Part shown: positions 1 through 64,000 of the stretch, in pieces | How the letters are laid out: each line of letters opens with the position of its first letter | Numbering within the stretch: position 1 is the stretch's first letter | Assembly (NCBI GenBank): GCA_007449985.2 | Contig: VIIQ02000632.1 | Span: 248,001 to 312,000, forward strand | Origin: Desmodesmus armatus | Lineage: Eukaryota; Chlorophyta; Chlorophyceae; Sphaeropleales; Scenedesmaceae | Length of the DNA stretch: 64,000 nucleotides | Direction of reading: 5' to 3' | Position numbers and translations under genes: made by a program | The notes under the pieces: generated by a model | Databases searched by the model: none | The model's input: the letters and a program-made list of their open reading frames with translations, nothing else | Told to the model about the DNA's origin: nothing

Positions 1-149
1 ACAACATGGTGAGCTTAAGCATCGTCACCGTGTCGTCACCACTGCAATTGGACTTCTGAACAACTGGTGAACCGGCCAAGTCTGGTTTCCTGGTATGCTG
101 TCTCCTGTTGCCTCTGACACCCTCTCTGCTGCTTGCGGCCTGCTGACAG

Positions 150-1899
150 GGAAGCTGTCACTACAAGGACGTTGCCAGCCTCAAGTGGTATGCAGCCTAT
201 CCAGGTGCGGCAGAATAAATGTCAGCGGCACTGCTTCAGTGTGCTGACTGGGCCAGAGCTGACGCAGTGCACCTGTTGGTCTTGGCAGCAGCTGACACAA
301 GGCGCATCGCTTGAATCGTGCTCATGGCCACAGCAGGGCTGAAATAGAATCCACGGCTGTTGAAAACACCCTGCAATGATCCCTGAGCCTGGGCTGTTGT
401 TGGTCAGCATAGGTGCAAGGCTTTGGGACTGAACCATGCATGCATCCCCTGCTGCTGCTGCTGCTGCCCTGCAGATACCATGGACGGCTTCGCTGGAAGC
501 TGGTAAGTGGCATCAACAGCCTGTGTTTCCAAAAATCTGGCAGTGCTGACTGGTGTGCATGCATGTGAGAGTTTTACAGCATATGCTTGAATGACAAGCT
601 GCAGCAAGCAAACTCACCCTGTCACCGGATGCTTCACGAGTGCATGGGTCTTGAGCTGGTCGAAACCTGACATGACCTGCCTGCTGTCTGCTGCTGCAGT
701 GGCAAGTGCTTTGAGGTCCAGTGTGTCAAGAAAGACTTCAAGGATGGCTACGGTGCCTACCTGTCAAGGTCGTCTGCCTGCAAGGACGAGAACAAGCGGG
801 TGGTGGTGAAGATCACAGACTCTGTGAGTGTGATGGCTTAGCTCGACGGCAGCAGGGCACGTGGGGTCAATCATCCACATGACATGAGTGACCACTGCAC
901 AAGGCCGAGGCAGTGCTACCCTCAGAGCCAGCCTGCAGGGCCATGTTGGGGTCCAGCTGTGGCTGTGCATGCACTGCATGGTGTGACACCTGTTGCCGCC
1001 CATTTTGTCAACTGATCACCTGGGTTGCATGTGTCTGCCTTGGCTGCGTGTGCTGCAGTGTCCTTGCATCCATGCCAACGCATACAGCAACAAGAGGTGG
1101 TGCTGTGGCGACATGGTGAGCCTGACTACGCAAACAGCCTGCGCAGCCGGGGCCGAGCTGCACCACAGAAATTCTGTCACCGCACGTATTGCGAGTTTGC
1201 TTGCACGTGTTCAAACTGGTTTGCTTGCACACTCCCAAGTGGTTTGCTTGCACCTTGACACTTGATTTCAAGGGGGCTTTGGTGTCATGCATGCACGTAC
1301 ACATGCGCAGCTTGCCGCCGATTTGTTGCCAGTTGCATTGAAGAAGCTCTAGCACCAGCACCAGTGGACATTCGCCAAATGCTTCTTCCTGAGGGTCTGT
1401 TGCTGTCCTGTGCTGCCCCATCCTGTCCTGTGCGCTGCTTTCCTGTCTGGTCCTACCCTGTCGTATCATGTGCAGCCGCACTTGGACCTTGGTGCTGCGG
1501 CTTTCATGGAGGTAAGCATGCTGAGAAGAGGCCATATGGCGTGCATGCATGCATGATTGGTTATCTTCTTTGCCACATGCTGTGATCACCCTTCCGGACC
1601 TAGTCCTTGTTGCCAGTGGCAGCGGTGTGTTGGATCACAGGCGTTGTGTGCATCAGGCGCTGCAAGATCCCATAGCTGGGCACAGCCTTGTAGGCGCCGC
1701 GTTCGAAAGCGCACACCTTACAAGTGGTGCCGTCTGCTGTCAGTCAGCGCTACAGCCAGGCAGCCTGCATATGCTGTGCTGCACGCAACTGGTCTCACAT
1801 ACACATGTGCATTGTTTGTGTTGGTTGTGTCTGCAGCTCACTGACGAGCACCACGGAGTGATCGGCCTCAAGTGGAGGGAGGTTGGCTGTGACAAGTGA
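150..1899 (+). CDS. Expansin-like protein (DPBB domain), 5' truncated by window
   Basis: Exons read as 150-204, 475-502, 700-823, 1059-1115, 1476-1511 and 1837-1899, all joining in phase. The joined peptide carries the cysteine-rich double-psi beta-barrel pattern of expansins and family-45-like proteins: GSCHYKDV, then GSCGKCFEVQC, KRVVVKITDSCPC, WCCGDM, an HLDL motif where plant expansins have HFD, and GVIGLKWREVGC near the end. Expansins loosen cell walls outside the cell without hydrolysis. The start and signal peptide lie left of the window. The frame stops with TGA at 1897-1899; a GTGAGT at 1896 could instead splice to 2168 and add five residues before TGA at 2184-2186. No C-terminal carbohydrate-binding expansin domain is visible in either case, so this is a DPBB-only or expansin-like member rather than a canonical two-domain expansin. 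Confidence 0.78.
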
Positions 1900-4800
1900 G
1901 TGGCAGTGCTGTGGTGGGGCCCACATGTGTGGTTGTCAGTTTGTGGCTGATTGGCTCAGCTCTCATAAGGCCTGGTTTCTCCCTGCTGTCCTGTTTGATC
2001 AGGCTTTTGCCGCCTCGCACACAGCAGCGTGGTCTTGGGGTTAGGAGCCACCCCAGCAGCAACAGCGCTATACATGCACTTCTCTTGCATCCGTGCTTGC
2101 TGCAGGCATCTGATTCCGTGCGCGCATGTATCGTGTTGAAATACAAACTTCCCTGTTGCTGCTGCAGGCTTGGGCCCCAGAATTGAGTCGCCAAGAGAGC
2201 CCTGCACTCTAGAGCCGTACATCCTGTAGGCTGTGGAGGCTCCTCAGTTCCAACAGAAGACCTGGACCTCCTGACACTTACCACGCACTTTGTCAGCTGA
2301 TGATTTTGAATATGACCGCATAACTTGACCCAAGTGGCCCCATTTGCTTGGTGGTGTGACAGCATCAGGCAGGCCAACGGTGCCGTCACGTGCTGTGTGA
2401 CACAGCCCCCACCAAACGAGCTGGTGACGCCGCTCGGTGATGCTCTTTCATGCGAAGCACTGAATTTGTGTGTATAGCTGGCATTGCTTGTGTGTTTAGC
2501 TGGCATGGCAATGTGTGTTGGCAGTGTGCAGGCATTGTTTTGTGTGTTTTGATGAGCCTTGCGCTCACGATTGGTTTGATCTTAGTGCACGTATGCGCGT
2601 CATGTGCCTTCTCTTGATGTCACTGCCTGCCAGCACTGGTTCATATCGTGCTGTTCAGCGTGTTACACTCTGCTAGCTGCAAGCAACCACTGCTGCTTGC
2701 AAGCGCTTGCGTGGTTACTGCGCAATGTCTCTTGGTGCCATGATTCTTTCCTCAGTACCTTTCGTGTCGGCGGCCAGTGCAACACACCAGTGCTTGCCTG
2801 TTGTGCTGCTTCAGGGTGTTCTTTGTAGCAGGACATAATGCTCTCCCGTAATGCTCAACCAATGCTTAGCTGGCAGATTTCCTGTGTGTAGTGTGGGTGT
2901 TGTGTAGTTTGCTTTGATGCTTGTGCCCATTGGGGCCGCAAAGGGTGTGTTGTTTTGTCCTCATAGGTACACGCCGTGTCACATATATGCAGGTGGCACT
3001 TTTATGCCGTCGGGTATGGTAGGCCACGGGGCTGATCTTTTCAAACACAGTTCTCACGCTTGCTGCCATTGCAGCTTGCGAGCACATTTACACATGCGCT
3101 CGTCCCCTTCACATTTGTGCCACTCGTGCGACACTGTGCCACCCGTGCGGCTTGCTGCGTTGTTTTGGGCTGCCTGTCAGATGCTTAGCTGGGTCCAGTC
3201 ACATGGTAGTGCATCTGTTATGGCGCCTGGCATTGTCCTGTGCTTGGATGGCATGTACCGTGCCTGTGCTTCTGGTGTGTTCAACGGGTGTTGTCTGAGA
3301 CTGCAAAGTCTTACATATATCTTGGGGAAGTGGGCCAACATTCATGCTGCATGGCAGAGAGGAAAGGAAAGCATGCCTGATTGCATGCGTGGGATGCCCA
3401 CTGGGGTGAAGAGTAAAGGGTGGTTACTGTGTCATCTTTCCAAGTGTTGCTGCTGCCTACTTCACTGTAGCCAGCTTACCAGTGAGGCATATTGGTGCTG
3501 TCAGGTGTTGTCTCGTCATCAGCTGTGTGTCTGCTCCACTCTGCTGTGTGGTATGCATGGTGCATTCAGGATGATATCAGTAATTTGTTACTGCCGACCT
3601 CGGCGCTCACACACAGCTAAGCTGTGATGGCTGAGGTGAAGAGGTGTAGGTTATTTTGCTTGTGGCTGCAAAGCTACTGGCTTGCTGTGTATGTTGTCGC
3701 GGCTGTCTGCATTACTACAATGTAGTCTCCGTCTCTGAGTCAGTTGAATAGTAAGGAGACGCTTGTGTTGTCACCCTGTACTGCTGATGTAGCTTCTGTA
3801 ACCATTCATGTTGTCAACATCATGATTCTGTCATGATAGCAGGAACGCTTGAACAATTGCTGGAATTGGCAGCATCACAATGACAGCTTGTACAATTGCT
3901 GATAGCACACCTGGATACACACAGGCTGGCTGATGAGTCTCCGCAAGGGGACCTTGCATCTGCTGACTGCTTGTCGAATTCGACAAAGTCAACCCATGCA
4001 CCTCACCCCTGCAGACCAAAGCACCTGCAACTTGAAGTGCAGTGCTTTGCAACAGCCACCCTTCCTGTCAGCTCTCATGCTGCAAATTGTTCTCCCCTTC
4101 AGCATCTGTCTGTCTCCCCTTTAGCAGCTGTCTGTCAATCAGTCTGAACTGGAGATCTCCACAGCAGAGGCACGCGACCATTGCATCCTGCAGGCGGCCT
4201 GCAGGTTGAGCAGATCTCCAAAGTCATTACAGGAGTTTCTCACTGAGAGTGACTGACAGCCACACTCACACATGCGGCAACATTCATGTCCACAATGCAG
4301 TTGCTGTGCACATCATGCCTTCAAGGCTGGTATGCCCACAGCTGCCGATGCTCGCAGCATCATGTCTATGCTGTGTGACTTGCATGCTGCAGCATAAAGA
4401 GTTTTGATGACCAGGTGGAGAACAATGATCTGTTCATGAGGTTGCTGCCGCCGCTGCTGATGAACATCTTGATGATTCTGTGTTGGAAATTGCGAGCAGA
4501 TTGAGTCGTTTCCTTGGAAAATGTTGGCACCAGAAGTCCAACCATCACCACGTTGCTTTTGGTAACAAGGTCGTGACCATGATGTGTTGTTACAACGCTG
4601 GCCCCAGCCGCCGCTGCTGGTGGTGACGCTGTTCAGCAAACAACATAGCAGCATGCTCTTTCTTCCACGGGAACTGCCAGATCCTGCAACAGCTTTGTGA
4701 GTGAAGTACCTGGCACCACCAAACCACTATCAATCCAAGTGACTAGTAGTGGCTTGCATGCATCTTCCATGGCCCGTCAGCTGCAACACAGGTATAGCGT

Positions 4801-4990
4801 GGATGCGCGCTCAACATGTATGCCTGCCCTATGCATGTATACAAATGCACTCAAGCTCAACCCCACTGCTGTGCCCGAGGCTGGAACCTGCTGCCGCCTC
4901 TATCCGACCTTATGCAACGAATTTCACACAATGCCACTGCAGCTGCGGCAGCCTGTAATGACCCACAAGCTCTGATGAGTCATCAACACA
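1900..4990. other. Gene-poor region between expansin-like gene and HHE gene
   Basis: TG-rich sequence on the + strand up to about 3800, then mixed. It contains open frames (the longest about 237 codons at 2914-3627) but no recognisable motif, no convincing exon-intron structure and no conserved pattern. Part of it is probably 3' untranslated sequence of the flanking genes, which converge here. Confidence 0.5.
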
Positions 4991-6661
<1,671 letters not shown>

Positions 6662-8181
6662 GGTGGCTGTCGATGTAGCAGCACGACACTGGACACGTTC
6701 TCTGTTGTTCTGGTTGTTGCAAACGTTGAAGGTCGCTCCTTGTCCCCACTTGTGCTGTCGCCACGCAACTTCGTTGACGTCACCGCCTGGCGGTCGGTTG
6801 CTCGCGAGACATTGGACGCAGTGACGCATTACCAACCACACGATAGCAACTACAATCAAATTCCCAAGACAAACGTTTGGAAGTTTTCAACATCAGCATG
6901 CCCTTCACACAACCATCAACGCCCTCGTTAATGCACCCCTCCCTCATAGGCCCCTTGCCCAGTCCCCGCACCAGCCGCTCCCCCTTTACCCGCCTTGTCT
7001 GACCCCCTTGCTCCCAGCGTTCCTCTGATGTGCATTCCACAGCCTCTCTGCAGGCGGTGGCTGTGCGGGCGCTGCTCAAACCCCACCACAGCACGACCCG
7101 CCCACACGTCCAAGGCTACAAACGATCTCCAGACACAAGTCTAGCAGACAGGCAAGCTCCTACTAGCAGCACACTGCCCATCTTGCTGCTGCTGCTTCTC
7201 TAGGTAGTCTGGTTCATTCTGTGCAATTATGCGTACAACCGTACAGTCACTGCGAGTTGCAGGCTGTGGGTGGGCCTCACAGTGATGCAGTCCGATAGAG
7301 CAACCAGCTGAGCAGGCTTGTTGCGCGCCATTCATATGCCCTGCACCCTGGGCAGCTATCAAAGAAACGATGCCCTGCAAACACGACATATCTTCAGTCA
7401 ACTCTTATCACAATAATGCACATGTACATGTGATGCGTCGACGACACATGCACTGTACCTTATGACTGAATACATGTGCATGTAGCAAGCCCCACAACGT
7501 GCAACAAAATGGTGGTCAGGCCTCAGCCGCTGAAGGCCTGATCCTCCTGCATTGGTTGCTGAGCAACATAGGTTGATTACTGCTACTACTTCTACTAAAC
7601 TGGGTCAGGGCCACGCCTGACCGCCCTTGCTGGAGCCAAACACATTACTCATATAGGTTGACACGCAGAGGGGCCTATCTTGCTGTGCATAACCCCAAGT
7701 TGCTGTAAACCCCAAAGTATGAAGCAGCACCTGGCAGGGTGCCTTGTGTCTGAATTAAAAGTTTGCTCAAGTTCGCCGAGTTTGCAACACAACACACTGC
7801 TCATCCCATATATCCGAGTCCATAACAAATGCAGACCTGCCAAGCAGGTGTGACCGCGCCAATCAGCTCCCCAGGTTCCAAAACAAATGTGTTTTCCAGC
7901 TGGGCCGCGAAGAGCACCAAGCCCCGGGGCCCACTCCATGATGGAGAACACGACAACATGCCAGTAGCAAGCACACCTCAACGGTCCCACCGTCAACGGT
8001 ACAACAAAGTGCCCATGGCCATGACTTGGCCCTACCCTGCCGACTGGCCCCAACATAGACATGTGGACGGTGTTAACATCGGCATTGCACCTTTGTACAC
8101 CCTCCTGCTGCCCTGCCCCTCCTTTCAAGGTGCATTCATTGTGGTATCGTACGCAACCATGACGCTGTTGGCAAAACCAAG
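6662..8181. other. Intergenic between the two HHE genes
   Basis: No supported gene. It contains short inverted words around 7420-7490 (repeated catgtacatg-like motifs) and a 37-bp segment at 7602-7638 that recurs in diverged form near 63123. Open frames on both strands lack motifs. It must hold the 3' UTR of copy A and the promoter of copy B. Confidence 0.45.
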
Positions 8182-10723
8182 TCACAGTGTGGGTGCACCC
8201 CCAAACGCCACCATGTCCAATAAGAAATCCAGTGGTGTCAGCAGGGCGTTCACAAAGTGACTGACCCCTGGTGCTTTGGGAGCCCAGGAGTGAGGCCTGA
8301 ATAGCACATACAGAAGGGCAGCACAGCACGATAGGCAGCAAATCACAGCAGGTTGATCGGCAATGGCCGGCTCAGGTGATAATTGACACCCATCTGGGTC
8401 TGACTACACTGCCCGCCTGTTCAACAGGCTCGCAAGCAGCTGCTGTCACCATGCATATGTACCTCAAAGGTGATCTGTGCTGGCCAAGAACACAGCTGTC
8501 AACGAGGCCAATGTGGGCCCTGTGCAATTTCACGTCCCCAACATGATCAGCAGAACCAAGCCCTAGGGCACAGGCGCCTGTTTCAAATGGCCCAGCGGAA
8601 GTGTGTGAGCAGCTACAACAGCCGCAACCGTTGCTGCGGCAGCAACAGCAGTACGTACCTGCTGGGTGCGATGAGCTTGGCCCACTCGAAGGCCCTACCC
8701 AGCCGCATCAGCTGCTCAGGTGACAGGGCCTGCTCCATGCGAGGCAGCTTCTCCCGCTCCTCCACCTGCAGGTGCTGCTCAGTGTCCTGCAGTGCAGGGG
8801 CAGACAGGGCAGATGGAAGGGTAGAGGGGACAATTGCTGACTAAAGCATTTCCAGGGGCAGGATGGTTTAGGGAGGGGTGGAGTGACTAATCGCTGGCTG
8901 AAGGACCTGCCACGTATGATCAGCACCTGCTGGAGTTCGTGTGAGTTATCTGGGGTTGTGGGGTAGTGACCAAGGCGGCCGTGAGAGTCATTGTGCTGCT
9001 GCACTATTACTGTTGCTGCTGCATCCCACTGGACCTGGCAGGCTTCAACACCCAAAACATAGGCTGCTGACTCTCGCAGGGTAGTGGCCTAGTCACACAT
9101 TTGGGCTGATTCCGCACTGTCACTGTTGCCTGCATCTCCATCACCCACATGGAAGTCACTCTTAGCAATGTAACATGCGAAACATGCGTACCTCCATGTA
9201 CCTTCCCAACAGTGTGTCAAAGCTTGGGTCCGTGACATGTGTGCTGAGCAGCAGCTCCAACAGCTCCTCTAGGTGCTGGTGCTGAGCCACCAACACAACA
9301 GCATCACTACGGCCAGTGCAGGATGCGAGGGCAGGGCCCAGGATCTGGAGCAGTGCAAAGACAGCAGCAGCGATGCAAAAGCTTTCTGGCTAGGTGCTGG
9401 TGCTGAGCCACCAGCACAACAGCACTGTCACGGCCAGTACAGGATGCGAGGGCAGGGCCCAGGACCTGCAGCAGTGCAAAGATAGCAGCAGCGATGCAAC
9501 AGCTTTCTGGCTAGGTGCTGGTGCTGAGCCACCAGCACAACAGCATCAGTACGGCCAGTGCAGGATGCTAGGGCAGGGCCCAGGACCTGCAGCAGTGCAA
9601 AGATAGCAGCAGCGATGCAACAGCTTTCTGGCTAGGTGCTGGTGCTGAGCCACCAGCACAACAGCATCAGTACGGCCAATGCAGGATGCGAGGGCAGGGC
9701 CCAGGACCTGCAGCATTTTTAAGCAGCAGCAGCAGCGATACGACTGCTTTCTGGTTGGGTGTTTCTACACACGTGTTGGATGTGGCATGCCAACTTGGCA
9801 TGAACAAATTCAGCACCGTGCGGGTCATGTTCAAGTTTGCGCTGGCCACTTGAAGAGCGTCATGTGATGGGCTGTGTCAGGTGCAGTCAGCACAGCTGCC
9901 ACTGGCAATGCCAAACTGCTTGCAGGTTTGCTAGTTCCAGTTCAGTGTGGACATTCTGCCCCACCCTGTCTCACTCCCAGTCAGGTGGTTTGAGCAAGCT
10001 ACTAGAGCCGAACTTCCACAAAGGCTGGCTGGCTAGTTTCAAATCAGTGCAGATTCTATTCCACCCTGCGTCATTCCTAGCACTCCCAGCACAACACCTT
10101 GGCATTGTGAAAAATGGGATGGTGAAAAATCAGCTGGTGAAAAATCAGCATGGTGAAAAATCAGCTGGGCAGCTCACCATGTCCTCTTTCTTTGAGTGAA
10201 TGCTGCTGTGCCTGATGATGTCAAGCGCCAGCAACTGCCGCTGCTGCGTGGTGTTGCCAGGTGCCTGGTACTGTGAATACAGTGTGCGCACGCGGCCGTG
10301 GTCTTCACGGATCTGTGTTACACACAGGGGCAGCAATGCCATCAACAGCAGCTGCATGATGCTGCCAGATGTGCAAGACGGGCATAATAGGTGGGCATCC
10401 CGCCGTGATGCTGACACGTGTGTGTTCGTTGCCAGCAGCAACTCATAACAGTCAGGTTGTAGATGTGGCGCATGTGGTAGTGCTGCTGCAACACTGTTGC
10501 TGATGATCTTGCACTCAGTGACTGTGCTGGTGGTGATTGTGCATGGTGTTGTCGAGTAGTTGTCAGCAAACAAGCTGGTATGGTCTGGCAAGTGCTGGGC
10601 CTGCGATCCACGCACCAGCTGTATGATGTCCTTGCTGACCGTGCCAAAAAAGGGATGGAACAGCAGCCTGGCGACTGTTTGGAACAGGTGGCTGACGCCA
10701 TCCAGCAGCCACATGACCTCCAT
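8182..10723 (-). CDS. Hemerythrin (HHE) domain protein, copy A
   Basis: Minus-strand exons recognised at 10616-10723, 10178-10312, 9192-9306, 8659-8786 and 8182-8296. Start ATG 10723 in a CACCATGG context; TGA at 8182. Exon 2 gives IREDH plus HSKKE, exon 4 begins DAVVLVAQHQHL, exon 5 holds QHLQVEE (HxxxE), and the last exon the PHSWAPK tail ending in FGGAPTL, matching FGGAPPM of copy B. Iron ligands are therefore conserved. Exon 2 ends in phase 0 and exon 4 needs two leading bases, so one exon (equivalent to roughly residues 75-90 of copy B) is missing from this model. It should lie in 9310-10170; a minus-strand segment near 9770-9840 is a candidate, but I could not fix its edges. The same intron contains four 121-bp tandem copies of the exon 4 start. 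Function as for copy B. Confidence 0.8.
9269..9752 (-). repeat. 121-bp tandem array of an acceptor/exon-start module (4 copies)
   Basis: The word ctaggtgctggtgctg starts at 9269, 9390, 9511 and 9632, an exact 121-bp period, with a decayed trace beyond 9752. On the minus strand each unit contains intron end, a TAG or equivalent acceptor and the first ~38 bases of HHE-A exon 4. Only the lowest-coordinate copy continues into a full exon. Confidence 0.95.
10107..10168 (+). repeat. Short tandem repeat, unit about 15-16 bp (tggtgaaaaatcagc)
   Basis: Three to four imperfect copies directly after the donor of exon 2 of HHE-A, inside its intron. Confidence 0.85.
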
Positions 10724-11117
10724 GGTGCGTGGATCCTGAGTTTATTTGCACTTTGGGGTGAAGTTTGCTGCCCAGTTGCGCAGGCGGTGCTGCCTAACCC
10801 CCACCTGCAGTTGCCAGCCTGGCAGTGACACAGCAATGACTCATAGGCCCGAAGTCAGGCTGCCTCCAACACCGTTTACTTCTCCTTTCATATATGAATC
10901 CACGGCTTACCAGACCGTATGACAGCGCTCCTTGAGGTGTGCTATTTGAATACATGCTGTGCGACGATCCGTATGCCACAACTGAATTGGCGTGCACAGT
11001 CCACATCACGCGTTTCCAGATCCCAGCAACTCAGGCAGTCTCAGCGGCTTGTATCAACTGCAAACTCTGGGTGCTCTGTTCCGTTGTGGCTACTGATCAC
11101 AAACACAACACACAGTC
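10724..11117. promoter_or_regulatory. Shared upstream region of HHE-A (-) and NSE3 (+)
   Basis: The 394 bp between two divergent start codons. It must contain both 5' UTRs and probably a bidirectional promoter. I see no defined TATA box or other named element. Confidence 0.5.
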
Positions 11118-14100
11118 ATGAGCAGCAGGAAGCGCAGGTCAAGCACCAGGCTGAAGCAGGAGGATGACTCACAAGTTCTCGAGGTTGATCTGGCAGAGGA
11201 GGCACCTGAGGAGCAACCCCGCGGTAAGGACACCCACAACCTGCAGGTGCTGGCTCTGCTGCGGGTGTTGCTGTTGTTCCAGCCTGTCGTGTTCAGCTGC
11301 TGGGACCCTGCCAACAGCACGAACACCTTGAATAGATCCTGAAATCAGCGCTGTTGCCATAAAAGGACGACCCTTGCTTGTGCTTCCTGTTGATGTTGCT
11401 CGCAGTCAAGAGGGAACGGAAAAGCTCTGGCAGATCAACTCCGGCAAGCACCGCAGCCGCAGCAGCAGCAGCAGCAGGGGGTGATGCTGATGATGGGGGC
11501 ACACCAGCAGGAGGGGGAGCACGTGCCAACGGTGCCCCTCCGCGTGACAGGCAGCAGCGCACACAGTTCAATGAAGCCGAGGCAGCATCCATGATGGATA
11601 AGGTCAGTGCCAGGGAGATACTGGCATGCTGTAGTGGCATGGTGGTTGTAAACCGAGACAGATGCACCAGCTGAAAGCATTGAAGGGCTCTGTGCACATC
11701 CATTTACTGAGTGACGTATTATGAGATGGCCTTTGGTCAATGGTAGTTAGTTTGTGTAGCTGGAGGTCAGTGCATCGACCACAGCGGATGCGGTGCTTCG
11801 CCCCAACACCCAGTCCTCAACACTGCACCCACTGCAAGTCTCTGCACGGTCAGGACCCCTCCCGTCTATCTGATTCATGCACGCGCCCCCCAAACCCCCC
11901 ACTGACGTCCCCCACCTCTGTGCTCCGTGCTTGTTGTTCCCCCCCCCCCCCCCCCCAGATCAAGCAGTTGGAGGATGAGGGGGAGTTGGCGCAAGACAAG
12001 GCAGCCAGCCTGGACCTGACGGCGGTGAGTGAATGAAATGACTGTTATGAGTAATGAAATGACTGTCCCCATTCCGGACTACAGTAAACCCGGACCAGAG
12101 TCACTCTGGACTACCGTAGAGGGAGCAGAGAGGGTAGTAGAGTTGGCACTGGTGACTTTGACCTGACAGCGATGGTTCATTGATATAATTGTCTTCGCAC
12201 CGAACCAGAGGGAGCAGACAGTGTGTAGAGGGGTTTTGGGTGGTAGGGTTGGCACTGGTGACAGAGACAGAGACCCAGTTCCCAAACAACGCAGCACACA
12301 CGCATGTATCCTGCAATGTACACACCCGCAGTGGTCCTGCCAGCTGCAGACTGGACTGATGGTGCATTGGCCAACCCAGTCACACACCCATGGCCGCGGC
12401 AGTAGCAGCTGTCCTGCAGGGCATGTCCAGCGTGCTGCTGCACACAGCAGCTGCACAGCACAGCAGGGCGCACAGCTTAGCCGTGCTGGCTTTATAAATG
12501 GACTAGGCAGCGGTGTTTTCCGTGTATGGCTTGCACCCGAATGGTGCACTTTGATTTCCACACCCGCGTCAATCGGCCCTTATAGGCAGCTACACCATGC
12601 AGCAGTCTGTTCTGCCTACACCCTTGCTCATCTAGTGAGCACACATGTTGACTAAACCCCACTTATGTCGCTGCTGTTGCTGCTGCTGCCACTGCTTCCT
12701 GTCTGCCATGCTTGTGTCGTGTTGGATCGTGGTCTCTCTGCTGCACTGTCTGCTCCCCCCCCCCAAATTCACCGTCAGGCCCTGGACACTGCTGTGTCCC
12801 GTGTGGTGCGCTTCCTGCTGTTCAAGCATCATGAAAAGCCTGGTGTACCTGTGAAGCGCCAGGAGATCAGTGACGTCATTACAGTGAGTGATCAATGACG
12901 TCATTACAGTGAGTGACGGCAGCAACATATTGCATGGGTGCTTCCAAGGCATGGGAATGTCCATAGGCCGTACCACCATGCGTTCTTTCTCCCAACCTCT
13001 CACTAGCCAGCAAGTGCGGCTCTCGCCTGCAACAGGCTGTAATGAATGCTATCGGTTGGGGTGGTGGTCCACTGAAGTGGTTGACCGGTCCTTTGCAAAC
13101 CACCGCATCCAGTAGGCACTGCCATAGCTGTGTGGCGATTGTGCTGCCTTGGCATGTGAATGACACTTAGCAAGTGCTGGCTGACCCTCTTCCGCCGCTC
13201 ATCACTCCTTGCCTGCACCTTCCCTCACCCCATGCAATTGTCTGTGAGCAAGGGCAAGATTGGCTCGTGGTTGTGATCTCGTACCGTCTCAATTGCTGGA
13301 AGCTGCTTGAGACCCCTCGTGCCCGGGTGGCAAGCCCCCGTCCGCACCTCTCCCCACACCATGCGGTTGAGTGCAAAGGCATGTTCGGCCCTGTATGTGA
13401 GCTGGTTGGGGAGCCGAACATGCCCTTGCCCAGATCTAACTGCATGGGGTGGGGAGAGGTGGGGAGGGATGCATGCTGTTATGTGACGTCAGCGCATTGA
13501 ACCAGCTGCGCTGTCGTCACATAGCAGCATGCATCCCTCCCCACCTCTCCCCACCCCATGCAGTCACATCTGGGCAAGGGCATGTTCGGCTCTGCCCCAT
13601 AGCTGTGTGTGAGCTTGTAACATCTTGGGTTCGCCGTCGTATCATAACGGTCTGTACGCCCCCCCCCTACCCCCCCTCCCTGCAGTCGAGTGTGGGTAAA
13701 GGCAACAAGGGTCTGCATGTAAGCTTCGGCTCTGTATGTCAGCACTCAAACCCCTGTGGCATGCCCCACCCCTGCACCTCCCCCCCCCCCCCCCCCCCCC
13801 CCCCCACCCACCCACACCCCCTGCAGTCGAGTGTGGGCAAGGGCAACAAGGCTCCGCATGTAAGCTTCGGCCCTGTATGTGAGCACTCAAACCACTGTGG
13901 CATCCCCCCCCCCCCCCTCCCCCCCCGCCCGGCACTCCCCCCGCCTCTTCATCCCCCCCCCACCCCCCTTCGCAGTCGAGTGTGGGCAAGGGCAACAAGG
14001 CTCTCAAGAAGCTGCCTGCCCTTGTGTTTGCTCTGGCTGCTGCCAAACTGGCCAAGGCATTTGGCTTGGAGCTGAGGGAGCTCAGGAGGCACACTCCAGG

Positions 14101-17100
14101 TAGGTCTGCTGCCACTTGCACTAATGGTACTGCCAGCAGCAGCATTGTACTGCTGGTTGTACATTGACACCACCTGCAGTACCTTTGTACTACCAGCAGT
14201 ACATGTGTACTGCCATCCATGAATGTGTACTACCAGCAGTACATGTTTACCATCAGCAGAGCAACAGTACTGCCCACCAAGCTGCATGGTGCTCCCTCAG
14301 TTGCTGCCAAGCTGGCTGAGGCAGGTTGGCCCATCAACATATCAGTACTGCCAGCAAGACCCTTGTGCCGCCAGCAATACCTTTGTACTGCCAAGTGACA
14401 ATAGCGGTCAACAAGGCAAGGGTGGGCAGGCTGCTGTGCCAGATGACAGTCTGCCCCTCTCGTACTGGCAAGCACTCGCCAAAACCTGCCCCCTTCCCCC
14501 ATACACATATTCACCCGCACCACCACACCACCACCTCACCACCACCACCACACCACACCAAGCCATGGTGGTGGTGTGTGGGGTGAGGGGGTGAGGTAAG
14601 GAAGCCACACCACCTGCATGAAACATCTTGCTGCACTGCTGTGTTTCCGCTGTTGCAGGGAGTGGCAACCCAGCAGCAGCAGCAGCGGCGGCGGCTGGCA
14701 GCTCAGCGGCAGCAGCAGCAGGTGGCGGGGGAGCTGCAGCGGCGGCGGCAGCAGCAGCAGCGGGCACGCACTCGTACAAGCTGCTGAGCATGCTGCCTGT
14801 GGACTTACTGGCGAGGTACAACCTGGTCGAGTCAGATAACCAAGGTGACTGCTTTTCTGCTGATTGGGGTTTTGATCAGGGTTGTGGTTACAATGACAGC
14901 ATCTGACTTGGCAACAGGACAGCACAAGTCACCAATGCCCGCTTTGGCAGTTGGGCTTGGCGATAGCCTATCCCTTCCTGAGGAAGCCTCTGTCAAGAAG
15001 ACTTCCAGAAGCCAGAGACGCCTGAGGCCTGACAGGCTTTCTTGCAGTGCTATGCGTGGGAGGGCCTTTCTTTTTAGGATCAGGGCCCCGGTAGTTGCGC
15101 TGCGACCAATGAAACATGATCAACACATGCCATTCACTCCCACCCAGCAGCCATCTGCAGATCTGAGTACATGCATGCCATACGGCCTCACCCTCCTTGC
15201 ACCTGGTGCTGCCAAAGAGGTCCTTGGTGTTCAACCATAGCCCCTGTGGCTGATTTGTTGTCAACCAGTCTAGTACAGCACGTGCCAGATATACCATGCA
15301 CTCACTCTCTTTTGTCCGTTGCTGCTGCTGCACTGCCTCCACAGAGCGTGGCTTCATCACCCTGGTGCTGGCCCTACTGCAGATGAAGCAGTACAAGATG
15401 GATGAAGGTACGGGACAGTCAGGCTTGGATTTGTACTTCTTACTTAGCTTACTGACAGAGAAATGGAAGTTGTTGTGTTTGTATGTGTTGCCTGCTGGAC
15501 AGCTCGCTTGGTGTGCTGGACAGCTCGCTTTGAACAGTATGTGCCGCAGTGAGTACAGGCGGCCAAGGGCGCCTGAACCCGCAGCCAGTAGCGGGTGAAG
15601 CTGGTTGTGTGAAGATATGCTGGTTGTGTGAAGCAGACACTGGCAGCAAGTCTAGCTGGCTCGTGCATGGACTCATCCAGGATCTTTGACAGGCTGTAAG
15701 GATCAATTCCCTTGCAGGCACCATGCATGCATCGGCGTGAAAATTCTTGATGATCCTTGAGAGACTGTATTATGCATTGGAGGGTAGGGTGGTTGTGGCT
15801 AGGCATAGGGCATGGCTTGGCATAGGGCATGCCATAGGCACGGCTGGATGCTGGGCTCTGCCACTCCTGTGGAACTAGATCAGTGCTGAGCTGCCTAGAT
15901 GGTGTTCATGCTCCTTTCCAGCCATGGAAGTGGCTGGTCCTGAAGTGCACTTGATTAGAATACTGTTGATTGCAACTGTATTTTCGCTTTGCAGATGAGC
16001 TGTGGCGACACCAGGGCTGCCTGTTAGGTGTCCTGGCTCCTTTCCCACCATAGTAGTTGCTGGTGATGATCTCCTTTGTCTTCTGGTGATTGACTTGCAA
16101 GTCATCGATTGGTGAAGTTGGTTGTGACTGTGTTTCTGATGTGCAGATGAGCTGTGGCGTCACCTAGGCCAGGTGGGGCTTGAGCGGGACGACCAGGACG
16201 CTGCTATGCCCTTTGGCAAGCACCCCACCAAGATACTGGAGGCGATGGAGCACAGCAGGTAAGGGTTCACTGAAAATGTGGTTTACAGTACAGTATCGTA
16301 ACTCTGGGAGGGGATCCCAAACCTCAGCACTAGCCAGCGAGCCAAGGGTTTATGAGGGTGCCCACAGGGCCTGCAACTCAAGGGTCATCTGATACAGTTG
16401 CTATCGGCAGAATATATCCCAGCACAAACGGTATCCAAACAGAGGAAACCGTGAACAGGTGGATGTGTGTTTGGGCTGCAAACCCTTCCTTGCAGTGCGT
16501 GCAGTCTTGTGCTTGTGCTTGGAGGGAGGCTCTGCTGTCGCTTCCGCTGTCGCATGTGTTGGGTTTATACAATGAATTGCTGGCAGCTCAGCCTGTCCCG
16601 CTGCTGCACGGGCTGTACCTCTGCAGGTACCTTGTGAAGAGCAGGCAGGCCGCCCCCAACACAGAGCGCGGCGTGGTCACCCAGTATGAGTGGGGGGAGG
16701 CGGCACACAGCGAGTTTGGAGACAATGTGCTGGAGGGGGTTGTGACACAGGTCAGTCCAAGGCCACGGGGTGTGTCAGACACCAAGCTTGTTGTGCTTGG
16801 GCGTATAGGGGTTGTTGTGGATTGAGTGCAGGCCCCAGGGGAATGAATGTGGTCTGTGTGGGTACTGCGTGGTGGGGGAACAGATTGCAGACTGGGGCGG
16901 CACGAGAGAGGCCGCATATCAAGCAGGCTGCATTCGTGTGTGGCTTTGAGTTGTCGGCTGCGGGTGAAGCGAGCAAGAGTGGCAGGCATCACTGCACTGG
17001 CATGCATCAGGTTGTAGGTGGGACGGGTGTGGGAGCATACTGTTGCACGTGGATGCTTTCACCGCTGGACGGTATGCTCCACATGCGATGAACTAGGTTG

Positions 17101-17241
17101 ACTAAATGGGTAGCCACATGTCTTGAGACATCCTGACCGGTGCCAAGCAAAGGCAGCTTACAAGAGTGACTCAATGTGCTGCTCCTGGGTGCTGCATTGC
17201 TGCTGCAGTTCTTGGCAGGCGACCAGGCGATCGGCAGCTAG
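11118..17241 (+). CDS. NSE3: MAGE-domain protein, Nse3 subunit of the SMC5-SMC6 complex
   Basis: Ten exons: 11118-11223, 11406-11602, 11959-12024, 12779-12883, 13976-14099, 14659-14844, 15345-15407, 16147-16258, 16627-16750, 17209-17241, closing in phase to 371 aa. Residues 1-123 are low-complexity and charged. The MAGE homology domain starts at about 124 (ALDTAVSRVVRFLLFK, then PVKRQEISDVIT), continues through FGLELRELRR, an Ala/Gly-rich insert near 200-235, GFITLVLALLQM, DELWRHLG and PFGKHPTKIL, and ends with the winged-helix B signature YLVKSRQ and QYEWGEAAHSEFG. Non-animal eukaryotes usually have one MAGE gene, the Nse3 component that works with Nse1 and Nse4 on SMC5-SMC6 in DNA repair. 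The last exon codes only FLAGDQAIGS and stop. Introns 4 and 7 carry decayed copies of the following exon starts. A tandem copy of the exon 4 end places a second GTGAGT 25 bp downstream. Confidence 0.87.
12865..12916 (+). repeat. 25-bp tandem duplication of the NSE3 exon 4 end and donor
   Basis: The string ending exon 4 (gacgtcattacag plus gtgagtga) occurs twice, giving donors at 12884 and 12909. Use of the second would add 25 nt and shift the frame to an early stop. Confidence 0.9.
13411..13592. repeat. Long inverted repeat (hairpin, 86-bp arms, 10-base loop)
   Basis: Arms 13411-13496 and 13507-13592 are near-perfect reverse complements with only a few mismatches; the loop is 13497-13506. 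It lies inside NSE3 intron 4. The arm sequence itself resembles the exon 5 start module (cag plus tctgggcaagggca), so it appears to derive from an inverted copy of that module. Confidence 0.93.
13683..13990 (+). repeat. Tandem copies of the NSE3 exon 5 start with poly-C spacers
   Basis: The word tcgagtgtgggcaagggcaac (allowing changes) begins at 13686, 13827 and 13976. The first two copies are followed by CAT|gtaagc, so they are bounded by AG and GT and measure 33 nt each. The copies are separated by long C tracts. More distant relatives occur near 13240, 13362 and 13570. Confidence 0.9.
14110..14400 (+). repeat. Degenerate repeats of a gtactaccagcagtac-like unit in NSE3 intron 5
   Basis: Several imperfect copies with internal palindromy at about 14145-14280, followed near 14300 by a stretch resembling the interior of exon 5 (ctgccaagctggctgag against ctgccaaactggccaag). 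Confidence 0.7.
15900..16190 (+). repeat. About 152-bp duplication of the NSE3 exon 8 start
   Basis: The acceptor and first bases of exon 8 (gcag|atgagctgtggcg) occur at 15995 and at the true exon, 16147. Upstream intron words (ctcctttcc, ctggt) are duplicated too. The upstream copy runs into a TAG and lacks the rest of the exon. Confidence 0.85.
16286..16352 (+). repeat. Dispersed repeat, copy 1 (matches 45721-45782)
   Basis: Both loci share cagtacagta, then cccaaacctcrgcactagcc and gcgagccaaggg, with few differences. They lie in introns of two different genes, and may be fragments of an interspersed element. Confidence 0.7.
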
Positions 17242-18588
17242 ATGCCAGTAACCAACGCACGGCAGCAGCAGCAGCAGACTGGTGCTGCAAGTGACCCCAT
17301 CAAGCATGCTACAGTGGTGCGCTTGTTATCAACCACAAGGAGGCATGATCAGGTGTTGGCATGTGCTGGTGTCTGCATTGCAGAATATGTTGCAGGGTTT
17401 AGTTGACAACACTGCTTGCAGCAGTATTGGTTTATGCAGTGCACAACGGTTGGTTGTCCTATACCCTTGGGCGCATTTGGTTGCCAGTGTGTCTGGGCTT
17501 CTAGCGTACTTCACACTCTTGCCTGCAGGGTGCCTGTTTGATGTTTCATACATGCCATGACGTGCATGCTGAAACGTGATCTGAGCTTGGCAATAGTGCT
17601 AACCACTGTGGTTGTGTACTCGTGATGGACAATGCCAATGTGTGAAGCATGCTTGGTGGACGGACAGTGTGGTTGATGTTGGCCTGTTGAGGTGCAGGTT
17701 TCTGTGGCTTGGGTGTTGGTGCTTGATGTGCCTCTTGGGTGTGTGGCTCCCCTGTCTCTTGTGCACCGCACGCCAGCAAGTCCATAGAATGATTTAAAGT
17801 CACCAGTTTATCCAGAGGTGCTCTGAGCTCTGAGTGTTTGGCAGCACCTGCGAGGTTTGCCGGCACTGTGTACGGCTGCGAGAAGGGTGCATGTTCGGCT
17901 TCCTTGAACTTTTTGGAATCATGCTGTGGTGTGCCAAACAGCCATCATTGGTATGTCTACACAATGTGTATTTTTCCAGCCCTTCGGCGCCGGTCGGCGG
18001 TGGCAGAAACGTTGTCCTGGCCATAGTGCAGTAGAGAGATCTACATTGCAATACAGTCCATCTGGTGTGGAGCATGGTCTGGTGTGGAGCATGGAGGATC
18101 CTGTGGGGGCTGGACGAGGGTGGTTGAGCCTCTTCATACGGTGCAATCTCAGAATGCATGGCCCAGTATCAGCTGCCTGGTTCAAAGGAAGTAAGCAGCA
18201 TACGTCAACAGCACGTCACTCAGCAACTGCCAACTTATGGCACGAGCAGCTGTCTGGTTGGTGCGCAATCACCTGCAATGTTGCCAGGATGCGCAGGATC
18301 ACTGGGCGACCAGCCTGAACCCAGCCTGATGCAACAGACCGAAATGTGGGTCACAAAACACAAGGTACCCAATGCACCACCCAATTCCTAAACCACAATC
18401 ACTAAATCATTTGATCTGATCACAGCAGTCTGTATGTACAAAATCAACACCACAACCCGCCGTGCACAAGACATAAATATGGCAGCGGCAAGTAGCTGCT
18501 GCGTGGCCCCGACACAATACTTAAAATACTTACAATACTGCACAAAACAAAACACCCATAGCAAGTGTGTTATCCTCCTCAGGACCCA
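17242..18588. other. Region between convergent NSE3 and MYND genes
   Basis: No supported coding exon. It should contain both 3' UTRs. A short hairpin-like pair (gggagcatac / gtatgctcc) occurs at 17032-17080. Open frames on both strands have no family motif. Confidence 0.5.
18530..18534 (-). terminator. Possible TGTAA polyadenylation signal of the MYND gene
   Basis: TTACA on the + strand reads TGTAA on the minus strand about 55 bases after the MYND stop codon. TGTAA is the usual poly(A) signal in chlorophycean green algae; the assignment is by position only. Confidence 0.4.
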
Positions 18589-21500
18589 CTACGCCTGGAT
18601 GCCGGCAGCTGCTGCTGCTGCTGCCGCCGCCAGGGCCTTGCACACCGGCTTGTGCTGCTGCCACGCCTGCCGCTGACACACCCGCCCACAGTAGCGGGCC
18701 GTGAGGCACCCCGCACACAGGCAGCTGCGACCCGACACCAGCTGCACCTCTGTGGGCCCACTGACGTTCACACATGCTGCGTTGTTGCAGAATTCCGGCA
18801 CTGCGATCCTGCACAGCATCGCCCCGCTCGCCTGCAGCTCCTGCGCTAGTGCTGTCAATGCGCTAGTACTGACTCCATCCTCTTCCCTCAAGGCCTCCTG
18901 AGCTGCTGACAGCCCCTCCAGCTGCTGCTGAAACTGCTGCAGCTCCCCACCGGCAGCAGCTGCCAGTGCTGCTTGTGCCGCAGGGCATGTGATGCCATCC
19001 ACCCAAGCAGCCGCTGCAGCTACCAACCTCTCAAGCTCGCAGGCTGCAGGTGTGGCAGCAGCATCGCCGCCCTGTCCGTCAAGTTGCTGCTCCCGACCAG
19101 GGATGCACACACATGCTGCGCCTTGTGCCGTACACCGCACCTCTTGCGGAAGGAAAACCTCAGGCTGCGCTGGTGACCCCGTTGCCAGCAGCAGCTGCAG
19201 CTGCTGTGCCCATTCCAGGAAGCAGCGCCCCAACAGCACAAGGCTCGGCAGGAGATCCACTGCCGGCTGCTGCAGCATTCCCCCTGGTGCAGCCAGACCC
19301 TGTTGGCCTGCTGCTGCTGGTACTGCCACTGCTGGTACTGCCCCTGCGCCTGCTTGTACTGACCCTGCCCCTGCTGGTCCCGCCCCAGCTGGCACCCCCT
19401 GCAACAGCCCAACAGCGGCTCGGGCAACCTCCACGCAGCAGGCATTGGCCGCCGGCTGCCCCCAGCACAGCGCGTGAGCCGCCACCACCTGACAGCGGCT
19501 CAACTTCTGTAAGGTGCTCAGCAGGCTGTGCAGCCGCCGCTGCTCGTGCACCTGTGCTTGCGGCCCCCGGAGGCCCATATGCAGGACAAGCGGGGACTCG
19601 ACACCGCGAATAGCTTCAAACACTAAGTCAGCGAACAGGTTGTTCAGGCAGCTGCGGATCAACGCAGGGGACTCGAAATTCGGGTCACGCTGCGCTGCTG
19701 CTGTAGCCGACCGCACCCCGGCCTCCAACGCAGCGCACACCTCGACAAACCTCTCAGACACGAGTGGCACTGCGGTATGCGCCACAGCAGCTGCTGCGGC
19801 GTCAGTGCGGGGTGTGGCCGGCAGGGTAGCTGTGCTGCTGCTGTCTGCTAGCCACATGCTGCTTTTCTGGACGAGCACTGATAGCAGCTGCGCCAGCTTT
19901 GACGCACATCTACCCGCAACCTCGCTCTGCAGAGCGCTGGTGCCTGGCACACTTGGCGTGCTGCTGCATGCAGCAGCAACACCTGCTGCTGTTGCTGCTG
20001 CTTGCGCATGCTGTGGCTGCTGTTGCTGCAACAGCAGCTGGTCTGTCAGTTCCAGCACCCCGCTCAGCACCTCCTCCATCCAAGCAGCGCGAGGGGGCTG
20101 AAGCCCAGCCCGGTCGCCCTTGCACCAGCTGTGTGCCGGGCAACAGATGTGCAGCATCGCTGGCACGCTCAGCGACTGGCAGCTGTGATCCAACAGCTTG
20201 AACACACATGCTTGTACGGACACCTCACTGCTGACTATCCCTGGGCTCTGCAGCAGTTTGTTTGCGCAGGGCAGCAGCACCGCGGGCAGCAGCGTATGCA
20301 CCCGCTGCTCAAACTGCCAGCGCTGCAGGTTCTCTGCATCACTCTGCTGCTGGGACCATACTGAGTGCCACCGCCCCTTGATGGTCAGCTCCAACATTGT
20401 CTCAGTGATTGCTCCCCACATACGCTGCAACAACAGCAAGGCGGACACACCCAGCCGCAGGTATGTTGATTGCCGCCTTAACTATACACCAGCCACACAC
20501 AGTGAGCGGTGTGTGATGGGCAGCACTGTCGCTGGGTGCTCTGTGTGCATCAACCATACTGGTCTGTATAGACTGATTTATGGTGTGTAAAGACTACATA
20601 CCGGTGTGTAGTGAGCACATACTGGTGTTGACAGACTACAGAGTGGTGTGAAAAGACCACGTACCATAGAGCTTTCCAGGTCGCACAAGACTTGGGGCAG
20701 GATAGGCGGCTGTACTGCGTCCAGCAGAGCTGCTAATCCCAGCAGCTCCAGCAGCTCCAACTGGCAGGGCGTTGAGATGTAATCCCTGTCGCCGCTGCTG
20801 CTGCTGCCTCCACCCTGGGGTCCCCTCGACTTGCTGCCGCTGCTGCGCCCACTGCTGCTAGCACTGCTGCCACGCATTCTCCTGCTGCTGCCCTCCGGCC
20901 CTGACACCTGTCTGCTGCTGGCAGGTTGCAGGCCTGGCTTGCCCAAGCAGCATTCAGCACCAACAGGGATGCAGCCCCGGGAAGCTGAGCAGGAGAGAGG
21001 AGGAGCTGCTGCAGCCGCTCATCCTGCACGCCCGTCTGATAGCTGCGCCTGAAAGAAACCAGCAAGCCGCGCCCAAGCTTCATCAAGCCTTCCATCTTGT
21101 CCTGCTGCGCTTGCAGCAGAGCTGCTACTTGCTGCGATGCACCCTGCTGCACAGCAGGCAGCACGTGCTGCAGCACGCTGCTGACATGCTGCAGGCCTGC
21201 CGTGCACAGCTGCATGGCTGCTTCGGCATGCGTGGAGGGATCGCACAGCCAGGCGATACTGTTGACAGCCTCGGTTTCACCCGCTGAACCCCACAGGTCC
21301 CTTAGGCTGGAGTGCAGGCCGCCGGTCAGGGCCATGATAGCCATGTGCACGGGGTCATTTTGGGCCAATCTGGCGCTGGTAGAGCAAAGCTCTTCACTAC
21401 TGAGGCCTCCAAGCGTTGCTGCTTCGCTGCGCAGGTCAGCTGCCGCCGCTGCCATGGCGGCTGCGTACTGCTGCAGCGCCCCGCTGTCCTGCAGCTGCTG

Positions 21501-22248
21501 CCGCATGCTGCTGCCCAGGTTGCCGGCAGCAGCGCCATTCTTGATCAGGCCTGATGCTTCTGCTGCACGCAGGAATGCGTGGAGCACCGTCAGGGATGCG
21601 CATGTGCATGGTGACTTCCAGCTGTGCTGAGCAGCTGTTCTGAAAGCGGTGGCAAGTTTCATGGGGACCTGTAGCAGACAGTTGCAGCAAGCAGAAGCTG
21701 TGTATTCGCTGACGGACATGAGGGCGGTATGGTAGCTGAGGCAAGCGCTGTGTGCACCTCCTCAGTCGTTTACTGCTCTGCCAAACTCACTTTGGAGTTC
21801 TTCAGAAAGATGCTGGTGGTGTAATTAGCATGCTGTAGAAATGTACCGGCCCATGGGTGCCCTCAAGCAGCAACACAACACATGATGGGGTGCGGTTCCT
21901 GCTGCTCCATCAGCATCAGCATTGCGTCTTGATTGCGCTGGGACACACCTGCAGCTGCTGCACCAACTTCTTCCATGTTGACTTGGGCGGTGGTGGCGAT
22001 TGTTGCAGCCTCACAACCAGGCTCAACATGCTGTTGTGCAGGGTCCTATCTGTGGGGTCCCGTGCTGCATCCTGCAGGTCCTGCAGGAGCTTGACAACTC
22101 GTTCCCATGCACCAGCAACACTTGTACCCATGGCACGTATTGTGTTGCAAGGGATATAGGCTTGCTGCTCAACTGTCTGGACAAAGCAAGTGAACAGTAT
22201 GATTGATGATCTGCCCGAAATGCGCACGGGTGACAGCTTCAAGTTCAC
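18589..22248 (-). CDS. Large MYND zinc-finger protein
   Basis: Minus-strand exons 21949-22248, 20908-21668, 20665-20785 and 18589-20424 join in phase to about 1005 aa. The intron 20786-20907 restores a frame that otherwise breaks. The C-terminus, about residues 940-989, is a MYND finger: CNNAAC, CLCAGC, YCGRVCQ, then WQQHKPVC, followed by an Ala tail. The rest is Ala/Leu/Gln-rich and probably helical, without another domain I can name. MYND fingers mediate protein-protein contacts, and green algae carry many proteins of this long-helical plus C-terminal MYND type. The start is uncertain: ATG 22248 is the first in frame, but a tccag acceptor-like site at about 22180 could mean an upstream exon, and MGTSVAG at about 22132 is an alternative. 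Confidence 0.8.
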
Positions 22249-22508
22249 CGTATGCAGATTTTTACATCACATGAAATGCTGCATTCATCGACCCAACTTG
22301 AGAAGTGAGACGTTGCCTGACTGCTGTTGGCAACCGCTTGTCCAAAAAATGTTTTGACTCCGGTAGTAGTTGCGTGTTCATGCTATCAGTGTATCATATC
22401 CTGTCACTCACAAAGCAATGTTTGAGTGATCTGCTTCGTTAGGCGGCCCAAGCTCGCACCGTATTATCTTGATCACTGAACTCAGATCGTCCAGCACTGG
22501 CAGAACTA
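22249..22508. promoter_or_regulatory. Shared upstream region of MYND gene (-) and repeat protein gene (+)
   Basis: About 260 bp between divergent start codons; less GC-rich than the coding regions. No specific box is recognised. Confidence 0.45.
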
Positions 22509-24805
22509 ATGTGGGGCTGTCTTGCGCGCCTGGTGGTCTCCAGGCGCACACAAGACACTGCAAAACATGTCCTCGCCCACGCATGGGGCCTGCAGCACTT
22601 GGGTGTTGGGGCTGTCACCAGCTCAGCAGGAGGAAGGCCCAAGGCAGCGCAACAGGCAGCAGCAGCAGCAGCAGCGGCAGGAAGCAGCCATTCATCCATC
22701 ACCAGCTGGATGAGCATCAGCAGCTCAAGCTCTGTGGCAGCGGGCAGCAGGGGCAGGCAGCCGCGCAGCAACACAGCACAGGAGTCGGATGCAGCCATGC
22801 AGGCCGGCAATCATAAGGAGCAGCTGACAACCAAGCAGATTAGGAGTCTACCTAGCGTGGTGGCTATGGAGGCTGTCTTCATACAGTACGGCAGCAGCTT
22901 CAACTTGACCCACACAGCAGCAGCCCTCAACAGGTTGGCCAAGCTCGCTGACACTGGGGGCAGGGATAGCAACTTGCAGCAGCTGCTGCCGTGCAAGTGG
23001 CTGCAGCTGCTGCCTGAAGCACGGGGCCATCAATGCGCCACCGCCCTGTGCGCATGCCTCGGTCTCAGCAAGGAGCATGCTAACACAGTCTGGGCCCCAA
23101 GTTGGGCGGCGTTCATGCAGCACGTGCAGCGGGGCTCGGGGGAAGGGTTGATGCCGCAGGACATTGCCGATGCAGTGCGTGCTGCTGCAAAGCTGCGCAA
23201 GCAGCCAGGCCCCGGCGAGCTGCAGCTGCTTGCGCGCAAGTGGCTGCAGCTCCTGCCTCAAGCAGGGGCACACCAGTGTGCCAGCGCCCTGTGCGCATGT
23301 GTCGGGCTTAGCAAGGAGCTGATCGACGCAGTCTGGGCCCCAAGCTGGGCTGCGTTTATGCAGCATGTCCAGCGGGGATCAGGAAAGGAGCTTGTGGCGC
23401 GGGACATTGCCGATGCAGTGTGCGCGGCTGCTAAGCTGTGCAAGCAGCCAGGCCCTGGCGAGCTGCAGCTGCTGGTGCAGGCTTTCCTGCAGCTGCGGCA
23501 AGAGCTGCTGGCAGGTGCCAGTGCCCGCATGTCAGGTAGTTTGATTAATGACATCAACAGGCTGTCAAAACTGCCAGGCTGGCAGGGGGCCATCCGACAG
23601 CAGGACATGCAGCAGCTGCGGGGCGTGCAGCAGCAGCGGCAGGCAGAGGGCGGATAAGACAGCAGATCAGATCAGCTGCGACAGTGGTGCAGTTGCAGCA
23701 CGTTTGCAATGAGCGGGGTGGCAGCTTTAACCTTATGGAGACAGCCGCTGCCCTTGGCAAGCTTTCTAAGCTTGCCAAGCTCGGCTGCGAGGGTCAGGCT
23801 AAGGGGCAGAAAAAAACAAGGCCAGACAGCGAGAGCAGGGTCGATGCAGTTTGGGACCCCACATGGGCGTCGTTCATGCAGCATGTGCAGCAGGGATCAG
23901 GGGAGGGGTTCTTGCTGCAGGCCATTGGACAAGCAGTGGAAGCTGCTGCAAAGTTGCGCAAGCAGCCGGGCCCTGGCGAGCTGCAGCCGCTGGTGCAGGC
24001 GTTCCTGCGCCCAAGGGAGCGGTTCAGTGCTGCAGAAGCTAAAAGCTGTGATCAATTGATCACAGCGCTAGACCAGCTGTCGCAATTGCCAGGCTGGCAG
24101 GGGGGTGTTAGTGATCAGGACATGCATCAGCTGCTGGGTGTGCAGCAGAAGCTACTTGACCAGAAGACAGAGCGGCTGCTCACAGAAGAGATCAGGTCAG
24201 CTGAGACGGTTGCGCAGTTGCAGCACGTCTGCAACAAGTCGGGTGACAGCTTTGAAGTCATCCACGCAGCAGCTGCTCTGAGCAGGTTCAACAAGCTCAG
24301 CCGCAGCTGTGGCCTGCAGAAAGACAGCTATAAGGACAGCGGGATGCTGCAGCTGCTTGTGCGCAAGTGGCTGCAGCTGCTGCCTGCAGCCGGGGTGCGT
24401 GAATGTTCCAACGTCCTGTTAGCAAGTATCAGTCTCGGCGAGGAGCATGTTGACGCACTTTGGGCCCCAACCTGGGCGGCCCTCATGCAGCATCTGCAGC
24501 GGGGATCAAGGGAGGGACTGGTGGGGCGGGACATTGGCGACGCAATGCGTGCTGCCGCGCATGTGCGCAAGCAGCCAGGACCCGGCGACGTGCAGCTGCT
24601 GGTGCAGGCTTTCCTGCAGCCCGAGGTGTTGGCAAGCGCCGAGCCTTGGCAAGTTGGCAGCACTGTCAGGGCTGTCAAGACGCTGTCACGTTTACCGGGC
24701 TGGCAGGGCGGTGTCAGTGAGCAGGACTGGCAGCTGCTTCTCCAGCAGTACCTGCTAACGAAGCAGCGGCTGGCGGCTGATGCAGAGGCAGGCCAGCCTA
24801 GCTGA
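22509..24805 (+). CDS. Helical repeat protein (organelle RNA-factor-like), with apparent frameshift
   Basis: A first frame runs 22509-23657 and a second from at least 23650 to 24805. At the break, the second frame continues the repeat pattern seen later in the protein (RSAATVVQLQHVC against RSAETVAQLQHVC), so this looks like one gene of about 765 aa broken by one extra base in a G-rich run near 23648-23653. The N-terminus (MWGCLARLVVSRR) is basic and could be an organelle transit peptide. The body consists of repeated segments: FNLTHTAAALNRLAKL, KWLQLLP, VWAPSWAAFMQHVQRGSG, DIADAVRAAAKLRKQPGPGELQLL, four or so copies in all. The pattern recalls the leucine-rich helical repeats of algal organelle RNA-binding (OPR or RAP-type) proteins, but I see no RAP domain. 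Function is not assigned. Confidence 0.6.
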
Positions 24806-25319
24806 GACAGTTGCGCCACTGCCGCCACTGCTGCCGCGCGTCAGACACAGAATCAGGCCTGTGCCTAAGTGCTGTGCTCAGCATTGCTGGGCAGGATGAC
24901 GAGGAAGCTCTTTGCCTGTACACGAATCCCAAAGCAAGGTGAGCCACAGCCAGGCAGCTGGGCGTGCTCCTGCTGCTGGTGCTGCGAATTGATCCCAGAG
25001 AGCTCCTAGAGGATGAGACTAGAAGCCAGAATAGCGCAGCTAGTGTCTGAGGAGTCTGGCATTACGTGCATTTGGGCAAGGTGGCAAGGCGGCTGGCTGA
25101 GGCATGTGTTGCAACGTTCAGAGACAGTCGCTGCATAGTGTCATTGTAAGGTGCAAGTGCAGCTGTGCTGGCTGTGATATGGGGTGGCTGTGCTACGATG
25201 TTGTAGCGTCTGCTTGGACCATGAACATCATCGCAAGAGCCTGAACTGAGGTGCCATGCCTCGCTCCCCCTCTCTGCTGTCTTGTGTCCTGCTGCTGCTG
25301 CTGCTGCTGTTGCTGTCAG

Positions 25320-25472
25320 GGTGTCCCTCCCGTGTGGCAGCAGCTGCGGCGGCTGTGTGACCAGAGCCCACTGTGTGCACCCGCCAGGCTGCAGCAGGTC
25401 AGCAGGGAGCTGCAGGAGCTGCAGGCAGAAGTGGAGGCACTGAGGCACCGCAGTGCACACCTAGAGCAGTAG
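25320..25472 (+). CDS. Possible 3'-terminal exon with coiled-coil end
   Basis: A (CTG)n-CAG acceptor at 25319 is followed by an open frame beginning GVPPVWQQLRRLCDQ and ending in a heptad-like QVSRELQELQAEVEALR before TAG. No upstream exons were found, so its gene is unknown. Confidence 0.3.
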   Translation, partial: GVPPVWQQLRRLCDQSPLCAPARLQQVSRELQELQAEVEALRHRSAHLEQ

Positions 25473-27961
25473 GTGGCACAGCTGCAGGGCCAGCGGCAAT
25501 AGGGCATCTAGAGGGTTGAGGGAGAGTTGAGGCTCAAGGTGTCGTGGCAGTTGTGCGCACATGGCTTGGCAACATCCAGACAGCAGCAAATTTTATTACT
25601 GGACACCCTGCCAAGGGACAAATTGTGTGTGGATCGAGTTTGGTACTTGGTGATGTGTGGCCAGTTGATTCAGCAATTGAGACCCTGATGTTGCTGTATG
25701 GTGTGTTCTGTCAGGCACGCCATGTTGACTGTTGAGCGGCTGCCTTCACACCGCAGTCAGGGCGTCCTTTGTCACTTTCAGACTTATGGCTCTGACAGGA
25801 GGAGTGGTGAGCTGCGCCAGCTGGCCTGCCCTTGTTGTGGACAGTATGGCCAGACACATGACACCATGCATTCTGTCGTGCAGTGCCAGTCCTTGAGTAA
25901 CCCAGTGGGTTTCTACATCTTGTTTTGACTTACATGGGTTGCTGTGCACAAGAAAGTGTTCAACTTCAAAGGGCACGCTGTGCGTTCTCGTTTATCCTAG
26001 CGAGGTTGCACTCAACAGTTGCTGAGTCTGGCGCTTTTCTGGTCAACCGGCTGAGCTGTACTCATGCCAGTTTAGCTCAGTTCGGCAGGTCGGGGCCGGG
26101 CATATGTGCAAGTGCTCAACCCCAGTGATGCTTCCATGGGGGTGCATGGGTTGTAGCGACCCCTGCGTTTTCGGTGTCTGGGGCTGGTGTATTGGGCAGC
26201 ATCCAGGCTGTGCTGGGTGAAACACGGTTGTGAGGCAGAGCATGGTTGGTGTGAGGGCCACAAGTGTAGCTGGCGGCCGTCGTGTTGTCCTGCTGATGTG
26301 GGGCGGCTGGTGATGTTGGTGCCTAATTAGTCATGTCAGTGGGTCATGCTCGAGTAGGGCCGGCAGTATCATCACTGATTGAGCCTGAGAGGCGCACTCG
26401 GCATAGCATGTCCCTGTGGGGATGGGCAGTACAAGCCAGCACCAGGTCACAGTATATCAACACCGGTTCTGCGTAATCTGCACGATCAATGCGGTTTGTA
26501 TCTCTAGGAGAGTTCAACTGCGCAGTGCGCAGCTGGGGGCCTGCGATGCACACATGTCAGTGTGGTGGTGCTGGGCACCAGGTGGGGCTGAAACACTTTG
26601 CAGTTGTGCTGTGGTCATCTTGAATTGCTTGCAAAGGTGTTTCAGTATAACCCATGGGTGTTCCAATGCACGCTACGGCCCCGTTTTGGCAGTGATGAGG
26701 CATTGCGTCATCACATCTGCAGATATAGCGTCCGCTGCCGCACAGATATAGCAACCACAAGATGCGCAGACGCCCGAAATGTGGTGTGGTTGTGGTGCTA
26801 GCAGAACTTCTTCCCGCACACATGCGTCCACAGGTGTGGTCAAGAATGTTGGCACCAGCACCAGCTGCTCCTCTGTGTCTGGGTGGTGTTACAGGTCAGC
26901 TTTCAATGGTGGCAGGATCAACCAGGCTGGACCATGTGCTGGTGTATTTTCCTTGTTTTGTCACAGTGATGATCCCTGCACTAACTGGCCCTGCTGGCAA
27001 CAGATTGATCAGCCGGCTGTTTCTAGTAGGCTTGCATGGCCAGCACGGTTGGACCCAATGTCTTTAATGCCATGGACGTGTTGTGGCATGACTGGAAATG
27101 GGGGCGGCTCTGAGTCAGTGAGGTCTTACACATGGAATGTTGCAGCGTTGCAGCCATATGCTCAACAACATGCTTGGCTTCATCTGCTTCATGAGGTACA
27201 AGGAAGCCTTCACAACCATGCAAACTCAACAACATTTCACTACACCTGGTTGCTGGCCACAGGCTGCACCACACTGTGCTGCTGCTGCCACCCCTGAGCT
27301 TCCGTCTGTGGATGCGTGAATCCATATGAGTCTGCGGCCATAATGAATGCAGTGCAGCTGCTCAATCAAGGCACGCCGCGCCCTAGCCAGCTGCTGATGC
27401 AACCTCGCCAATGCCTTCAACACTGTTGCAGCCATATGCTGCAGGCTGCAAAGCCCACCGCCTGCTGCAGCGCCTGTGCCCTTTGTACTGCAGAAGGGGA
27501 GGCTGCCACGGCCCTGCACAACAGTAACACCTGCGGCAGCATGTTGAAGCAGCACACAAGCCTTCAGGAGCATGGCAGGAGCACGTCATGTCAAAGTCCG
27601 CCGCATCCACACGTATCAAACACAGCTGCAGTTCATGGGCCTGTGCACAGTGCAGCTGAGGTGCGCATGCATCACCTTGGGCGGTGGTCATTCATCGCCA
27701 GGAAAGCATCGGCCATATGCCATGCAAACAGCAGTGCTGGACAGCCATAGAAGCCATGGCTTGCTGAGATCACCCCAATCTGTGCTGCTTCATGCCAATG
27801 TAACAACACAATGCCTCCTGCAAATGTTCCCTGCTCTGTTTCAGCAGTCTATGACACAACCATCACGCCATGTGCTGGCATGCCTGCAGGCCCTGCCAGC
27901 AGCTGACAGAGGGTGCTGCAACAATGCAGCATGTGGGAAGGCCCTTGGTCGCCCTGCTTAC

Positions 27962-28102
27962 CTCAGGCACCAGCCGCACGAGGGCTTCACAGCCAAACAG
28001 AACACAGCACCGCGGACTGGGAGCCGTAGGCGCACAAAGCTCAGGGTGGTCTCTGGCAGTACAACTGTGTTGTGGTTCAACAGGGCAATCCAGCAAAGGT
28101 AC
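27962..28102 (-). CDS. Possible internal exon of an unresolved minus-strand gene
   Basis: A minus-strand segment bounded by cctggcag and CTGAG|gtaagc is open and reads YLCWIALLNHNTVVLP and FVRLRLPVRGAVF in the middle. It has the look of real coding sequence but matches no family I can name, and adjoining exons are not resolved. Confidence 0.25.
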
Positions 28103-28247
28103 CTGCCAGGTGACCTGCAGGGTTACGCGGCACACAACAAGGGCAGGTTGAGGGCTTGCTTGGGCTGGGCACCTCTTGTGGTGAACCTGCGGGGATGCTG
28201 TGTGGTTGAGATATGCTGTTGCATTCCCGGCCATGCCAGCTGCTCAT

Positions 28248-28295
28248 CTTGCAAGCCTGAAAGCTTGCAAGCCTGAAAGCTTGCAAGCCTGAAAG
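28248..28295 (+). repeat. 16-bp tandem repeat (cttgcaagcctgaaag) x3
   Basis: Three perfect contiguous copies. Confidence 0.97.
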
Positions 28296-28690
28296 CAGAA
28301 GGCAGCAACAGCCGCACGTTCAGCCATATGTGTTGCACCTTCAGTTCACTGTCAACCCTCAACTGCTGCTGCACCAATGGAGGACACAACATTATCAACC
28401 AACCCTGACAATGATGTTGATCATCAGCAACAAAAACAAACAGCGCCGTTATTTCCAAAGGTGTGCGCGTCCAACCGCTGACAATGGGATGTACGGTACA
28501 TCAACTCACCTGCCAATGCTTCTGCCAAGTGCTGATGCACAAGCTGCCCCACCACAATGCACCTGAGGCTACAACAGCAGCATGGCAAACACAGTGAGCA
28601 TTGTGCATCACAATGCCAAAGCAACACACACGTTTGTGCATGTGGACGCCCTCAAGGGCAGATCGCATGCATGTCTGCAGTTCAGCGAGG

Positions 28691-29836
28691 GCCATGTGTG
28701 CGTGAAAAGATGAGTGCAAGGGGCTTGCAAGAAACAAGGGAGGCACTTGCATGTGCTTTTTGGTGGGAGGGGTGGGGAGGGGCATGAAGGCTTGTAGCAC
28801 CCCACGGGTAGGTGAGTGAGCGACCAATGACCCCGCCATGTGTGCGTGAAAGGATGGATGCAAGGCGCTTGCAAGGGGCACGTGCATGTGCTTTTTGGTG
28901 GGAGGGGTGGGGAGGGGCATGAAGGCTTGTAGCACCCCACGGGTAGGTGGGTGAGCGACCAATGACCCCGCCATGTGTGCGTGAAAGGATGGATGCAAGG
29001 CGCTTGCAAGGGGCACGTGCATGTGCTTTTGGTGGGAGGGGTGGGGAGGGGCATGAAGGCTTGTAGCACCCCACGGGTAGGTGGGTGAGCGACCAATGAC
29101 CCCGCCATGTGTGCGTGAAAGGATGGATGCAAGGCGCTTGCAAGGGGCACGTGCATGTGCTTTTTGGTGGGAGGGGTGGGGAGGGGCATGAAGGCTTGTA
29201 GCACCCCACGGGTAGGTGGGTGAGCGACCAATGACCCCGCCATGTGTGCGTGAAAGGATGGATGCAAGGCGCTTGCAAGGGGCACGTGCATGTGCTTTTT
29301 GGTGGGAGGGGTGGGGAGGGGCATGAAGGCTTGTAGCACCCCACGGGTAGGTGGGTGAGCGACCAATGACCCCGCCATGTGTGCGTGAAAGGATGGATGC
29401 AAGGCGCTTGCAAGGGGCACGTGCATGTGCTTTTTGGTGGGAGGGGTGGGGAGGGGCATGAAGGCTTGTAGCACCCCACGGGTAGGTGGGTGAGCGACCA
29501 ATGACCCCGCCATGTGTGCGTGAAAGGATGGATGCAAGGCGCTTGCAAGGGGCACGTGCATGTGCTTTTTGGTGGGAGGGGTGGGGAGGGGCATGAAGGC
29601 TTGTAGCACCCCACGGGTAGGTGGGTGAGCGACCAATGACCCCGCCATGTGTGCGTGAAAGGATGGATGCAAGGCGCTTGCAAGGGGCACGTGCATGTGC
29701 TTTTGGTGGGAGGGGTGGGGAGGGGCATGAAGGCTTGTAGCACCCCACGGGTAGGTGGGTGAGCGACCAATGACCCCGCCATGTGTGCGTGAAAGGATGG
29801 ATGCAAGGCGCTTGCAAGGGGCACGTGCATGTGCTT
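28691..29836. repeat. Satellite array 1, unit 134/135 bp, about 8.5 copies
   Basis: Near-identical units containing ggtgggaggggtggggaggggc, tagcaccccacgggtagg and ggggcacgtgcatgtgc. The unit is 135 or 134 bp depending on a run of five or four T. The first unit is diverged. No stop codons occur in several minus frames, so long spurious ORFs cover it. Every unit carries the palindrome CACGTG. Confidence 0.97.
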
Positions 29837-30858
29837 ACGGATCCCAGTAAAAGGTCATCTAGCAGTTTTCGGGGCAGTTTTTGGACCCCCATATCTCAGC
29901 AAGCACGGGCGCGCGAGGCTTGCAACTCCGTGTGCGTTATAAGGACATAAAAGTACCAAGAGACGTTTCAATTCAGCCACTATGCAAGCTTGAGCTGCAA
30001 ATGCGTTTTGAGATGTCAACATGTGCATGTTCTTCCCAATGCACAAAGGCTTGAAAAATTCGTTTTCAACGTCATTAACTTACAGAAACGACTGGACGGT
30101 CACACAGCAGCAAAGACAGTGCATACCGGAGGACACAAATTGAAAAAAACTCTGCTAAATTCACACAATTCCGTGATCGGGCTGAAACTGAAGCAGTACA
30201 TTTCTGTACTGTGTGTACACGTTTAAGTGCAATCTCAAGTGGTGCAGGCGAGCAGGTGAGGCACTTGTCCTGACCAGTTACAAATGACACTTCGGCGCTC
30301 GATACACATCCATATGAATCAAACGTGTCCTACAAAGTACGTTTGCATCGCAAAACGGAAAGATCGGGTCTCCAAGACTCACTTACACCAAGCTGCGCGC
30401 CATCGTTTAAAGCAACATGCAAGGCACTTCGCTAGGGACAGTCAGTATAGCACTGATCTTTCTTAGCTTTGTTTTCGGTTTCAATGGGAGCTGTCACGAG
30501 GAGCAGGCGTGCTGCTGACGTTGAAGCACCAGCAGACAGCACAACAACAGATGGACCACCAGCAGCAGCACCTGCTGCACCTCACCGGTCTCCTGGCGTC
30601 ATTGAATGTGCTTCTCCGTAGAAGCTCACCATCAACAAACACAGCACACTCACATTACAGCATACGCACACTACAGCACATTCACATTACCTGTTGATCA
30701 ACACCACTAGACAGCAAGGCAGCCAGGGGGGGGGGGGGAGCAGGAAGCACAGGAGCTTTCAGGTGCAGCAACTGCACACAAATGACAATTGTACAGCAGG
30801 ATGCCGGAAAAACCCACGAGTGAATAAAAATGAACAGGAGGGGACCACTGGGATCCGT
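29837..30858. mobile_element. 1.02-kb element with 12-bp terminal inverted repeats inside the satellite
   Basis: The left end ACGGATCCCAGT (29837-29848) and right end ACTGGGATCCGT (30847-30858) are exact reverse complements, and satellite units lie on both sides. The interior is less GC-rich than its surroundings and has no ORF above about 80 codons with a transposase motif, so it would be non-autonomous. No clear target-site duplication is visible, and 12 bases (cgccgtccctgg) separate the right end from the satellite. It could also be an old unrelated spacer with chance ends. Confidence 0.55.
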
Positions 30859-30870
30859 CGCCGTCCCTGG

Positions 30871-32100
30871 TTTTTGGTGGGAGGGGTGGGGAGGGGCATG
30901 AAGGCTTGTAGCACCCCACGGGTAGGTGGGTGAGCGACCAATGACCCTGCCATGTGTGCGTGAAAGGATGGATGCAAGGCGCTTGCAAGGGGCACGTGCA
31001 TGTGCTTTTTGGTGGGAGGGGTGGGGAGGGGCATGAAGGCTTGTAGCACCCCACGGGTAGGTGGGTGAGCGACCAATGACCCCGCCATGTGTGCGTGAAA
31101 GGATGGATGCAAGGCGCTTGCAAGGGGCACGTGCATGTGCTTTTGGTGGGAGGGGTGGGGAGGGGCATGAAGGCTTGTAGCACCCCACGGGTAGGTGGGT
31201 GAGCGACCAATGACCCCGCCATGTGTGCGTGAAAGGATGGATGCAAGGCGCTTGCAAGGGGCACGTGCATGTGCTTTTTGGTGGGAGGGGTGGGGAGGGG
31301 CATGAAGGCTTGTAGCACCCCACGGGTAGGTGGGTGAGCGACCAATGACCCCGCCATGTGTGCGTGAAAGGATGGATGCAAGGCGCTTGCAAGGGGCACG
31401 TGCATGTGCTTTTGGTGGGAGGGGTGGGGAGGGGCATGAAGGCTTGTAGCACCCCACGGGTAGGTGGGTGAGCGACCAATGACCCCGCCATGTGTGCGTG
31501 AAAGGATGGATGCAAGGCGCTTGCAAGGGGCACGTGCATGTGCTTTTTGGTGGGAGGGGTGGGGAGGGGCATGAAGGCTTGTAGCACCCCACGGGTAGGT
31601 GGGTGAGCGACCAATGACCCCGCCATGTGTGCGTGAAAGGATGGATGCAAGGCGCTTGCAAGGGGCACGTGCATGTGCTTTTTGGTGGGAGGGGTGGCGA
31701 GGGGCATGAAGGCTTGTAGCACCCCACGGGTAGGTGGGTGAGCGACCAATGACCCCGCCATGTGTGCGTGAAAGGATGGATGCAAGGCGCTTGCAAGGGG
31801 CACGTGCATGTGCTTTTTGGTGGGAGGGGTGGGGAGGGGCATGAAGGCTTGTAGCACCCCACGGGTAGGTGGGTGAGCGACCAATGACCCCGCCATGTGT
31901 GCGTGAAAGGATGGATGCAAGGCGCTTGCAAGGGGCACGTGCATGTGCTTTTTGGTGGGAGGGGTGGGGAGGGGCATGAAGGCTTGTAGCACCCCACGGG
32001 TAGGTGGGTGAGCGACCAATGACCCCGCCATGTGTGCGTGAAAGGATGGATGCAAGGCGCTTGCAAGGGGCACGTGCATGTGCTTTTTGGTGGGAGGGGT
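30871..32100. repeat. Satellite array 2, same 134/135-bp unit, about 9 copies
   Basis: Same orientation and sequence as array 1; rare variants include gtggcgagg near 31693 and gaccctgcc near 30943. The last unit ends at about 32100 where the sequence changes to AT-richer DNA. Confidence 0.97.
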
Positions 32101-33100
32101 TGGGAGAGTTTCTTTCTAAGTTTCTTAGTTTTTCTTCCATGTGTGTACTTTGAATTGCATGTCATGCAAGGTGCCCCTTGACCCTGACTTTACTGCAGGC
32201 AACATTGACAAGCTGCTGCCCTGCTGTTGCTGCTCTTGCCCAGCCGCATGCCAGACATCTCTGAATGCGCAGTGCGGAAAGGCACAGAACACTTATCTTG
32301 TAGCTGTACTGGCTTCAAGTGCTGCATTTGGCCTCGCCAGGGTGACTGCAGTGCAAGCTGGCTGCAGTGCAGTCACTGCACCTCCTGTGGTGCTCAGTGG
32401 AATGGCCTGAATGACAAAGGTGCTCCGCGCATATCGACCTGTGCTGAAATGGCTCCCGTCCAGGCCCGAGGGCTGCTGGTATGTGCTGTGGCAGAAGCTG
32501 CAATTGGGGTGGCTTTCCATGGAGTGTTGCCTGGTGCCGCATGTACCTCAACCTCTGACGGATACATGCCAGCTGAACAAAACCAATACACTGCAACAAT
32601 CTGGCATCACAGAAAGCTAGGACATGAAACTATAGCCGCTGAAGGTCCGCTGCCAATGGTGTGCTTGTTCGACCGCAACATGAAGTAAAATGGAAGCATT
32701 GTGAGTATGCGAGTATAAAAGAAGTTGTGAGAGCCAACCGAGTAAGCTTTGTCTGTACAAGCAGGCAATGAAGTAATGGCAAGGTCCAGGGCAGGACGAT
32801 GTCCAAGACTCAGCTGGGGTTTTGACTGACGACAGCTTGACGAGCAAGGTGAGCAGAAACACACATCGACACCGTTCCGAAGGTTATGTGCTTTTAATGA
32901 GGTCATTGGGACCTGTAGACACATATTCTGATAGCGGGTCAACGTTCTGCTAAACATAGTTCACCACCAGAAGCATCAAAGCGCTGAATGAAGTACTGTG
33001 AAGTGTTACATCAGCATCGACCTCCACAAGCGTGCATCACAGCGGTCCGAGCAGCCCATAACACGACTGCCCGCCCATCCGTGTTCATCTGCTGGACAAC
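32101..33100. other. Region between satellite array and 614-aa gene
   Basis: Contains open frames up to 153 codons (32227-32688, Cys-rich) but no motif and no clear splice structure. It should include the promoter and 5' UTR of the next gene. Confidence 0.4.
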
Positions 33101-36018
33101 ATGCCCTGTAACAACCAGCATGAGCCTGAGCAGCGAGAAGAAGACATGATGCCCTTTGGTTTCTACACAAAGGGCAGATACAGGGTTGAGCTGTACGTGC
33201 GGGTGAGTGCTGATGTTGAAGCAGCAGATGACATGGGCATAAGCCTACTGCCCAGTGCTGGCCATGCTCCCGGTCCTGAACAGCTGTACTAAAACATCGG
33301 TGCAGGCTGCACTGCGGTGTTGGCTGCACACGTGGCTATAGCTGGCAGCATGATGTGTCCTGCATTTGAACTGCAGCAGCTGCATGAGCTCCTGCAACGA
33401 CTGAGACATGTGATTGAGTGGTCATACAATCGGGAAGAATACTGCTGAGTGATCCACTTGTATTGAAATGATGCAGGAGTCCAACAGCAGCTGCTCCCGC
33501 ACTGCTGCGTTTGATGACGTCAAGGAGGTGGGCTCGTCTTGGGACGGTGTTGACTGCGCCAGCCACTTGCTGGCCAGGGACCGATCAGCCGAGGACTTTG
33601 AAGAGGACTCCAAGCTCTTCAACGTCATCTTGTTGATCAAGTGTGATGGCAAGACAGCACATGGCTTCGACAAGCGTAAGTCACTCCGTCGGACTCGCTG
33701 CAGAGCAAAGGCCCATGCCAGCACAAGCACATACATGACATGGGCCCCAGCGGTGCTTATTGCTGGAAACAGTGCCGCTTGACACCACAAGCGGTCAGCT
33801 CCCAGACGTTCATGTTGGCGCAACAATCTGGCAAATGGTTGCCTTCAGGGGTCGTGCTGCAGCAAGGGGCGCGTGCCACATGCGACTCTGCCTGTTGTGC
33901 ACCAGCCCATGCTGCAGGACCGCCTGCATGCATGCCAGCACAACCCCAGCCATCCTGGAGCAATTGCAGCTGCAGCACCGAACTCAAGCAACTCCTGCTC
34001 TGTCTGCCTGCCTTTGCAGATGCCCACAGGCTAGTGGTGCTGGACCTGGGCATACGACCCAAGGGCGAGTTGGTATTTTGGGTCAAGGAGCGCCTGGGAC
34101 GCAATGACTTCCCCTTCATCTTCACTGAGGAGTGGATTGACAAGATACTGGAGGGGCTGCAAGAGGAGGTGGGTCAAGGGAGCAGGGTTTCACTGCGACG
34201 CCCACTCATAGCCTGACCAACGCTCATCTCAGGCGTCCAACGCCGGCCGGGCAGTTCACCAATCCTGCGCCAGTAAGGCAGGCGGTTGCAGCAAGACACA
34301 GCCACAGCATGCATGCTGATTTCCTGCTGGTGGTGCCACCATGAACTCTGATTGTTACCTGATGCGCCTGTGTCAGCCCTGAACCGGTTTGTCACCTATG
34401 CATGCACTGCAGGAGACCTTCAAGATGGCCTTCATCAACTCAGTGTACTACTGGGGACAGGACGGAAGCTACAACGAGGAGTACACCGTGCCCGGCTGGA
34501 CCATCAAGGCGCTGGATGTCAACCTGCGCTTCAGCAAGTTTGTCCGTGAGGAGTGGCTGCACCGCGTGGCAACTGTTGCGGTGATCAGGAAGGCTGTGGT
34601 GTGGGCGCTGCAGGCAAAGGAGGCAGGGCGTGCTGGCAGGAAGCAGCGGACACCACAGAAGTCTCAAGCACCTGCTGGCATCTACCTCAATGCAGACCAG
34701 TTGGCCACGGTGAGCAGCTGCTGACCATCGAAGTTTGAGATCAATAGCAAGTTGCAAGTTGTTCCAGTGGGTGATGTAAAACAAGTCAGTCGGCTGACAA
34801 AGTGGTGCTCAGACATCTTGCGCTGCTGACAATCAGCACCCCCAACACACCTCTGGACCACTTCACTAGAGCTTATTTCACTTGCTGAAGCCTGGACAAC
34901 CCCAACTTGCTTGTGCGCAGGCGCTGCAGATACTGGGCCCTGAAGTGACAGAGGACAGCCTGGTGGAGGCAATCCCACATGCAATCACCAAGGAGTGGGC
35001 CAAGAAGCAGCTCGCAGCCATGCGCGAGGCGCAAGCTGAGCTGGCGGTAGCACCAGCAGTGGCAGCAGAGCAGGCTGCTCCAGCGCCTCCTTCCTCTGCA
35101 GCAGGCGCCCTACAGCGCAGCCTCAACCCTGGGCCCCACAGGCCAGCAGGGCGCAGCCCCGGCCACCAGCTGCCCCCCTCTCACCCTGGCATGCGGCTGC
35201 TTGCAGCCCCTAGCAGCCCTAACAAGCGCAAGTTGGAGGCTGCAGGGCCATCCTCACCCACGTCCTCTAGGAAGGTGCAGGGTCAGCTCCAGGACAGTAT
35301 CAGCGTGCTATCAGCACAGCATGCCCACACAGCCACACAGGAGGCGCTGTCTGCCCAGGTGTCCAGCCCACAGCGGCCTCCAGCTGGTGCCCTGATCAGC
35401 AGCAGCAGCAGCCCTAGCATCCTCATGCCAAGTGGCACAGTGCCACAGGCAATCAGCATTGGCATCAGGTCTACAGCTGCCATTCCTGCACCTGTGCTGG
35501 TCAACCTCATCCAGCCCCAGCCCCTCAACCTCATCACTGTGCAGACCCAGCCACGGCCCCTCAACTTCAGCCCAGGGCAGATCCAGCCACGGCCCTTCAA
35601 CCTGGGCGCTGTGCAGATCCAGCCCCAGCCCCTCAACCTCATCGCAGTGCAGACCCAGCCCCAGCCCCTCAACCTGGGCGCAGTGCAGGTCCAGCCACAG
35701 CCCCTCAACCTCATCACAGTGCAGACCCAGCCACGGCCCCTCAACTTCAGCCCAGGGCAGATCCAGCCACGGCCCTTCAACCTGGGCGCTGTGCAGATCC
35801 AGCCCCAGCCCCTCAACCTCACCGCAGTGCAGACCCAGCCCCAGCCCCTCAACCTGGGCGCAGTGCAGGTCCAGCCACAGCGCCTCAACCTGAGCCTACG
35901 CTTGGTCCCGGTGCAACACCCTGTGGCAGCCCAGGACAGCTCAGCACACTACCTGGGTCAGGATGGCCTGCTGGTGCAGCTGCCACCACTGCCGCCAGGA
36001 CCGGGTTCCCTGCAGTAG
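33101..36018 (+). CDS. Uncharacterised 614-aa protein with Gln/Pro-rich 12-residue repeats
   Basis: Five exons close in phase: 33101-33202, 33477-33675, 34020-34168, 34413-34709, 34921-36018. The first ATG follows a stop-rich stretch and gives MPCNNQHEPEQREED. Residues 1-250 look globular: FYTKGRYRVELYVR, FNVILLIKCDGKTAHGFDK, RLVVLDLGIRPKGELVFWVKERLG, FIFTEEWIDKILEG, INSVYYWGQDGSYNEEY, VNLRFSKFVREEWLHRV. From about 330 the protein is low-complexity, then an array of QPQPLNLxxVQT-type 12-mers (35509-35890), encoded by a 180-bp higher-order repeat present twice. It ends LPPLPPGPGSLQ. I recognise no family; the repeat tail suggests a disordered interaction region. Confidence 0.75.
35509..35890 (+). 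repeat. Coding tandem repeat: 36-bp units in two 180-bp blocks
   Basis: cccctcaacctcatcac starts at 35521 and 35701. Each 180-bp block encodes five 12-residue units of the form QPxPLNLxxVQ; the two blocks differ at only a few bases, indicating recent duplication. Confidence 0.95.
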
Positions 36019-38070
36019 AGGCAGCAACAAAGCGTTGGGTGTGCTGGTGTGTATCTGCCTGCAGGCCACCGCAGCCTGACGAAATCAGAGACCAGAAGCA
36101 AGGATGAAAGGCCTGTGTGGGTGTCTGTTGCGTGCTGGCGCACGTTTTCTGGGTGCTGACGCATGTGTTCAGATGTGCATCGGTTATGAGTGCTCTTGTA
36201 GTGGGTCAGCCGCTCTGTAGAAACAGCCAGTGCTTACCTAGAGGTTAGGGCTGTCTGAAAATATTGTTTGTTACTTGAGGGTGATTCAGCATCGTGTCTG
36301 GCTGGAGTGAAGTCCAGGTGCAGGTTTTTGTACGTGTTTGCTTGCAGCGTGGGCAGGGGCAGCAGCGCTCATGGATAGTGCTCTTGTATGTGTGGCAAAT
36401 CTGTCCAACTGGGTGCTCAGGCAGTGCAGGGTTTGCCACAAATCTGGTAGACTCTAGCAGCAACAAGCAGGCCCTGCTACCGGGTAGCAGCAGAGATAGC
36501 ATGGGGTACTTGTGCTGGAGCAACGGGGTGTGCGCATGATGGTGTGCCTGACAGCTGTGAGTGCACTTGGCCAGCTGTGTGTGTGCAGCATCTCCAACCT
36601 GTTGGGTCTGGCAGCATTCCTCTGTGTGTCGTGGCAGCCCCAATTGGGTTGCAACTTATGTCCCCTTGTATCGCCTTGCTGAGAATGAACGCTCACAGGC
36701 GTGTCTGCTATGATGCGGCCCGTATCTTGTTGTGGCCCTAATGGAATCCCAGGGATAAGATTATCCACGGGCCAGCCTATGGGGCTTGACTACAAGCCCC
36801 CCGGCTGAGCGGGCATGCAGTAAGGCACTCTGCCAATGCCTTGTGCAGACTAGTCTTGCCATTCCGACTCAGTGTATACAGTGTCGCCATGTTACATGGC
36901 TGGTGTAGCGCTGCATTTTGCAAGACACAGCTACATAGCTGTGCACCATGCTGTGGGGCTCCCCGCATTGTGTGGCTCCTTGCAGGGTACCATGCTTGTG
37001 TGGCCTTTTGGTGGTGCATGTACATTTTTGCATGGTCAGCTCTTGATGCATGCTCAGGCTGTGTTATGAGCCAAATTGCACCTGCACATTCAGGGCATGC
37101 AGGTACTGTTGAACAGTACAGCTTCAGCACTGTTGCTGGGCCAGATTCCAGACGAAGGCTGTCTGTGGCCTTGTGTGATTGGCTTGCCTCTCTCCATATG
37201 CTGGTGTCGGCTGCTGGCAATGGCCAGTGCATGTGGTGCAGTGGGCTTTGTGGCGCAACTGTCCTGTGGTGCTGGCAGTGTTCTATATTCTGGTAACTCT
37301 CAATCAGCGCTACTGTGAGACAGTGCCCGGAACCGGGGAGGTAGCAAGATCAGCGCTACTGTAGTTGTGTACTGTGCCCAGGACAGCTCCAGATTTTCTG
37401 TCATGACTCACAATGATTTCAGTCAAAGGAGCACTGAACTACTGCCCACAGTCAAACAATGTTCATGCCAGCTCCAGACCTTCTGTCAGGATCCCACCCC
37501 ACCTTGAAACCCCCTTTGCCCGACCTCCCCCCAATTTGTCCACAGCTGTTACATGTCAACCCCCTCTCGGCCACGCTTTCCCCATAATGACAAGTCAGCA
37601 TGTCACGTTTCCAACGCGTGTCTGGGCTGGTGTGTACACATGAGCCACTGGCCAGCCAGCAGACGCCCCATGTGCACAGGGGCTGGCAGGGTTTTGAATG
37701 CCTCGCCACTGCTGTCCGTCGTGCACATACCAGTGACTTGAGGGGTTGCACTTACAGTTGACAATTCCCTCGTTACAGTGTTGTGCGCAGAGCATGGTTG
37801 CAACCATTGCTGACAACCACATAACAGTACAACATGTACAGCATGACAACTTGACAAGCACCGGTGTCTGCCGCTGCGGCTATTGCTGCCTGTACCTGCG
37901 GCACGTGCATTCTTGGACTGAACAGATGCTGCACAAGAAGCAGAGCAACATCCCAAAGGCCAACCAGACTGCATGGCTGTGATCAGCACACGCACAGCAA
38001 CACAACTTCAACAGCCTCAGAAGCTGCAGCCTCAGACAAGTTGGTTGCATGTGCAAGCTCCATGGGTGGG
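36019..38070. other. Region between convergent 614-aa and eIF2B-epsilon genes
   Basis: No exon recognised on either strand; TG-rich 36.0-37.4 kb. It should hold the two 3' UTRs. TTACA at 37752 and 37773 are possible minus-strand TGTAA poly(A) signals for eIF2B-epsilon about 300 bases past its stop. Confidence 0.5.
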
Positions 38071-41000
38071 TCACGCCGATTCCTCGCTCTCCTCCTCACT
38101 GTCCTCATCTGCATTCTTCAACCACTCCAGGAACGCAGAGCACTGCAGCACAAACACATGGGAGTGAGCGCTCGTGTGTGGGCGGTATCCCTGTGCAGTT
38201 TCTGCCAGCTTGTATGATGCCTGCCAGTAATAATAATGTGTGATATCAGTTACTTGTACCATGCCAGTAAGCAGCAAAAGATGTTACAATCAGGGCCTTG
38301 TCGAGCATTGCATGTTGTAAGCGACCAATCGAAAGTGGCACCTCTGAGTGCTGGCCCATGATACAAAAGCACGATCCTTGACTGTACTGCATCAGTACTG
38401 TGTGCCATTACTGAAGCGCAATCACCGATTGACAGCCAAGCAAGTAAGCTCAGGCTCACCTTGTTAAGGAACACCTTCTCCTCCTCGTCAGCATGCTGCT
38501 TCTCCTCCGCCCAGGAGTTTATGGCCGACTCATCCACCAGATCGACATCATACAGCAGCTGCAGCAGATTGGCAAACAGCGGCGCAAACGCGGTGCCGCT
38601 GCTGCCGCTGCCCTGCTGCTTGGCCTGCAGCTGTGCTGGCAGCTCAAACACACCCTCCTCCCCACAGAACTCCTCCATGGTTAGCAGCAGCTCCACCTAT
38701 GGGGGGCAGCACAAAAAACAGAAGCAGCAGCAGGGCATCACCCAAATTTCAGGGTAGGCTATCCTGGGCAGCGTGCAGCTATTTGGCATCAACCAGGGCA
38801 GCAACAAATACAGCTTGACAGTTATACCTGTTGTGAATGAACAGACATGACAACACGGAGGAATGTCTTTAGTGTTGCCACGGCTGTACAGCAAGTAAAA
38901 CCTGCTTCAGGTGCTCAGGTGTTTGGCAAGGGTGTACGCACTCACTGGTGGACATCACCACGTTGCAGCAATCTCACCCAACCCAGCATATCCTCCCCTA
39001 CCTGGTCGTCTTCTGACGTGAGGAATCGCCGCAGTAGCGCCTGCCATTTGTTCATCTGCTTCTTGAACCGCGTCAGCAGCTGCACCTTGCCGTCCTTCGC
39101 GTTTGTGTCAGGCACATCCGACGCAAACAGCGAGAGGTACTCCGGCGACACCCAGGTTGGTGCCGGCAAGCAGAGCGCGAGCAGCGTGGTGAGGATGTAG
39201 CGGGCGCAGTCTGCAAAGGTGCGATCTTCCGCGATTTTGAGGGCGTTGAGCTCGATGACCACGTTGTCCTCTGCAAAGCGCTCCTTGACACAGCGAAGGA
39301 ACGTCTCCGCAACTTCCTGCGGACCACAACAGAGGACACATGGCTTGACAAACATCCAAATATAAGCAGGATCAAACATTGAACAAGCACATTTGCGTGC
39401 AGTAGCACGCAAAGGGACGAATGGCTTCGGGTGGTTCCTTTACTGCCCTGCGCTAAGGTGCTCGGGCTGCTCTTGCCTCATTATGGCAAGCAGGCTGTCC
39501 TAGCACCTCACTGAACCAAGCATGGGCAGCAAGGCAACCCCCATCTAACTACACACACGCAGCACTGGGAGCGCAACTGCCGCACGATTTATCTGCAACC
39601 ATGCAGCACTCAAACTGCGCATTCGCAACAACAGCCTACAACCAACTCACAGCAGTGACCACACACCTGCATGAAGCTTGTCTCAGGGTCCATTTGAGCG
39701 GGGCTCCTCGACCCCACTGCCTCCGCGCGCCCTGCAGCCCCTGAGCTTCCTGCTGCTGCCCCACCGACTGCCTCGTCACCGCTGCCGCCGCCAGCTGCTG
39801 CGCTGTCATCACCCTCAGCATCTGAGTCATAGCCGTGGTGTGTCACGACCCTGCACAGCAAACATGACACCCACACACAGTTGACCAACTTGGTAGGATC
39901 GCCCTTGCATGACTCGAATACATACTCTCCTTGTCTATACACCACAGCACAAAAATGCCCTTGCAGCTTGTGCGAAGCTGGCACGAGATCGCTTGCATGC
40001 TGTTGTTTATCCTGTGCATATCCACACGAGGTTTTGTCCACAACAGCTGCAGCTGGGTTCCAGCAAAGCAACACGTGCGGCATCCCACAGTAGGCCTGTA
40101 ACAAGCATGACTCAACAGCCTGATGGTGGGCACGGTTCATGAGTGCGTGTCAAACCCATATGCAGCTACAATGGCTGCAGCGCTGTTAGCAATATCTTAC
40201 CTCATTGGTGGTGGTGCAATGGAGAAGAAAGCCGGGTCAAACCCGGCATCCGTCTGCGGCCACTCGTACCCCGCACCGCCCTCGCCCACAAGCTGCGTAG
40301 CAAACCCTAGCCCCTGAGCCTCCGCTGCTATCTGACTAATTGCCTTCTTGTCGTGAGAGGCCAGGACCTTGGCAACTTTCAGCACCGCTGCAGAAGGCTT
40401 TTCCAAGCTGGAGCCGTCCGAGACATCGAAGCTGCTGCTGCTGCTGGTGTCGTCGCCGTCGCTGTCTTCGTCACTGCTGCTGCTGCTACTGCTGCTGCTG
40501 TCGCTCTCGGCTCCAGCATGGCTGCTGCGACGGGCGTCCTGCGCATGCGAGTGAAGAAACAGAAGCCAAGCAGCAACACCAGGCGCATGAGCATTCAGAT
40601 TATACAGACATGGCGGAAGACGTTCAGCGGCAAAGGCACATGCGCAAGAGGACTCCTCACGCAGAGAATATTGACAGAGTTCTACGAAAACAACACCACC
40701 GCAGCAGGGGTAGCTTCAATAGCCCTCAAACTGCGCATCAGTGCCACATACGCTCTGAAAGTATGTCCACCGGGGACAATGGCGGCATCAGGCAGAGAAA
40801 ACATTGTGTACAAATGCATGCAGCTGCCCTGCTTTGTGCACAAGTGTGTTTTGCGTATGTTCCGTCACCAAATGACTCGCGCAAGGCTTAGTAACAGCCA
40901 GGGGCGCAAGTAAGTGAGGTGCGGTGCTGATATGTGGTACGTAGGTTTTGCCACCTCCCATTGTGTGGGAGACTGCTGCATGAAGCACCACAAGGGACTG

Positions 41001-44000
41001 CGCCCCTAAACCGTGAGTTGTTGTTGAATCTGCAACCGCCATGAAACCCCAGATTTGCTGGGGTTTGAACCCCTGTAACCACACTGTACTTGCCGCACTG
41101 ATGCCTACAGGCTGTGCAGTGTCAGAACAACTGTGGTCATAGCATGGCATTCACACACAGTGACAACAGTGAAGCTGCAAGTGTGTGAATGGCAGCACTC
41201 ACAGCCCTTCTTTTGTGCTTTAGGCCCATGGCTTGATCGAATCAATGCAACCTGAGGCCTGTCACCCCACCTTGGCAGACGCAGTACTGTGGCACAGCTA
41301 CAGTGGGCACACAGGGCGAGAGGAAAAAGACAGCCAGTAGCTGCGGCCGTGTAACACCTTCATTCCGCATTTCAAGTAGCTGCGGCCCCAAAACCATGAA
41401 CCATGAACCATGAAGAGACAGGGCGGGGCGTCAACAGCCGTGCATAGTGCTCACCTTGCCGGACGCTGGCTTGCCACCGTCCATCGATGAGCGCGGCTTG
41501 CCGCCGCCGCTGCCGCTGGCACGGCCAGCTGATGAGTACTCTAACTCGTCATCCGACAAGCTCACCTGATGCAGGAAGACGGGGGTGGGGCAGGATGGGC
41601 GGATAACGTGTAAAAGTAACAGTGGTATCCCATGACAAAACTCAAAAGTCCTACTAAATGGTGTGCACATGCCAGTACTCAAGCTCTGACAAGGTCACCC
41701 GATGCAGGAGGAAGGGACGCAGTAAGTACAGCACAGGGTGCCTCATATTCGGTCTGACGCTGCCTGCTGCCTGCAGTTTGAAGCATACAACACGCACAGT
41801 TGCTGATTGCAAGCTCAAATCAGGATCAAACCCCATGCAATCACCGTATGTGGGCATCAGCATCAGCATCGACGTCATTGTCAGGAGCATAGCCTGTTTC
41901 CCGTCCCAGCGCCCACCTGCCCCTGCAGCTGCTTGCACAGAGTGATGATAGACAGGCCAGGTACCGTATGGCCCCTGCCCACCACCACGTTGTAGCTGAG
42001 GACCACCCCAGGCTGCAGGACTGCACCGGAGTGCACTGTGGCCCCGGCACACAGCAGCGCATGGCTAGCAGTGACGTTGTCGCCCAGCACAACATTGTCC
42101 TGCAGGCACCGTGGCGGGAGAAGTGACACATGGGGGGGGACAGCACGACACAGCGGTTGACTACAGCGGTGGGATGACTACCAGAGATGCATGTGTGAGG
42201 ATTGGCGCATGACCTGGGTGGTGGTGTGTGTGTGTGTGTGGGGGGGGGGGACAATAGGAATGATGGGTGGGTGGGTGGGTGAGTGCGGGCGGATGGGTGA
42301 ATGGGTGGGGGAGAGCGCTGATTTGCATCTGTGTGGGTGCAGACGGGCCATGCACGTGTCAGGACATGCTACTTCATGGGTGGCTTGGGTGCAGCATTAT
42401 GATACCCTGCATGAGCAGCGGCTAGCACAAACCCCGACAGGCTGACGAGCACATATAGTACACAATCAGTCAACCGCTTATTCGTATGTTCCGTCACCGA
42501 ATGACTCGCGCAAGGCTTAGTAACAGCCAGGGGCGCAAGTAAGTGAGGTGCGGTGCTGATATGTGGTACGTAGGTTTTGCCACCTCCCATTGTGTGGGAG
42601 ACTGCTGCATGAAGCACCACAAGGGGACTGCGCCCATAAACCCTGAAAGCTGAAATCTCAAACCGCCAACAACCCCCACAACCCCTGTGATCACACATTG
42701 TAGCTGCTGGACTGATGCCCCCATATAGAATTACAGTCAATCAAACGCCCCTGTGCCCAGCTGCAGCATACAGCCCTACCTGCAAATAGCAGCCATGCAG
42801 GCTGCACCCCTTGCCAATGATGCAGCCGCGGCCGATGACGCATCTGCTGATGTTGCAGTCGTCCCCGATAGAGGTGCCGGCACCAATAGCAATGGAGGAC
42901 CCCAGGTGAGCCTTGCGGGAGGAAGAGGTCTGGCTCTCAAGGTACCTGTGCAGCAGCAACAGCAATCGCCGTCACCAGCAGTAACGGCCAACAGTAACAG
43001 TCAACAGCCTGTTAGTTGCCTGATGACCCGCCGAGAAACAGTAAACAGGCAGAGGACCGTCATAAGGGCGCTTTGCGGCTAAATCCTAAAGCAGCCAAGC
43101 ACCAATGGGCTGTCGCTACACACTGGCATTTTTTTGCAAACTTGAATGTCTCTGACTCCCAAGGCTTTGACAGGGCTGTCGCACCGGCAAATTTAATTAA
43201 TTAATCAATTAATTATGTAATTAATTAATTGATTAATTTAAACAGCAAGACATCGGGAAACTTGGGGCATGGGCCCGCCCAATCATCGTGACATAAGACT
43301 CACTTGTGCCCCCGCCCGTATCTGTAGCTGCTGGGCCCCCACGGCCCTGCCTTGTAGAAGACGTTGGTGTCTGGCACTTGCTGCTGGCTAAACCCTCAAC
43401 CCTGCCCAGCTGCAACTGGCTGTAGCTTCAAACTGGCATTCACATACGTGGGATATCTGACTCCTCAACGTCCCGAGGGTTGTCGCGACGGCGAACAGCC
43501 AGACAGCTGCAAAAGTGAAGCCTCGGCAAGCCTAATCAGCGTGAAGACATAAGACTCACTTGTGCCCCCGTCCGTATCTGTAGCTGCTGGGCCCCCACGG
43601 CCCTGCCTTGTAGAAGACGTTGGTGTCAGGCACAAAGGGGTAGGCCCAGCGCGACAGTAGGTCTCTACTGATGGCGTCATAGCTGCGGAGGTTGTGCACA
43701 CGCGCGGCATACTCCCCCTGCAGCAGTACGGCACATGTGTGGGGGCACAGCCTGCTGGCACAAGCTCAAGCACAAGCCATCCAGTTGGCCAGCTCCCATG
43801 ACCTCTACTTCTATATATTGCGCTAATATAGGACGGGGTCCATCCATGTACCCCAAATCTCTCAGGCAGTGAAATCTAATACAAAGTGTCCACTTGTAAC
43901 AAAGGTGAAAACATCCACTTGTAACAACCTTGCCCCAATAAAAGATCCTCCCTACTACTAAACCTTCACCTGCAGTACATGGAGGTAGATCTTCTTGCCC

Positions 44001-44565
44001 AGCTCCTCCTCACGGAGTGTGCCCATCTTCCCTTTCTCACCCCCCTTTCTCAATCCCCCTTCTCACTCTCTTACTCCGATCTCACCTGCAGTACATGCAG
44101 GTAGATCCTTTTCCCCAGCTCCTCCTCACAGAGTGTGCCCACCTTTTTTTTGGTTTCACCAGGGGGGGGGGGGGGCGTAAACCCACTGCCTGGCCACACA
44201 CAGCACAATCAGGCGAACCCAACTGCCGGGGGCGCGAGGCGGAGTCTCACCAATGAGATCGCCAAACACCCCTATACCAGGAAGTGCCCAGTGCCCGGAC
44301 CAAAAAGCATGGCAGCCCACCTTCCCTTTCTCCCTCCCCTTTCTCCCTCCCCCTTCTCACTCCCCTCTCACTCTGTTCTCACCTGCAGTACATGGAGGTA
44401 GATCTTCTTGCCCAGCTCCTCCTCACTGAGTGTTCCCACCACAAAGTCCCGTTTGAGTGTCTGGTAGTCAAAGTTGTCGCTGAACATCATCAACACCTCA
44501 GGAGAGCAGATGCTGATGTTGGTATCCAGTAGGTCGGTGCGGACCTGCAGCAAGGGGTGAAAGCC

Positions 44566-44637
<72 letters not shown>

Positions 44638-47600
44638 CAGCATATAGTTTGATTAGCGAGAGCAGTGCACGTCAAGGGAGCAGATGCTGATGTTGGTATC
44701 CAGCAGGTCGGTGGGGACCTGTACAACATAACCATGTGGCAGAACACAGCTGATGCATACACTTCCAACCCCCTTGCAGACAATGTGAGTGAGGATGGGA
44801 CCAGTGCAAGGTTTGACCAGCTAGAGGCTAGAAATTTGTAATCGAGGCCACATCATGTAGCTAGATGAACACTCCCAGACAGTTTTGTAGCAGAGGGCTG
44901 CCTGCTGACTTGCACTGGTAATTGTACTGATTTCAACTTGTTGCAGCGCCTCTAATGCAATGAGAAAGGCATGGCGGCTGCTGTCCCTACCTGCAGCACA
45001 TCCTCTCACTCTACAGTGCAGCATCCAGCTTCCGCAGCTGGCCCCCTTCCCCCCCCCCCCCCACACACACACATGCGCTCACACCAGAACACCAGCTGAC
45101 ACAGGGATATAACAAGATCTGTGCTTGAATGTGCCAAGCTCGTCCCTTCTGTATGCATGAGTCAAGCCCCCTCCTCCCTGATGATACCCCTTTCCCCTTC
45201 AAAAACCCGACACACCCCTCCCATCAGGACCCAGCGGCTGCTGTCCCCACCTGCAGCACATCCCTCTCACTCCACAGTGCAGCATCCAGCTTCCCCGTCA
45301 CCCCCCCCCCCCCGCACCCACACCCGACACCAGCTGACACAGGGATGGCGGCGGCTGCTCCAGCAGCAGCCCTAAGAACGTTTGTGCTTACGTTTGCCAA
45401 GCTCGCCCCCTCCTGTATGTCTGCATCAAGCCCCCTTCCCCCCTGGAAACACCCCCCCAATCGTAACAGACAACCCCACCAGTGCCAACCCACCACCCCA
45501 CCTGCAGCACATCCCTCTCACTCCACAGTGCTGCATCCAGCTTCCACAGCTGACCCCCTCGCCGCCGCCCATGGTGGTGGTGATGGTGGTGGTGGTGGTG
45601 CCGGTGTGCATCTGCACCTGCGCTGCTGCTGCTGCTCTCTGCTGCTGTTCCCGGGCCATCCAGCTCCTGGTACTTCAGCAGCCGCTGCAGTGCAGACAAA
45701 GCCAAGCAAAACAGTCCAGCACAGTACAGTACTTGGGGGACAGAGCCCAAACCTCGGCACTAGCCGGCGAGCCAAGGGCTTAATAATGATGATGAACAAC
45801 AACATACACTCATAGATCATGCGTCATGACAGTTCAGCAGGCGCTGCACTTCAGACAAACCGGTGTGGAACTGCATACACTCATAGAACATGACTCATGC
45901 TGCATGAGTCACGATACTCAACAGCCGCTGCAGTGCAGACCGGCATGTTCAAGTAACATGACTAAAAATGTACGAGTGCATGTTGTTCCTGTGGAACATG
46001 GCTCTGTCCGCCATGAAGAACCACATACAATCATACATGTTTAGTCATGTTACTTCAGCAGCCGGTGCAGCACAAGCCGGCACAGCCAAATAATAACTGT
46101 TACTCATGATGTCTTGCCTTGCGTTTCTTTGCTGTTGCTACTTTATTGCCTTGTGTTACTTCGCTGGCACACGGTTCAGGCCGCTGCAGTGCAGACAACA
46201 CCATGCAACAGAACAACATACACTCATAAATCATGAGTCATGTTTGCTTCAGCAGCCACTGCAGCATCAGCCAACACAGCCATAGAGTACCGCCCAGCGG
46301 TGAAAGTATCCAATTGTAACAACCTCCCCCCCCCCAGGATAATTGTTACTTTTACGGTTACATGGTTCAGGCCATAACTGTTTCTTTTACGGTTGCATGG
46401 TTCAGGCCATGCCTAAACACCCCAATGAGGCCCATTGGGCATCAGTGTCATACAAGGCATCAACAATCTGTAAGGCAAGCACAGAACTCCATGTGTGTGT
46501 CTTGGTGCACACTACTCACTAATGCCAGTTGTTCATTTTGCAAATAATGCCAACTGCACAATTACTTGCTGTGCTGTTTGTTGTGGTTGTGGCATCGCTG
46601 CGGCAGATGCTACTGCTGCTTTAGCTGCTCCTAATGCCCCGTCAACGGCAACTGTGCACTGTCAGCTGCGTACAGTACAGAACAGGGACCAAAATGGGGG
46701 ACAAGGGACAAGGTTGACGACAAGGCTTACCTGTGTGTGCTTGTCCAGGGCGACCAGGAGGTTTGAATCTCCCAGGCGCAACCGCTGGTATGGTGTCTGT
46801 ACACTCTTCATAACCTGCAGGGCATGCAGTGCCGCAATTGATGGCAGCACCATGAGTACTAGACTTGGTATGGCAGCAGTGGGTACCTTGGGCATGTCGA
46901 GATGCTGCCTGTGGCAGCATGCTGACAAACAGGCATGGCAGCGATCAGGTTATGCTGTCAACTCCGGTGCTGCTGCTGCTGCTGCTGTGCGCGAGTGGGT
47001 GTGCAAAGCCATGCCCCAGCAGAAACAAAGACCAACAGCTGCTGCCGCTGCTGCCGCCACTGCTGCTGCTGCTGCTGCCACTGCAACTACAACGACCGTT
47101 GCTGCTGTGCCGTACCAGTGTCATGATGGCATCCTTGTCCCTCTCTGCCCGCTCCCTGTGCGCTGCCAGGATGGGACGCAGGTCCATGTTGGACACGGTG
47201 TCACCTGCGGGCATGTAGGTGGTGTGGGGATACACATGCGTCAACGGGTGCATCAGGATCAACAGCATGTTGGACACAGCGTCACCTGCAGGCACATACA
47301 CGGTGCGAGGGCACCAAAATGCGTCAATCAAGTGCATGAGAAGCTACAACTCCTTATGCACAGTTTGACCTGTAGGAGAAGGTGGAGCATGTGTGTGAAA
47401 CAACCACATGTTGGACGCAGTTCACCTGCAGGCATACAGGTTGTGCGGGGGCACAAACATGGGTCGACTGATGCGTGGAGCACCAGCATCTAGGACACAG
47501 CGTCACCTGTGGGAGAAGGTGGTGTGTGGATGCAACATACGTCCGTGACACACACTGACCTGTGAGGAGGATGAAGGTGCCCTTGATCATGTCCCGTTGG

Positions 47601-48564
47601 TCCAGGCTGCGCATTGCCTCGCCCAGGCTGAAGCAGTTGGTGGAAGTGACAGTAGTCACCCTGGGCGTCCGCTGCCGCAGCCATTTGCTGTCCTTTAGAT
47701 GCTCCTGAATCTGATCTGCATGCGCACAGCAGAAGATGATGATCTGCAGCAGTGACGGCAGCAATGGCGGCAGCAATGGAAACAGCAGGAGGTCGGGGAG
47801 GTATGGTGGTTGAGTGAGAAGGGGAGCAGGGTTTGGGGCCATTGGTAACCCAACTGTATACGAAGTTCTGCAGGCAGCAAAGGTTCTGTGGCCGCTGTGT
47901 GTTGCTCAAGCTGGAGGCAGCCCTGACCCTGCTGCAGCTTCTGCAATGCAATTGGGTCCCGCAGCAACACCCAGTTTTTTAGTTCCTGCCATCTGTACGC
48001 ACTGTGCTGTTGACAAAATGCTTGGCTTAAGCAGGCGACCTCAAGCCTGTGTGTGTGACGTTGTCACCGAATAGCACAATCTGCTGCATGTCTCCAGCAG
48101 AAAAGAAAGCGGCAGCTGATTCAGCTACCCACCTCCTCCACTTGGTTGAGTGCCAGCCATTCCAATGTGTACTCCAGCAGTGGCGCATTCACCAGGGGCA
48201 GCAGCACTTTGGGCTTCTCTACAGTGATAGGGCGGAAGCGCTGCATGGACAAAAGAGCCACATCGACTATTTTTGACATAGGGTCCACTAACTGCAAAGC
48301 TTGCACCATATAGCACCTTCTGATCCACCAGAAGAGACTGCAGCAGGCTTGAGCGGGCTGGACACAGTGGGGTTGTGAGCTTGGAGCTTGTCAAACATGG
48401 ATAGGTACATGGCAATCATTTGAGTACAGAAACATCGACACGATGGAAACATTCGCGACGTCTGCTGTGTTTCCAGTGATCACCTGTGTAAAGCTGTCAG
48501 CCAGCAGCACTGCTGTCAGGACCTGCTTGGCCTCCACCTTCTCCACCTGGCGCTTAGGCGCCAT
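38071..48564 (-). CDS. EIF2B5: Translation initiation factor eIF2B, epsilon (catalytic) subunit
   Basis: Sixteen minus-strand exons close in phase to 868 aa: 48484-48564, 48133-48240, 47560-47743, 47116-47204, 46731-46814, 45502-45684, 44383-44544, 43560-43717, 42780-42945, 41965-42099, 41455-41565, 40201-40538, 39667-39850, 39002-39316, 38460-38696, 38071-38142. The N-terminal nucleotidyltransferase-like part has [33 protein letters not shown], the pair GDTVSNM, then [18 protein letters not shown] and [10 protein letters not shown] left-handed beta-helix follows ([24 protein letters not shown]; about 364-450). The C-terminal W2 (eIF5C-like) HEAT domain, about 670-868, holds [15 protein letters not shown] and ends in the acidic tail [15 protein letters not shown]. 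It catalyses GDP-GTP exchange on eIF2. Family members are usually near 720 aa; the excess is a His-rich insert with ten His in a row (exon 6) and Ser/Asp-rich linkers (exons 11-13). Several introns carry decayed exon-edge copies. Confidence 0.94.
40855..41104 (+). repeat. Dispersed repeat, copy 1 (about 250 bp)
   Basis: Begins gtatgttccgtcacc and is nearly identical to 42484-42720 for its first ~170 bases, then diverges. It ends near a palindromic ggggtttgaacccc. It lies in an eIF2B-epsilon intron. Confidence 0.9.
42484..42720 (+). repeat. Dispersed repeat, copy 2
   Basis: Second copy, same orientation, in another intron of the same gene. Shared core runs from the gtatgttccgtcacc start through cattgtgtgggagactgctg. 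Confidence 0.9.
43189..43241. repeat. AT-only palindrome
   Basis: A 53-bp block made of aattaatt and aatcaatt words on both sides of a central atgt; almost perfect inverted symmetry, and no G or C except at the TGATT/AATCA steps and centre. It lies in an eIF2B-epsilon intron within GC-rich DNA. Confidence 0.92.
43288..43385 (-). repeat. Copy of eIF2B-epsilon exon 8 end plus donor
   Basis: Nearly identical to 43554-43650 (ending in the donor gtgagtctta on the minus strand), displaced by about 266 bp into the following intron. Confidence 0.93.
43969..44440 (-). repeat. Copies of eIF2B-epsilon exon 7 end plus donor (3 in all)
   Basis: The string cctgcagtacatg plus aggtagatc and cccagctcctcctcac occurs at 43969, 44085 and at the true exon edge 44381. 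The two upstream-coordinate copies lie in the following intron. Confidence 0.93.
44567..44637 (+). repeat. (CAG)23 microsatellite in eIF2B-epsilon intron
   Basis: Pure tract just upstream of the exon 7 acceptor in the minus-strand sense, where it reads (CTG)n. A copy of the exon 7 start (gcagatgctgatgttgg) follows at 44680. Confidence 0.95.
44992..45550 (-). repeat. Copies of eIF2B-epsilon exon 6 end plus donor (3 in all)
   Basis: ctgcagcacatcc, ctctcactc and acagtgcagcatccagcttcc occur near 44994, 45251 and 45502. Only the last is continuous with exon 6. C-rich tracts lie between them. Confidence 0.92.
45685..46290 (-). repeat. Decayed copies of the eIF2B-epsilon exon 6 start
   Basis: The acceptor/exon edge (tacttcagcagccgctgcag on the + strand) recurs in altered form near 45833, 45911, 46049, 46173 and 46248, with words such as catacactcatagaacatgac between them. 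The intron is mostly made of this series. Confidence 0.8.
45721..45782 (+). repeat. Dispersed repeat, copy 2 (matches 16286-16352)
   Basis: Same orientation as copy 1; shared blocks cccaaacctc, gcactagcc and gcgagccaaggg. Confidence 0.7.
47188..47520 (-). repeat. Copies of the eIF2B-epsilon exon 4 start (4-5 units)
   Basis: gttggacacrgtgtcacctgc-like strings lie at 47188 (true exon), 47269, 47410 and 47490, with a weaker one near 47364. Spacing is about 80 bp or multiples of it. Confidence 0.9.
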
Positions 48565-48977
48565 CTGATCGATGTGTTACTCTATAAACACGAGGATTGC
48601 CACCTTGTCACGGCTGGAGGGGAAAGAAAGCTAGGCAGCAGCAAAAAGGGGATGTGATCTGCGACAACACGCAGATGTGTCTTTGCACGTCTGTGAGAGA
48701 ATGAGAGCAGAAACACCCACACTCAAGATCATCTGCGCCATCCCCTGTCACCCAGATCACCTGCTGTCCAGTTGGCAGTTTATTACTCACCCGAACTTGA
48801 TTGAATGTGTGCTGAATCGCCATGTCCTTCTAGCCGCACGCTCCAGCTCGCGCTGCATCCTCAAGATTCACCCAAACGACAGTTCGTTTTGTCTCCTGGG
48901 CTTCACTGCCCAAAGTGCAAACCACACACTGTCACAGTATGTGGTCCACCACCAGTCCTCATTCCTTGCAGGCCCCC
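48565..48977. promoter_or_regulatory. Shared upstream region of eIF2B-epsilon (-) and TraB (+)
   Basis: 413 bp between divergent ATGs; it must hold both 5' UTRs and a probable bidirectional promoter. No named element is recognisable. Confidence 0.5.
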
Positions 48978-51900
48978 ATGCGCCAGCAGGGGTTCCTTCC
49001 AACCCACACTCAACAGCAGCTCGCAACACACGTCTGTCATCTCCGGAGGCCTGAGCAGCATGTCAGAAGCACTGCAGTGGTAGCAGCATCAGCCTCAGCA
49101 CAGGCTGGCGCTCTGGACCAGCAGCAGGTTGCACAGCAGCTTTGTCCGCCACCTGCAGGCTATGATTACAAAGCAGAAATCATGCCTGAAACGCTGGAGG
49201 TTGTGCAGCAGCAGTACCCACAGCTTATGGGCCTGGTCCAGGCAGGTGGGTGGAATGTGAGGATCGACGTTTGTCGCAGCTGACTTCCTGCACGTGCTGT
49301 TGTGCCTGCTAAGCCAGAGACAAAAAGTTCCTCAGATATCACGGGCTCCACCAGACGTTGCAAGGTAGCACAATGGGATACCAGTGCAATGCAGTGTCAA
49401 GATCATGTGTCAGGCGCGCCAGCCCTACACACAAACACTCTTTGAGCCCACACTATCTCATGCCCCACTCTACAGCCTGACGTCACTATCCGTAGCTGTA
49501 GCTGTTGTATCTCCATGCATCTTATCGATACATCACTGAATGCTGCTGGCTGTGCTGTGATGTGATGTGGTCACCCCTCGGCCCAAGGCATTTGGTGGTG
49601 TACAGGCGACCGGCGTCTTACAGAGAGCGCCGCAGCGACGGCCACCATACATCTTATCTCAGTGTTCTGTGTGCTGCTGTGGTGTGCTGTGCTGTGGTCA
49701 ACCCTCCCTGCAGGGAATGTGTTGGTGTACAGGTGCCCTGCTTCTTACAGAGAGCGCCGCAGCGACGGTTACCAAGAGCCCCAGCTAGTTTTCATCCTCG
49801 GCACTGCTCACGTATCTCCATGCATTTTATCTTACTGTACTGTGTGCTGCTGGCTGTGCTGTGCTGTGGTCACCCGCCCGTGTGGTCACCCCCCCCCCCC
49901 CCCCGCAGGCAATCTGGTGGTGTACAGGCGACCTGCTTCTTACAGAGAGCGCCGCAGCGACGGTTACCAAGAGCCCCAGCTAGTTTTCATTCTGGGCACA
50001 GCTCATGTATCCCAGCAGTCAGCAGAGGACGTAAGCCAGCTGATAGCAGCGGTGCAGCCAGATGCAGTGGTTGTGGAGCTTTGCAAAAGCAGGACAGGTG
50101 TGCTGCATGGTGCTGAACAAGAGGACCTGCAGCAGCAGCAGCAGCAGCAGGAGCTTGGGGAGCATCAGCAGCGGTGGCAGCAGCAGTGGCAGCAATGGCA
50201 GCAGCGGAAGCGGCCGCAGGAAGATGCTGCTGCTGCTGCAGTTGCTGCCAGCAGCAGCACGACCAACTCTATAGAAGAGGACAGCCGGCTACCACTACAA
50301 CACCCTGCCTTATCACCCACCACCACTACACACAGCAGTACCAGCAGCAGCAGCAGCAGCAGTAGTACAAGCAGCAGTGGCAGTGTGTGGCAGCAGCTGC
50401 AGCGATCACTCTCAGCTTCTCAGTCAGCCAAAGCCTCTAACCCACTGTCCCTATCTGGCCCTGATCCAGTGAGGGCCCTGGCTCGCTCTGCCTCACTGGG
50501 TGGGCAGCAGGCGATGCTGCTGCGGCTGTTGATTGCGGGCCAGGCACGGAAAGCAGCAGGTGGGTGCTGTCGTGGGGTGTTTGGGTGGTGTTTCTTTGGC
50601 GGGGGGCTATGTCAGAGTCACCCGGTTTTGAATTCTTTTTTCTTTTCTTTTTGAATTGAATTAAAATTGAACACATCTCGCGCTTTAGGTTTAGGGGCAA
50701 GTCAACTTGATGAGGACTGATTTGGTGTGTCATGTATGCTGCTGCTGCTGCTGCTGCAGACCAACTAGGTGTCCAGCCTGGTGCAGAGTTCCGTGCTGCT
50801 GCCGAGGCTGCTGCTGCTGCCCTTACTGACCTGTAGACCAGTAATCAGCCTGGTGCTAAATTCCATGCTGTTGCTGCTGTTGCTGTTGCTGCCTGCAGAC
50901 CAATTAGGTGTGCAGCCTGGTGCCGAGTTCCGAGCTGCTGCCGAGGCTGCTGCTGCTGTGGCTGGCGGCCAGTGCTGCCTGGTGCTGGGGGACAGGCCCA
51001 TAGAGATCACGCTGTCCAGGGCATGGGAGGCCCTCAGCTGGCCCCGCAGGCTGCAGCTGCTGGGAGACTTGGCATCAGCTGGAATGGCAGGATCGGGCAA
51101 GGTGCGTGTCTGTGGAACCCCTTGAGCATTGGTCAGGTGCTGTCTTTGTCTGATTCTGTAGCTGTGGGGTTGGTGGGGTGTATGCTGTTGGCCAGGTGCT
51201 GTTGTCAGTTTAGGCACAGGAGTTGATGCATGTGGAGGGTCCATCTTGGTGAATTGGAGGGATGATGGAATCTGGCATGACTACAGAGTTGTTGGCAGGT
51301 GCACCCACCACGTGGTGTATCGAGTGCACTGATTGTGCTGTGTGCTTCACGCCTTCAGCCAGCTTATGGTTGGTGCCGGGGATGGGCTTGCATCTGTTGG
51401 GAGGTTCAAATGTTGGGAGGTTCAACAGTATGCCCACCCCTGCAGCAGCAGTGGGCACTGCAGGCCGCAACAGCAGGGCGCTGCGTTGGACATACTTCTG
51501 AGACCAACGCTGTTGGTCATCCAGCATTCAGTCCAGGACATTGACACAGATCTGCCGTGCCCTGCCCTGCCCTGCTTGATTCCTATGCTCCCGCCTTCGT
51601 GTTTGCCTGCCACCCTCAGGCCGTCCTAGACCAGGAGCAAGTCGAGTCCTTGCGCTCAGATGACGCCATATCAGCGCTGTTTGGGGCACTGACACAAACT
51701 TGCCTGCCCTGCCCTGCCCTGCCCTGCCCTGCTTGATTCCTATGCTTCCGCCTGTGTGTGTGCCGCCCTTAGGCCGTCCTAGACCAGGAGCAAGTCGAGT
51801 CCTTGCGCTCAGATGACGCCATATCAGCGCTGTTTGGGGCACTGACACAAATCTGCCTGCCCTGCCCTGCCCTGCACTGCATGCTTCTTATGCTCCCGCC

Positions 51901-52326
51901 TTCGTGTTTGCCTGCCGCCCTTAGGCCGTCCTAGACCAGGAGCAAGTCGAGTCCCTGCGCTCAGATGACGCCATTTCAGCGCTATTTGGCGCACTGAGTG
52001 ATCGCTACCCGGAGCTTGTAGCCCCTTTGATAACTGAACGAGATCTTTACCTCAGTTGGAGTCTCAAGCGGTCAAAGGCAGTCAACGGGGCTCGGGCGGT
52101 TGTCGGTTGTGTTGGAAAAGGCCACTTGCGGGGCATTGTGTATGCTCTCAAACATGATGAGGGAAGCCTGCGGTTCAAGGATCTTGTGGGAGGGAAGAAC
52201 AACAGGCAAAACCGCAAGGCGGCTGCAGCAGCAGCGGTGCGGCGGTTGCTGTTGGAAGGGGTGCTTGGTGCAGCGGCGTATGCGGCTTGGGTTGCATGGA
52301 CAAGCAGCAATGCTGCAGGGCAGTAG
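48978..52326 (+). CDS. TraB-family protein
   Basis: Four exons close in phase to 507 aa: 48978-49245, 49909-50559, 50899-51101, 51925-52326. TraB signatures are clear: LVFILGTAHVS near residues 114-124, PDAVVVELCKSR, QPGAEFRAAAEAAA, the LVLGDRPIEITLSRAW block (DRxxxxTLxRAW), ITERDLYLSW and VVGCVGKGHLRGI. The family includes animal TRABD and bacterial TraB/PrgY; its catalytic role is inferred to be metal-dependent hydrolysis from the GxH and GxxH motifs. The N-terminal 60 residues are Ser/Arg/Gln-rich and could be an organelle-targeting sequence. Exon 2 carries a Gln/Ser/Ala low-complexity insert. The last exon ends AAYAAWVAWTSSNAAGQ, possibly membrane-associated. Exons 2, 3 and 4 each have two extra partial copies of their start in the preceding intron. 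Confidence 0.9.
49588..49975 (+). repeat. Copies of the TraB exon 2 start (3 in all)
   Basis: ggtggtgtacagg followed by cttacagagagcgccgcag occurs from 49588, 49714 and 49909. The second also has a good acceptor (ccctgcag) and reads in the same frame as the true exon, including the GTAH motif, before diverging. Confidence 0.95.
50758..50960 (+). repeat. Copies of the TraB exon 3 start (3 in all)
   Basis: caglike acceptor plus accaattaggtg... and cagcctggtg at 50760, 50836 and 50899 (spacing 76 and 63). The copies decay with distance from the exon. Confidence 0.9.
51600..52010 (+). repeat. Copies of the TraB exon 4 start (3 in all, 153-bp period)
   Basis: gccgtcctagaccaggagc begins at 51620, 51773 and 51925. 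About 75 exon bases are conserved almost exactly in each copy, each preceded by ccctcag or cccttag, and separated by ccctg pentanucleotide runs. Confidence 0.97.
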
Positions 52327-53457
52327 GCTATGAGGGACTGCCTTGCATGGCATGCGCACAGTGCAGCTACTGGGCAGCAATGCTGGCGCTTTGGTGTGAT
52401 GGACTCTTTACAGCTGTTGATGCTTGTTTGAGACGTTTGCAGGCAGTGCAGCATTGAGCTGCTGCAGCTCAGCACTGATGTAGCATTTATGTTTGCGGGG
52501 CTTGCCGTTCGTGAGATGTCCCGACAGCGAATGGTTCTGTGGTGATTGGTCGCTGCTGCTGATTCCAGAGTGACGCTTCTTGTGATCTTTGTGTGTTGGA
52601 GTGCTGACTCAGCATCCGGGAAGTTCCAGCAGCATCTGGGCAGCGCTATGCTCTCGGCCAAACAGCATGTTGCTGTAACTGCACGTTGCTGTGGAGAACA
52701 CCCAGCAGGTTACCATTGTTGAGCTACCTGTCTTCTTGTGTGCATGCACAAGATTTGGCCAAGCGCCCCACCCTGCAGCACAGGCTGGCCCCGGTGCTGC
52801 TTGCTTAGTGCTTTGATCTGCACTCATCCCAGGAGGCTGCATGGGCATGCTCTTTGTTACACACAGACCAGCAGCCATCTTGCAAGCTGCTGGGGATGCC
52901 AACCATGCACTGTATGCTGCTCGGTCGTACAACCTCAACAAGAGCTGTTGTTGCTGCACCCATGAAGGAACCATGTCTTACATATGCAGGTCATATCCCC
53001 CACCACCACAATCATGATGCCCAATGGTTGCAAATGCCGTGCCAGGTCCCATCCAAGACACAGCCACGAGCAGTGCTAAGCACATGACCCGTGGTGCAAG
53101 TCCCTATGTCAGGAATCCAAGGGTTCGAACCCCCCTGTCACCACTCCTAGGATATAACCCCTAGCCACCCAGTTCAGCACTAGCACACCCGCTGCTGCCG
53201 CCAGTCTCCCTAGGGTCCACTCAACTCAAGAGCCCTCAACCCCACCATGCGCAAGTGCTCAAAGTTGGTACCAACCCATGTTGTACCAACAGCCGCGCCA
53301 GGTGTGATGCACGGCAGCTTCAGCCTCTGCGATCTTACTACAACACAGGTGTGTTGCAGTGCCGTTACTGCCAACACAGCATTGCTGCTGCTGGCGCCAC
53401 ATCCAGCGCTTTAACGCCTCAGCGCTTTTCAGGGAATATATTTAACGAAAGTATCTT
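52327..53457. other. Region between convergent TraB and small secreted-protein genes
   Basis: No exon recognised. TGTAA at about 52674 is a possible TraB poly(A) signal, and TTACA at 52978 one for the minus-strand gene. A tRNA T-arm-like string (gggttcgaacccc) occurs near 53121 without a tRNA around it. Confidence 0.45.
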
Positions 53458-54584
53458 CTACTTGTTCCAGCCCCAGCGGTTCCATGAGCCGCCGCCCCAG
53501 GAGTCACGCTGCCAGTTCCTGTTGCTGTTGCCCCAGCCACCCATGCCGGGGTTGTTGCCCCAAAACTGCCTGCAGCAGCAAAACAGGTGAGGCAAACATC
53601 TTGCACTGTGTCACTGTGGAGTGCGATATGTGCGCAGCGAGTTGTCAGCAGGCAGACGCCTTGCTGACTCCCCAAACACATGCATCGACCGTGGTTCGTG
53701 CGTTCAAGCGTTTGTGCCTGCTTTCTTGTCTTGCTTTTGAACTCAAATTTGAAAGCTATATTTGAAAGCTAGCTTCAAAACCCCATGGCGACTACTCACC
53801 AGCTGTCGGGGCCGCCTTGCTGGGGGGCAGCTGCTGTAGTGGCACCTGCAAAACAGCCAGAAGGGTCAGTCCCATGCTGCTAGCGTATTAGCGCACAAGC
53901 TTGCTGACACTTTATTGCACCGCAGCTGTGTCTGAAAAGGACACAGGTGAATTGGTACTGAATGCTCTACTGCGAAAGCGGATATTCAAGCTAACTTTGG
54001 ATGCTGTAATGCCTGCAGGCTCCACACTCAACCACAGTGCTGCTGCTGTACATATCCTGCTACTGTGCTGTCCTGCCACTGTGCTGATGTGGTCTAGGTT
54101 GCATGTGCTGGCTACCCGTCATACTTCTCACCCAAAAGCTTCCTGAGGGCAGGGCGAATGCCTCCCATCAGAGAGCCCTGGTTTGCAATCGCTGCCTTGG
54201 CTGGGCAAGGGGAGCCATCACCAGCTGCCACCATCACTGCAACACAAGACAGAATTCGTGAGTCCAGCGGGCCTTGGAACTTTTTTCGAGCTTTGTTTGA
54301 GTATGGTGACCATTAATGTTGCCTGACAGGCTGATATGCACCACTGTGCATGGCTTGGGTTGTCCGTCTGCAAATTCATCTTTACTTTGGCTTCCAGCTG
54401 GCACGCGTCCCTGTGTTGGGCTGCACCAGGTTGTATTGACGTATTTCAATGCGAACAGGTTCAATTTTGAAGGAATGGAGCCGTCCATGCAACGTACTGC
54501 ATGCAGGGCGGTACTGCCACTGCTGAAGCAGAGACACTTACCCGCACAGCAGCAGACCAGCGCGATAAGAATGAAAGCTTTCAT
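53458..54584 (-). CDS. Small secreted Gly/Trp/Asn-rich protein
   Basis: Four short minus-strand exons close in phase to 101 aa: 54542-54584, 54132-54236, 53800-53845 and 53458-53569. The first exon codes a typical signal peptide, MKAFILIALVCCCA, continuing VMVAAGDG. The mature part begins near PCPAKAAIANQGSLMGG and ends in an aromatic/glycine-rich tail with WGNNPGMGGWGN, RNWQRDSWGGG and SWNRWGWNK before TAG. Such tails suggest a wall-associated or aggregating peptide, but I recognise no family. Each exon is too short to stand out as an ORF; the support is the phase agreement of three introns, all with good donor and acceptor sites. Confidence 0.72.
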
Positions 54585-55210
54585 ATTGATACTCTGCGCG
54601 CGCCGGTATACAAGGGATGGCAGGCGACTTGATACAGGACGCTGTGACCCTCTCCACTCAAAATGCGGCTGTCTGGACACGTTTTTACTCTTTTACGGAC
54701 AGTCTGCGCGTTTTTGGCAGTCTGATGCCATGTGTTGTCACACACGCACGTAACATGCATGCCATGAATGAACGTGAACGTGGGGTGATTCATGTATGAT
54801 TCATGCCATGATGGACGTGGTCGGTGTTGCATCAGGAGCTGCCAGATGTGGTGCTCTCACACGTTTTGTGTGTGTAAGACATCAAATAGCACGGCCTGAT
54901 GAATACTGCCGATGCATCCGGCAACCCATCCGTAGACCGGTATCGTACGCCGTACACCTCCCGGCATCGTTCTTTCACCGGACTGTTTGTCCTGTAACAG
55001 CCTTCCCATTGATCAGTGCTCGTTCTACACATGCTCTTCAATTTGCTCAGAAGTCCAAAGAGTCAACTCACGCAAAGGAAAAGACATCAACAATATAGAT
55101 CTCGCAACCGGTCTGTTTTCGGCAGGATCAACCTGCAACGCTGCAGACGAAAGCTGTCGCATTGACATCATCTTTATCGAAACACCCTTGCCACCTTTGT
55201 GAGCAGCAGG
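54585..55210. promoter_or_regulatory. Shared upstream region of small secreted protein (-) and surface protein (+)
   Basis: 626 bp between divergent ATGs of two genes that both begin with signal peptides, so co-regulation is possible. It contains a near-duplicate word gattcatg at about 54787 and 54799. No named promoter element was found. Confidence 0.45.
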
Positions 55211-58200
55211 ATGCCGTGCAGCGGCCACAGGGCCTTGATAGTCATAGCTGCTGTCCTTGCAGCTGTTACCGTGCAGGGCACACCAGACCTAGCAGCCCCA
55301 CAGCAGCGTGGCCTGCTGCAGGATGCACTCAGCAACTCCAATGGCTGCCTTGCCACCATCCCCAAGTGTGAACCTGGCGCATGTGCGACACGCAACGTGA
55401 TGGGCACAGCTCGCTGGGTGTGCCTGCGCTGTTTGGCGAACTATGCCCCTGTGGTCGATGCCAGCGGTCAGGACAACATCATCCAGTGCGGTAAGCAGGA
55501 AAGGGAACCACAGACTGGGGGGTGGGACAGTGTTCTTGGCAAGAGCAGCGGGACTGTGGGGGCAGGGGTGTTTAGGGTGGGGCCAGTAATGCAGGCCAAG
55601 AGCAGGCAAAGCAGCTGCCGTGATTTGCGCGCCAAGGGAAAGCAGGGCCAGTCATCGTACTCATCTTGATAGTGTAGCCCAGCAGCTGCAGATGTTGTTG
55701 CACATCGCTGCTGCAGCTGCACCCATCCAGCAACATGAATGCTGCCTGCCATGCAAACGTACCCCTGACCTTCCCCTGCCCTGCAATCCCTGTTCCTAGC
55801 ATCAAGAATGCTGCCTGCCATGCACGCAACGGTACCCCTGACCTTCCCCTGCCCCCGCCTTTACAATCCCTCCTCCTGTCCCCAGTCTGCCCCAGGGGGT
55901 TCTTCGAGCCTGCCAGCACTTCAACGTCCTGCGAGCGCTGCACAGTAGGCAGCTACTGCCCAGGCGGTGACCGGGTAGAAAACCCCTCCAGCCGTGGCAC
56001 CCCTATGCCCTGCGGTCCAAACCTGGTCACAAGGAATACTGGCGCACGCAGCCTTGCGGATTGTGTCGCGCCTGCTGGCTACGCTCAGACCCAGCCTAAT
56101 GTAGGAACAGCATGTTTGCGCTCTGAGTATGCGCCAGCTTTCAACAGACTGGCTAGGTGCTTGAGGTGTCAGAGTGGACTGGAGGAGCGGAGGCCGTTCA
56201 ACCTGACAGACGGCCAACGCAGCAGCAAGAGGGCTGTATGCAGTGAGTGACAACCTTTCCTACTGAGTCCTGCAGGTTGACTAGCTGTGTTGATTTGTGT
56301 TGCTGCTGCAGTTGCAGCAATGGAAGCTTTGTGCGACCCTAAGTCAGGCACAGCAGCAGCTGCATTGCCCTCCCAGCGCATAGGTATCCCACAGAAAGCA
56401 CTGGTGGTGTGATGCCATAACAGCAGCAGAGGCAAGTCCATCATGGGTGCTGAGCACCTGCGCAAGCCAACACTGAGACCTGGTTCCACTTGCACCCCTT
56501 CAATGCTTCCTGCATCCAGCCAGTGACCCTGCTGACCATACCTGCCTGCCTGCCTGCTTGCCTGCTGTTCGCCCTTCAGTGCTCCCCCCTGGGAAGTTCA
56601 TGAGCCAGGGCCTAGTGCGCCTCTGCCCCCAAGGGTTCTACCGCGAGGCCTGGGTCACTTTCGACTCCCCCAACGGCACTATCTGCAAGCCCTGCAGCCC
56701 CGGAATCACCACCGAGGGCGCAGGATCCGGCCCGGCCAGCTCCTGTAATGTTGTCGTTCCTGGTCACGGCATCGCTGCTGTTAATAACGTTACGGGGCCC
56801 AGCAGCATTCCTGCGCTGCCAACCGACATCAGTGACGGAGGCCTTCCTGCGGCGCCAATGTGCGACTTTGGCTATTACAGCCTGCAAGGGTACTGCGCGC
56901 AGTGCCCGAGCGCTACTGTCACGAGGACGAGAGGAGCAAAGTCGGTCGAGGAGTGCAGTGAGTGACTCTTCTGGTGTTCTAGGGGGTTTGAACCCCAGGA
57001 ACCCTAGACCCTGTTTTGCAACTGCAGTTGTCTTGCAACTGCAGTCTCAGCTGAGAGCGGCCGCATGTACCTTGTAGTGTGTTGCTTGGTTCAAGCCCTA
57101 CTGTGAAGGCACCCTGCCATATCACCTAGCAGTACAGAAGAGTAGGTTACACTGTTTTGTATTGTGTCCCAAATTGAACAGGTTATTTGGGGACAGAGTG
57201 GCATCTTCAGCACCAGCAAGCCAGCCTGAGCCACAGGCACTTGAGCCTTGCGCCAGGCTGCGCACGGCATGCAGCATCACTTGTGCGCAAGCGTGTGCTG
57301 ATATGACAGGACGTCCTCCTGCTGCGTGCTTGCCTGCAGTGGTACCTCCCGGCTACTATGCGGAGGACGGAGCGATGAAGCAGTGCGAAGCAGGCTTCTT
57401 CAGGGACCAATGTAAGTTTCAGTCCTGACAGGTACACTGTGCATGTGGCTGGTGGCGCAAACCACACATAGTGCGCCGCGCAAGGCGTGCAATGAGGCTA
57501 GTAGGATGTGTACCTGTATAAACCAATTTGCTGCACGGCTGCATGACCTCACTGACATTTCATGCTTGCCAGCTCATGCTGCACTTCTTGTGCTCACATT
57601 TTGAAGGCCCTTCAGCAGTGCTGACCTGACTGGCTGCTGCACGGGTGCTGTGGTTGCAGCACCATGCTGCCCTGCTAACAACACTTGTGACGACGATGCT
57701 TACTGTGTGCTGCTGGCTGCTGCAGGGGTGCTGTGGTCTGATCTCAGGGCGATAAAGTGTGCCTTTTGTGGTGACAACATTGGGAGTGAAGCCAGGGAGC
57801 TTGACGAGCATCCCAAGGCTGCCAATGGCTCACTGGTCAGGGGATCATCCACAAGCTGCTGTGAGTTCTGTCACAGAACTAGGGTTTAGGGTTTAGACAC
57901 CCTAAACCCTTTAGTCCTATACCCTGTTAAGACGCACAGTGGTTCTTTGATTGTTGCGTGGGGCTGCTGTTACCACTGGTGCTGTTGTTATTGGTACATC
58001 TGAGAGCCTTGGGAAGCTTCCGTTCGCTTGAGACACATTGGAGTGTACATACACCTGTAGACTCATTTCCTGCTGCCTGTTTTTGCCCTGCTGCTTGCTT
58101 TTGTATTTGGTTTAAACAGTCATCAACGCAGGCCAAGGCATGATCATGCGTGGCTTCAACGTCTTTACTGGACAGGACTGCCCAGAAGACACCTACGGAG

Positions 58201-60277
58201 CCGCCGGCAAGGTGTACGGCTGGGCGTCAGCACCCTGCAAGCCCTGCGCCCGCAACCTCTTCACTGATGGCCTAAATATGCTGCATAACGCCTCCCTGTG
58301 CATCAACCCCGATGGGTTTGGCTACTCCTCAGAAGGTGCGTGCACATCAAGGGGCCGCCGCTTGACAGTCAGGTCGCACTGTACAGGGTTTGTTACAACT
58401 TGACATGTAACATAGACTAGTCTTGTACTGTGGACCTCTGCCTTTGCCTTGGATAAAAACCTGGTGTTGCTGTGTTGGGTGCAACAGGTGGCAGCCGCTG
58501 TGCGCCAGGGTTTTGGAGCACCAAGGGCAGCCTTAAACCCTGCCAGCAGTGCCCCGCCGGGCGCACCACAGAGGACGAACCCAGCCGCCAAGCTGCCTTC
58601 ACACACTGCGTGGTGCGGCCAGGCATGGGCGTCATCAACAGCTCGGCAGTTGGCCTCGATGCATACGATGTCAAGACAGACATCTTGAGTGAAGAGGAAG
58701 AGGCGGAGCTGCTGGTTATGGAGTGCCCAGCAGGTATGAGGGGTCTGTTGGTATGTAGCACATGAGTGCGCGTTCCTGCACAAACTCTTGAAGCCGCCTA
58801 GTTGTTGGTTCAACAATCAGGCGTATGTATGTCAACATACATGTGACTTCATAAGACCATCTCCACAATATGCATTGTGTGTGTGTCTTTCTGCCCTGCA
58901 GGGTACTTTGGTGTTGGGGTGGGAGTGGGCTCCACATGTCAGAAGTGCCCATGTGGCAGCAGCACAGAAGCCACCCTAGCAACATCTGCAGCAGAATGCA
59001 GCGGTAAGTCAAGGCAGCTAATGCGAGATCGTGTCACTCAGTTGGGTTCAACAAGGTCGCTCCATGACAAACATGGCATGCTGCATAACGGGCCAGGCTT
59101 TATATTTGCCCCTGATATCAGCCAAACACTGACTCCCCACTGTTCCCTGCTGCTCCTGCTCCCTGCTGTCCCCTGCAAACCCCACAGTCTGCCTACCAGG
59201 GTTTGGCAAGGCCACTGCCACAAGCACCCAATGCAGCCCCTGCCCATTTGGCTCCTATCAGCCCGGAGGCCTGGCCTTCTGCCAGAACTGCCCCTCTCCC
59301 TCCTTCTACGCCCCTGTGGACGGCAACGGTGCAACAGTCACAGTGAACAGCACCACACTGTTTGACGGAGCGGTCGGAGTTGAAGCCTGTGTTCCTATGC
59401 TGAGCCAGCTATCTCCTGAAGCTGGGCAAGCATACTTCAGTCAGGAGAACACAGCGATGCTGTCTCTACTGAACACTACGACCCGGGCTACGATGGCCGC
59501 GTGCTTCGCAGCGTGCCCGGCAAACACCTGCTGCATGATGCAATATGACGTCACCAACAGGACTTGCAGGATCGGCAGCCTTCCGCCGGTCGCGTTCAAT
59601 GCGTCCGTCTCCGCTGGGATGCAGCTGCTGTACAAGCTGCCGCCTAGCACCATGGGTTCCGCCTCGAGCGTCGAGCTCACCCCACCAACGGACCTCACAC
59701 AGTCAGCGGGTGTGGTTGGTACCGATGGTACGGACGGTACCGTGGCGGCAAAAACCATCGCGTCAGGGTTCTACGCGACTTGCAGCATCCCAGCAGCCGC
59801 AGCTGACGTCTGGCAGACAGCAGGTACCAACCTCGGCCCCGACGCGCGCACGTTTGCTGTTGGGCCTGCAGTTTGGGATACGAGCAGCATCAGCAGGGCG
59901 CAGTGCGAGCGCAAGTGTGACGAGAGTAATGTGTGCTGGGGCTTCATCTTCGATGCGGCTACCGGAGCTTGCTTGTACCGTGGCGGTGTGGACGCGCTGG
60001 CGACTCGGTCATTCTTTGTGATGCCTGGCCAAGGCTTGCAGGGCAACGTCTCACAGGCATGCCCCGCTCTGGAGCCTTTGGTAAGTATCTTCAAGTTGCT
60101 TGCTGAGGTGTCTGCATATGTGTGTGCATTGTGAAAATATTTCCATCAGCACAGTCAGAGGATGCCCCTTGGTTTTAATGTGTGCAGCAAAAGACATACT
60201 GAGCAGAGTTGCACATGACGGCGGTGCTGCAGGCTGCTGTTGCACATCTTTCTAAAGCCTATGTGGTGTTTTCCTGT

Positions 60278-60368
<91 letters not shown>

Positions 60369-62404
60369 TCACAGCCGCTTATGGCTGGTGGTGCCCTACC
60401 AGACTTGTCGTGCCCCATGCCCTGTATGCCAGGTAAGACCAATGGTTAGGCCTCATTACTGGTGCCTTTTTTTGATGGTAGCCCCCCTTGAGGTTGGAAA
60501 TGCAAATGTTTGCATGCAGATGGATTATGGCAACAGATCCGCCTTGGAACAGCCGGCTTCTTATGGATTCTTGCACTGAAAGTTGCTTGCACCAACGTAG
60601 TTCAACGCTGTGTTGTGCATTGCTGCTGCTGCAGGCTTGCAGTGTAATGCAGGGCAGTGCGGCTGTACAGAAGGGCTGGAAGTGTGCGGCACCCCCACCG
60701 CCCCAGTGTGTGTGGTAAGTATGTCAATAGGTCTCTGAGGTCAGCCATCTGACCTAGTTTTGGATCTGTTGTATGCTCAGTATATTTCTCTCTTTGCCTA
60801 CTGCACGTGGGCTTGATTCTCCACTATCTGGTGGGCATGCAAGTTATGTTGCCACATGGCTTAGGGTGCACCCCGTGAAACCACACACCCTGCTGTCACT
60901 CCATCTAACCCTGCACCTGCACCCTTGTGCTCCTTGAACCGCAGAACACAACAGCGGACAACTACAATTGCGGTGAGTACTGCAATGACGGCATGCAGCT
61001 GGCGCACCATTGTTCAAATGTGCATTGCCTTGTGCTGCGGCGGCTCCCACAGTGTACTGACAGCTGCTTTTTTCATCACATGTTCACCACACGTTTTGCT
61101 TGCCCTGCTACTTGCAGTGCAACACATCATCACCCTCAGCTGTCCTCCTAATTTCCTGTCCCAGCTTGTGCACACCATCATGATGCTTGCCGGTACCAAC
61201 ATCCTGCAGACTTAGACAGCTTGCCATTGTATCAGCTGCTACGCTGGAAGTCACTCTGTTTGATTGCAGCAATTATATTTGACACCATCCTTGCTGCACG
61301 TCTGCTGTTCTGCTTTGTCCCGCTTGTGCAGGTCTTTGTGGCAAGGTGTGCATCCCAGGTAAGCAGAGCAAACCGTAGATTGTTGCACTAAAGCTGATTA
61401 CAACTGTGTTCTTTTGAAGCTGCAGACAGTTGTGAACCTACAGCTGGCCCAGAGCATGATGCAGCGCATAATTTGACAAGGAAGAAGCCAACGAGTCTTT
61501 GGCAATTACTGTACAGTAATGTGCATCATGCAGTGAGGCCCTTTGACCACTGCGGCCTGACCAGGTGCATCCCCCTGTGCTGAATGCACCCTGTGATGAC
61601 AACTGCAACGTGTGTCTGTCTGTCCTTTTGTTACTGTTGCAGGTCACCGGTGCTACGACAGCATCTGTGCAGAGGCTCCCGTGGCTTGTGGATCCTCGAA
61701 GACCTTCAGTGGAAGCCAGGGCAACTACACATACTCCATCAGCGTCGGCACAGGCGGCAATACAATTAATTTCCAATACGATGCATACAGGTGAATGTCT
61801 TGTCAGTAGGGCGCAGGGGACATGTTTGAGATTCTGTGAGCGGTTTGACTAAATATTTTCTATCGAAGCCAACAGCAACTTCATCAGGATTGGATGCTGA
61901 GGTACCCAGAAGCCACCTAGCACAAGGGCTTTTGCCACCAATTGCATGTGCGAAATCAACGGCACGGAAAGCCTTTTTTTCAGGCTTTCCACCCATCTAT
62001 TGCTTTACGTAGTATCCCTTGCGCTGATCATGCACACAGCAAAAGACACCCCAGCCAATGCATCCCCTCACCAGGCCACGTCGCACCACTGACACTGCTG
62101 TCTGTGTGGTGTCCTGTCCTTGTCTGTGACCCGCAGCATGCCAGACAGGTTCAGTGTCTTCCTTCCCAACGGCACAAGGATTTTCAGCATCCTGGCTGGA
62201 AATCCAGAACCCAAAAAACCCCTCAGTGATTGGCCAAAGCGCCCCTCTGTGTCCTGCTACTGCTCACATTGCATGAATGAACCGACATTTGCCAATGGCA
62301 ATGTCAATCTGCCAAGGCCCAGGGGGGTGTCTTCTGTGCAAGTTGTGGTGAATGGGTACTGTAGTGGCACAGCATGGGAGTTCAAAGTGGGCTGTGCAAG
62401 GTGA
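55211..62404 (+). CDS. Large secreted/surface cysteine-rich protein (GCC2/GCC3 ephrin-receptor-like repeats)
   Basis: Fifteen exons close in phase to 1117 aa: 55211-55490, 55886-56242, 56580-56957, 57340-57411, 57660-57860, 58120-58335, 58488-58733, 58902-59003, 59188-60080, 60375-60432, 60635-60714, 60945-60972, 61332-61358, 61643-61790, 62137-62404. The N-terminus HRALIVIAAVLAAVTVQG is a signal peptide. Repeated modules of the type CxPCPxGxYxPxGxxxCxxC (PF07699-like) fill residues 90-660, for example CERCTVGSYCPGG, KPCQQCPAGRTTED and CSPCPFGSYQPGG. Two PAN/Apple-like cysteine segments lie near 720-750 and 855-900. The end (MPDRFSVFLPNGTRIFS, then a Cys pair and VVVNGYCSG) resembles a beta-sandwich module. 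No transmembrane segment or anchor follows, so it is likely secreted to the wall. Nearly all introns are phase 1, as in shuffled extracellular genes. The 9-codon exons at 60945 and 61332 are the least certain. Confidence 0.85.
57881..57911. repeat. Short inverted telomere-like repeat (TTTAGGG / CCCTAAA)
   Basis: agggtttagggtttag is followed after three bases by ccctaaaccc, forming a small hairpin of plant-type telomere units in an intron of the surface-protein gene. Confidence 0.85.
60278..60366 (+). repeat. (CTG)~29 microsatellite before an acceptor
   Basis: Pure CTG tract ending eight bases before the acceptor (tttcacag) of exon 10 of the surface-protein gene. Confidence 0.96.
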
Positions 62405-64000
62405 TCGTCACTTTGGCAAAGGGGTTGCGGTTGCCTTTCAAGGACGCTGCTGTGCGATTTGAGTGCAGTCTGAGACTGGCGCATGCAGCGAGGGGTTGTC
62501 TGCCGGTCTACAATGTGCCGAGAGAGAGAGGCGTGTGCCTTGCATGGGCAGTAGCGTCTGCAGTCACAGTTGGCGCACCTCTTCAAACTATGGAGAGTGT
62601 GCTTTGTATTCTTGTGTGTTTTGTTTCAGGGATGTCGGCAGCACAGGCAGCATTGCGTGCACTTTGGGGGGGGGTGTAGGGTGTTGGTGGAAAGCTTCAC
62701 CGCTGGCAGTACTCTCCACACTATGAATGGCATGGTGACTCACCGTGAGTTGGTGTGCTGTGGTGAGGATATGTGACACCTTTTGGTGTGGCATTTGCAT
62801 GATGAAGCTTTGCCAGTCGCCAAGTGTGCCTGGCCCTCGGTGCTCCAGCACCATGCATAACTTGCCGCTTTACATGTTCAGTGTGCAATGCGCGCAGCAG
62901 CTGTGCATTGGATGCGTCCGGGGTCAAGGCTTGCTGAGGTCTGTTGTTGGCTTTGAGATGCATTTTGAATAAGGCCTTTGTTTTGACGGCACGTTTGGTT
63001 GGCAGCTGCGCCGTTCGAGTATTGCATGCTGGTGCTGAGCTTCGCATTATACCACTGGCGTTTACCTGCCAGCTTCTGGCTGCCATTTACAGCCCATCTT
63101 CAAGATGCTGAGCTGCTCAAGTGGGCCAGGGCCACGCCGGCCGCCCTTTCGGGAGCCAGACCAGGCTCATAGGGCGACGTACACCACCACATGCATGTTT
63201 GCTTCGTGTTGATGTACATGCACCACGTGGTTTGAAAAGCCTTGCTGCTACTGGTGGGGGAGCGTTCCGTTTATTACCATCCCCTTGGGCTGAGTACGCC
63301 TGTTGGTGATCACCCATGCCCAGTGTTGCCATGAGTCACATGGTACTAACGTATAAGCCATGCGGTGGCTGCCACAGCATGCTGCTGTGCTGTCTTGCCT
63401 AGGGTTTTGTGACGTGTGGAGGCTGATCAGTCACATAAGTTGACCCTAAAATGGGTCGTTGCTGCTGTCTTGACCTCTTGCCTTCCTGCCTTTTCTTGCA
63501 CGTTGTCCTGCTGAGGCTGCAGTTGGTGTAAGTGTGGAGTTATGAGCTAGGCCCAGCACGCTAGCAGGGTGCTTGAAGGGCTGATATACCGTTTGTTGTG
63601 TGTCTGCATAAGTGCGTGTTGCATGCTGGGCCTGCTGTGCAGGTCTGTCATGTGGCTAAGGCATGGATATGTTCCGAGTTGGTTGACTGCAGTGCATGTG
63701 TGCTGGGCTTTGGTGACTTGTGCTGCATGCCATGCACTAGCACCACAACAGGTCTTAAACGGCTGCAGCTTATTTGGGATGTTGCTGACTAGTACTCTCT
63801 TATGCCTTTATGCAGAGCAAGTCTGCTGGCGCATATACCTCAGGTATTGGCGGCCAGTGTTGATGAGCAACTTGCTGAGTTTTCATGAGCAAGCAGGACT
63901 TGTTGTTGTCACAGCGTGATGCGGGCACCTGCTGTTTGACAGCAGGTGCCACCATCGGTGATATTAAGTGTTGGGATCATCGTAGTAGACTATGGTGTTT
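62405..64000. other. Downstream region, no gene recognised
   Basis: TG-rich, probably the 3' UTR of the surface-protein gene followed by intergenic DNA. Open frames lack motifs. The segment 63123-63159 resembles 7602-7638 (ggccacgcc, ccgccctt, gagcca). Confidence 0.45.

Follow-up and report, generated by a model that had tools for sequence, protein, structure and literature searches.

Splice junctions in the window, the whole 64,000-nucleotide stretch of Desmodesmus armatus DNA analyzed here, have repeatedly been copied into their neighboring introns. The pattern is probably explained by ordinary short tandem duplication together with selection on the mRNA, with no special splice-site mechanism: striking as it is, it appears to be mostly a matter of geometry and selection.

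Junction copies in the window

Self-alignment of the window and 20 sampled 10-kb loci reveals 167 near-diagonal pairs (copies no more than 2 kb apart at E<=1e-3), whereas the same sequence, dinucleotide-shuffled block by block in one round, yields none. Head-to-tail or near-adjacent copies occur above chance in this genome sample. Residue-level alignments identify 16 splice junctions where the exon edge and the adjoining intron are copied into the intron, in four genes identified by Pfam: hemerythrin HHE-A, NSE3/MAGE, eIF2B-epsilon and TraB. The 16 comprise 15 junctions, counting both edges of the eIF2B-epsilon exon 45331-45412, plus the NSE3 exon-4 donor; exon numbers come from an earlier sequence-only reading of this DNA, whose cases were matched by position. 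That reading described exon-edge/intron junctions as repeatedly duplicated into the neighboring intron, which the 16 junctions bear out; its title spoke of five genes, but it names four, the number found here. The features are as follows, resting on alignments unless other evidence is bracketed.

9192..9344, minus strand: HHE-A (hemerythrin) exon, true acceptor at 9344 (HMM gene model, Pfam Hemerythrin, HHE-B intron at corresponding codon position)
9247..9761, minus strand: HHE-A array, four copies of ~121 bp each, intron end plus exon start (TRF 4.1 copies, 92%; alignments)
9465, 9586, 9707, minus strand: decoy acceptors of the HHE-A array (AG kept in three of three)
12865..12916, plus strand: NSE3 25-bp duplication across the donor, 2.1 copies, exon end 12883 (TRF 96%, gene model exon end, sequence)
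13216..14004, plus strand: NSE3 acceptor array, true acceptor 13975, decoys 13826 and 13685, older traces from 13216 (alignments; AG kept in both decoys)
15890..16164, plus strand: NSE3 acceptor 16146, copy at 15994
41552..41716, minus strand: eIF2B-epsilon acceptor 41565, weak short copy (32 bp, 84%, AG lost)
43241..43633, minus strand: eIF2B-epsilon donor 43559, copy at 43303, exon part 97%
43966..44440, minus strand: eIF2B-epsilon donor 44382, two copies at 44085 and 43969
44494..44721, minus strand: eIF2B-epsilon acceptor 44544, copy at 44718, CAG/CTG microsatellite between (TRF, alignments)
44974..45570, minus strand: eIF2B-epsilon donor 45501, copies 45250 and 44990
within 44974..45570, minus strand: one old copy of the whole eIF2B-epsilon exon 45331-45412
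45665..46282, minus strand: eIF2B-epsilon acceptor 45684, short copies 45843, 45927 and 46183
47185..47543, minus strand: eIF2B-epsilon acceptor 47204, decoys 47285, 47425 and 47506
49507..50011, plus strand: TraB acceptor 49908, decoys 49713 and 49587, either of which would give an open, in-frame insert
50737..50958, plus strand: TraB acceptor 50898, decoys 50836 and 50759, CTG tracts at both unit ends
51536..51997, plus strand: TraB acceptor 51924, decoys 51772 and 51619, ~150-bp unit (TRF 2.9 copies, 90%; alignments)

The TRF copy number and alignments of the HHE-A array agree with the four copies and 121-bp period read earlier at exon 4, and the 25-bp array over exon end 12883 is the NSE3 exon-4 donor case of the same reading. 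The eIF2B-epsilon reading from acceptor 47204, joined by hand, aligns without gaps to PDB 5b04_I. Identity between window junction pairs ranges from 68% to 97%, and the junction duplications span a range of ages, in keeping with the description of copies from near-identical to barely recognizable. The description of the copies as tandem holds for recurrent junction copies, but many are partial or separated by filler without detectable homology. The junction-spanning pattern recurs in 270 kb sampled elsewhere in the same genome, where 14 of 27 loci carry genic duplications and 13 carry none. An origin of the junction arrays in assembly, as collapsed or expanded repeats, is barely credible. Assemblers can mis-size arrays, and the copy numbers here are those of the assembly, but the window copies differ by ~3-32% and have their own indels, which is not what assembly duplicates of one locus should show; the duplications at the 14 outside loci also speak against this origin.

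Junction share and geometric expectation

Our geometric null places a duplicated unit uniformly in genic sequence and lets intron-internal and one-junction units survive. It was applied to the window and to 270 kb outside it (27 loci), with exons from self-trained HMM gene models. Duplication units are mostly ~60-300 bp long, while introns have a median length of about 235 bp; because units and introns are comparable, over half of the mRNA-sparing duplications are expected to straddle a junction by chance. In the automated set, 18 of 31 events outside the window straddle a junction against 17.0 expected (P=0.43), compared with 14 of 17 in the window (10.1 expected, P=0.036) and 32 of all 48 (27.1 expected, P=0.095); these and all following P values are approximate, because the gene models were predicted from DNA by a self-trained HMM and the events are clustered. 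Their spread is uneven, with a single locus (L004) contributing 9 of the 31 outside events. The hand-curated set, in which window states were corrected by hand, contains 23 junction events of 33 (19.3 expected, P=0.12): 10 of 18 outside the window (10.6 expected) and 13 of 15 within it (8.6 expected, P=0.016). A within-gene null gives 17 of 30 outside (15.3 expected, P=0.32), 12 of 15 in the window (7.1 expected, P=0.008) and 29 of 45 pooled (22.4 expected, P=0.027). Among pooled alignments of at least 40 bp the junction share is 26/36 (20.7 expected, P=0.047), and among pooled full-length units 15/21 (11.2 expected, P=0.069). Sliding the aligned pieces alone gave 22/33 against 11.8 (P=0.00015); this null was rejected, since in a tandem unit the exon part starts at the junction in every case.

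Also counted as junction events in the automated set are three exon-only families (two outside; the third is the window microsatellite at 6107) and the coding repeats window 22976 and L021 8117; the repeats and the microsatellite were dropped before the within-gene test. An in-frame 99-bp array in L026, possibly a further coding repeat, was kept. Two junction families of the curated set, TraB 51536-51997 and eIF2B-epsilon 45665-46282, are missing from the genic entries of the automated set and hence from its window count.

When the data are split in this way, the excess of junction duplications is found only in the discovery window. The sequence-only reading had proposed a genome-wide bias to duplicate the splice junction itself; in the 270 kb outside the window, under the HMM models, junction duplications are not significantly commoner than expected by either the geometric or the within-gene null, and the proposal finds no support there. 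This is the outcome that the reading itself had named as refuting its proposal, here obtained on the 270-kb sample.

Splice junctions might instead be real duplication hotspots, where duplication is favored either by acceptor sequences (CTGCTGCAG, C- or T-rich tracts) or by transcription of the junction. We regard this as unlikely. The window excess and the pooled within-gene result are in its favor, and among junction-event alignments of at least 40 bp, 30 of 100 ends lie near CTG/CAG runs against 20.3 expected, compared with 4 of 40 (6.1 expected) for intronic events; the TraB unit at 50737-50958 has CTG tracts on both sides. The breakpoint comparison, however, is only suggestive and is confounded, as acceptors themselves match the CTGCAG pattern, and the excess outside the window is not significant. 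Acceptors are not favored there either (9 acceptors versus 9 donors): a preference seen in a smaller set (20 versus 8 junctions) weakened to 19 versus 12 overall (P=0.28). A modest junction bias in this genome is possible. Its specific form as a mutational bias of up to ~2.6-fold, acting through CTG/CAG-rich acceptors or transcription-linked breaks and supplying decoys of which some are kept in use, seems improbable.

Probable selection on exons and decay of intronic copies

Duplications inside coding exons are scarcer than expected, and those that are clear keep the frame. Exon-internal duplications aligned over at least 40 bp number 4 against 15.8 expected without selection; two were filed as exonic and two are the coding repeats misfiled as junction events. 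Their periods (390, 72, 243 and 102) are all multiples of 3; among four exonic matches of only 24-34 bp, one has such a period. Junction-family periods leave remainders 0, 1 and 2 on division by 3 in 9, 9 and 11 cases, and intronic-family periods in 4, 3 and 9.

Over 31 junctions, 381 of 3139 sites differ in the intron-derived parts (12.1%) and 134 of 1359 in the exon-derived parts (9.9%). With one copy per junction, copy and exon differ at 31/408, 27/413 and 61/409 sites of codon positions 1, 2 and 3 (73 exon sites without a frame label left out); over 54 pairs the differences number 66, 42 and 85 (146 such sites left out). These replace a first count of 114, 75 and 125 over 58 pairs, in which L021, a coding repeat, and two redundant junctions had been included. 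Positions 1 and 2 diverge to approximately half of the intron level and position 3 to about the full level, the pattern predicted when constraint acts on the exon alone and its copy varies freely. In their substitutions the intronic copies decay much as neutral copies would when the exon they came from is constrained. The anticipated addition of decoy splice sites is borne out: the splice dinucleotide (AG or GT/GC) is kept in 35 of 43 copies, against 33.2 expected neutrally. In the window retention lies above the neutral expectation (26/27 versus 20.5, P=0.005) and outside it below (9/16 versus 12.8, P=0.026). These opposite departures from plain neutrality speak against the reading as simple duplication and decay.

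Selection, or gene conversion from the exon, could preserve the intronic copies as functional alternative acceptors or donors, which we consider very unlikely. The high retention of AG or GT in the window agrees with such a role, as do unusually conserved exon parts beside less conserved intron parts and four decoys (window 47285, 49713 and 49587; L026 4845) whose use would give an open, in-frame insertion, that at 47285 adding 81 bp without a stop. These four are, however, the only viable ones among 52 evaluable copies: use of the other 48 would shift the frame or meet a stop (two further copies have no assigned frame). The divergence at codon positions 1 and 2 is that of an unconstrained copy, and retention outside the window falls below neutrality.

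In several pairs the exon parts are far better conserved than the intron parts: 97% versus 78% identity for 43559/43303, and 52/52 identical sites versus 85% with 10 gap columns in L029. Homology ends 3-14 bp inside the intron in several pairs. Such pairs count against a simple tandem-duplication reading.

Introns with a duplication of at least 40 bp have a median length of 498 bp (n=31), compared with 229 bp (n=470) for those without. This agrees with the expectation that duplications lengthen introns, though long introns are also larger targets. The HHE-A intron measures 833 bp, while the corresponding intron of the paralogue HHE-B, which has no array, measures 175 bp. In this intron, the only one compared, no new intron position arising by duplication was found: HHE-B has its intron at the matching codon.

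Proposed origin and known systems

We propose that this genome undergoes frequent short tandem duplication, with units mostly of 60-300 bp, some of it perhaps where CTG/CAG-rich microhomology leads to slippage or end-joining. Duplications confined to a coding exon would alter the protein and be removed unless in frame and tolerated. After an intron-internal or one-junction duplication, normal mRNA could still be obtained if the copy adjoining the real exon is used. With units roughly matching introns and exons in length, a junction must fall within a large proportion of the duplications that are tolerated. Over time the copies in the introns would decay, and what is left would be longer introns with decoy splice sites in them.

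The case shows how far plain geometry and purifying selection can imitate a mechanism aimed at junctions. Such introns could also be used to study how the spliceosome picks one of several near-identical acceptors or donors, and what part of intron growth stems from short tandem duplication.

Tandem repeats near intron-exon junctions are already reported from other green algae, which weakens the novelty claimed for the pattern: in Chlamydomonas reinhardtii and Volvox carteri their genome-wide density is highest in introns, with a concentration near the intron ends (PMC3887541). The available part of that report is concerned with short motifs that may take part in splicing; exon-edge copies and a geometric null, the subject here, are not described in it. 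Internal tandem repeats also sit at human exon-intron boundaries, where they are reported to change splicing and form novel introns (PMC2812944). The human cases concern recent paralogues in segmental duplications, with transcript evidence; those of the alga are decaying copies inside existing introns, seen in genomic DNA. In potato, likewise, a short tandem duplication is reported to interact with splicing so that one copy turns intronic (PMC4974935). The potato intron is a new one, made by a coding duplication, whereas in the alga the junction that is duplicated and the intron that lengthens were both already there.

Junction-spanning copies in the window and beyond

The genome containing the window comprises 115.8 Mb in 831 contigs, and 270 kb outside the window were sampled as 20 stretches, then four, then three more. 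Gene models were predicted by a self-trained gene-finding HMM using sequence only, which converged on the splice consensus CAG|GTRAGT at donors and TGCAG|G at acceptors. Over 334 kb it labeled 122 kb as coding, 133 kb as intron and 79 kb as other, with 510 introns of median length 234.5 bp. Genome statistics for Sphaeropleales, T. obliquus among them at 57% GC, appear in PMC5966456. Near-diagonal self-alignment of 264 kb (the window and 20 loci, E<=1e-3) yielded 167 pairs, against 0 after one round of block-wise dinucleotide shuffling of the same 264 kb. In alignments marked for exons and introns, HHE-A, NSE3, eIF2B-epsilon and TraB, whose proteins were identified through Pfam, all show duplicated pieces across splice junctions. 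The sequence-only reading had claimed that exon edges and adjoining intron were copied into the introns of five genes; the copies are seen at 16 junctions of the window (15 and the NSE3 exon-4 donor), and the number of genes concerned is four rather than five. The pattern is real and attractive, and is present well beyond the window.

A hand-joined reading of eIF2B-epsilon that leaves out the duplicated pieces aligns with PDB chain 5b04_I, which we take to be the fission yeast protein, gap-free across acceptor 47204 and also in the region of donor 43559, as far as the gap after this donor; as the pieces were omitted beforehand, this is support, not proof. The hemerythrin paralogue HHE-B, located ~2.5 kb from HHE-A, is interrupted at the matching codon position (ahead of VLYPA in HHE-B and of ILGPA in HHE-A); its intron measures 175 bp versus 833 bp for that of HHE-A, which carries three extra copies. 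The pair fits the growth of an existing intron, not the gain of a new one.

Duplication looks uneven along the genome, since 9 of the 31 genic duplications outside the window fall in a single 10-kb stretch (L004) and 13 of the 27 outside loci have none. Other repeats are also present. A 135-bp minisatellite (window 28691-32106) forms two arrays ~1 kb apart, one of about 8 copies and the other of about 9, at 99% identity, with weaker relatives on contig C827. Two eIF2B-epsilon introns share a 199-bp repeat (40854-41051 and 42483-42678, 92% identical), which a genome search places in at least five locations in all and which may be a small dispersed element.

Junction share and geometric expectation

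Under a geometric null, a tandem unit of length d placed randomly in a gene is intronic, exonic or junction-crossing. With the introns and exons of this genome, the expected share of junction events among junction and intronic events is 0.34 at d=60, 0.60 at 150 and 0.79 at 300. A large junction-spanning share is thus to be expected with no bias at all, if exon-internal events are removed.

Junction events, observed versus expected. The automated counts take in three families with an exon-only match; the within-gene null drops three families, of which one (window 6107, a microsatellite) is of this kind and two (window 22976 and L021 8117) are coding repeats.
Automated, all genic events: total 32/48 vs 27.1 (P=0.095); outside window 18/31 vs 17.0 (P=0.43); window 14/17 vs 10.1 (P=0.036)
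Automated, alignments >=40 bp: total 26/36 vs 20.7 (P=0.047); outside window 14/22 vs 12.1 (P=0.27)
Automated, full-length units: total 15/21 vs 11.2 (P=0.069); outside window 8/14 vs 7.2 (P=0.44)
Within-gene null, three families dropped: total 29/45 vs 22.4 (P=0.027); outside window 17/30 vs 15.3 (P=0.32); window 12/15 vs 7.1 (P=0.008)
Hand-curated: total 23/33 vs 19.3 (P=0.12); outside window 10/18 vs 10.6 (P=0.71); window 13/15 vs 8.6 (P=0.016)

The proposed genome-wide bias of duplication toward the splice junction is not supported by the sample outside the window, where the share is about that expected from geometry, both in the automated set and under the within-gene null. The excess in the window is a selected one, as the window is the discovery sample. 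The odds ratio for junction bias, hand-computed from 17/30 versus 15.3, is ~1.26 (approximate 95% limits 0.6 and 2.6), so that a moderate bias would be compatible with the outside counts. A different null, in which just the aligned pieces are shifted, pointed in the opposite direction, to a strong excess (22/33 vs 11.8, P=0.00015); we distrust it because the exon part of a true tandem unit always starts at the junction, and wholly exonic pieces are not expected.

The mechanism of duplication is something we infer. CTG tracts bound the TraB duplication at 50737-50958, and in the outside stretch L029 the copies are separated by 17 bp of unrelated sequence, a filler of the kind that can remain after repair by end joining. 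For junction events, 30 of 100 alignment ends are close to CTG/CAG runs versus 20.3 expected, but acceptors themselves resemble this motif.

Decay of copies and probable selection on the message

Divergence was counted at 31 junctions using the nearest copy of each, with L021 and two redundant junctions excluded. Exon-derived parts differ at 134/1359 sites with 71 gap columns and intron-derived parts at 381/3139 sites with 354 gap columns, both underestimates because only aligned parts are counted. By codon position, copies differ from exons at 31/408, 27/413 and 61/409 sites: ~7% at the first and second positions, roughly half of the 12% in introns, and 15% at the third, about the full intron level. 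Free change in the copy, together with change mostly at third positions in the exon, would be expected to give such a pattern. Two exceptions, the copy of donor 43559 (97% identity in exon vs 78% in intron) and that in L029 (52/52 exon sites identical), could be due to gene conversion over short tracts, to the copies being used, or to chance.

Of 43 copies, 35 retain their splice dinucleotides, versus 33.2 under neutrality. We do not term this retention neutral: window copies (26/27 vs 20.5 expected, P=0.005) and outside copies (L004-L022; 9/16 vs 12.8, P=0.026, low side) depart in opposite directions, which may stem from the junctions having been curated by hand in the window but taken from the HMM elsewhere. 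Use of the decoy junctions is predicted to cause a frameshift or stop in 48 of the 52 evaluable copies and to be open and in frame in 4; the frame was not assignable for 2 further copies. If used, the decoy acceptors in eIF2B-epsilon (47204-47285) and TraB (49587-49908) would lengthen the message by 81, 195 or 321 bp with neither a stop nor a frame change; they are candidates for real alternative splicing.

If exon-internal duplications survived like the other classes, 15.8 with at least 40 aligned bases would be expected. Four were observed, two of them classed as exonic and the other two being coding repeats misfiled as junction events; their periods of 390, 72, 243 and 102 are all multiples of three; among four shorter exonic matches (24-34 bp; periods 102, 290, 301 and 190) one is. 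In-frame coding repeats of 36-bp (12 residues) and 243-bp (81 residues) units, at window positions 35509-35896 and 22975-24816, are of the exon-internal type that survives. Frequent duplication of short tandem units, with selection for intact mRNA filtering the survivors, probably explains the pattern for the most part.

Comparison with known systems

Among the titles and abstract openings listed by searches of open-access literature, there was no description of repeated exon-edge copies inside algal introns and no precedent for testing junction bias against geometry. Related phenomena are documented: in Chlamydomonas and Volvox, tandem repeats within introns are concentrated close to the junctions with exons (PMC3887541), human internal tandem repeats are located at exon-intron boundaries (PMC2812944), and introns have been gained through tandem duplication in Drosophila (PMC2891723).
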